Of a stretch of 60,316 bases of DNA, positions 1 to 60,316 are shown one piece after another. The translations under genes were made by a program, and so were the position numbers. The stretch spans positions 1 to 60,316 of the IMG/VR virus record IMGVR_UViG_3300022074_007082; one strand, written 5' to 3'. The DNA is from a virus. How positions within the stretch are numbered: position 1 is the first letter of the stretch; every line of letters starts with the position of its first letter. The notes under the pieces were generated by a model. That model saw only the letters and a program-made list of their open reading frames with translations, ran no database searches and had not been told where the DNA came from.

Positions 1-12
1 AGGTATAAAAGT

Positions 13-1008
13 ATGATTTTATTAAGTTTCGGAACTAGACCAGAGTGGATTAAGATTAAGCCATTGCTAGACCAAATGGACGGCAACATTCCATACCGCC
101 TTCTCTTTACAGGTCAGCACGTAGACCTGCTATCAAAAGTAGGAAAAGATAAGGATTTAGTCAAGTTAGAAATCAAAGACGGTCCTAACCGACTTGACTC
201 TATCGTGAGTTCCGTTATGAATTTGGAAGAGATTTTTGAAGGTGTAACCTCTGTTTTAGTTCAAGGGGATACTACTTCTGCTTTCTCTATTGCTCTTGCT
301 GCTTTTCACAGAAGGATCAAAGTAATCCATCTGGAGGCGGGTCTAAGAACATACGATAAAAATCAACCATATCCAGAGGAATTTAATCGACAAGCCATTT
401 CTAGGATTGCCGACGTTCATCTTTGCCCAACAACAATGTCGAGAGACTTTTTAAAAAACGAAACAACTCAGGGCAGAGTAGAAGTCGTAGGCAATACTGT
501 GTTGGATAATCTGCGAGGGATAGAAACTAAGTATACAAACAAAGTTATTGTAACGATGCATCGCAGAGAAAACCACGACAACATGGATGAATGGTTTAAA
601 GCTATTGATAAGATTGCCGAAGCCAACAAAAACTTGGAGTTTATTATTCCTCTGCATCCAAATCCTAACGTTCAAAAGCACAAGCATTTGTTAAAAAACC
701 TTAAAATTGTTGAGCCAGTAGAGTATAATAAATTCATAAAGTTGCTGGCTAAAACAAGGCTCGTTATCACTGATTCTGGCGGCTTACAAGAGGAAACTTC
801 TTTTCTAAAAAAGAAATGTATTGTATGCCGAAAGAAAACAGAAAGACTTGAGGGTGTCGGCACTTTTGCTTTAATGTGTCTTGAACCAGAGGATTTGGAA
901 GGTCTTTTCAATCAAGTCAACGCAGATCATATACCTGTTGGAGACTGCCCCTATGGAGATGGATACGCTGCCCAAAAAGTGTATGAGGTCTTAAAGGATG
1001 AAGTTTGA
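13..1008 (+). CDS. wecB: UDP-N-acetylglucosamine 2-epimerase (WecB-like)
   Basis: This enzyme interconverts UDP-GlcNAc and UDP-ManNAc in the cytoplasm, the entry point to ManNAc and ManNAcA glycans. The N-terminal GTRPEWIK, the QGDTTS motif, the LEAGLRT motif, the PEEFNRQ segment, the TMHRREN segment and the late DSGGLQEE motif appear in the family order. The GT-B-like fold therefore looks complete, although 331 residues is shorter than the usual 370-380. The ATG at 13 is the first plausible start, and the gene overlaps the next by 11 nt. A UDP-sugar dehydrogenase at 7961 could oxidise its product to UDP-ManNAcA. The family call is firm; the substrate is inferred from homology and from that neighbour. 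Confidence 0.93.
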   Translation: MILLSFGTRPEWIKIKPLLDQMDGNIPYRLLFTGQHVDLLSKVGKDKDLVKLEIKDGPNRLDSIVSSVMNLEEIFEGVTSVLVQGDTTSAFSIALAAFHRRIKVIHLEAGLRTYDKNQPYPEEFNRQAISRIADVHLCPTTMSRDFLKNETTQGRVEVVGNTVLDNLRGIETKYTNKVIVTMHRRENHDNMDEWFKAIDKIAEANKNLEFIIPLHPNPNVQKHKHLLKNLKIVEPVEYNKFIKLLAKTRLVITDSGGLQEETSFLKKKCIVCRKKTERLEGVGTFALMCLEPEDLEGLFNQVNADHIPVGDCPYGDGYAAQKVYEVLKDEV

Positions 1009-1774
1009 AGAAGATTTTTTCAATCTGCTTGGAAAATTAAAAAGAAACGAACCATTTGCATACACTCGCTTTTCTGATGGCGAGATTTGTGTTATGCAAG
1101 ATAAAGAGTTAAAACTGGCTGACGATCACGTTGTTATGGGAGAGACCCATTATAACTTTGGTTACTCAGCAGACGACCACAAACATTACGATCCAAGCCA
1201 GCACGGCTTCCTAAAAGACATTCTAATCGAGGCTTACAAATACAAGAAAGAAAACTATTTTGTTGGTGGCATATGTAAAGACTGTACCTGCGCCTCAAAG
1301 GAATTCGCCCCTTGGATGCATGAATTATATGGTCAGGTAGATGACAATCTCACATCTGCAAACTTACTTGTTAACTCAAACTACCCCCTGTTCGTCGGAC
1401 ACTTTATTCCAGAGTTAAAAAAGAAAAAAGTTGTCTTTATCTGTAGTGAGAACGCTGACCTATCTAATAGCGGATTTGACGTTGCAAAAGATTTTCGTGT
1501 GGGAAAAAATTGTATTGTTAATGATCACCATTTAGTAGTTGACATTAAGCAGTGGATCGACGATAATAGTATAGAAGACCACGTATTCTTGTTTTCTGCT
1601 AGCAGCTTAAGTGAAGTTCTTATATATGAATTGTACAAGCATAATGATAAGAATACCTACATTGATGTTGGCACAACTTTGCATCCTTATATGGGTCTAG
1701 AAATACAGAGAGATTACTTGAGGGCTTATCATAATAATATGCCCCACCCTGACCTTTTCAAATCGTGTGTATGA
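998..1774 (+). CDS. Putative GT-D type glycosyltransferase (DUF1792-like)
   Basis: This 258-residue protein is not closely recognised. Residues 21-30 read AYTRFSDGEI, resembling the RFGDGE motif near the N-terminus of DUF1792/GT-D glycosyltransferases, where the acidic residues bind the nucleotide sugar. The N-terminal position and the overall length fit that family. The rest is mixed alpha/beta with no signal peptide or membrane segment, and a hydrophobic VVFICSENADLS stretch near residue 150 suggests a Rossmann-like strand. It overlaps wecB by 11 nt and the next gene by 4 nt, so it is embedded in the glycan operon. The glycosyltransferase call rests on one motif plus context; another sugar-related enzyme is possible. 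Confidence 0.45.
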   Translation: MKFEEDFFNLLGKLKRNEPFAYTRFSDGEICVMQDKELKLADDHVVMGETHYNFGYSADDHKHYDPSQHGFLKDILIEAYKYKKENYFVGGICKDCTCASKEFAPWMHELYGQVDDNLTSANLLVNSNYPLFVGHFIPELKKKKVVFICSENADLSNSGFDVAKDFRVGKNCIVNDHHLVVDIKQWIDDNSIEDHVFLFSASSLSEVLIYELYKHNDKNTYIDVGTTLHPYMGLEIQRDYLRAYHNNMPHPDLFKSCV

Positions 1775-2157
1775 TGGAATTAGTGCAAAATAAACCCGAA
1801 TATTGGGAATTCATTAGAACCCTCAGAAACCATCCTGATGTAAAGGGAGGTTTTATTCAGCAAGAAGACATAGAGAGAGGGTCACACGAAGAATATATGC
1901 TGAGATACGGTTTGTTTTTCTATGTTTGCTTAATTAATGGACAGCCAGCAGGATATGTTGGTGTAATTGATAGGGACATTAGAGTTGCAACACATCCTGA
2001 TTTTCAGGGTAAAGGTGTTGGAAAATATATGATAAACCAATTGATGGAAATGCATTCTGATGCCTTTGCAAAAGTAAAAATAGAAAATGAAGCTAGCATG
2101 AGGTTGTTTGAGTCTTGCGGATTTAAAAAGAAATATTATATTTTGGAGAAAGAATAA
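1771..2157 (+). CDS. GNAT-family N-acetyltransferase
   Basis: The protein is about 128 residues and carries the GNAT acetyl-CoA motif A: RVATHPDFQGKGVGKYMI matches the V-x-P-x-x-Q-G-x-G-x-G pattern. A C-terminal motif B follows (ENEASMRLFESCGFKK), so the fold is complete. It probably N-acetylates an amino sugar or another small substrate of the glycan pathway. An in-frame GTG lies at 1765, but the ATG at 1771 forms an ATGA overlap with the previous stop, the arrangement used repeatedly in this operon, so I chose it (1774 is another ATG). The next gene starts at a TAATG overlap. The substrate cannot be read from sequence; an amino-sugar precursor is an inference from context. Confidence 0.85.
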   Translation: MMELVQNKPEYWEFIRTLRNHPDVKGGFIQQEDIERGSHEEYMLRYGLFFYVCLINGQPAGYVGVIDRDIRVATHPDFQGKGVGKYMINQLMEMHSDAFAKVKIENEASMRLFESCGFKKKYYILEKE

Positions 2158-3020
2158 TGTATAAATTAGTGTTTGATTTGGGCTGCAATGTTATGGATTT
2201 TACCGAGGTATGTCTTCAAGAGCATAAAGGGTGTAAAGTTGTATGCGTTGACGCAATCGATTATATGAAATATCCAACTACAGGTGTTCCTGATAAGATT
2301 CAGAGGCTTAACGAAGAATATGAAGGCGAAGTTTTGTTTATAAATGCTTTAGTTAGTGACATTGACGATCAAGTAGGAGATTTTTATCTTAATGCTATGC
2401 ATCCAACCACATCAACCGCATCTGACAAGTGGATGAATGATTCTAGGTTTGCATTAGGCAATGATCATATCTTAGAACACCACAGGCAACAAATTCGCAT
2501 AGAATTTCACAATGGTGGTCACGCAAACGCAAAAGAACTTAGTTTGGAGCAATTTAAAGAAGCGATAATTAGTAGATATGGTAGCATTAAATCCTATATG
2601 GAGCAAGTTAGAAACTCAAATTTTCACAAGATGGAGACTAAAACAATAAATTTAGAAAAAATGGTAGAACTCTTTGGTAAACCAGATTTGATCAAAATTG
2701 ATATAGAGGGCTATGAGAAAAAAGCAATTATGGGATTGAATGAAAAGGTTGAGAAAATTTGCTTTGAATGGACAGAGGAGATGCTTTCTGACTTAATTGA
2801 CTCTTTTGGTCATTTAAAAGACTTAGGCTATACTCAATTTTCTGTTTTAGGATTTTTTGAAGAAAAAGAAAAACTAGAACACTTGATTTATGATGAAGTC
2901 GGAGATGAGTTCTTAAAAGAGCCTGAAGTATATCATTCCTACGAGGTTGTTGTGGAAGAATTGAAAAAAACGTGTGTACCCAATAGAAGAGTTAATTGGG
3001 GAATGGCATGGGTAAAATAG
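2157..3020 (+). CDS. FkbM-family SAM-dependent methyltransferase
   Basis: The protein is 287 residues. The N-terminal segment LVFDLGCNVMDFTEVCL is a degenerate SAM-binding motif I, followed by a CVDAID acidic loop (motif II). Near residues 178-187 the LIKIDIEGYE segment matches the conserved IDVEGxE signature of FkbM methyltransferases, which commonly O-methylate sugars in capsules, LPS and natural products. Motif I here has Cys and Asn in place of some of the usual glycines, so cofactor binding could be altered. It begins at a TAATG overlap and abuts the following gene with no spacer. The likely role is methylating a glycan residue; the acceptor is unknown. Confidence 0.82.
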   Translation: MYKLVFDLGCNVMDFTEVCLQEHKGCKVVCVDAIDYMKYPTTGVPDKIQRLNEEYEGEVLFINALVSDIDDQVGDFYLNAMHPTTSTASDKWMNDSRFALGNDHILEHHRQQIRIEFHNGGHANAKELSLEQFKEAIISRYGSIKSYMEQVRNSNFHKMETKTINLEKMVELFGKPDLIKIDIEGYEKKAIMGLNEKVEKICFEWTEEMLSDLIDSFGHLKDLGYTQFSVLGFFEEKEKLEHLIYDEVGDEFLKEPEVYHSYEVVVEELKKTCVPNRRVNWGMAWVK

Positions 3021-3641
3021 ATGTTACATAATCCTTATAAAGTAGTTCAAATGTTTGAAGAAGAAGTTGCACATTATACTGGCGCTCCATATGCAGTCTC
3101 GGTTAATAGCTGCACTAATGCTCTTTTTCTTGCTTGCAAATGGCACAGAGTAGAAGGCAAGGAAGTGATCTTACCTAAGAGGACTTACCTCTCACCCCCT
3201 CAATCTGTTATGCAAGCAGGCGGGAAATTGATATTCGAGGATATAGATTGGAAAGGCATATATCAATTAAAACCATTCCCAATCTATGATGCAGCAAAAA
3301 GGCTTACATCAAATATGTATATCCCCGGAACAATGATGTGTCTCTCATTTCACATTAAAAAACAACTTAAGATCGGCAAGGGTGGTATGATACTTCTTGA
3401 TGATGCTGAAGCAGTAAAGTGGTTAAAAGCGCGTAGATATGAGGGCAGGACTGACGGGATGAAGTACCACGAGGATATGATTGATGAGGAAGGATGGAAT
3501 ATGTATATGACTCCTGAACAGGCAGCGAGAGGCTTAACTCTTATGCAGAACTATCCCGAGCATATGCCCGATCTTCCAGAAAACCCTCCCTACAGGGATT
3601 TAACAGAATTTAATTTATTTAAAAATATTGAGGTAAGATAA
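3021..3641 (+). CDS. Minimal DegT/DnrJ/EryC1-type PLP aminotransferase
   Basis: DegT-family enzymes aminate nucleotide-linked keto sugars using PLP. This protein has the family core: AVSVNSCTNALFLAC near the N-terminus, IYDAAK with Asp90 at the PLP-ring position, and SFHIKKQLKIGKGG, in which Lys114 aligns with the catalytic lysine. It is only 206 residues against the usual 360-400, and most of the C-terminal domain is missing. The frame ends cleanly in a TAATG overlap with the next gene, so it looks like a compact gene rather than a fresh frameshift. It may act as a homodimer with a reduced small domain or be inactive. The family is clear; activity is uncertain. Confidence 0.75.
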   Translation: MLHNPYKVVQMFEEEVAHYTGAPYAVSVNSCTNALFLACKWHRVEGKEVILPKRTYLSPPQSVMQAGGKLIFEDIDWKGIYQLKPFPIYDAAKRLTSNMYIPGTMMCLSFHIKKQLKIGKGGMILLDDAEAVKWLKARRYEGRTDGMKYHEDMIDEEGWNMYMTPEQAARGLTLMQNYPEHMPDLPENPPYRDLTEFNLFKNIEVR

Positions 3642-4369
3642 TGAAAGCACCCGAAAGAATCCCATCAGAACATTTTAATGGTTATATTATGGACGGAGGA
3701 GCTATATTAGAGTACAATTATGCAAATGATTGTTCGGACGAAATCCAAAAGCAGTTTAATGATAATTTTAAGCCAGAGATTTTTAAACAATATCTAGAGA
3801 AAGCCGCAAAGAGAGAAAATTTCTATTATGGTCCTACAGATTTGTGGCTATATGAAGCTTTAGCAAAGTATCCTATTGAAGGAAAAGATATTTGTATCAT
3901 TGGATCTGCTAACCCTTGGTATGAAGCGATTGCAATCTCTTTTGGGGTCAATAGCTGCACGGTTATTGAGTATTCCAAAAGAGAATCTTTCCACGACAAA
4001 ATCACATATCTTCAACCACACGAGATAACTGAGGGTGATTTTGATGTTTGTTTTTCAATTTCTTCTGTAGAACATGACGGGCTCGGTCGATATGGAGACC
4101 CCCTAGATCCTGACGGCGATCTAAAGGCTATGGAAAACTTAAAGAATTTTATAAAAGATGATGCCTTGGTGTATTTTGCAGTCCCTGTTGGTTTGGACAA
4201 GGTTGTGTTCAACACTCACAGGGTTTACGGCGAGAAAAGAATGCCAAAAATTTTAAAAGGCTGGGAAACTGTTGATAAATTTGGTTTTTTCGAAGAATCT
4301 TTCACAAACAACTTCAACGGTATTAATGGCACCCCATACCAGCCCGTAACTGTTCTGAGGAAAAAATGA
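3641..4369 (+). CDS. DUF268-type protein, putative methyltransferase
   Basis: The 242-residue protein has an ICIIGSANPWYEAIA segment (about residues 84-98) that could be a nucleotide or SAM-binding loop. It is followed by a VIEYSK acidic strand and then SSVEHDGLGRYGDPLDPDGD at residues 141-160. The last is the hallmark of DUF268 proteins, which look like diverged Rossmann methyltransferases and often sit in capsule and LPS clusters. No membrane segment is seen. It starts at TAATG and ends in an ATGA overlap with the GT11 gene, so translation is probably coupled. The biochemical function of the family is not established to my knowledge; methylation of a glycan or lipid-linked precursor is an inference. 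Confidence 0.65.
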   Translation: MKAPERIPSEHFNGYIMDGGAILEYNYANDCSDEIQKQFNDNFKPEIFKQYLEKAAKRENFYYGPTDLWLYEALAKYPIEGKDICIIGSANPWYEAIAISFGVNSCTVIEYSKRESFHDKITYLQPHEITEGDFDVCFSISSVEHDGLGRYGDPLDPDGDLKAMENLKNFIKDDALVYFAVPVGLDKVVFNTHRVYGEKRMPKILKGWETVDKFGFFEESFTNNFNGINGTPYQPVTVLRKK

Positions 4370-5265
4370 TCACATTTTCACAACTCGGTAAGCACGGAAG
4401 GTTGGGAAACCAACTTTATCAATATGCGGCACTTCGAGGTATAAGCGAGAAGACCGGCATAGAGTGTAAAATACCAAATTTTGATAATTTTCTTTGGCAT
4501 GGTCAAAAGTGTTTGCTTAATAGTTTTAACATTAAAGCAGATTTTTATAACGAAGAGGAAGCTAGGTCTATAGAAAGAAATATAGTAGAGCCTGATCCAA
4601 ATGTGTTTTATAAAGAATTCTTTACAACCCCTAGTAATTCTAACATCCACGGCTTCTTTCAATTTACTAAATACTTTGATCATTGTGAGGAATTAATTCG
4701 CAATGAACTTAGACCAAAAGAGCATTTTTTACTGGAGGCTAAGAAAAAACTAGACCTTTACAGGCAGGATGGTCATGAAATAGTCAGTATACATATCAGA
4801 AGGGGAGATATGATGACAGTTATGTATCCAGCTACTGGGATGCATCCAAGCCAAGTTTATGGTCCTGATAACATATTTGATAATAATACAATATATGGGA
4901 ATTATTTAAATAAAGCTATGTCTTTCTTCGAAAATAAGAAAGTTAAATACCTAATATTCTCTGGTGGGAATAGAAGCGCTGATGACTCTACAGACATCCA
5001 ATATATAAGAAAGGTTTTTAATGATGATAGATTTATTATTTCTGATTCGAACGATCCAATGCAGGATTTTTCATTAATAATGTCTTGCGATCACAACATC
5101 TCTTGTCATCAAACTAGCTTTGGGTGGTGGGCTTCTTATATGAATGATAACGAAAATAGGATTGTGACTGCGCCAGAACATTATTATTTTGAGATGCCAA
5201 AAGAAAAAAGTGATGCTAGAATATCAAACGGAACGTTTCCTTCTAACTGGACAATTATTGGGTGA
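4366..5265 (+). CDS. GT11 family alpha-1,2-fucosyltransferase-like glycosyltransferase
   Basis: GT11 enzymes transfer fucose, or a related 6-deoxy or L-sugar, from a GDP donor in an alpha-1,2 linkage. The 299-residue protein shows the family hallmarks in order: GRLGNQLYQYAALR at residues 11-24, HGFFQFTKYF near 95-104, the diagnostic HIRRGD at 143-148 that contacts GDP, and the late CHQTSFGWWASY motif. Length is normal for bacterial members. The cassette makes GDP-4-keto-6-deoxymannose and probably GDP-L-galactose, so a GDP-linked donor is available. The start forms an ATGA overlap with the upstream stop. The family is certain; the actual donor could be fucose, colitose or L-galactose. Confidence 0.9.
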   Translation: MITFSQLGKHGRLGNQLYQYAALRGISEKTGIECKIPNFDNFLWHGQKCLLNSFNIKADFYNEEEARSIERNIVEPDPNVFYKEFFTTPSNSNIHGFFQFTKYFDHCEELIRNELRPKEHFLLEAKKKLDLYRQDGHEIVSIHIRRGDMMTVMYPATGMHPSQVYGPDNIFDNNTIYGNYLNKAMSFFENKKVKYLIFSGGNRSADDSTDIQYIRKVFNDDRFIISDSNDPMQDFSLIMSCDHNISCHQTSFGWWASYMNDNENRIVTAPEHYYFEMPKEKSDARISNGTFPSNWTIIG

Positions 5266-5268
5266 TAT

Positions 5269-5601
5269 ATGAAAAAGAAGACATATGTATTTGACTTAGA
5301 CCATACTTTGTGCGATACTTTAAGAAAAGAAAATGGAGATTGGGATTACTTCGGCGCAAAGCCCTACGAAGATAGGGTGGCAAAAGTAAATCAGTTGTTT
5401 GAAGAGGGCAATACAATATATATTGAAACAGCAAGAGGGTCTAGCTCTAAAAACAATTGGTATATTGAAACTCACAATCAATTAATTTCTTGGGGCTTAA
5501 AATTCCATCAGCTAAGAGTCGGAGTCAAATTAGTTGCCGATTACTATATTGATGATAAGGGAATAAGCGATAAGGATTTTTTTGAAGATGAGCAGCGTTA
5601 A
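5269..5601 (+). CDS. Small HAD-type phosphatase (capsule biosynthesis type), copy 1
   Basis: This 110-residue minimal HAD protein begins YVFDLDHTLCDT, in which Asp9 is the predicted nucleophile and Asp11 the acid/base. It continues with a TARG motif (Thr and basic residues of motifs II/III) and YIDDKGI.DKDFF (motif IV, Mg binding). No cap domain is present, so it probably acts on an exposed sugar phosphate. It is a clear paralogue of the gene at 19203, with the same TARG, HQL and YIDDKGI blocks. It starts 3 nt after the GT11 stop and overlaps the next gene by 14 nt. The family call is firm; the substrate is unknown. Confidence 0.8.
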   Translation: MKKKTYVFDLDHTLCDTLRKENGDWDYFGAKPYEDRVAKVNQLFEEGNTIYIETARGSSSKNNWYIETHNQLISWGLKFHQLRVGVKLVADYYIDDKGISDKDFFEDEQR

Positions 5602-6925
5602 CAAAATATTAAAAAAAAGCCCTTCTTTTATAAAAAAAATATATTATGATTTAGTTCCTTTTGAAAAAAGGTATGGAAAGGTGTTCCAAGAGACATTTTA
5701 TAATCTTTCTTTGTCACGAAATTTATCACTCCAGCACCTACAAGATTATCAGTATACAAATTTTGTGAAGTTAATTGAGCATGCATATGAAAACGTGCCA
5801 TATTATACAAAGATAATGAACGACAGACAATTGACCCCTAAGTCATTTAAGTCGGTTGAGGATATTTCTTTACTTCCTTTTCTAACAAAAGATATAATAA
5901 CAAATAATTTTAATGATTTGATTGCCCAAAATATGAAGCACATAAAGTCGGTAGAATTTAGAACTAGCGGCTCAACTGGTAAAAAGTTAGTTTTTTTAGG
6001 CACTGATGACGTATATAAAAAAGAAGCAGCTTTTGTCTTGAGAGCCTTCAGAGATCACGGTGCAACTATGTACGATAAGCCTAGTGTGTGGTTGCGAAGA
6101 TTTGTGCCAAAAGACGGTCAAAAAAAATGGTATTATGATTGTGAATTGAGAAGGCTATATATGTCGGCGTATCATCTTAATTTGAAAAGCGCTACAGAAT
6201 ATGTTAACAAGATTAATTTAGATAAATACCACACTTTGGTTGGATATCCTTCTAGTATATATGTTCTTGCATGTTTGTGCGAGGAGGCTAATCTAGAATT
6301 AAAGCATATAAAAGCCATTCATACTGCGTCTGAAAAAATGCTCCCAGAGTGGAAAAATAAAATACATAGTGTCTTTGGAATATCTCCTAAGAGTCATTAT
6401 GGGATGCAAGAAAAGGCAAGTTTCCATCACCAGACTTTAGATAGCGACTTTTATTATGAAAACTTAGAGTATGGAGTAACTGAGTTTATTGAAGAAGACA
6501 ACCAAAGTGTCATTGTAGGTACTGGATTTCTCAATTATTATATGCCATTTATTAGATACAAAACAAATGATACAGCAGTACTAAACAACGAACAAAAAAC
6601 TTTGTTTAAAATTCAAGATATTAATGGAAGATGCGATGATATCTTGATATCGGAGGATGGTTGTAGACTTCCGGGAGTTAATTTTTATACGATGATGTAT
6701 AAAATAGATGGCGTCAAGATGTTTCAAATTAGACAAGTTAGTCGAAAAGTTATAGATTTTTATTTAGTTCCAAGCAGCCTTTTCTCTGATAGCACCATTA
6801 CACAAATTAGAACAGGAATGTATCAACGATTGGGAAATATAAAGGTCAATATTATAATAAAAGATTCTATCGACAGAAATAAAACAACAGGTAAAGTGAG
6901 GTGTATCTTCAATGAATGTGTTTGA
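5588..6925 (+). CDS. CapK/PaaK-like adenylate-forming enzyme
   Basis: The protein is about 445 residues, typical of the phenylacetate-CoA ligase/CapK branch of AMP-forming ligases. The ATP-binding P-loop TSGSTGK is at residues 126-132. HYGMQEKA matches the later YGxxE adenine motif, and NGRCDDIL matches the GR.DD motif before the C-terminal lid. A TTG lies in frame at 5582, but the ATG at 5588 is the better start. CapK-like genes are common in capsule and O-antigen clusters, where they probably activate a carboxylic acid for attachment to a sugar. It overlaps its neighbours by 14 nt on each side and is followed by an aminotransferase, which suggests a pathway pair. The acyl substrate cannot be predicted. 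Confidence 0.85.
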   Translation: MSSVNKILKKSPSFIKKIYYDLVPFEKRYGKVFQETFYNLSLSRNLSLQHLQDYQYTNFVKLIEHAYENVPYYTKIMNDRQLTPKSFKSVEDISLLPFLTKDIITNNFNDLIAQNMKHIKSVEFRTSGSTGKKLVFLGTDDVYKKEAAFVLRAFRDHGATMYDKPSVWLRRFVPKDGQKKWYYDCELRRLYMSAYHLNLKSATEYVNKINLDKYHTLVGYPSSIYVLACLCEEANLELKHIKAIHTASEKMLPEWKNKIHSVFGISPKSHYGMQEKASFHHQTLDSDFYYENLEYGVTEFIEEDNQSVIVGTGFLNYYMPFIRYKTNDTAVLNNEQKTLFKIQDINGRCDDILISEDGCRLPGVNFYTMMYKIDGVKMFQIRQVSRKVIDFYLVPSSLFSDSTITQIRTGMYQRLGNIKVNIIIKDSIDRNKTTGKVRCIFNECV

Positions 6926-7964
6926 AAGAATATCAAAATTAGAGCCATACACCCCAAGCGACAGAAATTTTAATTTTGATGATTGGTGTTATTGCGACTG
7001 GAATGAATCCCAATTCTGCCCATCTCCATCTGTATTATCAAGTATACAGGATTTTATTATAAACAGTAAAATTGAAAAGTACCCGCTAACAAACAATCAG
7101 CATCTTACAGACTTGTTATGCAGTTATACGGGATTAAGTGCGGAAAATATCGCGATTTACAATGGATCTGATGATGCTTTGAAAGACATTTTTATTTCTT
7201 TTGCTGATGAAAAAACAAGAGTTGCAACATATAGCCCGTCATACACTCAGGTAGATACATTTATTGCAATGTCGACGAACAATCACCACAGAGAGCAAAT
7301 AATAGATCCTTTAGGGGAGCATATATATGATTTTAAAATTTTAAAAGATTTCGACATAGTTTATTTGGTTAACCCAAACAATCCAACAGGGCATATTATT
7401 GAAAAAGAATCAATTGAACAAATTTTATTTGATAATCCCGACACCTTGTTTATTATCGATGAGGCTTATTATGAGTTCTCGCACGTTACTTGTAGTGACT
7501 TGGTTTTAAAATACGACAATATAATAGTTACGAGAACGTTTTCCAAAGCTTTTGGTCTAGCATCTCTTAGGATTGGATACGCATTGGGGTCAAAAGATAA
7601 AATATCTTTTTTAAATAAAATCAGAAATGTTAAGAGTGTCAATGCTATAGCACAAGTTGCAGCCATGGCTTCATTGAAAGACTTGGATTATCTAAACAAG
7701 TGTGTCATAGAAACAAAAAGGTCAAGAAAACTTTTGCAGGATTATATTGAAAAATCAGAACACCTATCCTGTGCAAAGAGTCATTCGAACTTCGTGTTGG
7801 TACGGACAGAAAATTCAGAGAATGTAATAAAAAAGATGGCTGATAATAAAATTTCAATTAGAGACAGAAGCTATTTTAAAAATCTAAACAATTGTATTAG
7901 AATAACTGTCGGGTCTTTAGAAACAACAAAGAGAATTATCGAGATATTGGAGAGTTCAAAATGA
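6912..7964 (+). CDS. HisC-like class I/II PLP aminotransferase
   Basis: The 350-residue fold-type I enzyme shows NPNNPTG at residues 154-160, DEAYYEF with Asp183 for the PLP ring nitrogen, the TFSKAFGLASLR block with Lys212 as Schiff-base lysine, and an RIGYALG continuation. This pattern is that of the histidinol-phosphate aminotransferase / threonine-phosphate decarboxylase (CobD) group, and the length is standard. Outside a his operon such proteins often aminate or decarboxylate small phosphorylated substrates; in capsule clusters they can supply amino-alcohol or amino-acid decorations. It overlaps the CapK-like gene by 14 nt and the dehydrogenase gene by ATGA. The exact reaction is unassigned. 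Confidence 0.82.
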   Translation: MNVFERISKLEPYTPSDRNFNFDDWCYCDWNESQFCPSPSVLSSIQDFIINSKIEKYPLTNNQHLTDLLCSYTGLSAENIAIYNGSDDALKDIFISFADEKTRVATYSPSYTQVDTFIAMSTNNHHREQIIDPLGEHIYDFKILKDFDIVYLVNPNNPTGHIIEKESIEQILFDNPDTLFIIDEAYYEFSHVTCSDLVLKYDNIIVTRTFSKAFGLASLRIGYALGSKDKISFLNKIRNVKSVNAIAQVAAMASLKDLDYLNKCVIETKRSRKLLQDYIEKSEHLSCAKSHSNFVLVRTENSENVIKKMADNKISIRDRSYFKNLNNCIRITVGSLETTKRIIEILESSK

Positions 7965-9190
7965 ATGTGTCTTTTATAGGATTGGGCAAGCTAGGATTGC
8001 CATTAGCTGGATTATTAGCAAGGGATAACAATGTTTTATGTATTGACAAGAACGAGTACATTCTCAGTCAGCTAAGTGAGGGACAATTACCTTTTTATGA
8101 AACTGGACTTAAAGAGCTTTTGTCTGAAGTGTCTGATAATATTATCGACTATACTGATTCCTATAGGAGAGCTATAGAAGAGACCGATGCAGCAGTTATT
8201 TTAGTAAATACACAAATGGGAGATAATGGATACTCTGCTGAATTTGTGAAATCTGCTGTGACTGACTTAGCACTTAACCTAAAGAAGTCTGATAAGGAAT
8301 ACTTTACAATTATCCTTTCTTCTACTGTGCTTCCCGGAACAATTGTACAAGAGTTGATTCCCTTGGCAGAAAAGATATCCGGTAGAAAATGTGGTTTCGG
8401 GTTTGGTTTTTCATATGTACCAGATTTTGTAAAGCTGGGTAGCGTTATCCATGACTTTAAGAATCCCGAGTTCTTTGTGGTTGGAGCCAACAATGAGAGG
8501 GATTATAATGAGACATATGATATCTTCAAGGGAGTACACGAAAACGATTGCAAAACCTTTCAACTAACGCTAGAAGAAACTGAAGTTGCTAAGGTTAGTC
8601 TAAACGCATTTATCGTAAATAAGATTACATTTGCCAACTTTCTAGGGATGATGTGCGACGGTATGAATAACGTTGATGTCCATAACGTAACTAGCGTTAT
8701 AGGGCTAGATAGACGAATATCTCCTTATTTTTTCAAGAGCGGCACCCCGTACGGGGGAACTTGTTTCCCTAGAGATGCCTTAGCTTTTATAAAGTTTGCT
8801 AAAGATAGAGATTTGAAAGCGAATAATTTAATATTTGCAGAGGAAGTAAACGAAGACTTACAAGAACTTATATTTCAAAAATGTAAGCCTCACAAATCAG
8901 TTGGTGTATTGGGGGTTTCGTTTAAGCCTACCTCGCCTGTAACAATTGGATCACCATCGAAGATACTGATAGAATCATTGATCAAGAATAAGAAAAATGT
9001 CAATGTTTTTGACAAGCTACCAGAAACATACTCAAACTTGGGTCTTGATACGAACGAATGCTCAAGTGCCCAAGAGTGTGTCGATAAAAGCGATATTGTT
9101 GTCATAATGCACCCCGATAGAGATTTTTCAAATTTAAATTATGACAATGTTTTATTGGTTGATTTATGGGGAATTAAGGAGAAAAGATGA
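7961..9190 (+). CDS. UDP-sugar 6-dehydrogenase (UDP-Glc / UDP-ManNAc dehydrogenase family)
   Basis: This is a two-step NAD-dependent oxidation enzyme making a nucleotide-linked uronic acid. The N-terminal Rossmann motif is FIGLGKLGLPLA, the ILSSTVLPGT block follows, and the central helix carries Lys211 and Asn215 (EVAKVSLN). GGTCFPRD gives the catalytic Cys268, and the C-terminal domain begins GVLGVSFKP. The 409-residue length is normal. The usual PEFLREG segment is replaced by VPDFVKLG, so the substrate may differ from plain UDP-glucose. With wecB at 13 the simplest reading is UDP-ManNAc to UDP-ManNAcA (WecC-like), but UDP-glucose is possible. Start and end both show ATGA overlaps. Confidence 0.9.
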   Translation: MNVSFIGLGKLGLPLAGLLARDNNVLCIDKNEYILSQLSEGQLPFYETGLKELLSEVSDNIIDYTDSYRRAIEETDAAVILVNTQMGDNGYSAEFVKSAVTDLALNLKKSDKEYFTIILSSTVLPGTIVQELIPLAEKISGRKCGFGFGFSYVPDFVKLGSVIHDFKNPEFFVVGANNERDYNETYDIFKGVHENDCKTFQLTLEETEVAKVSLNAFIVNKITFANFLGMMCDGMNNVDVHNVTSVIGLDRRISPYFFKSGTPYGGTCFPRDALAFIKFAKDRDLKANNLIFAEEVNEDLQELIFQKCKPHKSVGVLGVSFKPTSPVTIGSPSKILIESLIKNKKNVNVFDKLPETYSNLGLDTNECSSAQECVDKSDIVVIMHPDRDFSNLNYDNVLLVDLWGIKEKR

Positions 9191-10188
9191 AAAAAATACT
9201 TGTTTGCGGAGCCGGTGGATTCATTGGTGGAGCTATGATGAAAAGATTAAAATTAGAAGGTCATTGGGTTCGTGGTGTTGATATCAAAGAGCATGAATAC
9301 TTTAATTGCTATGACGTTGCTGATGAATTTGTAGTTGGGGATCTTAGAGACCCTGTTATTTGTGACCAAGTAGTTACAGAGGACATTGATGAGATCTACC
9401 AGTTCGCAGCCGATATGGGAGGCGCAGGCTTTGTTTTTACTGGCGAAAATGATGCTGACATTATGCATAACTCGGCAATGATTAACTTAAATATTGCTGA
9501 ACAATGCGTTAAGAAGGGAATTGACAAGGTGTTCTATTCGTCCTCTGCTTGTATGTATCCAGAACATAACCAGCTAGATCCTGATAACCCAACGTGTTCA
9601 GAGGACTCTGCCTATCCAGCAGCGCCAGACAGTGAATATGGATGGGAAAAATTATTTAGTGAAAGACTTTGGTTCGCCTTTGCTAGAAACCATGGTCTTA
9701 ATGTTAGGGTCGCAAGATACCATAATATCTTTGGACCAGAAGGGACTTGGGATGGTGGACGCGAAAAAGCACCAGCAGCTTTTTGCAGAAAGGCAGCACT
9801 AGCCACAGAAGGCGGAGAGATTGAAGTGTGGGGTGACGGTAAACAAACTAGGTCCTTCCTGTATATTGACGAGTGTATCGAAGCCACTAGGAGATTTATG
9901 GACAACGATCATTTTCAAGGTCCAGTAAATATTGGATCAGAGGAGATGATTTCAATTAATAACTTTGCACAAATGGCGATTGACATCTCTTTAAAATCTG
10001 TTAAAATACATAATATACAAGGGCAAGAATTTCAAGATAAATATGGATTTCCCTGTCCCATTGGAGTTATGGGTAGGAACTCTGATAATAATTTGATTAG
10101 AGAAAAGCTCGGATGGGATTATGAACAACCACTAAGAGTCGGTATGGAAAAAACTTTTAAATGGATCTTGGGAGAGATTAACAAATGA
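9187..10188 (+). CDS. gme: GDP-mannose 3,5-epimerase
   Basis: This enzyme converts GDP-mannose to GDP-L-galactose (and GDP-L-gulose). The extended SDR has a GAGGFIGG nucleotide-binding loop. Its active site matches the plant enzyme closely: Cys122 in SSACMYPE, Tyr151 and Lys155 in EYGWEKL, and Lys194 in GGREKAPAAF. These have the same residue spacing as the known Cys/Tyr/Lys/Lys set (Cys145, Tyr174, Lys178 and Lys217 in Arabidopsis). RYHNIFGP, WGDGKQTRSF, VNIGSEEM and GRNSDNNLI are further family blocks. At 333 residues it lacks mainly the plant N-terminal extension. ATGA overlaps on both sides place it in the operon. It implies an L-galactose-type residue in the glycan. Confidence 0.93.
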   Translation: MKKILVCGAGGFIGGAMMKRLKLEGHWVRGVDIKEHEYFNCYDVADEFVVGDLRDPVICDQVVTEDIDEIYQFAADMGGAGFVFTGENDADIMHNSAMINLNIAEQCVKKGIDKVFYSSSACMYPEHNQLDPDNPTCSEDSAYPAAPDSEYGWEKLFSERLWFAFARNHGLNVRVARYHNIFGPEGTWDGGREKAPAAFCRKAALATEGGEIEVWGDGKQTRSFLYIDECIEATRRFMDNDHFQGPVNIGSEEMISINNFAQMAIDISLKSVKIHNIQGQEFQDKYGFPCPIGVMGRNSDNNLIREKLGWDYEQPLRVGMEKTFKWILGEINK

Positions 10189-11207
10189 AGATATATGAAG
10201 ACCGTAGCTCAACATATGCAGACGCCATAGACCATTATTGGGACCTTTCAGAATTCTGCACGGGCGACAAGGAAAAAGCATTCTTTGCTGGATGGGCGTA
10301 TATGGACAAATATAGCGCCCATAAAGAAGAAATAGCTAAATATAAATTTTCTTCTTTTTATAATACAGAACATCCTTGCGTTTTTACTACTAAAGATGAA
10401 AATATGATATCTCTTTCTTCTGACTCGAATAAAATATTTGATAAAATATTCACTCTTTGTCCATACACCGCAGAGTGGTTAAACAAGAAAGAAAAAGATA
10501 ACAGATTTGAATACATTTTCTTTCCTTTCAATTCTAAACATATTGTCGACCAAAGAGAAGAGAAGCAATTTGATGCCTTATACTGGGGTGGAATCCACGG
10601 ATTTGATCATATCGATATATTGAATGCAATAAGTAAATTTAAATATAATTTTCTGACTGTAGGTGCCCTTTCTTGGCAACTTTGGAAACACAGCGAATAC
10701 CCACGTCACATTTGGGAAAATAGAAATTACCCAAGTCAAATCAAACAGGTAGATTATGAAAAATTAATTACTGCCATAAACTACCCAAGACAAATAATGT
10801 GGAAACTGTTAAGAAGAACGAAGGTTAATGTTATCTCTAATAAATTATATATGAACAAGGAGTCATACGAAAATATCACCCTGCATAGTGGTTGGGAAGA
10901 TAACAAATGCTTCTCTCACATATCGGATTATATTATGCCTCAAATAAAAACTAGACCTATAGAGAGCGCTATCAACAGGAGTTTAATGGTCGTAAAGAGA
11001 GACCCTTGGAATGTGCAGGAGGACTTTTTCGAACCAGAGAAAGAATTTATCTATTACGAAGACGAAAAAGACTTGCAATCTATCCTAGAGGATGTTAAAA
11101 TTAATTGGAAAAACTATGAACAAATAGTTGAAAATGCCTTTAATAAGGCAGTAAACAATTATACAACAAAGCACTTTATAGAAGAGGTACAAAAGAAATT
11201 TATATGA
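10185..11207 (+). CDS. Putative CgeB-like GT-B glycosyltransferase
   Basis: The 340-residue protein has no strong N-terminal signature. Around residue 130 the FDALYWGGIHGFDHIDIL segment resembles the start of a GT-B donor domain. The C-terminal third carries a recognisable pattern (RPIESAINRSLMVVKRDP, then FEPEKEFIYYEDEKDLQSIL) like the E-x-x-x-x-G and F-x-P-G-x-E-x-x-x-Y-x-d motifs of CgeB/Glyco_trans_1_2 proteins. The canonical nucleotide-sugar glutamate is present as E in PIESA. It overlaps both neighbours by 4 nt. Family placement rests on the C-terminal motif and on operon context, so it is moderately secure; donor and acceptor are unknown. Confidence 0.6.
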   Translation: MKIYEDRSSTYADAIDHYWDLSEFCTGDKEKAFFAGWAYMDKYSAHKEEIAKYKFSSFYNTEHPCVFTTKDENMISLSSDSNKIFDKIFTLCPYTAEWLNKKEKDNRFEYIFFPFNSKHIVDQREEKQFDALYWGGIHGFDHIDILNAISKFKYNFLTVGALSWQLWKHSEYPRHIWENRNYPSQIKQVDYEKLITAINYPRQIMWKLLRRTKVNVISNKLYMNKESYENITLHSGWEDNKCFSHISDYIMPQIKTRPIESAINRSLMVVKRDPWNVQEDFFEPEKEFIYYEDEKDLQSILEDVKINWKNYEQIVENAFNKAVNNYTTKHFIEEVQKKFI

Positions 11208-11620
11208 AAAATAGAAAATACTTACCAACATTTTCCGAATTAATCGATAGATTATCAATCGCACAACTCAAAGAGGTTTTTATTCAAGAGCACAAAACTG
11301 AATATTCAGAGGAGATATCTGATATTGTTCATGATATTCAGCTTTACTTGGAAGAGAACAAGGGTCAAATAACTGCTGAAACTATTCGGGCAATTGTGGT
11401 ATTATCACAGATGAATTTGCACATTTGGCACAATGAGTCAAATTACAGAAAAGGCATCAAAGACGGCAATAATTTAGAGCTTACTCATGGTTTAAACGGA
11501 ATTAGAAATACCGCCAAGAATAAGATTCAGGAAGTTGTCGGCGGAAGAAAAGATTATAAGATCGATTGCCTAGCAGCAGAATTTAAAGACTGGGAAATTA
11601 GTTGGAATGATAATTCGTGA
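11204..11620 (+). CDS. Hypothetical protein with DUF4254-like N-terminal motif
   Basis: The 138-residue, mostly helical, charged protein has no signal peptide or membrane segment. Near the N-terminus it reads FSELIDRLSIAQLKEVFIQE, reminiscent of the LIDRLSILxLK segment in DUF4254 proteins, which are also found in LPS biosynthesis clusters. A second helix-rich block includes MNLHIWHNESNYRKG. No catalytic motif is apparent. The start forms an ATGA overlap with the putative glycosyltransferase and its end overlaps the RmlC-like gene by 14 nt. It may be an accessory or scaffold protein for a neighbouring enzyme. I do not assign a function. Confidence 0.5.
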   Translation: MKNRKYLPTFSELIDRLSIAQLKEVFIQEHKTEYSEEISDIVHDIQLYLEENKGQITAETIRAIVVLSQMNLHIWHNESNYRKGIKDGNNLELTHGLNGIRNTAKNKIQEVVGGRKDYKIDCLAAEFKDWEISWNDNS

Positions 11621-12104
11621 TGTAAAAATTATAGAATCAGATGTCTATACTGATTATAGAGGTGATCTCTGGACCCTATGGAAATCAGGCGATCACAACT
11701 TAGAGTTTAATCACGATAAGGTCTCAACAAGCAGAAAGAATGTTTTACGAGGCATCCACGGAGATTCCAAATCACACAAATTAATAACCTGCCTTCAAGG
11801 GGAAATGTATTTTGTTGTCGTCGATAATCGACCGTCTTCTGAAACATATAAAAAATGGGATTGGATAATATTAGATGATAAAACCAGAAAGCAGGTGCTA
11901 GTTCCTCCGGGTGTTGGCAATGGCTTTTTGGTATTATCAGATAGTTCTGTATTCCATTATAAATGGTCTTATGAAGGAGAATATCCAGATGTAGATCAGC
12001 AGTTTACAATAAAGTGGAATGATAAAGATATTAACATAAATTGGCCAATAGATAATCCAATTTTGCAACTAAGAGATAAAAATGTTAGTCAAAGTACCAG
12101 ATAA
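11607..12104 (+). CDS. RmlC-like dTDP-sugar 3,5-epimerase/isomerase
   Basis: The 165-residue cupin enzyme belongs to the dTDP-4-keto-sugar 3,5-epimerase superfamily. VLRGIHGD gives the catalytic-type His51, HKLITCLQGE supplies the substrate-binding basic residue, and VPPGVGNGFLVLSD corresponds to the VPxGFAHGFxVLSD block of RmlC. The C-terminal KWNDKDININWP matches the RWDDP.IGIxWP ending. The histidine of GFAHGF is Asn here, so the reaction may be a single epimerisation or a 3,4-ketoisomerisation rather than the classical one. It would act on the product of the RmlB-like enzyme at 19864 or on a GDP-linked keto sugar. Overlaps of 14 and 23 nt bind it to its neighbours. Confidence 0.82.
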   Translation: MIIRDVKIIESDVYTDYRGDLWTLWKSGDHNLEFNHDKVSTSRKNVLRGIHGDSKSHKLITCLQGEMYFVVVDNRPSSETYKKWDWIILDDKTRKQVLVPPGVGNGFLVLSDSSVFHYKWSYEGEYPDVDQQFTIKWNDKDININWPIDNPILQLRDKNVSQSTR

Positions 12105-12714
12105 CTTAAACAAAGTTAGAGAGATTTCAATTACTCCTGAAGAATTAATTCAATTTGAAGAGGATGTAGCATCTGAATATGAAGACGGAAAAATCAGAGG
12201 TCCAATTCATCTTTCTAAAAATAATGAACAACAATTGATAGAGATATTTTCTTATATCAGCCAAGAGGATTGGGTCTTTGTCCCTTGGAGAAATCACTAT
12301 CATGCAATATTACACGGTGTAGATAGAGATTATTTAGCTGATTCAATCAGGCAGGGGCTTAGTATGGGAACAAACAGTGTTGAGCCAAATTTTTACTCTT
12401 CCTCTATCGTTGGCGGAATAATCCCGATAGCTTTAGGTGCTGCAAAAGCTCTGCAAATGAAGAATTCTTCTTCAAAAGTTTGGTGTTTTGTGGGGGATAT
12501 GACATTTGAAACTGGCGTATTCCACGAGGCTTATAAGTATGCAAAGAATTTTGATTTACCTATCGTATGGGTTTTAGAAGATAATGATATGAGTGTTCAC
12601 ACGCCTACCGATATGGCTTGGGGCTCGAAACAAGCAATTCCAGATGATGTAATATACTATAAGTATGAAATGGGATATCCACATCACGGAACTGGAAAAT
12701 GGGTTAATTTTTAA
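12082..12714 (+). CDS. Thiamine-diphosphate enzyme, E1-alpha-like subunit (compact)
   Basis: The protein resembles the ThDP/Mg-binding domain of 2-oxoacid dehydrogenase E1-alpha or transketolase. SSIVGGIIPIALGAAKAL (residues 107-124) matches the cofactor-proximal GGxxxxGxGxA helix. The Mg/pyrophosphate motif GDM..FETGVFHEA...VLEDND spans about residues 138-170, giving Asp139 and Asp168/Asn169 as ligands. It is 210 residues against about 360 for E1-alpha. It is followed after 14 bases, with a GGAG ribosome binding site, by a matching E1-beta-like gene. The pair should form one active site at the subunit interface. Context beside a sugar 3-dehydratase suggests a two-carbon transfer to a keto sugar rather than energy metabolism. 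Confidence 0.82.
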   Translation: MLVKVPDNLNKVREISITPEELIQFEEDVASEYEDGKIRGPIHLSKNNEQQLIEIFSYISQEDWVFVPWRNHYHAILHGVDRDYLADSIRQGLSMGTNSVEPNFYSSSIVGGIIPIALGAAKALQMKNSSSKVWCFVGDMTFETGVFHEAYKYAKNFDLPIVWVLEDNDMSVHTPTDMAWGSKQAIPDDVIYYKYEMGYPHHGTGKWVNF

Positions 12715-12728
12715 TTAATGGAGAAACG

Positions 12729-13265
12729 ATGAAGTACAAAGATGAATTGATTAGATCTATGGATTGGCTCGGCTCTAAGGATGATGTTGTTTTCTTGGGT
12801 CAAGCTTGTAAGGTGAGTGGTCACTCTATATCTAGCACATTGGTTAATACGCCACAAGAAAAAAGAATCGAATTACCAGTCTTCGAAGAGACTCAGCTTG
12901 GTATGTGTACGGGCATGGCAATGGAGGGCTTCGTTCCTGTTACTATGTACCCGCGCTTTGATTTTTTTATTCTAGCTTGTAATCAACTTGTTAATCATCT
13001 TGATAAATTACAGCTAATGTCAAATGGCAAAATGAAATCAAGAGTTATAATCAGGGTTTCTGTTGGTGCCAAAAACCCACTTGATGCGGGACCACAGCAC
13101 ACACAAAACCACACAGAAGCGTTTAGAAAAATGTTAACCAATGTTAATGTTGTCGAGCTTCTAGAGCCAGAACAGATTTTCCCAGAGTTCAAAAAAGCAT
13201 ACGAAAGGGAAGATGGTAAACCAACTCTCTTTGTAGAACACGGAGAATTCTATGTCACAAAGTAA
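12729..13265 (+). CDS. Thiamine-diphosphate enzyme, E1-beta-like pyrimidine-binding subunit (compact)
   Basis: The 178-residue protein corresponds to the pyrimidine-binding (Pyr) domain of E1-beta or transketolase. PVFEETQLGMCTGMAMEGFVPV (about residues 50-71) aligns with the ITEMGFAGIAVGAAMAG block, so Glu54 is the predicted catalytic glutamate that activates the thiazolium. FDFFILACNQLVNHLDKLQ matches the FNFSMQAIDQVIN helix, and GPQHTQNH resembles the GPxHSQS motif. The C-terminal transketolase_C domain (about 130 residues) is absent, unlike normal E1-beta. It overlaps the ColD-like gene by 14 nt. With the preceding gene it forms a two-part mini-enzyme; no E2 or E3 gene is present, which argues against a dehydrogenase complex. 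Confidence 0.82.
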   Translation: MKYKDELIRSMDWLGSKDDVVFLGQACKVSGHSISSTLVNTPQEKRIELPVFEETQLGMCTGMAMEGFVPVTMYPRFDFFILACNQLVNHLDKLQLMSNGKMKSRVIIRVSVGAKNPLDAGPQHTQNHTEAFRKMLTNVNVVELLEPEQIFPEFKKAYEREDGKPTLFVEHGEFYVTK

Positions 13266-14418
13266 TTTTTCGTGGTCCCTGATTAACGATAATATAACAG
13301 AATCAGATAAAAAAATCCTTGCAGATTTTATTTTAAACACCAATCGTTTTACAAACGGTCCAAAAGTTAGGCAGTTTGAAGAAGCTTGGTCCGAATGGCT
13401 TGGTGTTAAGTATAGTGTGATGGTTGGCTCTGGTGCTGCATCAAATTATATTACAACTTCAATTGTGCGAGAGCTGAAAGGTCAGACAGGGGAGATAATA
13501 GTGCCACCAATCGGATGGGTTTCTGACATTTCCTCAGTGATCAACACAGGCTTTTTGCCAGTCTTCGTTGATGTAGAGTTGCAATCAATGGCAATCGCGG
13601 CGCAGAATATAGAGAAAGCTATCAATAAAAACACAAAGGCTATTGTGCTAGTTCATGCTCTAGGCTTTAACGGCATAAACGATGAGTTGATTAAGCTAGC
13701 TAAAAAGTACGATTTGCTTTTAATCGAAGATTGTTGTGAATCTCACGGTGCAACTTATAAAGACAAGAAGGTTGGATCTTATGGAGATATGTCTTGTTTT
13801 TCTTTTTACTTTGGTCACCATATGACAACCATCGAAGGTGGAATGCTTTGCACAAATAACAAAGAAATATACGAACTTGCTAGGATGTTTAGGTCTCACG
13901 GTATGACAAGAGAGGCATCACAAGAGACCCACGATAAGTACGCAAAACCGGACGTAAACCCTCTGTTTACTTTTGCTGTCCCCGGATACAATATGAGATC
14001 TGGAGAAATCAACGCAGTGTTAGGTTTGGAGCAGATTAAGAGATTGGATTATAATATCCAAAAAAGACAAGAAAATTTTAATATTTGGTTGACAAACCTA
14101 GACAGTTCGTTATATTATATTGGATATGATGTGGAGGGTAGCAGCAATTATGCTCTCCCATTGATACTGAATAAAGATAACGACAGAATGCAACAAGTTT
14201 GCAAACTTCTGGAAGAAGAAAAGGTAGAGTACAGACTAGGGACTGCTGGTGGCGGAAATCAAGCTAGGCAGCCATATTTGGAAAGGTATGGATACAAAGT
14301 TGTAGGATCCTTAGAAACCTCCGATTATATCCATGATTATGGTCTCTATATCGGTAATCACCCAGAGCTTTCTGAAAAACAAATAATCGATCTTTGCAAG
14401 AGGCTGAATAATGTTTAA
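13252..14418 (+). CDS. ColD/RfbH-like PLP-dependent nucleotide-sugar 3-dehydratase
   Basis: The 388-residue protein is DegT-fold: MVGSGAASNYI near residue 57, LLIEDCCESHGATY with Asp160 as the PLP-ring Asp, then SFYFGHHMTTIEGG at residues 184-197. The catalytic Lys of sugar aminotransferases is replaced by His189. That exchange is the defining feature of ColD (GDP-4-keto-6-deoxymannose 3-dehydratase) and RfbH/E1, which remove the 3-hydroxyl instead of aminating. A GDP-mannose 4,6-dehydratase at 17085 can supply the ColD substrate. No iron-sulfur cysteine cluster is evident, which favours the ColD over the RfbH type. It starts within the E1-beta-like gene (14 nt overlap) and overlaps the next gene by 8 nt. 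Confidence 0.87.
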   Translation: MSQSNFSWSLINDNITESDKKILADFILNTNRFTNGPKVRQFEEAWSEWLGVKYSVMVGSGAASNYITTSIVRELKGQTGEIIVPPIGWVSDISSVINTGFLPVFVDVELQSMAIAAQNIEKAINKNTKAIVLVHALGFNGINDELIKLAKKYDLLLIEDCCESHGATYKDKKVGSYGDMSCFSFYFGHHMTTIEGGMLCTNNKEIYELARMFRSHGMTREASQETHDKYAKPDVNPLFTFAVPGYNMRSGEINAVLGLEQIKRLDYNIQKRQENFNIWLTNLDSSLYYIGYDVEGSSNYALPLILNKDNDRMQQVCKLLEEEKVEYRLGTAGGGNQARQPYLERYGYKVVGSLETSDYIHDYGLYIGNHPELSEKQIIDLCKRLNNV

Positions 14419-15370
14419 AAATCAAAATATACTAGTAACTGGTGGCGCAGGAATGATCGGCAGGGAGTTAGTTAAATTGCTGCTTGATCGAGGTGCAAAT
14501 GTAACTGTCGCAGACATTAGCAATAAAATCAACATTCAAGATGTTGAATATTGCCAAGTGGACTTGAGATATTTCGACCAATGTGTTGAGATTTGTAAAA
14601 ATAAGGATTATATTTTTAATCTTGTGGGAATCAAAGGCTCGCCTAAGATGTGTGCAGAGCAACCAGCAGATTTTATGGTACCAATGCTTCAGTTCAATAC
14701 TAATATGATGGAAGCTGCAATGAAGTCTGGAACTAAGTGGTATCTGTATACAAGCTCTGTTGGTGTATATCATCCCGCTGAAGTATTCAAAGAAGACGAT
14801 GTGTGGGAAACATTCCCCTCTCAAAACGACAGATTCGCAGGCTGGGCAAAGAGAATTGGAGAGTTGCAAGCAGAATCTTATGCCATCCAGTATGGAAATA
14901 AAAATATATCTATTGTTAGACCGGCAAATGTTTATGGCAACTATGATAACTTTGATCCAAGAAACGCTATGGTTATCCCTTCCTTAATTAGGAAGGGGTT
15001 TGAGGAAGACGAATTAGAAGTGTGGGGTGATGGCTCTGCCATTAGGGATTTTATTCATGCTAGGGATGTCGCTAGAGGAATGATCCACGCAGTAGAAAAT
15101 AAAATTACAGAGCCAATTAACTTGGGAAGTGGTGATGGGATAGCTATTAAAGAGATAGCAGAGGTAGTATCGAACCGCTTTGGAAAGAAAATCAAATGGC
15201 TTACAGATAAGCCCACAGGCGATATCCGCCGAGTGTTTGATATGACCCGCGCCAACAACTATGGCTTCAAAGCATCAACGACAATAAAGGAAGGCATTGA
15301 GGAAACTATCGAATGGTTCTTGGAAAATAAAGATATCATAGACAAAAGATTCAATGCATTCAGAAAGTAA
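14411..15370 (+). CDS. NAD(P)-dependent extended SDR, nucleotide-sugar epimerase/reductase type A
   Basis: The 319-residue protein has the Rossmann loop VTGGAGMIG at residues 9-17 and belongs to the extended SDR group that includes GDP-fucose synthase and 4-keto-sugar reductases. YTSSVGVY provides the catalytic serine region, VRPANVYG and VWGDGSAIRDFIHARDVA follow as usual. At the YxxxK site it reads FAGWAKR: Lys147 is present, but the residue four positions before it is Ala143 instead of Tyr. It may be a ColC-like epimerase/reductase for the dideoxy sugar, acting with an alternative acid (Tyr120 is nearby in sequence) or with its neighbour. It overlaps the ColD-like gene by 8 nt. Confidence 0.82.
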   Translation: MFKNQNILVTGGAGMIGRELVKLLLDRGANVTVADISNKINIQDVEYCQVDLRYFDQCVEICKNKDYIFNLVGIKGSPKMCAEQPADFMVPMLQFNTNMMEAAMKSGTKWYLYTSSVGVYHPAEVFKEDDVWETFPSQNDRFAGWAKRIGELQAESYAIQYGNKNISIVRPANVYGNYDNFDPRNAMVIPSLIRKGFEEDELEVWGDGSAIRDFIHARDVARGMIHAVENKITEPINLGSGDGIAIKEIAEVVSNRFGKKIKWLTDKPTGDIRRVFDMTRANNYGFKASTTIKEGIEETIEWFLENKDIIDKRFNAFRK

Positions 15371-15392
15371 ACAAAGAAAAGTAGGGAACAAT

Positions 15393-16355
15393 ATGTCTAA
15401 TTTTTATGAAGGAAAAAATGTAGCAGTAGCTGGCGGAAGTGGGTTCATCGGAACACACTACATCAAAGAATTGTTGAATAGAGGCGCAAATGTTACAACA
15501 CATACGCACAGCCAGCCACTGCAATTACAGGATGATAGGGTAAAATTAATCAGCACCTTGGATTTGGAAAAGCTGGAAGATTGCTACAAGTTGGTGGAAG
15601 GTGCTGACTATATTGTTCATGCTGCCGGTAGAATATGCCACCCAGCTAGCGTACCAACAGATATACAAGTGTCAATTCAGAATATCAAAGTTACTGGAAA
15701 TTTGTTAGAAGCCTCGCATAAGTCCGGGCTGAAAGGCTTTCTGGACTTGAATAGCTCGACTGGATACCCAGACATAAGAAGACCTCTTAAGGAAGAAGAG
15801 TTTTGGGATCAAGAGCCTCATTCAAAGTATTTCGGATATGGCTGGATGCGTAGATACCGCGAAAAGCTTATGGAGCATGTATCTAGATTCTCTGAAATGA
15901 AGATAGCCCTTGCTAGGGGCACTGCCATTTATGGACCAAACGACAATTTCGATTTGAAGACTTGCCACGTAGTACCAGCATTGATCAGAAGGGCTTTGAG
16001 TGGAGAAAATCCTTTTGAAGTGTGGGGAAGCCCAGACGTTGTAAGGGACTTTCTTTATGTAGAGGACGTTGTTAATGCTGCTCTGCTGGTCTTAGAAAAG
16101 GGAAACTCTATGCAACCCTACAACGTTGGCTCTGGTGAAGCCGTAACTGTGGGGAATATTGTTGATGCTGTTCTTAAAGCAACGGGAAAACAGCCGGAAG
16201 TTTACTATGATAGTTCAAAGCCAACAACTATTCCCTTTCGTATGGTTAGCACTGAAAAGCTTGAAAAAGAATTGGGGTTTAAGAAGAAATATACTTTCGA
16301 AGAAGGCATAGCCAAAACAGTTAAATGGTATGAAGAAAATCAAAAAAATGGATAG
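15393..16355 (+). CDS. NAD(P)-dependent extended SDR, nucleotide-sugar epimerase/reductase type B
   Basis: The protein is about 320 residues, with the AGGSGFIGTHY Rossmann loop, LDLNSSTGYPD serine region, ARGTAIYGPNDNFD and VWGSPDVVRDFLYVEDVV, so the extended SDR fold is intact. At the YxxxK site it has YGWMRR, with Tyr149 kept but Lys replaced by Arg153, the mirror image of the change in the preceding protein. An in-frame ATG at 15354 lies inside the previous gene, but the ATG at 15393 has a GGGA ribosome binding site and follows the previous stop, so I prefer it. It is a tandem paralogue of the upstream gene. Predicted role: a C3/C4/C5 reductase or epimerase on a GDP- or dTDP-linked keto sugar. 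Confidence 0.8.
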   Translation: MSNFYEGKNVAVAGGSGFIGTHYIKELLNRGANVTTHTHSQPLQLQDDRVKLISTLDLEKLEDCYKLVEGADYIVHAAGRICHPASVPTDIQVSIQNIKVTGNLLEASHKSGLKGFLDLNSSTGYPDIRRPLKEEEFWDQEPHSKYFGYGWMRRYREKLMEHVSRFSEMKIALARGTAIYGPNDNFDLKTCHVVPALIRRALSGENPFEVWGSPDVVRDFLYVEDVVNAALLVLEKGNSMQPYNVGSGEAVTVGNIVDAVLKATGKQPEVYYDSSKPTTIPFRMVSTEKLEKELGFKKKYTFEEGIAKTVKWYEENQKNG

Positions 16356-17088
16356 TCTAAGTAAAGAGCAATTATATTTTTATGAGCAAAATGGTTTTTT
16401 AAAAATTGAAAATGTTTTTGAAGAGGAAGAGATTAAAGCGTTGAGGAAGGACCTTGACGATTTTTCTGATGGTCACTATACTAGCAAAGTGGACTCGCAC
16501 TATTACGGAACAATCCAGAAAATACACACTGGCAAAAAATTATGTGACATAGGTGATGCTATATTGAATGATAGGTCAATTCCCATTGGAAGTATTGCTT
16601 TTTATTGCAAGCCAAATAATCCTCTAGAGCATGGATCTACTTGGCATCAAGACAATTATGCTGGAAGAACCCCAGATGGAAACAATTATTTAACATTAAC
16701 AGTAGCGCTAGACGATGCCGACGCAGACAATGGCGCTCTTATGGTTATTCCCGGCAGTCACAAGTGGGGAGAGTTGCCTTGCAATCCAAAGCCAAACTTT
16801 TCTAGAGATAACCAAGGTCGTCTTTATGCCTCGGCTCCAACAGGAAATAATGTAGATCTCCCAAGTGATTGTCAGATATTGCAACTTGATTACAAGGCAG
16901 GTGATGTTTTGGCATTGGGGGGCTTGTTGGTCCATGGGGCAAAGAAGAATGAACACAAAAGCAGATGGAGAAGGTCCATTTATTTAATTTATATAAAAGA
17001 CGGAGAACCGTTTTGGCCCGGCTTTACCTCTAAAAGGTGTTTATTGGAGAGATATGATTCACCAAACTATAAACTAGGTGTAAAATGA
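16330..17088 (+). CDS. PhyH-family Fe(II)/2-oxoglutarate dioxygenase
   Basis: This is a phytanoyl-CoA dioxygenase-like oxygenase. The N-terminal FYEQNGFLKIENVF is typical of the family. TWHQDNY gives the iron ligands His106 and Asp108, GALMVIPGSHKWGE is the conserved core strand, and VHGAKKN gives the distal His202 with downstream arginines (RWRR) for 2-oxoglutarate. All three metal ligands are present and the length (252) is normal. It could hydroxylate a sugar or lipid of the glycan. An alternative ATG at 16348 gives a shorter protein with the same domain; both starts overlap the previous gene. The stop overlaps the next start by ATGA. The substrate is unknown. Confidence 0.87.
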   Translation: MKKIKKMDSLSKEQLYFYEQNGFLKIENVFEEEEIKALRKDLDDFSDGHYTSKVDSHYYGTIQKIHTGKKLCDIGDAILNDRSIPIGSIAFYCKPNNPLEHGSTWHQDNYAGRTPDGNNYLTLTVALDDADADNGALMVIPGSHKWGELPCNPKPNFSRDNQGRLYASAPTGNNVDLPSDCQILQLDYKAGDVLALGGLLVHGAKKNEHKSRWRRSIYLIYIKDGEPFWPGFTSKRCLLERYDSPNYKLGVK

Positions 17089-18092
17089 AAAAAGTAGTTA
17101 TTACAGGCATTACAGGCATGGTTGGCTCTCATTTGGCTGACTATTTGCTTGAGCAAACAGACTGGGAAATCTACGGGTTAATTCGTTGGAACGACAAGAT
17201 GGATAACATAGAGCACCTTATGCCTATGATAAACAACAAAGAGAGAATCCACCTTCTAAATGCCGATATTAATGACCTAGCGTCTCTATTATCCTGCTTC
17301 GGGGAAGCCAATCCTGATTATGTTTTTCACTTGGCTGCACAGAGTTATCCAAAGACTAGCTTTTCTTCCCCTCTTGAAACCTTAGAAACTAATATCCTTG
17401 GAACAGCCAAAGTGTTAGAAGCGCTCAGGGTATTGGGTCAAAGCCCGGTTGTACACGTTTGTGCATCTTCAGAAGTCTTTGGTAGGGTTCCTAGCGAGCT
17501 TCTACCAATCCACGAAGATGTTACCTTTCATCCAGCATCCCCATATGCAATATCAAAGGTTGGGACAGATTTAATCGGTAGATTTTATGGAGAAGCATAT
17601 GGTATGACTGTCATGACAACTAGGATGTTTACTCACACTGGACCTCGACGTGGAGATGTGTTTGCCGAATCTACTTTTGCAAAGCAGATCGCCATGATAG
17701 AAGAGGGCTTGATACCGCCCGTGATTAAAGTTGGTAATCTAGATTCTCTCAGAACTTGGTCAGATGTAAGAGATGCAGTACGAGCTTATTATCTTTTAGT
17801 TACAGAGAACCCACAGGCTGGTGAATATTATAACATTGGAGGATCTTACACCTGTACAATCAAAGATATGTTAGATCACCTCCTGTCCTTATCAACGGTT
17901 AAAGATATCAAAGTAGAAATCGACCCTGAAAGACTTAGACCTATCGATGCAGATTTACAAGTCCCAGACACTTCTAAATTCAAAGAACACACAGGATGGG
18001 AACCCCAAATTTCATTTGACAAAACTATGAAAGATCTGTTAGAATATTGGAGGTCGCAAGTAAAAACTGGAAGAAGGTTTCTAACTCGATGA
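17085..18092 (+). CDS. gmd: GDP-mannose 4,6-dehydratase
   Basis: This enzyme makes GDP-4-keto-6-deoxymannose from GDP-mannose, the branch point for fucose, rhamnose, perosamine and colitose. The Rossmann loop ITGITGMVGSHLAD, VFHLAAQSY, the ASSEVFG catalytic Ser/Glu pair (Glu130), PYAISK with Tyr154 and Lys158, the GPRRGDVFAEST substrate loop and NLDSLRTWSDVRD all fit the GMD/RMD family. Retention of the Ser-Glu pair favours dehydratase over reductase function. Length (335) is normal for a compact bacterial member. It is flanked by ATGA overlaps. Its product is the natural substrate for the ColD-like enzyme at 13252, so the two define a GDP-deoxysugar route. Confidence 0.9.
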   Translation: MKKVVITGITGMVGSHLADYLLEQTDWEIYGLIRWNDKMDNIEHLMPMINNKERIHLLNADINDLASLLSCFGEANPDYVFHLAAQSYPKTSFSSPLETLETNILGTAKVLEALRVLGQSPVVHVCASSEVFGRVPSELLPIHEDVTFHPASPYAISKVGTDLIGRFYGEAYGMTVMTTRMFTHTGPRRGDVFAESTFAKQIAMIEEGLIPPVIKVGNLDSLRTWSDVRDAVRAYYLLVTENPQAGEYYNIGGSYTCTIKDMLDHLLSLSTVKDIKVEIDPERLRPIDADLQVPDTSKFKEHTGWEPQISFDKTMKDLLEYWRSQVKTGRRFLTR

Positions 18093-18829
18093 AAATATTG
18101 ATTTTTGGAGAAAGCTGCAAAGATATCTTTCACTATGGAGATTGTAGCAGGCTTTGTCCTGATGCTCCTGTTCCGGTGTTCAAACTAATAAACACCGTAG
18201 AGACGTGGGGAATGGCTAAAAACGTTGAGAGAAATCTTCTTTCTCTAGGTGCAAGGGTAGATCTAATAACAAATTCCAATAACAAATCAGTCACAAAAGT
18301 CAGGTATATGGATAAAAGAACTAACCATATGTTTCTCCGTGTCGATGAGAATGATGAGTCCTATGGGAAGTTGTCGATTGATAAGCTAGAATCAATAGAT
18401 TTTTCAAAATATGATGCTGTTATTGTGTCTGACTATAACAAGGGATTTATAAGCGAAGAATTACTAGCGCTAATATCAGAGAAGCATGCTACAACGTTTA
18501 TTGACACAAAAAGAAAAATCTCTAATTGGGCAAACAATTTTAAGTTCATAAAACTAAATCACAAAGAATATGAAAACAATAAAGAAAGATTAACCCCTGA
18601 AATAAAAAACAAAGTAATTTTAACCAAAGGTCAATTTGGATCTGAATTCCAAGACAACCTATATTCAGTTCCTACTGTTGAGGTAAAAGATACATCTGGG
18701 GCAGGGGATACATTCGTTTCTGGGCTTTGCTATGAATATGTTCGAACAAATAATATAATTGATGCTATAAAATTTGCTAATCAATGCGCCACGAAAGTTG
18801 TGCAGAAGAGGGGCGTTAGCGTCGTATGA
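18089..18829 (+). CDS. HldE-type heptose-7-phosphate kinase domain (PfkB family, shortened)
   Basis: This resembles domain I of HldE, which phosphorylates heptose 7-phosphate at C1. RLCPDAPVPVF matches the RxSPEAPVPV segment of HldE, and WGMAKNVERNLLSLGA is the GGAANVAxNLAxLGA equivalent. FIKLNHKEYE is the LNxxE site, and DTSGAGDTFV (residues 201-210) holds the PfkB motif with Asp207 as catalytic base. Length is about 246 residues, against about 318 for the HldE kinase domain. The ATG at 18089 forms an ATGA overlap with gmd; a TTG at 18047 is in frame but inside gmd. The separate nucleotidyltransferase gene follows immediately. The shortening is odd, but the ends of the fold are intact. Confidence 0.85.
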   Translation: MKILIFGESCKDIFHYGDCSRLCPDAPVPVFKLINTVETWGMAKNVERNLLSLGARVDLITNSNNKSVTKVRYMDKRTNHMFLRVDENDESYGKLSIDKLESIDFSKYDAVIVSDYNKGFISEELLALISEKHATTFIDTKRKISNWANNFKFIKLNHKEYENNKERLTPEIKNKVILTKGQFGSEFQDNLYSVPTVEVKDTSGAGDTFVSGLCYEYVRTNNIIDAIKFANQCATKVVQKRGVSVV

Positions 18830-19206
18830 AAAAAGTATTTACCAATGGTTGCTTTGATGTATTACATCGAGGTCATTTTGAGTTGTTAAAATATTGTAAA
18901 TCACTAGGATATGTTATTGTTGGACTAAACAGCGACACCAGCGTTAAGTCCCTGAAGGGCGAGACCAGACCTGTGTTCTCTCAGCAAGACAGGGAGTTTA
19001 TGCTTAGGTCTTGCAGGTACGTCGACGAAGTATATGTATTTGACGAGGACACTCCTTATAGCTTAATAAAACAAACAAGACCTGATATTATAGTTAAAGG
19101 TGGCGACTATACGATTGATACTGTAGTCGGTCATGATTTGTGTGAAGTTAAGATATATAAATATATTGATGGCTATTCTACAACTAAAACTTTGGAGAAA
19201 ATGTGA
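18826..19206 (+). CDS. HldE-type sugar-1-phosphate nucleotidyltransferase domain (RfaE domain II)
   Basis: The 126-residue cytidylyltransferase-fold protein has the NTP-binding signature GCFDVLHRGH (HxGH at residues 14-17), the VGLNSDTSVKSLKG segment, RPVFSQQDRE, DEDTPYSLI and PDIIVKGGDY. It ends with STTKTLEKM, matching the GxSTTxII terminus of HldE domain II. In HldE this domain transfers AMP from ATP to heptose-1-phosphate to make ADP-heptose. Here it is a separate gene starting by ATGA overlap with the kinase. Together with a phosphatase nearby (19203) it gives three of the steps to an ADP-heptose-like donor. A glycerol- or ribitol-phosphate specificity (TagD-like) is less likely given the kinase neighbour. 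Confidence 0.88.
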   Translation: MKKVFTNGCFDVLHRGHFELLKYCKSLGYVIVGLNSDTSVKSLKGETRPVFSQQDREFMLRSCRYVDEVYVFDEDTPYSLIKQTRPDIIVKGGDYTIDTVVGHDLCEVKIYKYIDGYSTTKTLEKM

Positions 19207-19538
19207 GATACGTATTTGATATTGACGGCACAATATGCGACAAAAACAACAATGATGATTATGATAAGTGTTTCCCTTATTTGGGTAGAATAGGGCTGAT
19301 CAATAAGCTTTATGACGAGGGTAATGTGATTGTTTTTCACACTGCCCGAGGGATGGGAAGACACAACAATAACGCACAATTGGCGATACAAGAGTTTTAT
19401 GCTTTGACAGAAGAGCAGTTGAAAGAGTGGGGCGTTAAGTACCACCAGTTGATTTTGGGTAAGCCAAGCGGCGACATTTACATAGACGATAAGGGGATTA
19501 AAGATGGAGACTTCTTTGCCAATGAAATTTGTTCCTAA
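19203..19538 (+). CDS. Small HAD-type phosphatase, copy 2
   Basis: The 111-residue minimal HAD protein begins RYVFDIDGTICD, so Asp6 is the predicted nucleophile and Asp8 the acid/base. HTARG supplies the motif II/III residues and YIDDKGIKDGDFF the Mg-binding motif. It starts with GTG in a GTGA overlap with the nucleotidyltransferase gene. It is paralogous to the gene at 5269. Position directly after the split hldE genes suggests it may fill the GmhB step (heptose 1,7-bisphosphate 7-phosphatase), although GmhB is normally about 190 residues with a zinc loop that is not seen here. It overlaps the cupin gene by up to 35 nt. Confidence 0.8.
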   Translation: MRYVFDIDGTICDKNNNDDYDKCFPYLGRIGLINKLYDEGNVIVFHTARGMGRHNNNAQLAIQEFYALTEEQLKEWGVKYHQLILGKPSGDIYIDDKGIKDGDFFANEICS

Positions 19539-19863
19539 AGGCTGGGGCTTTGAAAAGTGGATTGTAAATAACGAAGAGTATTGCGGCAAATTGCTTTATT
19601 TTGTGAAAGGCAAGAGGTGTTCTTGGCACTATCACGAATTGAAAGACGAAGTGTTCTATATCCAGTCAGGAAAAATGTTAGTAAAATATTCCGATGGAGA
19701 TGATCTGGAGGCAGCAGAAGAGCTTATCCTCGAAAGGGGCGACAACTTCCACGTATACAGAGGTCTTAGGCACCAAATGATTGCATTAGAGGACACAGAA
19801 TTATTTGAATTTTCAACACAACACTTTGATAGTGACAGCCACAGGATTCATAAGGGAGACTAA
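19504..19863 (+). CDS. Small cupin-domain protein (sugar isomerase-like)
   Basis: The 119-residue single-domain cupin reads WHYHELKDEVFYIQSGKM, the HxHxxxxExxxxxxG cupin motif 1, followed by GDNFHVYRGLRHQMIALED as motif 2, so the metal site (two His, Glu, His) is complete. The sequence KGWGFEKWIVNN at the start resembles the PWGxE opening of type II phosphomannose isomerase cupins. It could isomerise or epimerise a sugar phosphate. The ATG at 19504 is used here; the ATG at 19522 is equally possible and reduces overlap with the HAD gene. It is followed with no spacer by the RmlB-like gene. The reaction is not determined. Confidence 0.75.
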   Translation: METSLPMKFVPKGWGFEKWIVNNEEYCGKLLYFVKGKRCSWHYHELKDEVFYIQSGKMLVKYSDGDDLEAAEELILERGDNFHVYRGLRHQMIALEDTELFEFSTQHFDSDSHRIHKGD

Positions 19864-20820
19864 ATGAAATTAGTTGTAATTACAGGCTGTTTGGGGTTTA
19901 TTGGCTCTCATGTCGTCAATAAGTGCCTAGGGATGGGCTGGAAAGTTTACGGCATTGATAGCGAAACATACGCAGCAAACCCACAACTTATCAAGACGTT
20001 CAAGGTACACTATAAAAAGCAGTTTACCTTCATTAATTCGGATATTGCAGACCTTAAAATGCTCCCAGACTGCGATTACGTCATTAATATTGCCGCCGAA
20101 ACACACGTAGGTAACAGCATTATCGACAGCAAAGAGTTTCTTAGGTCAAATATTGATGGTGTGTACAATTTATTAGAATTAATTAGACAAAAGCCAAATA
20201 ATGTCGACCGCAGACCAATATTCTTTCACTTCAGCACTGATGAAGTCTATGGAGACATCGAAGATGGCGAGCACACAGAGGATGATTTAGTAAATCCAAG
20301 CAATCCTTACTCTGCTTCTAAGGCAGCGGCTGATATGTTAGTGAAAGCTTGGTCTAGAACGTATGGATTGGAGTATATTATCTTACGACCAACCAATAAC
20401 TACGGATCTTATCAATATCCAGAGAAGCTCATCCCACTTTCTGTTAAGCTTTTACAACGAGGTAAAAAGATTAGACTTCACGACGAAGGCTTGCCTACAC
20501 GTAACTGGTTACACGCCGAAGACACGGCATCTGCGGTCATAAGTATCATAAATAGTGGAAAAACAAACGAGATTTACAACGTTGCTGGGGGCTTTGAGCA
20601 AGAAAACCGTGAGACAGTAAGAAAAGTAATCGAGGTTTTTCACGGACCAGAGGCAAACTGGGAAGATTATGTAGATCTTGGCTTTAAAAGGAAGGGTCAA
20701 GACGTAAGATATGCTCTAAACGACGATAAACTACGTGCGTTAGGGTGGAAACCACAAAAAGTATTTAACGAAGAGATACAAAAAGTGGTACAATTCTATG
20801 TAGATAATTTTAAATGGTAG
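19864..20820 (+). CDS. rmlB: dTDP-glucose 4,6-dehydratase-like (RmlB family)
   Basis: RmlB makes dTDP-4-keto-6-deoxyglucose. The NAD loop is ITGCLGFIGSHV. FSTDEVYGD carries the catalytic Thr125-Asp126-Glu127 triad, PYSASKAAAD gives Tyr149 and Lys153, and RPTNNYGSYQYPEKLIP is the substrate-binding signature. LPTRNWLHAEDTA and KRKGQDVRYALND complete the fold. All dehydratase residues are present, and 318 residues is slightly short. No rmlA or rmlD is visible, so the dTDP-glucose may come from the host or from genes upstream of the window. It is the last gene of the glycan cassette, ending 7 nt before a small phage gene with an AGGAG ribosome binding site. Confidence 0.92.
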   Translation: MKLVVITGCLGFIGSHVVNKCLGMGWKVYGIDSETYAANPQLIKTFKVHYKKQFTFINSDIADLKMLPDCDYVINIAAETHVGNSIIDSKEFLRSNIDGVYNLLELIRQKPNNVDRRPIFFHFSTDEVYGDIEDGEHTEDDLVNPSNPYSASKAAADMLVKAWSRTYGLEYIILRPTNNYGSYQYPEKLIPLSVKLLQRGKKIRLHDEGLPTRNWLHAEDTASAVISIINSGKTNEIYNVAGGFEQENRETVRKVIEVFHGPEANWEDYVDLGFKRKGQDVRYALNDDKLRALGWKPQKVFNEEIQKVVQFYVDNFKW

Positions 20821-20827
20821 GAGAACT

Positions 20828-21031
20828 ATGAAACTTTCAAAACAAGCAATGGGATCACTTATGATGGCTCTACAAAAGAGTCTCTTGGAACAAAGCGATA
20901 TCACAGAAACACTCAAAAAAATGGACTTTGTGGCAGCAGTAGAAGAGCAAGATGGCGAAGCTGAACTGTATGTAAAAAATCCACCCTTGGTTAAATTTGA
21001 CAACGAAGACATTACAGAAGAAGGCGAATAA
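20828..21031 (+). CDS. Small hypothetical phage protein
   Basis: This 67-residue acidic protein begins MKLSKQAMGSLMMALQKSLLEQSDI, an amphipathic helix. It has a conserved-looking middle (LYVKNPPLVKF) and an acidic tail (EDITEEGE). The pattern resembles small proteins seen near late genes of marine T4-like phages, but I do not recognise a function. It follows an AGGAG ribosome binding site 7 nt after the glycan cassette and ends in a TAATG overlap with the zinc-ribbon gene. It therefore heads the small-gene group that leads to the late sigma factor; a role in late transcription is possible but not shown. Confidence 0.65.
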   Translation: MKLSKQAMGSLMMALQKSLLEQSDITETLKKMDFVAAVEEQDGEAELYVKNPPLVKFDNEDITEEGE

Positions 21032-21273
21032 TGCCAAGCTATGTGTATGAATGTTCTAATTGCAAGGAAGTTATTGAAGTCTTTCATTCGATGAGCGATG
21101 AAAAGACTGATTGCGAGACTTGCGGAGCAAAAAACACACTAAATAAAATACCAGAAGTGCCGATTTATGTAAAAAGCAAAACTGCTGGTAATGTTGTTAA
21201 GCAACATATTGAAGATGCTAAACAACAAGTCCGAGAGGACAAAGAAAAAATGACCAAGGAATATACACGTTGA
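21031..21273 (+). CDS. FmdB-type zinc ribbon protein
   Basis: The 80-residue protein starts with the FmdB-family zinc ribbon: PSYVYECSNCKE, then CETCG, giving the four-cysteine pair Cys8, Cys11, Cys28, Cys31, and a KIPEVP linker as in the family. The C-terminal half is a charged helix (about residues 58-80, KQQVREDKEKM). Zinc ribbons of this type are annotated as putative regulators, and in phages they are common beside transcription genes. Translation starts by TAATG coupling and ends at a TTGA overlap with the next gene. DNA or protein binding is plausible; its actual role is unknown. Confidence 0.8.
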   Translation: MPSYVYECSNCKEVIEVFHSMSDEKTDCETCGAKNTLNKIPEVPIYVKSKTAGNVVKQHIEDAKQQVREDKEKMTKEYTR

Positions 21274-21572
21274 ATTTACTTATTTTGTCTTTAGTAATAT
21301 CAGTGAGCATTAACGTGTTATTGATTTGGTATATCAGAAAAATGTTACAGAAGTTGCTTTATGTTTCGGATAGTATTGGGACTTTGATGGTCTCGGCTAA
21401 GAATTTTTCTACTCATCTAGATCGTTTGCATGCTATGGAAATGTACTATGGAGATGAAACTCTTGGTTCCCTAATCAAACACGCAAAAGAAGTGATAGAA
21501 GACATACGAGAGTTTGAGGATATCTATACTTTAACCAATGAAGGCTTAGAGGAAGATGAAGAGCAGGAATAA
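21270..21572 (+). CDS. Small membrane-anchored phage protein
   Basis: The 100-residue protein has one N-terminal hydrophobic segment (about residues 2-21, LILSLVISVSINVLLIWYI) followed by basic residues and a soluble helical acidic C-terminal part. It is therefore probably an inner-membrane protein with a cytoplasmic tail, and no cleavage site is evident. The start codon is TTG in a TTGA overlap. The MYYGDETLGSLIKHAKE segment is similar to one I know from a small conserved protein of T4-like cyanophages, whose function is unknown. It sits between the zinc ribbon and the sigma factor. Confidence 0.72.
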   Translation: MNLLILSLVISVSINVLLIWYIRKMLQKLLYVSDSIGTLMVSAKNFSTHLDRLHAMEMYYGDETLGSLIKHAKEVIEDIREFEDIYTLTNEGLEEDEEQE

Positions 21573-22255
21573 TGCCGAAAGCAAAAAAGAAAAATCTATA
21601 TTTTACACAGGTACATGAAGATGCAATTGTCAGCTACTCTAATACTGACGATCTTAAGATAAGAACAGAACTTTACATTCAATACATTGCACCCGCCTTT
21701 AGTGAGATGGTAGATAAAATTATCTACACTTATAAGTTTACAAACCTGCCAAACATTGATGTTCTCAAAGATGAATGTAAGATCTGGCTTACAACTATTC
21801 TAGACAAATACGACCCCAATAAGGGCTCAAAAGCTTTTTCATACTTCTCAGTCATCACAAAGAATTGGTTTATTCATAAGGTAAAAAGAACCACTCTAGA
21901 GAACAAAAGAGAAGTTCAGCTAGACAAGATCCCCAAGAATGTAGAAATTCGACAATTCACTGTTGTTAATGAATACGAATCCAGAAGAGTAGAAAAAGAA
22001 TTTTGGATGAATTTCTGGGAAGAGGTTAATTCTTGGGAAACAAACAATATGAAGCCGAATGAAGAGAAGGTTTACGAGGCAATTAGGCTCATCTTCTCTA
22101 ATCCAGATCAGATAGATATCTTCAATAAAAAGGCAATATACTTTTACATCCGAGAGATCACAGGTCTCAATACAAAACAGGTCGTAAATAACCTAAACAA
22201 GATGAGAGTTAAGTATAGAGTCTTTAAAAAGAAATGGGATCGTGGAGATTTATAA
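21572..22255 (+). CDS. 55: T4 gp55-like late-transcription sigma factor
   Basis: The 227-residue protein resembles the RNA polymerase sigma-70 region 2-type factor gp55, which directs T4 late transcription together with the sliding clamp. The diagnostic part is about residues 60-125: LKDECKIWLTTILDKYDPNKGSKAFSYFSVITKNWFIHKVKR, in which DPNKGxKAFSYFxxIxKN is the conserved region-2 helix pair. Regions 3 and 4 are absent, as expected for gp55. T4 gp55 is 185 residues, so this one has an extended C-terminal half. It starts by TAATG overlap, and the first CTATTTAT-type late promoter candidate is 19 nt beyond its stop. Confidence 0.87.
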   Translation: MPKAKKKNLYFTQVHEDAIVSYSNTDDLKIRTELYIQYIAPAFSEMVDKIIYTYKFTNLPNIDVLKDECKIWLTTILDKYDPNKGSKAFSYFSVITKNWFIHKVKRTTLENKREVQLDKIPKNVEIRQFTVVNEYESRRVEKEFWMNFWEEVNSWETNNMKPNEEKVYEAIRLIFSNPDQIDIFNKKAIYFYIREITGLNTKQVVNNLNKMRVKYRVFKKKWDRGDL

Positions 22256-22273
22256 TACTTTTTTTCCCATGAA

Positions 22274-22282
22274 CTATTTATT
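22274..22282 (+). promoter_or_regulatory. Candidate late promoter (CTATTTATT)
   Basis: CTATTTATT lies in the only gap between the sigma-factor gene and the start of the tail block. It differs at one position from the CTATTTATA found in three other gaps. With T4 late-promoter geometry (octamer at -13 to -6), transcription would start near 22288, one base before the ATG of the next gene. No Shine-Dalgarno sequence is seen. Confidence 0.55.
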
Positions 22283-22288
22283 TTTGCT

Positions 22289-22579
22289 ATGAAAGACTTA
22301 GAAGCATACATTGACGAAGCAATCAAAAACATAAGAAGTGATCGTGCTATCACAACAACCCTCTTGATGGAACTGATGGAATACATCAAGAAGGAAGACG
22401 GCAGAAAAGAAACTGTCGGCACAATCGCTGCAAAATATGTTGAAACACTACAAAGATCAAACGAACAACTTGTAAAGATCTCCACCCTCTTACAAAAGAA
22501 GGCTGGTGCAGAACAGGGTCTCACTGACGAAGACAAGAGCGAATTGTTTGATCTTATAAAGGAATCTGCTGATGGTTGA
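22289..22579 (+). CDS. Hypothetical helical phage protein
   Basis: The 96-residue protein is charged and predicted to be almost fully helical, with coiled-coil-like spacing around ETLQRSNEQLVKISTLLQKK (about residues 52-71). No known domain is recognised. It opens the tail block directly behind a late promoter candidate and overlaps the M15 peptidase gene by 8 nt. No ribosome binding site precedes the ATG. The CTATTTATT motif ends 6 nt upstream, so the message may be leaderless. By position it could be a small packaging or virion accessory protein, but nothing in the sequence proves this. Confidence 0.68.
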   Translation: MKDLEAYIDEAIKNIRSDRAITTTLLMELMEYIKKEDGRKETVGTIAAKYVETLQRSNEQLVKISTLLQKKAGAEQGLTDEDKSELFDLIKESADG

Positions 22580-24332
22580 TCCAGTTAAGGACAAAACGCC
22601 GCCACCAAAAATGAGGGAGCGTAGACTTCTAAATGTTGGATTTGGAGTATTAAATCCTTTAGGGGAATCTCTGTCTGGAAAAAACTTCACACCACATAAT
22701 GTATCCTCTCTCGACGCAGTTAGAAAGTCAACGGTAGATCATTTTTCCGAGCACTTGCTTCAAAAGTCTGGTCATTTCGTGGGCATTGTTCTCAGGGTAG
22801 ATGGATCCATCAAAGACGGAGCCGTCGATCCTAGCCACTGGTCGACGTCCACCAGTTTGTTGGTAAAAAAGGGAGACGAAACTTCAATACCAGATCTCCT
22901 GCAAGTCAGAGTAAGAATCCCTGAATTACACTCCCACTTGCCTGTTCCTGAGTGGTTGCCCCACCCCGAAGCTGGGGGCACTCACGCTGACAAAGCTCAT
23001 GAGATAATAAATATGTATCCTAGTTTTGTGGCTGCCTCTGAGCTTTTAACCCAAAGAGGAGAACCAGAAAGAGGTTCCTTGGTGTGGGTTGATTTTCAAA
23101 ACAGAGCAAACTATTCAGGACCAACTTATTATGATAAAGTTCAGGATATAACTACTTTTGGAACCGGCGAGGAAGAAGGTTCTGCCTCGGAAGAAGATCT
23201 TACATTATCCGAAAGGTTGGATGAAGGGGATTACGTTCCTGAATATGTTGAAGGAACTACCACAGTGGTCTTGAGTCGCGGTCACCCAATCATAAAAAAA
23301 GTATACAGAAATGAAAAAGGAGAATTGAATAAAAGTGCGACTTATGCTCCAAAAAATCAGAGAGAAAATAGGGTGAGATATTTTGCTTACGGAGATCTTA
23401 AATCAACCCCCGGCGCAAAAAATAATCTTGTTGAAGTTCCTGAAAATATGCGTACCAAAAAATTGCAAGTCCATACTTTGCTTCTCGATAGGCTGTTGGC
23501 TTTGAATGAGTTGTGGGCAGAATATTATGAGAAAAATGGATTAGGTAGCAAGACGATACCTTCCGGGGCTCCGGGAGCCGGAAAGCCTTATACAAATACT
23601 TTAAAAGTTACATCAGCTTATAGGAAAAAAGAATATTCTTTTGCTATAGGGGACCCTAGGATAAACGATTTACATTGTCCCGGACTTAAAAAGTATTGCA
23701 GAGATGCGCGAGACCCAAGTAAGGGAATTGGGGGAAGAAAAGCAATGGGATATAAATCTTGTAGATCCGCCCGCAGCGCTGTTGCATTTATGTCTCCCCA
23801 TATGACTGGTCTTTGTGTGGATTTCGGCAATAATGGTATTTCCACAAATGGCAAAAAAAAGTCGGGTATGAGAAAGTCAGAGGCTTATAAGTTTTTATTA
23901 AATTATGCTTGGCTGTTTGGTCTTTATCCCTATAGTGCTGAAACTTGGCACTTTGAATTACAAATGCCTAGAGAAAGTTGGTTTAGTGGATATGAATTTG
24001 CTTCTGGGCTGGATTCTGCGGATCGTGTAAGAGTGGCTGAATTAGAAGAGGGGGCTACTTCATCCCCCTCGGAAGATGCAACATCAATGGACAAATTGAT
24101 AGAAGTCGGAGGCTTAAAGGGAGAAGAGTGGGACTGGCTAGCAGGAAAAGAGTTTGAATATGCCGTGTGGGTTGAAGAGTCTGTCGATTATTATGACACC
24201 CTTACAGGACCGAAGGTCTTCACCAGCAGCAAAGACAAGTTCACGGTAGGCTATAGAGACTCGATTCCCGGAAAAGAATACTTTATCACTTCTAATCTGG
24301 CAATCAAATATTTAAATCCCCCAACTTCTTAA
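22572..24332 (+). CDS. Virion protein with M15 (VanY-like) peptidoglycan peptidase domain
   Basis: The 586-residue protein has a metallopeptidase domain in its middle. HMTGLCVD (His410 to Asp417) matches the HxxGxAxD zinc motif of the M15 D-Ala-D-Ala carboxypeptidase / L-Ala-D-Glu endopeptidase family. SAETWHFEL supplies Glu457 and the third zinc ligand His460. An upstream SAYRKKEYSF segment (about residue 345) is the usual SAYR start of the domain. About 300 N-terminal residues and a 100-residue C-terminal part are unrecognised and probably attach it to the baseplate. The likely job is local cell-wall cutting during DNA entry; release lysis is less likely because the gene is within the tail block. 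It starts by an 8 nt overlap. Confidence 0.82.
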   Translation: MVDPVKDKTPPPKMRERRLLNVGFGVLNPLGESLSGKNFTPHNVSSLDAVRKSTVDHFSEHLLQKSGHFVGIVLRVDGSIKDGAVDPSHWSTSTSLLVKKGDETSIPDLLQVRVRIPELHSHLPVPEWLPHPEAGGTHADKAHEIINMYPSFVAASELLTQRGEPERGSLVWVDFQNRANYSGPTYYDKVQDITTFGTGEEEGSASEEDLTLSERLDEGDYVPEYVEGTTTVVLSRGHPIIKKVYRNEKGELNKSATYAPKNQRENRVRYFAYGDLKSTPGAKNNLVEVPENMRTKKLQVHTLLLDRLLALNELWAEYYEKNGLGSKTIPSGAPGAGKPYTNTLKVTSAYRKKEYSFAIGDPRINDLHCPGLKKYCRDARDPSKGIGGRKAMGYKSCRSARSAVAFMSPHMTGLCVDFGNNGISTNGKKKSGMRKSEAYKFLLNYAWLFGLYPYSAETWHFELQMPRESWFSGYEFASGLDSADRVRVAELEEGATSSPSEDATSMDKLIEVGGLKGEEWDWLAGKEFEYAVWVEESVDYYDTLTGPKVFTSSKDKFTVGYRDSIPGKEYFITSNLAIKYLNPPTS

Positions 24333-24349
24333 TAAAATGGTGAATAAGT

Positions 24350-25372
24350 ATGAGTAGTGTAATAGAAAAAAGTCATTTAGAGAATTTATCAAAGAGCTTA
24401 AAAAAAGCTCTAGATCAAAATCAGAGCAGCACAAATCCTGTTACTAGGTCACAATTCTTGGGATATGGTAACGGTAAGAAAATAGAACCTATCCCAAACT
24501 ACGTACAGGCTGAATGTGAAACTGTCTATAAGGGAGCAAACAATTCTTGGATCACTCTAGGGAGAGATAGACCTGCTAGTTTAGCTTCCGGCTATGGTGG
24601 ATCTGGGGACTCTCATGCTGGAGCTATTGATATCTGCGTTGGTCGCGCTGCTAGATCTGCTAGGGCTGTAAATGAAACCTCCTTAACAACTGACGATGAA
24701 ATCATCACTGGTCTTTTGGAAACAGGAACAGTACCCAGTACACGTTTGCAAGTTCATAACGACTTTAAATCAGATGCAGCCAGAATATATATAAGCCAAA
24801 AAACAAATGTTGATGATAATTTTGGTATTGTACCGGGACTTCAAGGAAGTGCTTTTCCAAGATCAGCAATCGCTTTAAAATCTGACTTAGTTAGAATTAT
24901 TGCAAGAGAGAATATTAAACTTGTTACAAGAACCGACGACACTAATTCCCAAGGAGGATCGGTCACTGCTGTTGGTGGTATTGATTTGATCGCCGGTAAT
25001 GATGATTCAGACTTGCAGCCACTAGTAAAAGGCAATAATCTAGTTGAACTTTTGGAGTATATGTTGGAGGATATTAGGATCTTGGCTAGCACAGTTTTTG
25101 ATTTAGCCTTGGCACAACAAACATACGAATTAATTCTTACGGCGCACACTCATCCTGTATTGCCCGGAGGAGATCCAATAACTGCTCCTTCAATTGGCGC
25201 AGCCCCATCAGTAACTGTTGGAATCGGCACAGCAGCAAAATCTATTAAGTCACTAATTACATCATATCCTGATCTTGTGATTACTAATATTAATAGTTTA
25301 TTAGAAGATTTAGAATACTTAAAAGGATTCGGCGGAAAGCATATACTTAGTAAGAAGAACAATACTAATTAA
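24350..25372 (+). CDS. Baseplate spike/hub-like virion structural protein
   Basis: The 340-residue protein contains an ARIYISQKTNVDDNF segment, SAIALKSDLVRIIARENIKLV, a glycine-rich beta region and TAHTHPVLPGG near residue 252. The pattern of beta-strand repeats followed by a helical C-terminus is like virion structural proteins of T4-like cyanophages placed beside the tail lysozyme region. HTHP.L.GG is a metal-binding-like loop also seen at the tips of baseplate spikes. No signal peptide is present. It lies between the M15 peptidase gene and the giant structural gene, with a weak ribosome binding site. A baseplate or spike role is inferred from position and similarity; the exact T4 equivalent is not clear. 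Confidence 0.65.
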   Translation: MSSVIEKSHLENLSKSLKKALDQNQSSTNPVTRSQFLGYGNGKKIEPIPNYVQAECETVYKGANNSWITLGRDRPASLASGYGGSGDSHAGAIDICVGRAARSARAVNETSLTTDDEIITGLLETGTVPSTRLQVHNDFKSDAARIYISQKTNVDDNFGIVPGLQGSAFPRSAIALKSDLVRIIARENIKLVTRTDDTNSQGGSVTAVGGIDLIAGNDDSDLQPLVKGNNLVELLEYMLEDIRILASTVFDLALAQQTYELILTAHTHPVLPGGDPITAPSIGAAPSVTVGIGTAAKSIKSLITSYPDLVITNINSLLEDLEYLKGFGGKHILSKKNNTN

Positions 25373-25386
25373 TTAACGGTGTAACA

Positions 25387-28300
25387 ATGTCATTAGCTCA
25401 AAGCGCATATTTTAAAGCAAAACCAAAGCAAAATGTGAAGGTAAAAGCAATTGCTTCTATTGAGCTTCCCTTTTACGAAGGTTCTGCAAAGGGTGATTAT
25501 TATGCCGCAAATTCAATCCCTAGTAATGGCGTCCCGAGAAAATTAACTAAAAACGGAGTCCTTTATAGCGACGGTGCATCATCCCCCGTAAATACAACTT
25601 CTTGGATGAACCCCAGTTCAGAATATGGATTCAGGACCCCCGAGGAGCAATATGTATATCGTTACGGCACTGAATATTCAGGCAATAATATAGCTGGAGA
25701 CGCAAGTAGCAATAAGGTTTCCTTCGAGGCAATATATTGTGAGTGGGATAAATATAAATTTTCAAACTTTGTTATCGAATCCTTGGTCGGAAAGGCTCTG
25801 ACACAAGCAATCGCATACAACTATTTTGGTTATCCAATCTCAAATGTTAGCAGAAGAATCGATTTAGATTACGATAATGAGCAAGACATTGCGTGGGGAT
25901 TCGGAAGGATGCCCAATTTAGGTTCGGCAGACCCCCTAGAGCCAGTTCCTGTAGAAGATATGAACATGAATGCCGGATCTATCGGCGGCTTCATTACTCT
26001 AAGGAATAACGGGGCAGACATTTCAGCCGCACTTACAGGCATAAATCCCGTCACTGTCGCCAATGATATTACAATTCTAGATGAAAATACAAACGATGAT
26101 GTTTACTCTAGATATGTAAAGATGCTAGGAGCATACAGAAAGGGCGGCACCACATTTGTTAAAGCAGATGAATTTGTTCAATACTATACAAATTCGCATA
26201 TTTTTGAAATTAGAGATTATCCAGTTAATCAGCCGTCATTGTTCGGAACTCCCCCTGTTTTCGGAGGAAAAAACAACTCAGGTACAAAAGAAAACAACCC
26301 CTCTTTAGGTGAGCATGAAGATTTTGAGAGTGGGAGATCTCCAGATGAAAATTACCTTTTTATTAAAAAATTAGATGCAGAAGGATCTCTAGGATTAATT
26401 TCAGTAGACTTGTCTGATTCTAGCACTTTAAAGTCTATACAGGATAAAGCTAGCGAAAAATATAACAACGTATATCAGCCAGTCGGCAAAACACAAGCGA
26501 GAATGTGGTATCCGAGTTTTCAAACCTCTCTGTCAAGCAGCCCTCTCTATGTGACAATGGGTGGATCAGATGGCATCAAAAGATCAGATTGGTATTTTGA
26601 TAGTGTAAATCTAACTCACGACAATCAATCACCGGATGGAGAGCCAGCATCACTTACAGAGGAGGAAGGCTATAACGCAAACTTTAAAACATCGAACTTG
26701 GTTTCTATGTTTAAGTTAGTGCCAGCAGGTATACCGCAAGAAGAAAGAGATAAGTTTGTAAAAAATCCTCACTTTACTCTCAACCACATATTGCCAAAGA
26801 TGATGGAATATGTAGCTAAAGTTGTTCCACAAAATCCAAGATTTGCTGGTCCAAAGCCTGCATCTGTAGAGCCGGGAGCAAAGACATTCAAGCCCTATCT
26901 TTCTTGGTTTGAAAGTGCGACAGTAAAAGAAGCGGATATTGAAACTAATGATGTTGATTCTTCAGAATTAGAAGAGGAAAACTATTATTCAGGCTGCTCT
27001 CCCATACAAGTTCATAGAGTAGTCTCAGGTAGTTTCTTTGAGTTTCAAACTGGAAGGAAGTACATAAACGCTCCATATTTGGCTAGAGACCCTAGACCAG
27101 AGGTGGTCTTAAACGGAGAATTGACCCCCAATTCAAAATATGAAAAATTAGGCACTCAAGAGAAGAGAGTTGCAAATGATAAATATAGCATCGGATATTT
27201 TAAGAAGTCCACAAGCCAGCCTCCGCAAGTAAACATAGATTATGCTTCTAAGTTTGGTCTCTGGAACAACGACTGGATCGGAGGCTATGCAGCGAAGTAT
27301 TATAAAAAAGACGGTACTTCTCAAAATGATTCGACTGTGCCACCAAATTCAGAGGGATATTCGACATTTACATCGGTGAGACCCGGCGGGTTCATGGTTT
27401 TGCCTAGAAATACTAGAACCATAAAATCAATGCTGAATTCCTTACCAACTCAGAACTTTTATGGTCTTGAAGCTATAGCCGAAGCTATTGATAACGGCGC
27501 TCAATCTTTTGAATTAACAAAATTGGCTTCCGATTTGTGGCTGTCATATCATTTTGCTACAAAGCCAAACGGAATGGGCTTCACTGATAACCTTCCCGCA
27601 TACTATTCAGATGCAATTAGGACGACTTTTGCAGACTGGGACAACGAAGCAAAATGGGTCGACCTGACTTTCACATTGAATACCTTATACGACCAGAAGG
27701 TGGTAAATGGCAGTGATATTCAGTATTTTCCTAGTCCAAGCATTGAGGATGTAGATCCTGCTGAACTTTATGGAAGCAAGTTTTCTTTGTTTAATGATGT
27801 AAAACCATTGTTGTTTTCTGCAAATAACACCAATTATATAAACAAGCAACAGGGCTATGCAGGACGTCCAAAAGTATCTACTGGCTTGCAAGATCCCGGT
27901 ATCCATTCATTCGATCAATTTTTAAATTCACAAAGCATCCAAGACGAGCGCGGCGCAAATGTCCCAGTAAAAGTCAGGAGAGTATCTCAATTAGAATTCC
28001 CGATATGGAATTGGAAAAGAGGCGGCGGAGAGGGCTGGGCTGATCTAGACAGCATTAATTGGCCATCTTTGATTGAAGATCCAGCAAATTCAAATTCCCC
28101 ATATGCAACGTCGGGGTTCAATACTTGGAAAAAGTACGTTGAGCAACAACCTGCATTACTAGAGCAGGCTAGAGAATGTGTCCCTAATTGGGTCAAGTCT
28201 TTAAGGATATATCCAACAGTTAAAGAAGACGCTTTAAAATATGGATTTATACCAAATACTTTACCGATCACTAAGCAAAAGATAATTTTTAAAAGTGAGT

Positions 28301-31300
28301 GGGACCTAGATGATGCAATCAAGAAGCTAGGAGAAGGTTCAGGTAACGGAAACATATTTGAAGATTATTTCTGGAGTTTTGAAGATCAATTTTCAAACAA
28401 TAGCTTGGAAAATATGGATTTAGCTTCCCAGCAACAAGATTATCTAGCTCAAGCATACAGTTCAGACATAACCAGCCTTAAGAGTTATAAGTCTAGTGAT
28501 AATATAGAGGATGCATGTCACCCTTGGATGACTCTAAATTTCGAGATTGATAATAATATCAACAGTGATAAATATAGAACTGCTGTCGATAATCTTAACG
28601 TTACTTTGACCTATGCTGTTGAATTAGAAATAGATGAACCCAAATTAGTATTAGACTTAGTAAAAATGGGCATTGTTGGTCTAGCAGGGACTTCTGCTCA
28701 GTATGTAGAGTTGGGCATAGACTTGCAAGAATTGTTTGATACTGTTGGTGGGTCAAATACTCTTTATTCTGAAAGTTTATTAAGCGGTTACGAGGCTTAT
28801 AACGCATCGTCTAATCCAAACGCCGGATCGCCTGTTGACTTTGGAGCATTCCCTTCTGTACTCCATTCATCCGATATTTCTTTTGAAGCTCAAAAGGCAG
28901 CGTTGGAAGCGCAGCCGATTATTAATGAAAAGATTGCAGAAGCTAAAAAGAAATACCCAGAGATAGATAATCCAATCAACAGTTATATCTGGCTCAAAGA
29001 TTCTTCTAAGAAAACAGCAATATATTCAAAGCCATCAGCTAGATCTACGATCCTAGGATATGTAGATAATTTTACAACTGTAAGGGTTCTTAAGGAGTGG
29101 GTCAATGGTGTTGGTGATTTTAACAGAATTAGAATACTTGACGAAACTACAGGAGAAATGAACAAAAAGTTGGGATATGTTGCCCCTGAGATTCTAGAGC
29201 CTGCTGTTGAGGATTTCTTCTTTTCAACTGGGATATCCGATGGCAAAGGTGTGTTTGATAACGGATCTCCGAAATTATCTCTTAAGCAAACACAAATAAA
29301 AGATATGTCTGAAATGGCTCGTGCAGTTGTCCCTACATGGTGGAAACAAACTGAACCATATTATTACCTTCAAGACGGAGAATATTGGCATACTGTAGAG
29401 TTGTTTGGCGAAGACTGTGTTATTGATGATACCGACTTAGAAGCAAAAAAAGAAGTTGCAATGCAAATTGGGTTAAGACAGCTTTTCGACTTTTATGGAA
29501 AGAAATATACAGACTCAACAATAAATAAGTTTGCAAAAAGCTATTTGGCTGCAAGAATTGATGGTTATATATTAGATATGCGCCCCGGATCCAGTATTAA
29601 GTTTTTGCTTAAGGTGGGAGGAATCTATTTTAATGCCATACCAAACAAGAAAAGAAGCCTTAATTCACTAAAGAAAAATACTCCTTATAAAATAGGGTTA
29701 AATCAGCAGTTTTATGAAAACCACCTAGTGCAAGCGCTTTATGGTCTAAACAGGATTTATTTAGATATAGCAACATCTGAATACACCCTAAGAGGGATTA
29801 ACTTCATAAAAGAGATTGAACGTTTAGAGCAGGTCCCTCTTCTTCTCAAGAGGATGTTGGCTGTCAACAACGTCGATGTTACAACAAGCGAAGAAAATAC
29901 AATAGAATTGGGGTTTGATTATTCATTTAAGCTAATTTATATTTCTTATATAGAAAGATCTACTGGCAAAGAGAGGATATTAGATGTTGGATACGGCTAT
30001 TTTACTAGTCTGAATCCTATAAATAACCCAAACACCATGTCTCTCTTTTATAATCACAGAGCATTACGCAATCCGTTATTGAAGTGGAGAGATGCGGTAA
30101 ACAAATACTTTATCAATCCAAAGCCACAAATTATCAAAAAGAATACTCCGTCAAAAGCAGACCCGTCAGCCAATAACGTTTGCGGACCCTTAACTTACAA
30201 CCTCCCCGGCTGGAGGGACATACTGGGTCCAATTGCTGCGAATTTAGATAAGCAATTGGCACTAGATCCTAGATTTGATCTAGGGTCTTTTCAATTTAGT
30301 TTGTATAAATATTTGCCTCCGTGCCCCAAGCCACCATCTGGAGTTGGAGACACATTCCTATATGGTGAGTATGAAATTAATCAAGAAAAAGAATTTTTTA
30401 CTAATTTAGAAGCTTTGACACAAATTGAAAAAGCTTTTGATTTAGATAACGCCAAAGAATATGTGGGAGATTGGTTCTCATCAGCAGATGCAATTGATGA
30501 TATTAGGGCTAAAATATTTGATCTAGAAGACGTAGAAAAATATATGGGAAGTCTCTTTGGCACAAATATGTCTGAGATTATAACAAATATATACAGCAGA
30601 ATTTGTAAATGTTTTCTCGATATAGCAGGCATTGACACAGTTACATTGCCGAATCTGGAACTTGATGCAAATGCTGGCTCCATTGGTGCGAACTTAAATC
30701 CAAGCAATATATTAGATCCCAATACAGAAATAGGTCAAATACAAAACCCATCAGCAAGTGGAGTAAACCCTTTCAGTGATCCGGGTAAAGACTTCGACGC
30801 AGAAAACTTGTTCTGCTCCTTTTGTATAGAAATACCATCGTTCTTTCTTAGGTTGCCCACAACAAACATTATGGATGTGATTGTGGCAGCATTGAAGAAA
30901 TTATTAGAATTATTGCTAGCCCAATTAATATTGGCTCTTATTCAAGCACTGTTGGATATTTTGTTAACCTGTCCTGAGCTTTCTTGTCCTGAAGGCGAGA
31001 GAAACGTAAGAGATTATGGCGCAAATAATTTAGCTGATATTTTCACTGAAGACTCAACTGGAACACCAGTGCCAGCATTCTTTCAAGGGTGTGGTCTTAT
31101 AATAGACGACCAACAATTGACTGCTGACGAAGTTTTAGCTTTCATGGATACGATTTCCCGAAGATTGACATCGGGAGAGTGTCTGTCTTTGATAACAGGT
31201 GGAATCAACGATGCAATGATGAAGGTTGCGAAAGAAGAGATAGCAAAATATCCCGGCATACAAAACCAATTGGATAACGAAGCCAAGATAGAAGACTTTT

Positions 31301-34300
31301 TCGCTTGTGCTGGCATAGGTCTTCCGCCTGAAACTGTAGCCCAATTAGAAGATGACATATTAAATAAATATAAGGACCCAGAAGTGTGTTCAAATATTTT
31401 AAATGATGCAAAAGAAAAATTGGCTGAAAGATGTGGGGCTTCTGATTTACTAGACGCTTCCGTTGACAATGCTTTGAACTTTGATATCGATAAATATAAG
31501 AAGCTTGCAGATGCAATTAGAAAAAACCAAAACTTATCAAATGACATTCCATCCCTATTTGGTGACTGCTTTGGTAACCAAGGTGTGTTAAGTGGGTTAC
31601 CAAATCCAGCGTTGGATTTTGCGGTAGAACAATCTGTAGAGGCTATTGTTGAACCAGTTAGGAGAGCAATGAAAAGAGAATTGTTTAACTTGACAAAGCC
31701 AATATTGGACTTAAACAGTTCTAGCAGCAGCCCAATCGCAACTCAAGCTGCTTTAGTTAACCACAGCCCAAAGATAGCAGATATGAAGAGAAGCAATTCT
31801 ATGGCAAATGCAATAGAGCTTTGCAGCCTCCATTCAGGCTTGCCAGCGGCATCAACTGCAATGATCATCGCCCCCGGAGCAGGAATCCCAATTGCAATCG
31901 CCGCTTTATCTACATTCCCTAGTTTTACAGGAGACACTACTTTTAAGGATGTCGTATTTGGAGCAAACATAAAAGTTAACAAAAACTTGCAATTAGAAAG
32001 CGCAGATGAAACCCTGCCAATCGATGTAGTGTTGGCTGACTTGGGAGATAATATAATCATTCAAACACCTCAAGACTTAGATAATGAAGGGGCAACAGCT
32101 AGAATTACAGTCCCAATCAACGAAGCGACAGGGGAATCCATGCAGCTTCAGCTTCTTCCTGCGTCAACTGACGACGACGGAAATATTATATACACTGATA
32201 ACTATTCTCTAACTTTGACTGTCAAGGATACACTAGGGGTCGAGGGCTTGGACACAATCCAGCTAATTCCAAAAGACAATCAGTTGCCTGACCAACTGGT
32301 AAATCACTTACAAGACTATAGCGTTGACACTACATCAAAAAGCCCACCACAGGCACAGTATTTCGCAGAGCTTGTATTAAGTAATCTAGAAAAAGATTCA
32401 GGAAGTGATGGGCTGACAGAGGAATTTAGAACATTTCTAAAGGAAACCCTAGAGAATGATATATATTGGACTATCTGGAGAGCATCTTTAGATTATATGG
32501 CTGATTCTCTTGCAGATTGCGAACTATTAAGAGAATATGAGCTTAATAGGCAAGATGAATTCATTGGATTTAATCCGTTTCTTTTTATTCCGGGACTGGC
32601 TGTTGTAATAGGTCTTGCTGGTGCTACAACTTCCGTGGGTCAAGAGGAGGCAAATCTTTTTTACGGTGGTAAATTTTTAAGAAAAGAGATGACCAATCTA
32701 GATATGCAATCTTATGGCGATACAGACGGAATCATAAACATTGAAAAACTAAAGAAAACAATAAAAGACAACTATGATTTCTCCAGAGCACATGATCCAA
32801 ATTCAGAACAAATGGGTATGCCACATTATGCGATTTTGCAAGGATTAATGTCAGGCTTAATTCAGCTTTTTGTTGGAGAAATATTCGTTAGAGGTATTGT
32901 GCCACTTTCTAAGTTTCCCATCGATGTAATGACCTCTGAAGAATACACCGTAGAAATTATCTATAGAAATATGAGCGAATGGCTGAATACGGGCTCTCCC
33001 GAATTTAAAGTGAAGTTTGTTAAAATAATGAGAGAAATATTCAAGCCCTGCAATAGCAAAACAATCTTATTTGTGTCAGATACCCCAGACGATGAAACCG
33101 CAGGAATCCCCGGAACAGCTACTGGCTTTGAAAAGGACTATAGAATAGAAAGTTGGGAAGATGGTTTGAGGTTCTTAATTAGACAGGAGATGTATGGACC
33201 GGCAAAGTTTATTAAAAACAAACTCGCATCCTTTAAGACATCATCTGGAACCAGTATAGCTCCGGCAAACCCAGTTACTGCCATAACTTATGGAAAAATG
33301 CTGTCAGTTCCCGATGGGGCGTTCCAGAGAGAGCAGGACAACAACTCATTGTTCAGCGGTGAGAAGAAAGAAGCATTTAAAAATGGTAAGTTATTTTTAC
33401 AGTATTATTTTGAGGTTGTTGATTGGGAACCAGAAGACGAGCAATACAATGCTGCTGTCGCACAAAGAGACGAAAGCTTAAAGGGAATATTGAGCGAAGA
33501 CAACTTTGTAGAATTAATATCAAGGCTCTGTGGAATTCCAACTGGTTTTCCTCAAAACTACGAATCTAATAACGCTATCTTGACAAAATCACCAGAAGGA
33601 GATACTGCATCAGACGATCTTGATCTGCCTTTTAAAGATTTATTCAAGGAGATTAATTTTGGATTAAGAATGTGCTATGGAGCCATTCAAACAACACAGA
33701 CGGAAACTCCCGGCGGAAAGCCGATATTAGAAGATCAAAATCCAAAAATATCTAATTTTATTAATAAGATAAAAGAATTTGTAAACCTTGGCGACGGAGA
33801 GATATTATTTCTTAACGAAAATGAACAATCTCCATCCTTGACGCCACAATACGTTCCGGGTCCACAGGATGACATATTTAAATTTTCCAAATTAACTAAG
33901 TCATTGCTGTTGGCAGAAGATTTTAGAGGATTTGCCGAGTACGGCGTAGACACTCCCGAGTCTAATGCACTAGGCGCAACTTGGGAAGTGATTGATCCCC
34001 TATATACTGTTGTTCTGCCTTTGTTTACTCAAAAAGTTAGAATTGCTGGCGAAGGGTCTTACGAGGGAGGGTATCCCCTGTTCAATAGTAATACAGCTAC
34101 TTTGAATTACTTGGCAGACCAATTTAGGCTCTTCACTGCTAGCGCAGCCTCTGGCACTGGATATCCATCCAAGGTTATGAATAAGCTTAGTCTAGACTTC
34201 TTTACAAGCCCTGAATATGAAGGAATATTCAGGTATGCAATCCCCATTCCTAAAATGGCTTCCATGTTAACAGTACACAACGTCGCAATTGCAAGTAAGG

Positions 34301-34410
34301 ACAAGAATGTGACCAAAGCGTTCAACCTCACCAAAGCGCAGCTTAAAGACCTCATCAAAAAGACTACAAACTTTGTTGGTCCTCAAATGTACAAAAAACC
34401 TTTTGTGTAA
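25387..34410 (+). CDS. Giant virion structural protein (3007 aa) with SH3-like and Ig-like modules
   Basis: This is a single uninterrupted frame of 3007 codons in the tail block, surely a virion component. Residues about 1198-1272 resemble a bacterial SH3 module (IYSKPSARSTILGYV, then a beta strand and RIRILD), a typical cell-wall-binding fold. Residues about 1829-1862 form a strongly hydrophobic leucine-rich helix (AALKKLLELLLAQLILALIQ) flanked by CPELSCPEG. Residues about 2184-2298 look beta-rich and Ig-like. The N-terminal 1200 residues are aromatic-rich and unrecognised. It ends just before a late promoter. It may be the central baseplate or tape-measure-like protein; position between the spike gene and gp25 favours a baseplate role. 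Confidence 0.75.
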   Translation: MSLAQSAYFKAKPKQNVKVKAIASIELPFYEGSAKGDYYAANSIPSNGVPRKLTKNGVLYSDGASSPVNTTSWMNPSSEYGFRTPEEQYVYRYGTEYSGNNIAGDASSNKVSFEAIYCEWDKYKFSNFVIESLVGKALTQAIAYNYFGYPISNVSRRIDLDYDNEQDIAWGFGRMPNLGSADPLEPVPVEDMNMNAGSIGGFITLRNNGADISAALTGINPVTVANDITILDENTNDDVYSRYVKMLGAYRKGGTTFVKADEFVQYYTNSHIFEIRDYPVNQPSLFGTPPVFGGKNNSGTKENNPSLGEHEDFESGRSPDENYLFIKKLDAEGSLGLISVDLSDSSTLKSIQDKASEKYNNVYQPVGKTQARMWYPSFQTSLSSSPLYVTMGGSDGIKRSDWYFDSVNLTHDNQSPDGEPASLTEEEGYNANFKTSNLVSMFKLVPAGIPQEERDKFVKNPHFTLNHILPKMMEYVAKVVPQNPRFAGPKPASVEPGAKTFKPYLSWFESATVKEADIETNDVDSSELEEENYYSGCSPIQVHRVVSGSFFEFQTGRKYINAPYLARDPRPEVVLNGELTPNSKYEKLGTQEKRVANDKYSIGYFKKSTSQPPQVNIDYASKFGLWNNDWIGGYAAKYYKKDGTSQNDSTVPPNSEGYSTFTSVRPGGFMVLPRNTRTIKSMLNSLPTQNFYGLEAIAEAIDNGAQSFELTKLASDLWLSYHFATKPNGMGFTDNLPAYYSDAIRTTFADWDNEAKWVDLTFTLNTLYDQKVVNGSDIQYFPSPSIEDVDPAELYGSKFSLFNDVKPLLFSANNTNYINKQQGYAGRPKVSTGLQDPGIHSFDQFLNSQSIQDERGANVPVKVRRVSQLEFPIWNWKRGGGEGWADLDSINWPSLIEDPANSNSPYATSGFNTWKKYVEQQPALLEQARECVPNWVKSLRIYPTVKEDALKYGFIPNTLPITKQKIIFKSEWDLDDAIKKLGEGSGNGNIFEDYFWSFEDQFSNNSLENMDLASQQQDYLAQAYSSDITSLKSYKSSDNIEDACHPWMTLNFEIDNNINSDKYRTAVDNLNVTLTYAVELEIDEPKLVLDLVKMGIVGLAGTSAQYVELGIDLQELFDTVGGSNTLYSESLLSGYEAYNASSNPNAGSPVDFGAFPSVLHSSDISFEAQKAALEAQPIINEKIAEAKKKYPEIDNPINSYIWLKDSSKKTAIYSKPSARSTILGYVDNFTTVRVLKEWVNGVGDFNRIRILDETTGEMNKKLGYVAPEILEPAVEDFFFSTGISDGKGVFDNGSPKLSLKQTQIKDMSEMARAVVPTWWKQTEPYYYLQDGEYWHTVELFGEDCVIDDTDLEAKKEVAMQIGLRQLFDFYGKKYTDSTINKFAKSYLAARIDGYILDMRPGSSIKFLLKVGGIYFNAIPNKKRSLNSLKKNTPYKIGLNQQFYENHLVQALYGLNRIYLDIATSEYTLRGINFIKEIERLEQVPLLLKRMLAVNNVDVTTSEENTIELGFDYSFKLIYISYIERSTGKERILDVGYGYFTSLNPINNPNTMSLFYNHRALRNPLLKWRDAVNKYFINPKPQIIKKNTPSKADPSANNVCGPLTYNLPGWRDILGPIAANLDKQLALDPRFDLGSFQFSLYKYLPPCPKPPSGVGDTFLYGEYEINQEKEFFTNLEALTQIEKAFDLDNAKEYVGDWFSSADAIDDIRAKIFDLEDVEKYMGSLFGTNMSEIITNIYSRICKCFLDIAGIDTVTLPNLELDANAGSIGANLNPSNILDPNTEIGQIQNPSASGVNPFSDPGKDFDAENLFCSFCIEIPSFFLRLPTTNIMDVIVAALKKLLELLLAQLILALIQALLDILLTCPELSCPEGERNVRDYGANNLADIFTEDSTGTPVPAFFQGCGLIIDDQQLTADEVLAFMDTISRRLTSGECLSLITGGINDAMMKVAKEEIAKYPGIQNQLDNEAKIEDFFACAGIGLPPETVAQLEDDILNKYKDPEVCSNILNDAKEKLAERCGASDLLDASVDNALNFDIDKYKKLADAIRKNQNLSNDIPSLFGDCFGNQGVLSGLPNPALDFAVEQSVEAIVEPVRRAMKRELFNLTKPILDLNSSSSSPIATQAALVNHSPKIADMKRSNSMANAIELCSLHSGLPAASTAMIIAPGAGIPIAIAALSTFPSFTGDTTFKDVVFGANIKVNKNLQLESADETLPIDVVLADLGDNIIIQTPQDLDNEGATARITVPINEATGESMQLQLLPASTDDDGNIIYTDNYSLTLTVKDTLGVEGLDTIQLIPKDNQLPDQLVNHLQDYSVDTTSKSPPQAQYFAELVLSNLEKDSGSDGLTEEFRTFLKETLENDIYWTIWRASLDYMADSLADCELLREYELNRQDEFIGFNPFLFIPGLAVVIGLAGATTSVGQEEANLFYGGKFLRKEMTNLDMQSYGDTDGIINIEKLKKTIKDNYDFSRAHDPNSEQMGMPHYAILQGLMSGLIQLFVGEIFVRGIVPLSKFPIDVMTSEEYTVEIIYRNMSEWLNTGSPEFKVKFVKIMREIFKPCNSKTILFVSDTPDDETAGIPGTATGFEKDYRIESWEDGLRFLIRQEMYGPAKFIKNKLASFKTSSGTSIAPANPVTAITYGKMLSVPDGAFQREQDNNSLFSGEKKEAFKNGKLFLQYYFEVVDWEPEDEQYNAAVAQRDESLKGILSEDNFVELISRLCGIPTGFPQNYESNNAILTKSPEGDTASDDLDLPFKDLFKEINFGLRMCYGAIQTTQTETPGGKPILEDQNPKISNFINKIKEFVNLGDGEILFLNENEQSPSLTPQYVPGPQDDIFKFSKLTKSLLLAEDFRGFAEYGVDTPESNALGATWEVIDPLYTVVLPLFTQKVRIAGEGSYEGGYPLFNSNTATLNYLADQFRLFTASAASGTGYPSKVMNKLSLDFFTSPEYEGIFRYAIPIPKMASMLTVHNVAIASKDKNVTKAFNLTKAQLKDLIKKTTNFVGPQMYKKPFV

Positions 34411-34441
34411 ACTTAAACGGTTAAAAAATATACATAAAGTT

Positions 34442-34450
34442 CTATTTATA
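34442..34450 (+). promoter_or_regulatory. Candidate late promoter (CTATTTATA)
   Basis: CTATTTATA lies in the 59-base gap between the giant structural gene and the gp25 gene, matching the motif at 48404 and 56827 exactly. With T4 geometry the start of transcription would be near 34456, giving a 14-nt leader that includes a GAGG ribosome binding site 7 nt before the ATG at 34470. Confidence 0.65.
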
Positions 34451-34469
34451 GGAAAAGCGAGGACTTCAT

Positions 34470-34868
34470 ATGGCTTATTATTCTCCACACCTACCTCTTA
34501 CCAGAGACAAGACAAATGGCTATAAATTAACAGAAACTTTGAAAGAGGTGGTAAAGCAAAATTTTAAAATGTTATTGTTGACAATGCCGGGGGAAAGAAT
34601 CATGATCCCCGAATTTGGCGCTGGTCTGTACCAATATTTGTTTGAGAATGTAACTCCAGAACTAAGACAAAAGATAGAGGCTAGAATTAGAGAACAAACG
34701 GGTCAGTATATGGCATTTATAAAAATAAGAAACCTAGATATACAAGAAGGCTCAGACGAATACGGAAAAGCAATTTCTAATTCCTTGTTTGTGACAATAG
34801 AATACTTTATAGATTCATTGTCCGAAGTTGATGTTCTGAACTTGACAGTATCCCAACAAAATGTTTGA
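34470..34868 (+). CDS. 25: Baseplate wedge subunit gp25 (GPW/gp25 family)
   Basis: The 132-residue protein matches T4 gp25 in length and plan: an N-terminal extended segment, then helix LKEVVKQNFKMLLLTMPGERIMIPEFGAGLYQYLFE containing the family motif P-G-E-R-x-x-x-P-x-F-G-x-G-L. A helix with repeated Arg/Lys (RIREQTGQYM) and a beta C-terminus follow. gp25 starts assembly of the wedge and contacts gp6 and the sheath initiator ring in the contractile baseplate. It is preceded by a late promoter and a GAGG ribosome binding site, and followed within 48 bases by the gp6-like gene, the classic wedge gene pair. High confidence. Confidence 0.93.
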   Translation: MAYYSPHLPLTRDKTNGYKLTETLKEVVKQNFKMLLLTMPGERIMIPEFGAGLYQYLFENVTPELRQKIEARIREQTGQYMAFIKIRNLDIQEGSDEYGKAISNSLFVTIEYFIDSLSEVDVLNLTVSQQNV

Positions 34869-34916
34869 TATTCAATATTTATTACTACTTATTAAAACAA
34901 AGGAAATACTTTTCAT

Positions 34917-36719
34917 ATGAAGACAAGAAGAACAAACATTCCTCCAATAAATTACACAAGTAGGGACTTTGGAACAATCAAAGAGGACTTGGTGTCTTAT
35001 GCCAAAAGATATTACCCTGATACGTTTCAAGATTTTAGTGAGGCTTCCTTTGGTTCCTTGATGTTAGATATGACTGCGTATGTTGGCGATGTTGTATCTT
35101 TTTACCTAGACTATCAAGTAAATGAGTCTTTTCTAGATTCTGCGGTTGAAAACCAAAATATTAATCGACTAGCAAGGCAGATGGGCTATAGACAATCTGG
35201 CACATCGGTGTCAGAGGGAATAGTAACAGTTTATATAATAGTACCAGCATCAAGCACGGGAATAAGTCCTGACTTGAGATACGCCCCTGTTTTAAGAAAT
35301 GGGACAAAATTTACCTCATCTACTGGCGTAACTTTTACCCTAATTGAAGATATCGATTTCGGAAATTCAGAAAACGAAACTATAGCTGCCGCAGTAAATG
35401 CAACGACAACCTTGCCAACGAGCTATGCAATTAAAGCAAGGGGAAGAATCAGGTCTGGAGAATTAAAGGTAGAATATTTTAGTGTTGGAGAATATGTAAG
35501 ATATCCAAAATTTACTTTAGCAGATAACTTTATAACTGAGATTGTCGACGTTTTTGATTCTGCTGGAAATAGATACTTCGAAGTAGATTACTTGTCCCAA
35601 GATACTGTTTACTCGCCAATCATAAATAGAGGCAATGACAGCAACAATGTGCCATATATTATGAAGCCCAAAGTCGTACCAAGGAGATTCGTTACAGAAT
35701 TCCAAGGAAATAGAACAACAATTCAATTTGGACACGGATCAGAAGAGAATCTAACATCAGATGTAGTGTCGGACCCGTACAACGTGGTCTTAGATATGCA
35801 TGGCAAAAATTATGTTACAGATAAATCCTTTGACCCAACAAGCCTAATCGAAACAGATAGCTTAGGCGTTGCCCCATCGAACACAACTTTGACAGTTATT
35901 TATCGCTCAAACAATAGCCAGAATGTAAATATCTCAGCTAATTCTTTAGAATCATTGGCTGATGTTGATATTAGGTTTAAAAATGCAAATACGCTACAGG
36001 ACTCAATTATTAGAGACGCTATATCTTCCTTAGAGTATGAGAATGAGGAGCCTATTGTCGGCAATGTGGATGCAATTGGGGCAGAGGAAATAAGACAGAG
36101 AGCGTATGGATTGTATGCAGCACAAAACCGAGCCGTAACAAAAGAAGACTATAAGGCTATAATATACAAAATGCCTTCAAAATTTGGTGCGATAAAGAAG
36201 TGCAATCTGGTACAGGATAAAGATTCTTTCAAGAGAAACCTTAATTTGTACGTAGTTTCGGAAAATTCGAATGGAAATCTAATAACAACGCCACAAACTT
36301 TAAAAAACAATTTAAAAACTTGGATCTCAAACTATAAAATGATTAATGATACAGTTGATATATTAGATGGGAAAATTGTTAATATCGGCATTGAATACGA
36401 AATAATGGTAGATAGCGAAGAGAACAGGTTCTCGGCTTTAGACTTATCTAACAGGGTTTTGGCAAACAGATTTTCCAGAAAGTTTGACTTTGGAGAGCCA
36501 CTAATGTTTTCTGATATTCTTCAAGCGCTTAAAAACATACCAAATGTTTTAGATGTGGGGCAGGTAAGAATAGTCAAACGGTCTGGCTCGCAATACTCAA
36601 GTATTGATTTTAACATACAAAGGTATACTAGTGCAGATGGTAGATCAATAATGCCACCAGAAGATTTCATTTTCGAAATTAAAATACCAAGTTCAGATAT
36701 AAGAGGCACCGTAATTTAA
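34917..36719 (+). CDS. 6: Baseplate wedge subunit gp6 (baseplate J-like)
   Basis: The 600-residue protein belongs to the gp6/baseplate J family. The N-terminal PPINYTSRDFGTIKEDLVSYAKRYYP and SFGSLMLDMTAYVGDVVSFYLDYQVNE blocks are highly characteristic (helical J domain start). A central beta region carries PVLRNGTKFTSSTGVTFTL, and the C-terminal helical part shows NRAVTKEDYKAIIYKMP (A-V-T-x-x-D-Y motif). In T4, gp6 dimers form the inner ring of the baseplate. T4 gp6 is 660 residues, so this is near full length. A 48-base gap after gp25 contains an AGGAAA ribosome binding site and a weaker ATATTTATT motif at 34875. It ends in a TAATG overlap with the next gene. Confidence 0.92.
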   Translation: MKTRRTNIPPINYTSRDFGTIKEDLVSYAKRYYPDTFQDFSEASFGSLMLDMTAYVGDVVSFYLDYQVNESFLDSAVENQNINRLARQMGYRQSGTSVSEGIVTVYIIVPASSTGISPDLRYAPVLRNGTKFTSSTGVTFTLIEDIDFGNSENETIAAAVNATTTLPTSYAIKARGRIRSGELKVEYFSVGEYVRYPKFTLADNFITEIVDVFDSAGNRYFEVDYLSQDTVYSPIINRGNDSNNVPYIMKPKVVPRRFVTEFQGNRTTIQFGHGSEENLTSDVVSDPYNVVLDMHGKNYVTDKSFDPTSLIETDSLGVAPSNTTLTVIYRSNNSQNVNISANSLESLADVDIRFKNANTLQDSIIRDAISSLEYENEEPIVGNVDAIGAEEIRQRAYGLYAAQNRAVTKEDYKAIIYKMPSKFGAIKKCNLVQDKDSFKRNLNLYVVSENSNGNLITTPQTLKNNLKTWISNYKMINDTVDILDGKIVNIGIEYEIMVDSEENRFSALDLSNRVLANRFSRKFDFGEPLMFSDILQALKNIPNVLDVGQVRIVKRSGSQYSSIDFNIQRYTSADGRSIMPPEDFIFEIKIPSSDIRGTVI

Positions 36720-38665
36720 TGGCTATTAAAAAATATATTGCTAACGCTGACAACACAATAAGTAACGCTTTCAAGGTAGACCTCCAAACTAGAGGTACAG
36801 GCTCAAATATGGGCGCAGCAGATGTCCTAGAGGCGTTCTATATCTCAGGTCAAGTATCATCCTCCTCTGGGTTATCTTCAGAAAAATCAAGAATTCTTGT
36901 TCAATTTGATATAGATAAGATGAACGAGGATAGGACGAACGGGCTAATACCACTTAGTGGAAACGTTTCATGGTATCTCAATATGTATAACGCCCCTCAC
37001 GCTTATACTTTGCCAAAAGATTTTAAAATGGTTATTAAAGTCTCTTCTGGTTCTTGGCAAGAGGGATATGGTTTGGATATGGATAACTATACAGACCAAA
37101 CATACGAAGGGACTGGATCTAACTGGATAAGAAAAGGCGCAGCAGGCGATGGTAACTCCACTTGGTTAACCGAGGGTGGTGATTTCGCAGAAAGTCTTCT
37201 ATCCCCAGCCTATACTGCTTCCTTTGCTGACGGTACAGAAGATTTATCTGTTGATATTAGCGATATTGTTGAAGACTGGATGACCGGCGGCGCTGCGGCT
37301 ATAGGAAATTTTCAAGTTACCTCAACAGGCTCTCTGCCATCTGTTTTTAACGGCGCAGAGTTTACATTAAAAGATTCCCAAGGCACTTCGGTAACTTATA
37401 CTTTTGATACCTCAACCACTACCAGTGCTGGAAGCACTATCGGCTTATCTGGTGCAAATTCAAAAACAAAGATCCAGCAAGCGATCAGAGACGCAGTTAA
37501 CAACACAGGCGTATTGAGGATGTCAGCAGCCGATGATGAGAGCGCCTCCCCCGTAGTAGGCAACAATCTGACTATGGACGATATTGGATTGGCAGGCAAC
37601 AATGTCGGAGGATTGGGAGATATAGACATAACAGGCTCTAATGTCCCCGGAGCATTGCTACTTATAGGTTTAGAATTTGTAAACGGCACAGGAATACCCA
37701 ACTACGGACTGGGAGTATTCTTGTCTTCAAGTTTTGAAACAGGCGAAAAAAGCAATTACACCAAAAAGTTCTTTTCTAGAACTAGCGAGTATTTCTTTAA
37801 GAGACCAGCTCTGGAAGCCAGGTGGGATTCTTCGGAGAAAGATAATGCTGCTAACTTTGTTCTTAGCAGCTCTTTAGCCACCGGAGAAGACAACCTAAAC
37901 ACCTTATATCTATACAATTATGTTAAAGGTAAGCTGCAAAATATCCCAGCCAACGCATCTCATACAAATCCATCAGTCAATATGAAGGTGAGCTTATATT
38001 CAAACTCTGTTGGCAACATTCATGATAAATTAAAATTACCCAAAGGCGGTGACGTTGCTAGTACAAACGACACAAATGCAGTGGGAGGCATTATTTCGAC
38101 AGGCGTATACACAGCTTCTTTAGCTATGAGCCACTCTGAAGGAACAGCCGGATTTTCAGGCTCTGTATATGCTATGTGGCATTATAATGACTTAGTGACA
38201 TATCACACTAGCTCTGAGATATCTGTATTCAAGTTGAACGCATCAAATTATAACCCTGATCCTGACTATGTTACATCTATAGACAATTTAAAAGCAAATT
38301 ACTCAAGAGACGAACAAGCAAGATTCAGGTTGTTTGTTAGATCGAAAAACTGGAGCCCAAATAATTATACGGTTGTTCAGGCAGAACCCGCGAGTGAAGT
38401 TATAGAAGATGCTTATTATAAATTATACAGAACTGTAGACGATTATTGCGTAATTCCTTTTGGAACCGGCTCTGCTACGTATCCACAGGCTAATGACTCA
38501 AAAGGATCATATACGAGATTATCTTACGATATTTCTGGTAATTATTTTGATTTAGATATGGATCTATTGCAGTCTGGTTACGAGTATGGTTTAAAGTTTG
38601 CTTATTATCTAAACGGATCCTACAGAGAACAGAAAGAAGTATTTAAGTTTAAGGTTGAAGATTAA
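36719..38665 (+). CDS. Virion structural protein with DNRLRE-like domain and an inserted beta domain
   Basis: The 648-residue protein begins with a beta-rich DNRLRE-like region (ILVQFDIDKM, SVDISDIVEDWMTG), the pattern of repeated strand-turn domains for surface fibres. Between residues about 193 and 320 a Thr/Gly/Ser-rich segment (AEFTLKDSQGTSVTYTFDTS through IQQAIRDAVNNTG) interrupts the parent domain, which resumes at GLGVFLSSSFETGE. The C-terminus ends in KFKVED. It follows gp6 by TAATG overlap and precedes the 3238-residue gene in the same way, so the three are translationally coupled. It is likely a wedge or baseplate periphery protein (T4 gp7/gp8-region equivalent), inferred from position. 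Confidence 0.75.
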   Translation: MAIKKYIANADNTISNAFKVDLQTRGTGSNMGAADVLEAFYISGQVSSSSGLSSEKSRILVQFDIDKMNEDRTNGLIPLSGNVSWYLNMYNAPHAYTLPKDFKMVIKVSSGSWQEGYGLDMDNYTDQTYEGTGSNWIRKGAAGDGNSTWLTEGGDFAESLLSPAYTASFADGTEDLSVDISDIVEDWMTGGAAAIGNFQVTSTGSLPSVFNGAEFTLKDSQGTSVTYTFDTSTTTSAGSTIGLSGANSKTKIQQAIRDAVNNTGVLRMSAADDESASPVVGNNLTMDDIGLAGNNVGGLGDIDITGSNVPGALLLIGLEFVNGTGIPNYGLGVFLSSSFETGEKSNYTKKFFSRTSEYFFKRPALEARWDSSEKDNAANFVLSSSLATGEDNLNTLYLYNYVKGKLQNIPANASHTNPSVNMKVSLYSNSVGNIHDKLKLPKGGDVASTNDTNAVGGIISTGVYTASLAMSHSEGTAGFSGSVYAMWHYNDLVTYHTSSEISVFKLNASNYNPDPDYVTSIDNLKANYSRDEQARFRLFVRSKNWSPNNYTVVQAEPASEVIEDAYYKLYRTVDDYCVIPFGTGSATYPQANDSKGSYTRLSYDISGNYFDLDMDLLQSGYEYGLKFAYYLNGSYREQKEVFKFKVED

Positions 38666-41600
38666 TGGCTAAGAAAACAAAAGATCTTTTTAGAAAAAAG
38701 TATCCATCGAGAGCATCTATGTATGCTTCAAAAAACCTATTGTCTTCAAGTTCTGATAGTGTAGGGCGAGAAGTGGAGTCTGCTTTGTATACAGAGCAGT
38801 TCATAAAAGACAGAGACAGATACAAGCCAAATATTGATTTTACTGATCCTAGCAATTTTGTAAGGTTTGGTTCTGCAAAAGAATATTACGAAAAATCAAT
38901 TGAAAACATCTACAAGACGTATCCATACGATGGATCCTTAAAGGAAAAGCTTGAGTGGCATAACTCATCTTCATATTTTGATAATTATTTCTTCGAGTAT
39001 GAATACCCGAGAACAAACGGATATATATCAATTGGTCAAAACTGGACTGCTGACAGCACTACGGCGGAAGATGCCGTAGATAAAATTGTAGCTGCTTCTT
39101 CGCCACAGTATATTAGCATCCAAGGTGGTCCACATGGACCTCAAGCGCCAGCATATGATCCGAACTATGATAAAGCTCTCACATATAAAAGACCAGAGCA
39201 TAAAGCAAATATATTTGATTCTGAGATCAATCAAAAGCAAAACTTGACTATTGATGGCACTACGGGGAATACTGTAGAATTTTGGCTAAAGCTACCAACA
39301 AACTCTCCAACTGGGCAAGATTCTCCTTCTTATGCGTATTTTGATCTCTGGAATGAGAGCACAGACAAGACATCTTCTGGGGAATACGGAAGGCTTTTGG
39401 TTGAGACAAGATTAGACAAGACTCTTGATGGGACATATACAGATGATTCGTTATTCCATATTACTTATATGTCCGGTAACAGTGGAGCCGAGCGTTCCCC
39501 CATTGGACCTACCAGTTTATTAACTAGCCAAAATATAACCCTAACTGATTGGAATCACTACGCATTTGTTGCAAAAAATAATCCAACTGGCTCTAATCAC
39601 TTATTGTTTGATCTATATATTAATGGATATCAGGTTGACACAGTTCATACCGGATCTCAAATTTCCGAAGTCAGAACAGGTCCGTTTAACGCAAACATCG
39701 GAGCTTATAGATACAATCCAGCTAGCAATCTAGCTGTTGCCAATGGAGAAGGAAGTATATCTGGATCTTTCTTTGACGAATTTAGATTCTGGAAAAAAAG
39801 TAGAAATCAAAAAGATATCGCATTGTATTGGTTCACGCAGATTGGCGGTGGGACAAACACAGATTATGGATTAAAAAACTCAAAGTATACAGGTTCTTTA
39901 AATCCTGTTGACTTGGGGGTTTATTACAAGTTCAATGAAGGGATTGTAGGCTCTGGTCTAGATAGCACAGTCTTGGATTACTCTGGTCGAGTGTCCAATG
40001 GTACATATAACAACTACTCATTCACCAGCACAATGCCAGAATTGAGATTTACTTCATCAGCTATGGTGGAGTCAAATGCGTCAGACAGAGAATTCAAGGA
40101 TCCAATCTTATATTCAATTCACCCAACTGTTGCCGACTTAAAGACTGAAATAACAGCTAAAGGTATCGAGTACGACTCTAAAAACTCAATGTCTCTGTAC
40201 AATATGATGCCTATGTGGATTCTCGACGATGACGAAGAGAAAGATAAAAAGACTGTCAAAAAGCTAACACAAATTATGGCTAGCTATTTTGATGAGCTTT
40301 TCATTCAAACAGAAAGACTCAATAAACTAAAAGATGAAACATACATAAGCGGTAGTGTTTCTGGCAGCATATACAAGCCTCTCCCATTTGCAGATAAATT
40401 ATTGCACTCTAGGGGTTTCATGACCACTGAATTGTTTGCAAATGCTTCTGTTTTGGAATCTTTAGCCAATAGAGACGAGACAAAAGAATTCAAATCAGAG
40501 TTGGTAAATGTAAAAAACCAAATTTACACGAACATATACAACAATCTAAATTTTATAACAAAAGCTAAGGGTACTGAAAAGTCGATTAGAAATCTTTTGA
40601 GATGTTATGGAATTGATGACAACATATACGCTCTTTCGTTTTATGCTAATAATTCTGACATAACCTTAAATCAGTCTATTACCCCCAAGATAATAAGAAA
40701 GAATTATGTAAACTTTGCAACAGCTAGCAATCAAGGGGCTTTAGTATACCAATCTACAGCCTCTTCGAACGCTAATTCTGTTATGTACATCACAGGAAGC
40801 ACAAACGCGGCTTCGGGTTTTGACAATGATTTAGGATTTACTCTGGAAGCAGAAGTTATATTCCCTAGAGAACTAGCAATTGATAATCCAAAGAAGGGAG
40901 AAACGGAATATACTCCAATATCGGCATCTTTGTTTGGGATGCATTCAGTGCCCTTAGTTCAGTCCAATGAAGCAGACACAACTTGGTCAACCACAGATTA
41001 CGCCAGTTTGCAGGTATATGCAGTTAGAGAAAGAAATTCTGGAATTTATCCGAGTAACAATGAAGATCAAATCAAGTTTGTATTAACTGGTACAAATGTT
41101 AACGCCTCCACAGAAGCTTCCATACCATTTTTAACTTCAAGTGTGTACAGCGATGTTTACGAAGGCGAAAAATGGAACTTCGCTGTAAAAGTATATCCTA
41201 CTAAGTATCCAAATCTAGGAGCCGTATCAGGAACGTCCGGTCACACAGTAGAATTTCAAGGTATTAATACACAAGCAGATACAGTTATAAATCACTTTGT
41301 TTTAACGGGTAGCGTTTCTAACGGAACAAATGTGCTGAGTGATAAAAAGAGGGTCTACATAGGGTCTCATAGGACAAATTATACAGGATCCCTGATTGTA
41401 GGCACTAACGTTCGAATGTCATCTTGTAGATATTGGGCAATCCCCCTAGAAACTCAAGAATTGATATCTCATGCTATTGACGCCACAAATTATGGTGTTT
41501 TTAACCCCGCCCAAAGTGCATATTTGTTTCAAGAATATGGAGTAAATATACCAAAGATTAGAACTCTGGCTTTGCATTGGGATTTTAATCAAAACACCGG

Positions 41601-44600
41601 GTCTGACTCTGGCGGAGCATTTGCTGTAGAAGATTTCTCCTACGGAACGACAGACGCCATTACAAGGGGTGACCTATCAACCCTACTTTCTAGGCAACAT
41701 ACTGGGCGAGGACTGTACTTTGGTCCGTCTAGGACAGATGCTATTAAGAAAGAGAGAGTCTACACATATAAGCAGCAAGTGCCCGAAAACTTGGACATTG
41801 CTGATACAGTGAAGATTATCAATAAGGATCAAGAATTCTTTACCCCCAGAACAAGACCAATTACATTTAGTTTCGCCGCTGAAAAGAGTATGTATCAGAA
41901 CATATCCGAAGAGATGCTCAACTTCATGGCTTACTCTGCTGAATCTAGTGGCTTAGAGAATTTGGTCGGAGACCCAATAAACAAGTATAGACCAGAATAC
42001 AAGCTGATGCAGAAGATCAGAAACATTTTCTTTGAGAGAATTTCAAATACGGCAGATCTTGATAAATATTTAGATTTCTATAAGTGGCTGGATGGTTCTG
42101 TTAGTTTTATGATCTCTCAACTTGTCCCTGCTTCCTCTGAGATAGAAGGTGTTAGAAATATTGTCGAGAGTCACATCCTAGAGAGAAATAAGATCCAACA
42201 TAGGTTTCCAACCTTTGAATTTGGATCCAACGATCCCGCAGGGTCAATAAACGGAATCAATGAGCTTCTTTATAACTGGGAGTTTGGTCATGCCCCAACG
42301 TTCCCTTCACCGGGCGTTGCAGCAACAACAACAATTACAGCAACAGCGACCCCAACAGCCGGTAAGCAGATAACTTTACGACAACTTTTGGCTGGTGGTT
42401 CAACCAATTCGGTTACCTTTACTGTGCATAATACAACAACAAGCGGAAACAACTTTGCTAAAACAGGTGCAGATCACGGTCTGACGAATTTAAAAACACT
42501 CATCGATGCAGCAGGAATATATACGACTAGTGCTGTTCAAAACTTGGGTGGAGGATCTTATAGACTAACAATAACGCAAAATTTAAAAGGTGCATTGGGA
42601 AATACGACTGTTACCAGCAACGTTGACAACTATACAGTAGCTGGCGCTGCTAGCGCTGCTGCTGATGGAGTCTTTTCTGACGGCATTGATAGAAAATACC
42701 AAGAAGATAGCTGCAACTGGTGGAATAAGAAAGTAAACAGGCAAGATCCAATCTTGGCGACAGGAATTAGTGATGTAGACGTTGGTAGAGCCACAATACA
42801 TTCCGCCTCTTTGCAGGTGTTTAATAGAAGATTTAGCTCTCCATATAAAATAACTGCAAGAGAGGGTAACGGAGCACTCAAGACAAAGTATAACAAGAGA
42901 TCAATTGTTATGACTGAGACTGAGCCGTTTGCCAACACAAAAACAATTACATATAACACCACTACATTTACAACATCGAGTGTCATATGTCTAGATGACG
43001 TAAAGATTAATCCAAATCTTAAGAGGCAGGCAGATTATCAAGTACAGCTAAGTGATACAACAAATACAAAATCAAAGTATTCAAGTGGTTTAGTCGCGCC
43101 GTATACTTTCTTTTCCTCAAGCGCCAAAGCAGTCGCTACTGGGGTGCCGACTGGATTTCAAGCTGGACCAGACCACTTAAGAGATTACTATTTGGATACA
43201 AAGGAGATACCGGCTCAGGGTCCATTCACTAGGCAGCACGTCGGTGGTAATCAATATAGAAATCTTGGATTTGCATACAAACCGGCTCAATTAAACAGAC
43301 CAACAGATCCAAGAAAAGATGTATTTCCGCAGGCGTGGTATTCGCTAGCAACTTTTGGCGGAGGTAATTTTTACTATACTATCGTTAATCCAAGTTATTT
43401 CAACTCTACTTTCACGAGAGCAGATTACACAAGAGACTTTATAGCGAAGAGCCCTGTTAATATAAAGAATATCAAGACAGTCAACACAACTTTTAGCAGC
43501 AGTTATGGTAGCATGCTTAGTTTGGGTAACTATGCTCACAATTATGAAGTAGTCCAAACTGCCGATAGAAGTGTTAACAATAGATATTTAGCTGAAAACA
43601 AGATATTAAACACATCCTCAGTTGCATCTCCCTATATAAGAGACTTAAACGACTTTGCGTTACCAGACAGAGGCAGACACTCGGCTATTATGGTCAATAG
43701 ATTCTCTGCTCCGGGTGGTCCCGAAGTAAATGGTCGAGGATTCCTAGATGTAGAATCGGAAACCTTCTCTGTTTACAATGCAATACCATTTAGAAATCTA
43801 ACTGTAAGGCAACCTCTCAACACTTGGCTGACAAAGCATAGTGCCTTTGGTGGTTATGATAGTGAGTATGGAGCGCCATCAGCCTCTTTCCACAAAACTC
43901 AGCGTAATGGAGCAAAAAGAATACTAAGCAGTAGCGCAGGTCCTAGAGCAAATAATTCTGGATTCTCTACAGGCTCTGAATATGACAACTATTGGGTTCA
44001 ACATATGATCCCAAGGTCTGATATGGGGTATGCTTGGATTACAGCATCTGCCACAAATGTAATATTTGGATACGAGCAGCCGAATGTTGCCAATGCCTCC
44101 ATGGCTTCAACAGATCTTTCTTTTATTGGAGCTAGCCAGCACCAATCATTTTTAAGTACCTTTGGACTTCCAGCGGTCTATAGGTGGTTTGGTAGCGCCA
44201 AAACAGAAGGAGTTCGAACTGATTTCGTGGGCTTAAACTCACACATAATTGGAGATATAACATCCTCTACAAATACTTTAGGATTTTCATTGAATGCTGA
44301 TTTTGTCAATGGAGGATTACTCCCAGAGACAGACGCTAATATAAAAACAGGTCTCGCGGGAGCTAGCGCTGTTTTAAATGGCATAAACTTGAACAGAAAC
44401 GGAGCAGGAGGCTTTTCATCTTGGAAACAAGTAAGGCAGTCATATCATCCCATAGTAAGGTATCACAACAAAAGAAACGTTATTAGCTTAGTAACCTCTT
44501 CTGTGGTTTTGTATAATGATGAGGGAATTGCAAAGGTAAAGCCAGACACAATATCATTTACACTGTCGCCTGTAACTTTTGCTCACAAGCCCCTAAAGCA

Positions 44601-47600
44601 TCACTTTACTTTGAAGTCGACTGGAGAAGATTTGTTTGTCGACAGTACATATGCAAATAACTTGCAAACATTCTCCTACAAAAGAATAAACGATATTATT
44701 GGATTTGAAGCTAAGGATGGAGATGAGGTTTACGACAACCTAAAAAGAATATACATTGATAAATACTTGGGCGCAACTAGCCCAATTGGTGATTTCGTCA
44801 ATTTAAAATACTCAGAAACAGTTTATCCAAGAAAGAATTTTACTGGATTAGCTAAGTCTAGGGGAAGAGAAAACTATACAGGAACCCCCGGATCAGAAGA
44901 CTACAATAAAGCACTGGGCTCTTCTCTTACTTTTTGGAAAGGTAATATTGATAATCGTCTAAGAACGGATAATGAAGCCAAGACAATGGGTGATGTAGTG
45001 ATACACAGCGCCTCGGCACCCTTTGGTCTTATAGATTTAAGTAACTGGCCGCTAGATGCTGAAGAGCCATTTCTCGATTATCTTTTGGTGTCTGCTTCTG
45101 CTGGTGCTGGCGATGATGACTTTGATCCGTATTTCTGGAGCCCACTTGGTCCGTCTGGTGCGTTTTTAAGACCAGATTTAGAACCAAGATGGAATAATGT
45201 TGATAAAAACGGTGAATTATCACACGCAGGGTGGCTCCTTAGCTTATATGACATTAATGCAGATGGAAAGTATAATCTAGATGGCTTGGGGGCCAGAGGT
45301 CCATTAACAAATCTTAGGTTCTATGGCACAAGAGCAACAGCTTCTATACAGTATGAGTATCCAAACTTGGTTTGGTCTGGATCTTTTCCATACGGTCCTA
45401 GACCAAAAGATGGAAACACTGGTGGCTCTGGGGTTGGTGACGCTCATATGATTAATCAATCCTCGGCATCATTACATCTAATTCCGCCATTCCGAACAGA
45501 TGTGCTTAGTGGCAGAAGACCATGGTTTGATTCATATGAAGATTATGCAAATGATATTAGATATATGGCTAAAGAGCACACAATAATCCCAGAGTTCAGA
45601 ATAAGTGAACATATGGATTATTATATTGATAATGGATTCAAGGCTGATAACAACAAGTTTATGACTTTGGTGGGCGCGTCCCTTAATAATACCGGCAGTG
45701 CGACTTCTGAAACTGGAGCTTTTCAACAGCAATTTTTCAATATATACTCAAACACGGACTTCCTAAGTAAGATAGTTGATTTGAAAACGGATCATAAGAA
45801 AGGAAATGTTGGTCTTCCAACTGAAATATCCTTGAAAGTCAAAGCAGTTAAGAAGTTATTACCATATCAAGGTTTCTACCCTGCTCTTAGGGCAGTGCAA
45901 CTGGGACAATTATTTTCAGCTTCATACGGACCATACATCACTGGCTCTAATAACTATGCCGCAGAAAACGAGAATCACCAAGGTAGATTGGCAGCTTTAT
46001 ATCAACCATTCTTCGCTCCGGGAATCTTCTTTAATACGATTAAGTCAGGTATAGCTGTTGATTATTCAGTTCACACGGGGTCAATTCCGGCTGGACTAGA
46101 AGCAATATACACCAGATGGGGAAGAAACCCGACCGCAGAAATAGATCTAGGGGTCGACAGTCCATATAGCGCCTCAAACATGGCGATGAGTCTGTTTACT
46201 GAAGCTCCTAATTTCTCTTTCCCTTTTGAGGCAATATTAAATCCAGATCGTTACTTTCCTGCTACCGGATCTAACGACACTTTAACTAAAGGTGATGTTG
46301 AGCAAGAGGGTATCGGGTTCAGGAATGCCGATATATTTTTCGCTTATCCCCACTTCACTGGCTCTTTAAGCCATGACGCAAACGTAACTTATGCTGATCC
46401 TTGGTCGGCAACTTCTACGTCTCCAACTACTGGAACAAGACAGGACTTTTTCTTCTCTTGGCAAGGACAGTCCGATGTAAGATACTCTTTGGCAGCCAAC
46501 AATTTCTTTGCAGAGGTAGAAAACTTCTTTCTAGAAAGCAGATCTCCTACTTCTTTTGTGTCTAAGCCTGCAAAAGATTTCAAGCCAATGGTATCGGGAA
46601 GTGTCTATATCATGGACGTTGTATTGTCGAAGACTGAGAACTTTGTTTCGTATGAAGGTCCTTCAGGATCATTCCAGTTTAATCCTTTCACTGGATCAGC
46701 ATCGACTTCCGATGAGGTTACTAAGGTAGACCCAACGAATGCACTAGGGAGAGCAAGGTGTTTCGATAAGAGTCCATATGTTTCAGCCAGAGGTATGCAT
46801 TACGGTCCTCCGTACCTAGCACAGCCTTATATATTTGGAAATCCAGAAAGTGGAAGTGCTTTCTTTGAAGATCCTTGCTATGCAATACATACTCCTCCTT
46901 ACTTTTATGGAGATGCTGTTGCTAGAATTGAGGTTAGACCTCACGAAATATATGACCTAACCCCAGATCAGTCAATTAAGATTGAATTTGATGAGATGAT
47001 AGCGAATGCACAGATTCTTACAAAATATTTCAATTCTAATCAAAGAGCAAAAGATTTGCAAAATCCATCTTTTAGAAAGTTGTTTCCAGCAGGAACAAAT
47101 CAGATGCAGATTTCTTCCTCCGTTGATCTTTTTGGGAGAGTCCAATTAAAAAATGCTCAATACTCAAACCAAAAAGATGCAGATGGCAACTTTATACCAG
47201 ATGGATCAAGCACTCCCGGAGAAGCTTCGGACCAAATGGCATGGGTTATTGAAAGCAAATTTGAATGCCCTTCAATTAACTTAGCAGATATGGATGTTGA
47301 TTCTTTGGGTGCTGGCATTGGTCTTGGTAGAGAAAAATATTATACTCGTGGTATTTGGAAAGGATATGGTCAACCCACGAGCGGATCAGACGGTATATTC
47401 TTGCAAATTAGAGAGTCAGATCCGATGAACGTGTTTAGTAAAGTTGGAGCAAAAATGCACCCAACGAATGGCTCCCCCCTCACAGGATCCCTTATTGATG
47501 TTTGCGGTTTTGAAACTAGGAAAAGTAGAATTGGAGAAATAGCCTCCACCAGAACTATCTCGGAAGCAATTGTTGCGATGCCGATTGATAAGAATGGCGA

Positions 47601-48381
47601 CTTTTATGAAATAGACGCAGGGGTGTTTTTGCAACATATTCTAAACATAAATGCCGGAGATCCAGACGTAAAGGTTGGACAGTTTGGTTCAGAGGCAGAT
47701 ATAGCTACTACATCGATTGGGAATATGATCAGAAAAATGAAAAAGTATTATATCCCACCTCAGTTGGATGCTATAAACAATGGCTCTGTTTCCCCGAAAG
47801 TGATGTATATTTTTGAATTCAATCATAATTTAAATAAGGGTGATTTGTCAAACATATGGCAAAATGTTATGCCCGATATCGCCACAACTGCCGAGCTAGA
47901 CGAGGCTGTAATTAAGCACAGATTAGATTCTCAGTTTGAATTCTTTGGATCTTTACCAAAGCCGGATAATGCAGCATTAACTAACGCTAGCGTAAATCCA
48001 TTCATCAATGAAGACTTGGATATACGCTGGATGGTGTTTAAGGTTAAGCAACGAGGAAAGAATAATTACAACAACGTAACAAAGAAATCCGAAACATCAT
48101 TGGGCTTCTCCTTTACAAACGAAGAAGAATTGGCTTCCTTTACTTCTTCTCCAAATAAAGAATTAAAGTACAGTTACAATTGGCCATATGATTTCTTCTC
48201 ATTGGTTGAGTTAGCACAAGTGGATTCTGAAGTTACTTTTGAAAAATCTGATATTCCAACATCCCAACAAGCAGGTCAGGTCTCTCAAAACTTGAATGCA
48301 GCTCAAGGCACTATAGGAGGACCCAACCCCCCAACTGTCGTTATTGAAGATCCCGAATTAGACCCAGATGCAGCAATATGA
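38665..48381 (+). CDS. Giant virion protein (3238 aa) with two LamG-like domains and a gpI-like tail segment
   Basis: This is one open frame of 3238 codons. Residues about 193-394 form a LamG/concanavalin-like domain (TVEFWLKLP, HYAFVAKN, LYINGYQVDTV, FFDEFRFWKKSRN), and residues about 721-979 form a second, more diverged one. Residues about 621-652 read IYTNIYNNLNFITKAKGTEK, which resembles the helical K-x-x-G-T-x-x-x-x core of tail protein I. About residues 1231-1341 lies a Thr-rich insertion like that in the preceding protein. The second half is long, aromatic and unrecognised. Probably a wedge or receptor-contacting baseplate protein (gp7-like in position) with glycan-binding modules. Confidence 0.75.
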   Translation: MAKKTKDLFRKKYPSRASMYASKNLLSSSSDSVGREVESALYTEQFIKDRDRYKPNIDFTDPSNFVRFGSAKEYYEKSIENIYKTYPYDGSLKEKLEWHNSSSYFDNYFFEYEYPRTNGYISIGQNWTADSTTAEDAVDKIVAASSPQYISIQGGPHGPQAPAYDPNYDKALTYKRPEHKANIFDSEINQKQNLTIDGTTGNTVEFWLKLPTNSPTGQDSPSYAYFDLWNESTDKTSSGEYGRLLVETRLDKTLDGTYTDDSLFHITYMSGNSGAERSPIGPTSLLTSQNITLTDWNHYAFVAKNNPTGSNHLLFDLYINGYQVDTVHTGSQISEVRTGPFNANIGAYRYNPASNLAVANGEGSISGSFFDEFRFWKKSRNQKDIALYWFTQIGGGTNTDYGLKNSKYTGSLNPVDLGVYYKFNEGIVGSGLDSTVLDYSGRVSNGTYNNYSFTSTMPELRFTSSAMVESNASDREFKDPILYSIHPTVADLKTEITAKGIEYDSKNSMSLYNMMPMWILDDDEEKDKKTVKKLTQIMASYFDELFIQTERLNKLKDETYISGSVSGSIYKPLPFADKLLHSRGFMTTELFANASVLESLANRDETKEFKSELVNVKNQIYTNIYNNLNFITKAKGTEKSIRNLLRCYGIDDNIYALSFYANNSDITLNQSITPKIIRKNYVNFATASNQGALVYQSTASSNANSVMYITGSTNAASGFDNDLGFTLEAEVIFPRELAIDNPKKGETEYTPISASLFGMHSVPLVQSNEADTTWSTTDYASLQVYAVRERNSGIYPSNNEDQIKFVLTGTNVNASTEASIPFLTSSVYSDVYEGEKWNFAVKVYPTKYPNLGAVSGTSGHTVEFQGINTQADTVINHFVLTGSVSNGTNVLSDKKRVYIGSHRTNYTGSLIVGTNVRMSSCRYWAIPLETQELISHAIDATNYGVFNPAQSAYLFQEYGVNIPKIRTLALHWDFNQNTGSDSGGAFAVEDFSYGTTDAITRGDLSTLLSRQHTGRGLYFGPSRTDAIKKERVYTYKQQVPENLDIADTVKIINKDQEFFTPRTRPITFSFAAEKSMYQNISEEMLNFMAYSAESSGLENLVGDPINKYRPEYKLMQKIRNIFFERISNTADLDKYLDFYKWLDGSVSFMISQLVPASSEIEGVRNIVESHILERNKIQHRFPTFEFGSNDPAGSINGINELLYNWEFGHAPTFPSPGVAATTTITATATPTAGKQITLRQLLAGGSTNSVTFTVHNTTTSGNNFAKTGADHGLTNLKTLIDAAGIYTTSAVQNLGGGSYRLTITQNLKGALGNTTVTSNVDNYTVAGAASAAADGVFSDGIDRKYQEDSCNWWNKKVNRQDPILATGISDVDVGRATIHSASLQVFNRRFSSPYKITAREGNGALKTKYNKRSIVMTETEPFANTKTITYNTTTFTTSSVICLDDVKINPNLKRQADYQVQLSDTTNTKSKYSSGLVAPYTFFSSSAKAVATGVPTGFQAGPDHLRDYYLDTKEIPAQGPFTRQHVGGNQYRNLGFAYKPAQLNRPTDPRKDVFPQAWYSLATFGGGNFYYTIVNPSYFNSTFTRADYTRDFIAKSPVNIKNIKTVNTTFSSSYGSMLSLGNYAHNYEVVQTADRSVNNRYLAENKILNTSSVASPYIRDLNDFALPDRGRHSAIMVNRFSAPGGPEVNGRGFLDVESETFSVYNAIPFRNLTVRQPLNTWLTKHSAFGGYDSEYGAPSASFHKTQRNGAKRILSSSAGPRANNSGFSTGSEYDNYWVQHMIPRSDMGYAWITASATNVIFGYEQPNVANASMASTDLSFIGASQHQSFLSTFGLPAVYRWFGSAKTEGVRTDFVGLNSHIIGDITSSTNTLGFSLNADFVNGGLLPETDANIKTGLAGASAVLNGINLNRNGAGGFSSWKQVRQSYHPIVRYHNKRNVISLVTSSVVLYNDEGIAKVKPDTISFTLSPVTFAHKPLKHHFTLKSTGEDLFVDSTYANNLQTFSYKRINDIIGFEAKDGDEVYDNLKRIYIDKYLGATSPIGDFVNLKYSETVYPRKNFTGLAKSRGRENYTGTPGSEDYNKALGSSLTFWKGNIDNRLRTDNEAKTMGDVVIHSASAPFGLIDLSNWPLDAEEPFLDYLLVSASAGAGDDDFDPYFWSPLGPSGAFLRPDLEPRWNNVDKNGELSHAGWLLSLYDINADGKYNLDGLGARGPLTNLRFYGTRATASIQYEYPNLVWSGSFPYGPRPKDGNTGGSGVGDAHMINQSSASLHLIPPFRTDVLSGRRPWFDSYEDYANDIRYMAKEHTIIPEFRISEHMDYYIDNGFKADNNKFMTLVGASLNNTGSATSETGAFQQQFFNIYSNTDFLSKIVDLKTDHKKGNVGLPTEISLKVKAVKKLLPYQGFYPALRAVQLGQLFSASYGPYITGSNNYAAENENHQGRLAALYQPFFAPGIFFNTIKSGIAVDYSVHTGSIPAGLEAIYTRWGRNPTAEIDLGVDSPYSASNMAMSLFTEAPNFSFPFEAILNPDRYFPATGSNDTLTKGDVEQEGIGFRNADIFFAYPHFTGSLSHDANVTYADPWSATSTSPTTGTRQDFFFSWQGQSDVRYSLAANNFFAEVENFFLESRSPTSFVSKPAKDFKPMVSGSVYIMDVVLSKTENFVSYEGPSGSFQFNPFTGSASTSDEVTKVDPTNALGRARCFDKSPYVSARGMHYGPPYLAQPYIFGNPESGSAFFEDPCYAIHTPPYFYGDAVARIEVRPHEIYDLTPDQSIKIEFDEMIANAQILTKYFNSNQRAKDLQNPSFRKLFPAGTNQMQISSSVDLFGRVQLKNAQYSNQKDADGNFIPDGSSTPGEASDQMAWVIESKFECPSINLADMDVDSLGAGIGLGREKYYTRGIWKGYGQPTSGSDGIFLQIRESDPMNVFSKVGAKMHPTNGSPLTGSLIDVCGFETRKSRIGEIASTRTISEAIVAMPIDKNGDFYEIDAGVFLQHILNINAGDPDVKVGQFGSEADIATTSIGNMIRKMKKYYIPPQLDAINNGSVSPKVMYIFEFNHNLNKGDLSNIWQNVMPDIATTAELDEAVIKHRLDSQFEFFGSLPKPDNAALTNASVNPFINEDLDIRWMVFKVKQRGKNNYNNVTKKSETSLGFSFTNEEELASFTSSPNKELKYSYNWPYDFFSLVELAQVDSEVTFEKSDIPTSQQAGQVSQNLNAAQGTIGGPNPPTVVIEDPELDPDAAI

Positions 48382-48403
48382 TAATGTTTTTTATGTTCGC
48401 TAG

Positions 48404-48412
48404 CTATTTATA
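48404..48412 (+). promoter_or_regulatory. Candidate late promoter (CTATTTATA)
   Basis: An exact CTATTTATA lies in the 37-base gap before the gene at 48419. T4 geometry puts the transcription start near 48418, one base before the ATG. No ribosome binding site is present in the gap, so a leaderless mRNA is predicted, as at 22289. Confidence 0.62.
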
Positions 48413-48418
48413 GACGCC

Positions 48419-49453
48419 ATGGAATTTTTTGATAGAAAAGAAGAAGTTATAGATATTCAACTTACTCCGTATGGAAAGTATTTGCTTTCGTCCGGGAGGT
48501 GGAAGCCGAGGTACTATGCCTTTTTTGACAACGACGTGATATATGACGTTGCTCACGCATCTATCACAGAAAATCAAAAAGATTCATCCGACAGGATTAA
48601 AGAATCAGTAAGGATGAAAAATCAATCAATCCTTTACGGCATTGAAACATCTTTTAACAGATTAACAAAAGAATACAACATTCCAGAAAAGCAGGGCACT
48701 TGGACACCTCCATCAGACCCAACGCTTCCATCGTTTCCATTGCCACCATATGACAATTACACACAAAATTATGATTTACCATTGGGGAATAGTTCTTTAA
48801 ACTCGACCTTTTTCCCTTCTTTTGATGTTAGGTTTTATTCTGGATTTATGTCAAGTTCTTCAAATCATTACACGGGCTCTATTTCCACGGGAGGTGGAAT
48901 ACCCGAGGCAATACCACAAGTTAATTGCAACTTGACTTTCAAGACCTCTATCGGTCAAGAGCTTGAATTTCAATTGTCCGATGAGGAAACTGCTGGTCCG
49001 ACTACCGAGCCAGCAGAGAAGTACTTAGAAAGCGGACCTCCTGAAAATAGAAAGTATAGTGCTGAAACTTATGCAGATGGAACTTACATCTCGATTGAAT
49101 TGAAAAGATTATTATTTGATGTTCTTGAGAAAAACAGTGTTATTGATAAAGAAAATTTTGACTTGGAAGTCTATAAAGTAGAGACTGTTTCAAAGGGTGG
49201 CCCACAATCAAAGTATGAAAAAGAGCAGCTAACACCCTTAAGATTTGTTAGAGAAGACCCCAGCGGTCAGATAGTTAATATAGGTGAGTCTATTTACAAC
49301 AAGATGACAAACAAGTATTATGAAATTGATAGTAGTTTTGTTGAATACTATTTTGATATTAGAGTCGATAACGAGATAGAACCAGTTCTCACAGAGAGTC
49401 CAAGTGCGATAGTGTTACCAACGAATCCAGAGGAGCCATGTGTTGATCAATGA
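48419..49453 (+). CDS. Virion structural protein with LTxxGxxxLxxG N-terminal module (A)
   Basis: The 344-residue protein begins with a roughly 45-residue module (VIDIQLTPYGKYLLSSGRWK, then YYAFFDNDVIYD) that is also found at the start of the product of 56886. The middle is proline- and serine-rich (residues about 95-150), followed by an acidic beta region. No signal peptide is present. Similar N-terminal modules occur in structural proteins of marine T4-like phages. It begins a new late transcription unit, immediately after a CTATTTATA motif with no ribosome binding site. It ends in an ATGA overlap with the 1344-residue gene. Role: baseplate or tail accessory, inferred. Confidence 0.7.
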   Translation: MEFFDRKEEVIDIQLTPYGKYLLSSGRWKPRYYAFFDNDVIYDVAHASITENQKDSSDRIKESVRMKNQSILYGIETSFNRLTKEYNIPEKQGTWTPPSDPTLPSFPLPPYDNYTQNYDLPLGNSSLNSTFFPSFDVRFYSGFMSSSSNHYTGSISTGGGIPEAIPQVNCNLTFKTSIGQELEFQLSDEETAGPTTEPAEKYLESGPPENRKYSAETYADGTYISIELKRLLFDVLEKNSVIDKENFDLEVYKVETVSKGGPQSKYEKEQLTPLRFVREDPSGQIVNIGESIYNKMTNKYYEIDSSFVEYYFDIRVDNEIEPVLTESPSAIVLPTNPEEPCVDQ

Positions 49454-52400
49454 GTTTAATTACTTCTACAAATAAAGTCTCAATGTCAAGCTTGGATGAA
49501 TTTGGGTTTGGCTTGCCTACAATAAGCATAGTATCTACTGAGCTTATAAGTGATATCTCTTCTTTGCAAGCGAAGCAAGATCCTCACATCGATCATCCCG
49601 GCGAAATTAGTGTACGAAGCTTAAAAAAGATTGATGATACAAACGAAAATAGATCTTTAAAGGTGAGACTAAGACTTTCTTTTAAAGAAACTATCGATCC
49701 GAACGGAGATTTTGCGTATATTAATGCTGGCAAAGACTTGAAATACTTTAAGGTGGCTGTTTTTCAAAGTTTAGATTTTGGTGTCACCGACAATTGCAAT
49801 TATAATACATTAAATCCTAGAAATGGACCTTATTTTAACAACACAGGTGCAATTAAGGGCTTAAGTAAGCAAGTTGGTTCTCCGGGAACAAGTCTAGAAA
49901 ATATAACGAATTTAATCATAGATGCGTACAATAACGCACAGCAGAGCAATAGTGCTTTAGATTTTTCTGCCGATGCCTTAGTTAATAATATTCCGTATGC
50001 AAAAACACAAGACTCTTCAGGGAATACTCTCTACGATATTCCTCTCTTATTTAATTTTGATATCAAGCCCAAAGAGGGCGGGTCAAACCCAGATCATTTG
50101 GCTTATTTTGTTTTTTCATATTTTGATGTCGATGAATACTTGAAAGATGTGAAAGAAACTATTGGACAAGTATTGACCAATGATGATATAATAGACAACA
50201 CATTAGATGAATTAGAAAGCATGACTATGGGAAATATCACATCAGACATCGTTATACTAAATGGTCAATTGCAAGAAGAGGCGTATATATTTCAAGATTC
50301 CAATTTGAATTACTATACAGGACCTTATCACCAAATGTCTGATGGTCAATTTATGAAAGGGGCTTATCATTTGCAGAAGGCGTATGATCAAACTGATTAT
50401 TTAAACAAGATAACGGTCCCTAATTCAAAAATCATTGATAACAGAGAAATTGCAAAGCTAGACAAGGTTGATTACAATTATGCGAAAGTAGCAGATTTTC
50501 TTATTAACCCAGACACTATCCAGACCATTACAAATCCGGGAACAGAGGGTCTTTTAAAAATAGAAAATCCTGTGTTTTCAAAGATGTGGTCAAGTCATGA
50601 TATAACAGGCAAAAATAGGTTTTTATTTTCTATAAATATGGAAAGCCTACTTCTTAAGAGCACAGTATATCCGGGACTTTTGACATCTTTAAAGAAATCT
50701 GAAGAAAGCGGAAATGGAGTTGTGTATTCCTCTCTTTTATCTCAAGTGCAAATAAAAGAATTAAAAATAACAAGAAGGAGAGTGAAAGATTCAATCAATC
50801 TTGATTCAAAGATTAGTAAAAAAAGCTATTCAAAAAACGACAAGCCACTACTAATAGTTCACTCTGTAGATCAAAATGGAAAACTGTCCTCAAAAGTTGA
50901 GATTTCAACAAAATTAGAAATGAGAGTTTCTAATGCACCAAAAAAAGTTGCAACTATTTCTGAAGTTAATATTGACAAGATGAACAAGGGACTAAGAACT
51001 TTTTCTTGTACAGATATTAATGTTAGTGAGAAAGCGGGAGGATTATACGAGTATACTGTAGAACTAGAAGTATCAGACCCAATCCCAAAGTTTCTACAGA
51101 GCAAAATTCAAGAGTTAGAAATACTGCTTTATGGCAACAATTCTTCTAAAGGGTGGAGTAGTTATCTTGAATCCACAAAGGATAGCAACTATTTTGATAG
51201 CTATTCAAATCGATTTAATGTGCAATTTCTTGATCTTTACAACGCTGAATTCAACAACACAGAGGGCTTAACGTTTGTTTCGGATATCATATTTAAATTT
51301 ATGAGCTTGATTTCTCAACTAGACGCTCAAAATTCTCTAAACAACCCCGGTGCGATTATAAAAGCAGCCTCATACCTCATACAGATTTCCGACCCCAACA
51401 CAGGAAACCCAGTGGGGGTTGAGACTGTTGCTGAGTTTATGGATAACACAATTTCATCTCTGCAAGGACTTTTACAAAATACAACATCATATAAAAAAAT
51501 GTCAACCTTGCAAGGTGTTGGAAATTCTCACGTTAAAAACTCAACTCCAAAATTAAACGGAGCTTCATCTTCAAAGACATTTAAAATTTCTCACACGTTC
51601 AAGGAGTTATTCGAGGCTTCTAATACAAGTCGAGATGATCCGTTTGGATATGATTTTCTTTCTACAACACAAAACGCACAGCCAACAAATCTGGGTGGAT
51701 TAAGGACTCTGAACGTTGATGATTACATCAACAGGTGTACGCTAGAAAACAAAAAACTGTTTTTAAATGAGGATGTAGACTTCGAGATAGCTGGACCTGA
51801 CGAAACTGTATATAATCCCGGAGATTCTTTGTTGAACAGAAAATTCTGTTTTTTATCTCCTTCTTTTGTATATGTCCCGAAAAGAGCACCCGGCAATTTA
51901 ATATCGAATAACATTACAGTTAGCGAAGCTGCCGATTTAGCTTTGGACATTATAAGGTACAACAAGGATTCATCTCAGCTTTCATCAACAGGTGGCACTT
52001 TAAATTTATCAAATAGCCCTAGGTCGCTGGAGGTTGATTTGCCAGAAGACACGCAAAAAAGAAGGCTTGATTTGGTTGAATACTTGGCATCTAAAGGTGC
52101 TACTTTTAAAGTGGAAGAGGCTACTTCTGTCATAAACCAAGGACGAGGAAAAACTAGCACGTTTCCTATTAAGTATGGCTTCAACAGACCCTCTTCTAAG
52201 TCAGATGTTGATGATTTTCTTAGCGATGTAAAGAATATATTTCATGCTAGTTCAAAAAATATCCTTAATTCCGCTGTTAATCCAAATCGTCTTTTGATCG
52301 CGATGACAATGCTTAGTGATATGGAATACAAAATAAAGATTTCAAAATTCTATAACTACAACAATATCACATATTATGATTTATCTGACATTGATAGGGC

Positions 52401-53484
52401 TAAGAGAATAAGAAAAAAGATTAATAGTGAGGGAGTCCACGTAATCAATGGTATGCCAAATCATACTAAATCTTTAATCTTTTTATCCAAAACTGCAATT
52501 AACACAATTGGATTGACTACGCCAATAACAAAATACTTTAACAAGACCAAGAAAGATCCATTTAAGGTACCTCACTTTTTTCCTTATATCAATTTCAATT
52601 ACAGGGTTTTAAACAAGATTCAAGTCTTCAATGGCTTTGATTCACCAAATGGGAGTGCGAATATTAACGGTAACGGTAAATGGAAAGATTTATCACTCTC
52701 GGTTCTAAATAAGATTGAGAACGGTCCTGAAACAAAATATTACCTTTGCCGACAGGTTAGGTTTGTGGATAGCATTTCAGTTAAGCCTGCAAAAGCAATT
52801 GAAATGCCATTCTATGATGAATATTTTCTATTGACAAATAAGGAATTAAACATATTTCCCAATCCCGAATCATTTGAGGCTTTCTTTTCCAATGACATAA
52901 CGTCTGGAGCAGGAGTGCTAGAGCAACAAACGCCCAATGCGTTGTTTGATAATTTAATGCATAAAGAAAATAGAAAAGTTAGCAAAACTGGTAACGGCGG
53001 ATACTTAAAGACAGAGTTCATGCAAACAAACATTGGCTTAGGCGACAGGAGCCGACCTCCATCAAATGACATATCTGAAGATATAACAACTAGTGCTGGT
53101 TTGACAGAGGGCAATGACAAATTTAAGGCGGCAAGAAATCTCTCCCTTCTGGAGCAGGCTCAAATATTAGATGCTATGGGTCTTTCAAAGATGCTGAGAG
53201 GGAATAATGTTAACAGCAACATTGCCAAGTTGAAAAATGAAGGAACAACGAATCGAGAAGGTAGATCGCTAACAGAACAAGAAGCGGAATTATTAAAAAA
53301 TAGCTCAGTTTCTAAGCAAACTAAGCAACAAATAGATAAGGCAATAAAAATAAAAGCCCCAACTGGAACTGGCAAAGCCGATCCGGTAAGCTCTAGAGGC
53401 GGATCCGGCGGTGGAACTGGTGGTGGCGGATCCGGCGGTGGAACTGGCGGCGGTGGCTCTAGTGGCGGCGGAGGAACATACTAA
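49450..53484 (+). CDS. Large virion structural protein (1344 aa) with glycine-rich C-terminal tail
   Basis: The 1344-residue protein is part of the late tail block. No domain is recognised with confidence. It has beta-rich segments in the first 700 residues and helical segments around residues 1000-1290. The last 30 residues or so are nearly all Gly, Ser and Thr and end in Tyr, which looks like a flexible linker; the DNA there contains a 27-bp tandem duplication. It is translationally coupled to its upstream gene (ATGA) and followed after 11 bases by the 1100-residue gene. Virion location is inferred from context and size. Confidence 0.7.
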   Translation: MSLITSTNKVSMSSLDEFGFGLPTISIVSTELISDISSLQAKQDPHIDHPGEISVRSLKKIDDTNENRSLKVRLRLSFKETIDPNGDFAYINAGKDLKYFKVAVFQSLDFGVTDNCNYNTLNPRNGPYFNNTGAIKGLSKQVGSPGTSLENITNLIIDAYNNAQQSNSALDFSADALVNNIPYAKTQDSSGNTLYDIPLLFNFDIKPKEGGSNPDHLAYFVFSYFDVDEYLKDVKETIGQVLTNDDIIDNTLDELESMTMGNITSDIVILNGQLQEEAYIFQDSNLNYYTGPYHQMSDGQFMKGAYHLQKAYDQTDYLNKITVPNSKIIDNREIAKLDKVDYNYAKVADFLINPDTIQTITNPGTEGLLKIENPVFSKMWSSHDITGKNRFLFSINMESLLLKSTVYPGLLTSLKKSEESGNGVVYSSLLSQVQIKELKITRRRVKDSINLDSKISKKSYSKNDKPLLIVHSVDQNGKLSSKVEISTKLEMRVSNAPKKVATISEVNIDKMNKGLRTFSCTDINVSEKAGGLYEYTVELEVSDPIPKFLQSKIQELEILLYGNNSSKGWSSYLESTKDSNYFDSYSNRFNVQFLDLYNAEFNNTEGLTFVSDIIFKFMSLISQLDAQNSLNNPGAIIKAASYLIQISDPNTGNPVGVETVAEFMDNTISSLQGLLQNTTSYKKMSTLQGVGNSHVKNSTPKLNGASSSKTFKISHTFKELFEASNTSRDDPFGYDFLSTTQNAQPTNLGGLRTLNVDDYINRCTLENKKLFLNEDVDFEIAGPDETVYNPGDSLLNRKFCFLSPSFVYVPKRAPGNLISNNITVSEAADLALDIIRYNKDSSQLSSTGGTLNLSNSPRSLEVDLPEDTQKRRLDLVEYLASKGATFKVEEATSVINQGRGKTSTFPIKYGFNRPSSKSDVDDFLSDVKNIFHASSKNILNSAVNPNRLLIAMTMLSDMEYKIKISKFYNYNNITYYDLSDIDRAKRIRKKINSEGVHVINGMPNHTKSLIFLSKTAINTIGLTTPITKYFNKTKKDPFKVPHFFPYINFNYRVLNKIQVFNGFDSPNGSANINGNGKWKDLSLSVLNKIENGPETKYYLCRQVRFVDSISVKPAKAIEMPFYDEYFLLTNKELNIFPNPESFEAFFSNDITSGAGVLEQQTPNALFDNLMHKENRKVSKTGNGGYLKTEFMQTNIGLGDRSRPPSNDISEDITTSAGLTEGNDKFKAARNLSLLEQAQILDAMGLSKMLRGNNVNSNIAKLKNEGTTNREGRSLTEQEAELLKNSSVSKQTKQQIDKAIKIKAPTGTGKADPVSSRGGSGGGTGGGGSGGGTGGGGSSGGGGTY
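53398..53451 (+). repeat. 27-bp tandem repeat coding a Gly/Ser/Thr linker
   Basis: Two adjacent 27-bp units, 53398-53424 and 53425-53451, each starting GGCGGATCCGGCGGTGGAAC, differ only at two positions near the unit end. They encode GGSGGGTGG twice within the C-terminus of the 1344-residue protein. The repeat keeps the frame, so unit number could vary between isolates. Confidence 0.9.
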
Positions 53485-53495
53485 GTAGGTAAATT

Positions 53496-56400
53496 ATGTC
53501 TGGTTTTGGTTTTACAGGAGATCCCTCGGAATTTGGAGGACAACAAGCTGACACTTCCAGCAGCGAAGGCGCAGGTTCGTCTAGCGCAAGTAATTCTGGG
53601 GAAACGTCCGATGAAGCGAAAAAGTCTTTTGTAGAGTTAGCTAAAGAAATGGAGGACCAAACCGAGGACGAAACACTCCAAGGAATAATCCAACAACTAA
53701 TTGCAGATAACAAATACACTATCGATGGCGGAGCACTTGCTCTAGGTGGGGCATTAGCAGAAAAGTTCGGAAAACAATTAGAAAGATTTCAGAATGACCA
53801 CAGCCTTATAGCGCACAGCGGCATCCTGTTCAGTGAACAGAAAGGGGAACTTTATAATTATACAGAAAATTTCTCCTATGATCCGATTCGCTCATCAGTA
53901 GGCTCAATATGGTCAAAGAGCCCCCTTGATATAATTAGGTATCCTAGCTCTGTTTCTAGTGGTCAAAAAGGTGCCGCAGAGAAATTTAACAAATTGTTGC
54001 ACTTAACAGAAGAGGAAATACAAGAAAGGTTAGGACCAGAGGGTATTTCTTTTGGTTACAAATACTTGCCCAAAGTAAAATTTAAGTTTAGTAACAAGAT
54101 GCAAAACTGGGGCGCAACACACATGATGTTTGGCAGACCAGCAACGCCAGATCAAGATGATGATGCAGGTATTAGATGCCGAGTGCTCGACATTGGGCAG
54201 GTACAGTATATGTATTTATATTTTGATCTAAATGGGTATGCCGACTATTTCAAGCCGATTGTTCCATTCAATATGCTTTTTAACGCAAAGCATAAATTGG
54301 AAGGATACTCTTACAAGTCCTCACTAGATCCCACAAAGTTTAAAACTTTAAAATTTGATGCGGTCAGTGGTGGCAGCTTGACGAAATTTGATGCTTCTTT
54401 TATATCCAAGGGAAACGCTGATCTGGAAAAAGTTCAAAGCATTGCAGCCAATGGAGTTGAGATAATTGAAGGTACCCACCCCAATGTAAACCAAGAGGCA
54501 GTCATCGATGACCTAGAATCTAAACTTTACATCGATGAAGTGTTTTCAAGCCAAGCAGCAATATCTGAAGAAGCTGTTCCGTTTTTTGGCTCCGAAGGAT
54601 TACAGGGAGAGTTGTTAGCCGATGTAAAGCCGGTATATAATTTCTTTTCCCCAAAGTGGGAATATGCCTCAAAAGCACTAACTGAGAAGATGGTAGGAAA
54701 CATATATGTTGCCGCCGCTTGGAAAAACAAATACGATTGGCTACCAACGCAGTTTGATTTTGAAAAGTTCGCCAATAGTTTTATTATATGCGATAATGAT
54801 CCAGAATTCTTTAAGGAAACTTCAGCAGTCAAAATAACAAACAATGTTGTAATTAGTCAGGATAGCTTACTGCTTGATACAGCAGAGGATTTAAAAGAAC
54901 AATTTCCGATGTATAATGAGATTGTGTTTTCTGCTATCCCGCAAGGTGATTTAGGAAAAATCTTCCATGAAAGCGGTATGACCACAGAGTTTTTAAAGAC
55001 ATTGTTAACATATGTATATAATGATTATAGTGCCCCTTCGGCAGAAAAAATAGGTCAAATTGCTAAAGTGATAGGTTTCGCAACACAGCAGCCATCAATG
55101 GTGTATCCCCAAAATGCTACATTCATATCTAAAATCAAGGAGCCAGCTTCAATTGACTTGTTTACGGATGACCAAAAGACCATTCAAAACCAAGACGATA
55201 TGGTTACATTTGACTTTTTAGCTTGGCTAGAGTATTACATTAATGAAATAAATGGCAATGTTTCTAATAATGAATTTAAATTATACAATGACGAAACATA
55301 CAAGCCATATACAAGTTATTTCGGAGACAAAGATTTTCAAAATATATTCCAAAAGAAGTCTGGCTTATCTTTCAAGAAAGTTCTAGGCTTGGTTAAGTTT
55401 TTAGCTTCTGCAAAAAACAATGTTAAAAGCAATTTTAGGGCATACCATGATATATTAGGTGGCAAGAAAGCAACGAGCGATATCCTATATTATAGAATAG
55501 AAAAGAAATCACAAAAAACAGGCAATGTAATTCAAAACTTTTTCGTTATGCCACAAGAGATCGATCCAGATAAGGGCTTTCAGTCTCAGATAAAAGTAAT
55601 CGACACCCAAGTTAGATATGCTCAAGCTTATAGATATGAAATATATGCAGTCAAGGTAGTTGTTGGTACTGAGTATAAAATATTGACTGCTCCTGACGAG
55701 TCACAACTGCCCTTGTTCGAGGCTAACTTGTTTTCTGACACGACATTAAATTCTGAGCAAGCAATCAATCCTCCTTTGACAATATACCAAAGACACTTGG
55801 CTACAGGGCAAAGTAATCTATTGAATCTCTACCCTATGTTTAGCCTAGGAAATAATAACGAAAATGGCAGCCCAAATAAATATGTTATGCCCATAAAGCT
55901 TTCATTAAGACCGACTGTTAAAATCTATGAAGTGCCGCTGTATAAAGAGCAGGACGTGTTGATTTTGGACAGCCCTCCAATGCCTCCACTTGTTAATGTA
56001 TATCCTTTGAACGGCAAGAAGAACAATATATTGCTTACTCTTGAAACGCAGACTGGGGACCGAGAACTAACGCCGATTCCAATCGAAACAGCGGATACCG
56101 CTTATTTTGTCACAGAGAGGTTTTCGCAGAAGAGAGATATCTCCTATCCGGGAGGTGGTTATGTTTACCCAACATTGAGATTTAAATCAGACGATGACTC
56201 CTCTTCATATCAAATCTACAGACTTGAAGGGACTCCGCCAAAAAGCTACAGTTCATTTCGGGGTAATCTGTATCAGGCTTTGAATAAGATGGCAAAAATT
56301 CCACAAGCAGGGTTTGAGGATACGATAAAGGTTAATACAAAATATTACTATCTCTTTAGAAGTGTAGATATGCATGGCAATGTTTCCAATCCTTCCCCAG

Positions 56401-56798
56401 TATACGAGGTGGAGATGGTTGAGGCATCTGACGGTGTGTTTTATCCCATTATAAAAGTGATGGATATGGACGAGATACAGATAAGCTCTTCAGAGAATGA
56501 AGTTACTGATATGACTTCGACGACAAGGACGCTCAAAAAAACAAGCTACATATTCCCAGCAGAGCAACAGTTGGAGTTGAACGAAGAGGCTTCTAATATT
56601 GATGGCTCTACTGCCAATGTTCCAACTAACGATCCCGTGTTAGGAATAGCATCGGAAACTATTTGGGGTAAAAAGTTTAAATTTAGATTTGTTTCAAGGC
56701 ATACTGGTAGAGCAATAGATGTCAATGTCGATTTTAGCAAAGAGCATACTAAACCACAACAAGCAACTGAGCCTTGTTTTGATGTAGAGGAAGAATAA
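53496..56798 (+). CDS. Large virion structural protein (1100 aa)
   Basis: The 1100-residue protein has a low-complexity, Ser/Gly/Asp-rich N-terminus (residues about 10-40, with SSSEGAGSSSASNSGETSD) that could be a flexible or proteolysed leader. A mixed alpha/beta body follows. The C-terminal third has fibronectin-like beta strands (PPMPPLVNVYPLNGKKNN, YYYLFRSVDMHGNVSNPSPVYEVE), the latter being the typical Y-x-Y-x-V-R-x-x-D-x-x-G-N-x-S pattern of FnIII-type domains at about residues 945-975. FnIII-like folds are common on phage tails and assist surface binding. It starts 11 bases after the previous gene with an AGGT ribosome site. Virion location is inferred from context. Confidence 0.72.
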   Translation: MSGFGFTGDPSEFGGQQADTSSSEGAGSSSASNSGETSDEAKKSFVELAKEMEDQTEDETLQGIIQQLIADNKYTIDGGALALGGALAEKFGKQLERFQNDHSLIAHSGILFSEQKGELYNYTENFSYDPIRSSVGSIWSKSPLDIIRYPSSVSSGQKGAAEKFNKLLHLTEEEIQERLGPEGISFGYKYLPKVKFKFSNKMQNWGATHMMFGRPATPDQDDDAGIRCRVLDIGQVQYMYLYFDLNGYADYFKPIVPFNMLFNAKHKLEGYSYKSSLDPTKFKTLKFDAVSGGSLTKFDASFISKGNADLEKVQSIAANGVEIIEGTHPNVNQEAVIDDLESKLYIDEVFSSQAAISEEAVPFFGSEGLQGELLADVKPVYNFFSPKWEYASKALTEKMVGNIYVAAAWKNKYDWLPTQFDFEKFANSFIICDNDPEFFKETSAVKITNNVVISQDSLLLDTAEDLKEQFPMYNEIVFSAIPQGDLGKIFHESGMTTEFLKTLLTYVYNDYSAPSAEKIGQIAKVIGFATQQPSMVYPQNATFISKIKEPASIDLFTDDQKTIQNQDDMVTFDFLAWLEYYINEINGNVSNNEFKLYNDETYKPYTSYFGDKDFQNIFQKKSGLSFKKVLGLVKFLASAKNNVKSNFRAYHDILGGKKATSDILYYRIEKKSQKTGNVIQNFFVMPQEIDPDKGFQSQIKVIDTQVRYAQAYRYEIYAVKVVVGTEYKILTAPDESQLPLFEANLFSDTTLNSEQAINPPLTIYQRHLATGQSNLLNLYPMFSLGNNNENGSPNKYVMPIKLSLRPTVKIYEVPLYKEQDVLILDSPPMPPLVNVYPLNGKKNNILLTLETQTGDRELTPIPIETADTAYFVTERFSQKRDISYPGGGYVYPTLRFKSDDDSSSYQIYRLEGTPPKSYSSFRGNLYQALNKMAKIPQAGFEDTIKVNTKYYYLFRSVDMHGNVSNPSPVYEVEMVEASDGVFYPIIKVMDMDEIQISSSENEVTDMTSTTRTLKKTSYIFPAEQQLELNEEASNIDGSTANVPTNDPVLGIASETIWGKKFKFRFVSRHTGRAIDVNVDFSKEHTKPQQATEPCFDVEEE

Positions 56799-56826
56799 AA
56801 ACTTTTGTTTGAATTGAATTTAGTTA

Positions 56827-56835
56827 CTATTTATA
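56827..56835 (+). promoter_or_regulatory. Candidate late promoter (CTATTTATA)
   Basis: An exact CTATTTATA lies in the 87-base gap before the gene at 56886. Predicted transcription start near 56841 would give a leader of about 45 nt carrying a strong AAGGAGA ribosome binding site at 56871-56877. This leadered arrangement suggests abundant expression of the gene that follows. Confidence 0.65.
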
Positions 56836-56885
56836 ACGAAATGCTAATTAAATAAAATACATAGACAGTTAAGGAGACATAAAAA

Positions 56886-57812
56886 ATGGGTTTTTTAGAT
56901 AATAGTGGGGATATCATTTTAGATGCGGTCCTTACAGATGCAGGCAGAGCCAGATTGGCAGCAGGCGATGGATCTTTTAAGATTGTAAAATATGCATTTG
57001 GCGATGACGAAATCGATTATGCTAAATATGATAAAGACAACACTAATGGGTCTGCATACTATGACATTGAAATTTTGAGAACCCCAGTGTTGGAAGCTTT
57101 CACGAACAACACTTCAACAATGAAAAGTAAACTCCTCTCTATACCCAGAACAAATCTTCTTTTCTTGCCAGTGCTTAAATTAAACCAAAATGAGAATCTA
57201 GGCGGCGGAATAGAATTGAATGATAACTCAGCCCAAGCAAATGCGATGTTCGCTGTTCCTGTTGATCAAACAACTAGAAATGTATTTGAAGCAGCCGGAA
57301 GAGATTTTGCAAAAGGCGTTTTACTAGGTGGAGCTATTCAAGTCGATCAAGGATTAGATACAACAGCTATCAGCTTCCAGCAATCTCTTGATTCTACTTT
57401 GGTGGAAACACAATTTATTGTAGAAATTGATAATAGATTGGGATCTTTGGCTAATAGCGGCGGCGTTCAAGTGGCTTATTCTTATTTGGATGATGATAAC
57501 ATAGCTAGCTACAACATAACTAACGCCGGGACTAATTCCAACACATTCTTTAAAACTATCTCCGGGTTAGATGAAAATAGAAGCCCAATCCGTGGACCAA
57601 GGGGCACAGCTTTCCAGTTTACAATCTTGTCTTCATTGGAATTACAAACAAGCACATACTTGTTTGACACAATCGGCTCTACAGGCACAAGCTGGAGCGG
57701 CGTGGCAGGAACATATTCAATTATTGATACAAATATAAAGGTGACAGGAGCAACAACTGGCTATAGTATAGATATACCAGTTAGATTTATCAAGCAGACA
57801 TCAGCTTCTTAA
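56886..57812 (+). CDS. Virion structural protein with LTxxGxxxLxxG N-terminal module (B)
   Basis: The 308-residue protein starts MGFLDNSGDIILDAVLTDAG and continues to YAFGDDEIDY, an N-terminal module shared with the product of 48419 and, from memory, with structural proteins of marine T4-like phages. The rest is beta-rich (FQFTILSSLEL, TSWSGVAGTYSIID), fitting a fibre or tail-surface protein. It has the best expression signals in the window: an exact CTATTTATA promoter, a 45-nt leader and AAGGAGA nine bases before ATG, so it may be made in high copy. The two paralogous genes that follow are probably on the same mRNA. The exact virion position is unknown. Confidence 0.75.
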   Translation: MGFLDNSGDIILDAVLTDAGRARLAAGDGSFKIVKYAFGDDEIDYAKYDKDNTNGSAYYDIEILRTPVLEAFTNNTSTMKSKLLSIPRTNLLFLPVLKLNQNENLGGGIELNDNSAQANAMFAVPVDQTTRNVFEAAGRDFAKGVLLGGAIQVDQGLDTTAISFQQSLDSTLVETQFIVEIDNRLGSLANSGGVQVAYSYLDDDNIASYNITNAGTNSNTFFKTISGLDENRSPIRGPRGTAFQFTILSSLELQTSTYLFDTIGSTGTSWSGVAGTYSIIDTNIKVTGATTGYSIDIPVRFIKQTSAS

Positions 57813-57839
57813 GCTTTAACAACAGGCAGGACTTAAACA

Positions 57840-58994
57840 ATGGCAACAACTTTTAAACAGTTTTTAAATAACGACGTTACAACAACTAGGACATTATTGC
57901 ATGAGAGCATCCCAATCACGGGCTCTATTGTTTCTGGTACCTACAACGAGGGGTCGACCACAACAGAGACAAACGTCAAGAATTATTCTCACGGACTGTT
58001 TCAGTCTATCTATGACTACCCTTATTTAAGCTCCTCTGCAAATCATATCTTTGATATAACGGTTGGATATTCTTCCGTATCACCGCTCTCAGGTGCCGCA
58101 AATACTCAAAACGCAGACAAAATCAATATTTACAATCAGATGGCACAAGTCCTTGTTGGTCATGATGTCACTGGCGGTATAAAAAGATTTGACGAAGATG
58201 GTAATTTTGCTGCTGGTGGCACTAAATTGGATGAGGTTTTCTTTGTTAATTTCGCCAGATTGCTAAGTAAGGATGAAATCAAGAAAGGCTCTTTTGAGAT
58301 GGAATTTGGAATTACTGGCTCACTAGGGGCTATAGCAGCATCAGCTAGTTTTGATGGGCAAAATTTCCGCAAGAGAATGAAGGTGAAAGATCTTAGTGGC
58401 TCTACTTCTTATCTAACCAATTCTCCAGCAGGTGAATATGGTGTCTTATATGCAACTTCTAGCACCACAGATGGGACCACTCATCTGGGAACTGCAAACA
58501 CTAAAGAAACCCCAGTAGGCTTGGTTTATTATCAGGCAGGAATAGCTGTAATTTCTGGATCTCTCTTCAGTGATGTCGCGAATGGGGGAGTGCTCTCAAA
58601 CACGCTTGGAACTGTTTCTTTGGGAAATCCCGGCAACAGGTTGACTGGACCTACAGGGTTTGAGTTTGTCTCGGGCTCATCAATCTCAGGATCAGCCGAT
58701 GCTATTAGAAACAGAATTTATAACAATAGCTTTAACAATACAACCGAGTTGAACTCCACAATCTATTTTGCGAGAGCGTCTCATAACGAGTTCAATTATA
58801 GTTCAAACCCAACTTACTTAAGTGAGAGCCAAATCAGAGTAAAAGAAACAACTCTTGATCAGCCAGTATCTTACATCACAACGGTTGGTCTCTACAGCGC
58901 AACCAACGAGTTGCTAGCTGTTGCAAAGGTATCAGAACCACTCAAGAAGACCCCAGATACTGAGTTGACTCTCAGAGTCAGATTAGATTACTAG
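57840..58994 (+). CDS. Virion structural protein, tandem paralogue 1
   Basis: The 384-residue beta-rich, Ser/Thr-rich protein begins MATTFKQFLNNDVTTTRTLL, then an IPITGSIVSGTY strand pattern. Its C-terminal 90 residues (SNPTYLSESQIRV, TTVGLYSATNELLAVAKVSEPLKKTPDTELTLRVRLDY in parts) match the end of the next protein in order, spacing and terminal sequence, so the two genes are paralogues. The conserved Y-N-P-T-Y and P-x-K-K-T-x-x-x-x-L-T motifs suggest a shared attachment domain. It is downstream of the strong promoter at 56827. A role in a tail or collar fibre or sheath-adjacent structure is plausible but unproved. Confidence 0.72.
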   Translation: MATTFKQFLNNDVTTTRTLLHESIPITGSIVSGTYNEGSTTTETNVKNYSHGLFQSIYDYPYLSSSANHIFDITVGYSSVSPLSGAANTQNADKINIYNQMAQVLVGHDVTGGIKRFDEDGNFAAGGTKLDEVFFVNFARLLSKDEIKKGSFEMEFGITGSLGAIAASASFDGQNFRKRMKVKDLSGSTSYLTNSPAGEYGVLYATSSTTDGTTHLGTANTKETPVGLVYYQAGIAVISGSLFSDVANGGVLSNTLGTVSLGNPGNRLTGPTGFEFVSGSSISGSADAIRNRIYNNSFNNTTELNSTIYFARASHNEFNYSSNPTYLSESQIRVKETTLDQPVSYITTVGLYSATNELLAVAKVSEPLKKTPDTELTLRVRLDY

Positions 58995-59009
58995 GAGGTA
59001 ATATCAATT

Positions 59010-60170
59010 GTGCCTTACTATGAATTTGGACAAGATGACATAATTTACAATACTGTAAAGACCAATCCTAGACAAAAGTTCTTTGTTTATAATGGCGCTA
59101 TATATTACAACAATAGACCAGAGATAATCGGAGAAAGAAGCAATTCAAATGTCGGCGGTGTTCCAGTTGGCTTTGCTAATCTTTACGAACTTAATGTTGA
59201 TAGACCTGCTTCAGAACTAATCCACCCCTTTATAACTAAAAATGGTAGCCTAACTTCGTTTAGTACCATGACTACGACAGAGTATAATAAAGATTTTCAA
59301 TATGGGGATACGTTAACCGGAAGCTACCCCCTTTCCGCTAGTATCTCCAGGCAGTATTTCAACGCAGGATTAGCTAGGGAAAGAGTTGACGCACTAAAAA
59401 ACACTCTTAATTACTATTCTTATAGAAGCCCACACTATCAATTTAGCTCTAGTCTGGGCAATAAGTCGAGCCAAGCTCTGAATTTGCTATCTGTTCCTTC
59501 TATATTTTATGGAAAGAACATAAAAAAGAATTCTATCGCTCTTAACTTTTATGTGACAGGGACTTTAGTTGGTAGACTAGAAGATTTATATGGGAATGGT
59601 GAACTAATCCAAACAGCGCCGTATGGGTCAACTGGATCTGGATCGGTTGCAGGGGTTGCACTCTACACAGAAGGGTTCTTTGTTCTTACTGGGAACTGGA
59701 TTATCGGAGCACCACACACCGAGGCTTACACAGGCGGTAGCGCAACCAACGCAAGGTGGATACACTTTGCCGCAGGAGCAGAAACTGCAAGCTTGGGAAA
59801 TGCCTTGCCCAATAGCAGCTTTGAAATTAAGTTCTCTGGATCATCACAGACTGAAATGCTGACTATGTTTGCCAAAGCGCCTTCATTGGAATTAAATCAT
59901 TCCAACAATCCAACTTATGTCGAATCAGGTCAAACCATGGTGGCAGCCACAGCGTCAAATTTCTTTTCTCAAAATGGCAAGCTAGCGATTAAAAACGTTG
60001 TTTCCGGCAACTATTCAGAAGTGACATCATCATTCCAAAAAGAAACCTATATTTCCGAAATAGCTCTTTACGACGACAACAAGAGAATCATAGGATTTGC
60101 CAAGTTAGCCACCCCTGTCAAGAAAACAGAAGAAAGAGATCTGACTTTTAAATTAAAACTTGACATCTAG
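59010..60170 (+). CDS. Virion structural protein, tandem paralogue 2
   Basis: The 386-residue protein starts with GTG at 59010, 11 bases after a full AGGAGG ribosome binding site at 58993-58998 that overlaps the previous stop. The C-terminal domain (SNNPTYVESGQTMVA, YISEIALYDDNKRIIGFAKLATPVKKTEERDLTF) is homologous to that of the preceding gene product. The N-terminal half differs (YYEFGQDDIIYNTVKTNPRQKF) and is tyrosine-rich. The stop codon overlaps the spacer of a sigma-70 type promoter for the next gene. Likely a second member of a heteromeric tail or fibre structure. Confidence 0.72.
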   Translation: MPYYEFGQDDIIYNTVKTNPRQKFFVYNGAIYYNNRPEIIGERSNSNVGGVPVGFANLYELNVDRPASELIHPFITKNGSLTSFSTMTTTEYNKDFQYGDTLTGSYPLSASISRQYFNAGLARERVDALKNTLNYYSYRSPHYQFSSSLGNKSSQALNLLSVPSIFYGKNIKKNSIALNFYVTGTLVGRLEDLYGNGELIQTAPYGSTGSGSVAGVALYTEGFFVLTGNWIIGAPHTEAYTGGSATNARWIHFAAGAETASLGNALPNSSFEIKFSGSSQTEMLTMFAKAPSLELNHSNNPTYVESGQTMVAATASNFFSQNGKLAIKNVVSGNYSEVTSSFQKETYISEIALYDDNKRIIGFAKLATPVKKTEERDLTFKLKLDI

Positions 60171-60188
60171 TAGAGCCCCTGCTATAGT
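60160..60188 (+). promoter_or_regulatory. Sigma-70 type promoter, TTGACA-N17-TATAGT
   Basis: TTGACA at 60160-60165 and TATAGT at 60183-60188 are separated by exactly 17 bases, an almost perfect host housekeeping promoter. The -35 box lies over the end of the upstream structural gene. Transcription would start near 60195, the ATG of the following nuclease gene, so the mRNA may be leaderless. It differs from the late motif used by the tail block. Confidence 0.65.
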
Positions 60189-60194
60189 TCTCCT

Positions 60195-60316
60195 ATGATT
60201 TTAGGACTAGACATTTCAACAAGCATCGTTGGTTTCACTATTGTAGATCAAGGCGAAATAGTAAAGACATTCGCAGTAGATCTAAGAAACAAAAACAAAT
60301 TCCCAGACATTTATTC
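60195..60316 (+). CDS. RuvC/RNase H-fold Holliday junction resolvase-like protein (partial, 3' end outside window)
   Basis: The first 40 residues are visible: MILGLDISTSIVGFTIVD then QGEIVKTFAVDLRNKNKFP. The GLDxSTxxxGxxxxD pattern, with the acidic Asp6 after a short beta strand, is the first catalytic block of RuvC-like nucleases, which resolve Holliday junctions in phage DNA. The frame remains open at the window end. No Shine-Dalgarno is seen before the ATG, which coincides with the predicted start of transcription from the TTGACA promoter. Assignment to a specific resolvase family needs the missing part; another RNase H-fold protein is possible. Confidence 0.65.
   Translation, partial: MILGLDISTSIVGFTIVDQGEIVKTFAVDLRNKNKFPDIY

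Follow-up and report, generated by a model that had tools for sequence, protein, structure and literature searches.

Late promoters of phage T4, read by gp55, consist of one AT-rich -10 box, TATAAATA, placed before late structural genes (PMC2988020; PMC7892883; PDB 7d7c/7d7d), and they lack a -35 element (PMC7892883). Cryo-EM of the T4 late complex shows A-12, A-9 and A-8 flipped by gp55 into protein pockets, and alanine at gp55 residues N13, L54, R57, F86, H95, Y97 or T99 impairs both open-complex formation and transcription (PMC7892883). Related late promoters have been described for Aeh1, (a/g)CTAAATA (PMC2988020), and for cyanophage S-PM2, NATAAATA (PMC2984593).

The pipeline used here returned control motifs that agree with the published consensus. 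ATAAATA was found at 26 vs 6.0 expected in T4, 45 vs 4.3 in S-SRM01, 19 vs 4.3 in HTVC008M, 28 vs 6.6 in OC and 12 vs 0.7 in pf16, and CTAAATA at 24 vs 2.1 in Aeh1. CTATTTA was not enriched in any of these six phages beyond 5 vs 2.8 (T4). Cyanophages and Pelagibacter phages (S-PM2, S-SRM01, HTVC008M) are, like the phages described below, marine T4-like viruses with gp55 homologs, but they use ATAAATA and show no TTT form.

The window analyzed here is an uncultured virus fragment of 60,316 bases, with all genes on the + strand. A sugar-biosynthesis block running to ~20.8 kb is followed by a sigma gene, and then by baseplate and very large tail-region genes.

We propose, with a probability of roughly 0.86, that a set of short conserved sites in this window are late-promoter -10 boxes typical of a large, mostly marine T4-related clade, and that these would be read by a gp55-like sigma factor of shifted specificity. 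The motif CTATTTATA lies on the + strand at 34442, 48404 and 56827, with no further copy on either strand of the whole 60,316-nt window, and CTATTTATT lies at 22274 (+), 18 nt beyond the stop codon that ends the sigma gene (21572-22255). The preliminary description had placed these four sites in gaps, the first directly behind the sigma gene, and had seen no exact copy within genes, all of which is correct; its count of four promoters rises to five with CTACTTATT at 34885, before baseplate-wedge gene 34917.

What is unusual about CTATTTATA in the window is its placement and not its raw count, which is ordinary for the base composition (3 vs 1.22 expected, reached in 16/100 shuffles). CTATTTAT occurs four times on the + strand, each time in a gap, and gaps make up about 0.6-0.9% of the window. 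Across 20,000 dinucleotide shuffles of the gaps, CTATTTAT never appeared in them more than twice, and CTA[TAC]TTAT, which is present in 5/5 gaps of at least 30 nt, never reached more than 2/5. These shuffles rule out a chance origin of the placement. All five of these gaps carry the motif as CTA(T/C)TTAT. On the - strand, two antisense copies of CTATTTAT, with ends at 20555 and 35629, fall within genes, which is not above chance.

The first box, ACTATTTAT (22273..22281, +), stands 7 nt upstream of the start codon of gene 22289 with no Shine-Dalgarno sequence, and is kept in ~15 relatives as AACTATTTAT[TG]..ATG or CACTATTTATA..ATG. The genes behind it (22289..34410, +) are ORFs of 96, 586, 340 and 3007 aa, the first three of which gave no match in a PHROG search. 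Box TCTATTTATA (34441..34450, +), also found in ortholog L282, precedes gene 34470 (baseplate wedge, gp25-like), whose leader contains GAGGA. The fifth box, ACTACTTATT (34884..34893, +), precedes gene 34917 (baseplate wedge, gp6-like); orthologs L282-L286 carry ACTAATTA or ACTATTTA at this position, and CTACTTA is a major variant in relative G014 (12 vs 0.8 expected). Behind these two boxes (34470..48381, +) lie the baseplate wedge proteins of 132 aa (phrog_261, E 1e-16) and 600 aa (phrog_219, E 2.5e-24), followed by proteins of 648 and 3238 aa.

Box GCTATTTATA (48403..48412, +) is located 6 nt before the start codon of gene 48419, again with no Shine-Dalgarno sequence, and leads ORFs of 344, 1344 and 1100 aa (48419..56798, +). 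Four orthologous loci (L271, L272, L276, L278) retain GGCTATTTATA a few nt upstream of ATGGAATTTTTT, and both in this gap and in the one after the sigma gene close relatives have the box a few bases before the ATG. Box ACTATTTATA (56826..56835, +) forms a tandem pair with a second box, CTAATTA (56844..56850, +), which begins at 56844, 17 nt after the box at 56827. The pair precedes gene 56886 and its neighbors (ORFs of 308, 384 and 386 aa; 56886..60170, +). The 308-aa protein has homologs in 73 loci, and tandem boxes spaced 16-18 nt recur in orthologs.

Contigs of relatives number in the hundreds in IMG/VR, and the 80 loci kept here are 60-93% identical. Enrichment was assessed over 1.376 Mb, comprising the window and ten relatives, with genes predicted by a simple codon-usage method; in two smaller fragments, G018 and G020, the gaps comprise too few bases for motif counts to be judged. 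The preliminary description had suggested counting the motif on both strands and looking for enrichment in gaps, and the outcome is clear. CTATTTAT occurs 77 times sense and 5 times antisense in gaps, and 33 times sense and 14 times antisense in coding sequence, giving a sense density 37-fold higher in gaps. Thus 33/110 sense copies fall in predicted coding sequence, and some gaps lack the motif.

In unseeded counts of gap 7-mers, CTATTTA or CTACTTA ranked at or close to the top in most clade genomes, alongside the sigma-70-type -35 element CTTGACA and the Shine-Dalgarno sequence AGGAGA. The clade sites give the model A-13 C-12 T-11 A-10 w-9 T-8 T-7 A-6 t-5, in which the conserved core is ACTAwTTA, the last A is variable and -9 is often A or C in relatives. 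We found no prior report of this motif in the open-access literature. The first 300 kb of the 484-kb phage LR756508 showed CTATTTA at 11 vs 3.1 and no clear motif. MelJY01 was not counted as support, its TATTTAT signal being mostly TATATTTG, a Bacteroidetes-type host promoter.

The candidate reader of the box is the 227-aa product of the sigma gene (21572..22255, +), a gp55-like late sigma factor that matches phrog_234, 'late sigma transcription factor', with E 3.6e-6 (7.6e-9 to 1.1e-4 for the relatives' sigmas) and whose AlphaFold models gave structural matches to sigma factors. The model has a region-2 domain at about residues 10-117 and a C-terminal helical, region-4-like domain at about 134-227. 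Homology of the region-2 domain to the T4 gp55 family is indicated by phrog_234, a collinear alignment and the region-2 fold. Sequence identity to T4 gp55 is low: hhalign of the window sigma against the single T4 gp55 sequence gave a probability of 3.7%. A profile search of PDB sequences gave no match, and identity to the sigmas of the closest named phages is about 31-34%.

The remainder of the protein departs from T4 gp55. The C-terminal sliding-clamp-binding motif (LDFLYEAND in T4, LEFLQ in pf16, LSFLED in Aeh1) is absent from the alignment of the window and clade sigmas, which run ~75 residues further. A search for gp45-type and DnaN-type clamps with PF09116, PF02916 and PF02768 found none in five relatives or immuto, although this search is insensitive and a divergent clamp is possible; in the same search both gp45 families match T4 and S-SRM01. 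The full sigma model matches two-domain sigma factors with Z up to 9.7 and a different domain arrangement (rmsd about 20). For the C-terminal domain alone the best match is the C-terminal part of sigma-H (3mzy 130-203; Z 7.6, rmsd 3.0 A over 74 residues), followed by matches at Z 5.3 and, for SigA region 4, Z 5.0; the domain had no Pfam region-4 match, and Foldseek with the domain alone was not significant. The structural matches give moderate support for a region-4-like fold.

Compared with T4 TATAAATA, the box keeps T-11, A-10, T-7 and A-6 and differs at four positions, with mostly A at -13, C at -12, T/A/C at -9 and T at -8. Apart from -13, these are exactly the bases flipped by T4 gp55 (-12, -9, -8). 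Among 48 clade sigmas, the equivalents of N13, L54, R57, F86, H95, Y97 and T99 are T/V, I/V, T, Y/F, F, Y and S, respectively, the N13 equivalent being T in 47/48. Only Y97 is retained, plus F86 in 9/48, while N13, L54, R57, H95 and T99 are replaced. Because the flipped bases have changed and most pocket residues have been replaced, it seems likely that specificity shifted together with the sigma. The association is best read as a correlation that does not prove any one residue to be the determinant of specificity: four of six ATAAATA-type phages likewise have F at 95, and Aeh1 has S at 99. Aeh1 shares the purine-C at -13/-12, but retains A-9 and A-8 as well as a gp55 of the normal, short kind.

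Two claims of the preliminary description are thereby refined. Its assignment of the protein to the gp55 family stands for region 2, but this is not a standard gp55, given the missing clamp-binding tail and the extra C-terminal domain. Its TTT-centered variant with a specificity shifted from that of T4 finds agreement in the de novo counts and the pocket replacements, whereas the conserved part proved to be ACTAwTTA. Judged by sequence, the system appears to behave as a T4-type late promoter, with boxes in sense orientation in gaps before late structural genes, but not as a standard gp55 system, since the TATAAATA consensus is replaced, the clamp-binding tail is missing and relatives carry an upstream element.

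Recognition by the gp55-like protein is something we infer, and a different factor, either an alternative sigma of the host or a second sigma of the phage that escaped recognition, might read the box instead. We consider this unlikely. The Pfam region-2 search is too insensitive for divergent sigmas, missing even the window sigma, and it found no match to other sigma families in five relatives. The boxes keep a gp55-type register, lie before structural genes in clade genomes that encode a gp55-like sigma, and are altered at the gp55-read bases along with the pocket residues.

TATTTATA, read on the opposite strand, is exactly T4 TATAAATA, so the orientation of the motif had to be tested; this relation was overlooked in the preliminary description. 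On its face it would allow the motif to be a canonical T4 promoter of the minus strand, from which antisense transcripts would run back into the tail genes lying upstream. Under a somewhat more permissive pattern, however, ++ gaps in the ten relatives contain 154 sense and 7 antisense copies, and the few -- gaps contain 0 on the + and 5 on the - strand: the motif turns with gene direction, including beside minus-strand genes. Upstream of gene 56886, CTA[TAC]TTA is present in sense orientation in 58/60 distinct orthologous regions, compared with 2 in antisense and 2 in an equal coding stretch. The conserved letters, moreover, are ACTAwTTA and not the full octamer, with -9 and the last A free to vary, and the box sits just upstream of a Shine-Dalgarno sequence or start codon. 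Sense ATAAATA shows no enrichment among the 7-mers of clade gaps, which would leave the late genes without promoters. We therefore reject a minus-strand promoter, on the orientation counts and ortholog conservation, as highly improbable.

A second element is seen in the relatives, contrary to T4. GG occurs at -33/-32 in 28/99 testable sites vs 3.5 expected (nominal P about 1e-17; sites of close relatives are non-independent, and all P values are nominal in this sense), in 24/78 sites of five divergent genomes and in 14/61 orthologous sites of one gene; T4-type controls have no GG peak at -33. Terminator T-tracts are an unlikely cause of the GG/TTT peak, as the GG holds a constant place at -33 and many of the sites, with sequences such as AAGGT, AATGGT and TAGAGGT, are no terminators, though some single sites may be explained in this way. 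The element is probably read by the region-4-like C-terminal domain of the sigma. None of the window's five sites has a good GG copy at -33, suggesting that the element is optional.

The distance between box and gene falls into two types. At 26/159 strict sites there are at most 10 nt from A-6 to the start codon, and in all 26 the usual place of a Shine-Dalgarno core lacks one; among sites 15-45 nt upstream of the start, 86/101 have one. If transcription starts ~6 nt after A-6, the mRNAs with short spacing would be leaderless or nearly so, as would apply to promoters 22274 and 48404 in the window. The start-codon calls, otherwise from our own gene prediction, are supported by the conserved starts ATGAAAGAC and ATGGAATTT. 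The sites 4-10 nt from a start codon without a Shine-Dalgarno sequence might hint at a translation or processing signal acting in RNA, but most sites lie further upstream with a separate Shine-Dalgarno sequence, the box moves freely among orthologs (between about -24 and -60 before those of 56886) and the second element keeps a fixed, promoter-like distance, so that this seems very improbable.

Under the late-promoter reading, the gp55-like sigma would bind the host RNA polymerase core and recognise A-13 C-12 T-11 A-10 w-9 T-8 T-7 A-6, with transcription starting ~6 nt past A-6 and heading into the tail genes. Its specificity would have moved jointly with the sigma, through changed flipped bases and changed pockets. 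At many promoters of relatives the region-4-like domain would probably contact the -33/-32 GG, and promoters adjoining a start codon would yield leaderless mRNAs. The complete arrangement, in which a two-domain gp55-like sigma with no sliding-clamp tether recognises a promoter of two parts (GG at -33/-32 and ACTAwTTA from -13 to -6) and part of the late mRNAs are leaderless, is put forward tentatively, as a possibility that we would not yet favor.

The nearest cultured relatives of the sigma include Flavobacterium phage immuto (NC_055915; 31% identity), which has the same two-domain layout. A TATTTA-type motif is enriched there (38 vs 5.2), but it has mostly A and not C at -12 (TATATTTA), and its G peaks lie at -37 and -34. 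The motif resembles the Bacteroidetes host -7 element, TAnnTTTG, and because of this likeness immuto's own late motif is less certain.

The clade would represent a naturally occurring switch of specificity in a phage late sigma, in which -12, -9 and -8 change along with most pocket residues, so that residue swaps offer a direct test of how region 2 recognises late promoters. Should the -33/-32 element and the region-4-like domain cooperate, this phage group would have at least two designs, of which the clamp-dependent, -10-only scheme of T4 is one. With the motif, late operons can also be identified in many contigs of uncultured phages for which annotation with TATAAATA fails. In relative G011, the first genes after the box include those for baseplate wedge, tail fibre, neck adaptor, tail sheath and tail tube proteins, as well as for an HNH endonuclease and many proteins of unknown function. 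No structural protein was recognised behind CTTGACA among the genes examined; those following it include genes for an SSB, an Hsp20 and an ATPase.

Two late boxes, the ACTAwTTA-type -10 boxes of putative late promoters, lie in tandem in the window at 56827 and 56844, upstream of the gene at 56886. A spacing of 16-18 nt recurs in 10 of the 11 tandem pairs upstream of the orthologs of this gene, and whole genomes hold three further pairs spaced by 17 nt. This 16-18 nt is less than the distance that independent promoters need.

In the Flavobacterium phage immuto (NC_055915), G peaks at -37 and -34 of the TATTTA sites give a GTTG-like -35-type element, whereas the window clade carries GG instead. 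A second promoter class, CTTGACA, precedes early-type genes in intergenic gaps of four relatives' genomes (G005, G008, G011 and G015); it is an alphaproteobacterial-style -35 and hints at the host group. Upstream regions of the Microcystis phage Mel-JY01 (PP395634) are dominated by TATATTTG, the -7 element (TAnnTTTG) of the Bacteroidetes type. Such an element is at odds with Microcystis elabens, the cyanobacterium given as host, and the real host may be a Bacteroidetes bacterium present in the culture.

Adjoining the sigma gene on its upstream side are more than 20 consecutive genes (13-20820) for sugar-nucleotide enzymes, aminotransferases, glycosyltransferases, epimerases and cysteine-dioxygenase-like proteins, and this block probably serves surface or glycan decoration. 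The tail region encodes two very large proteins, of 3007 aa (25387-34410) and 3238 aa (38665-48381). At the right end of the fragment an open gene begins (60194-60316; MILGLDISTSIVGFTIVD...) that is cut by the contig end, its start resembling that of a RuvC-type resolvase.
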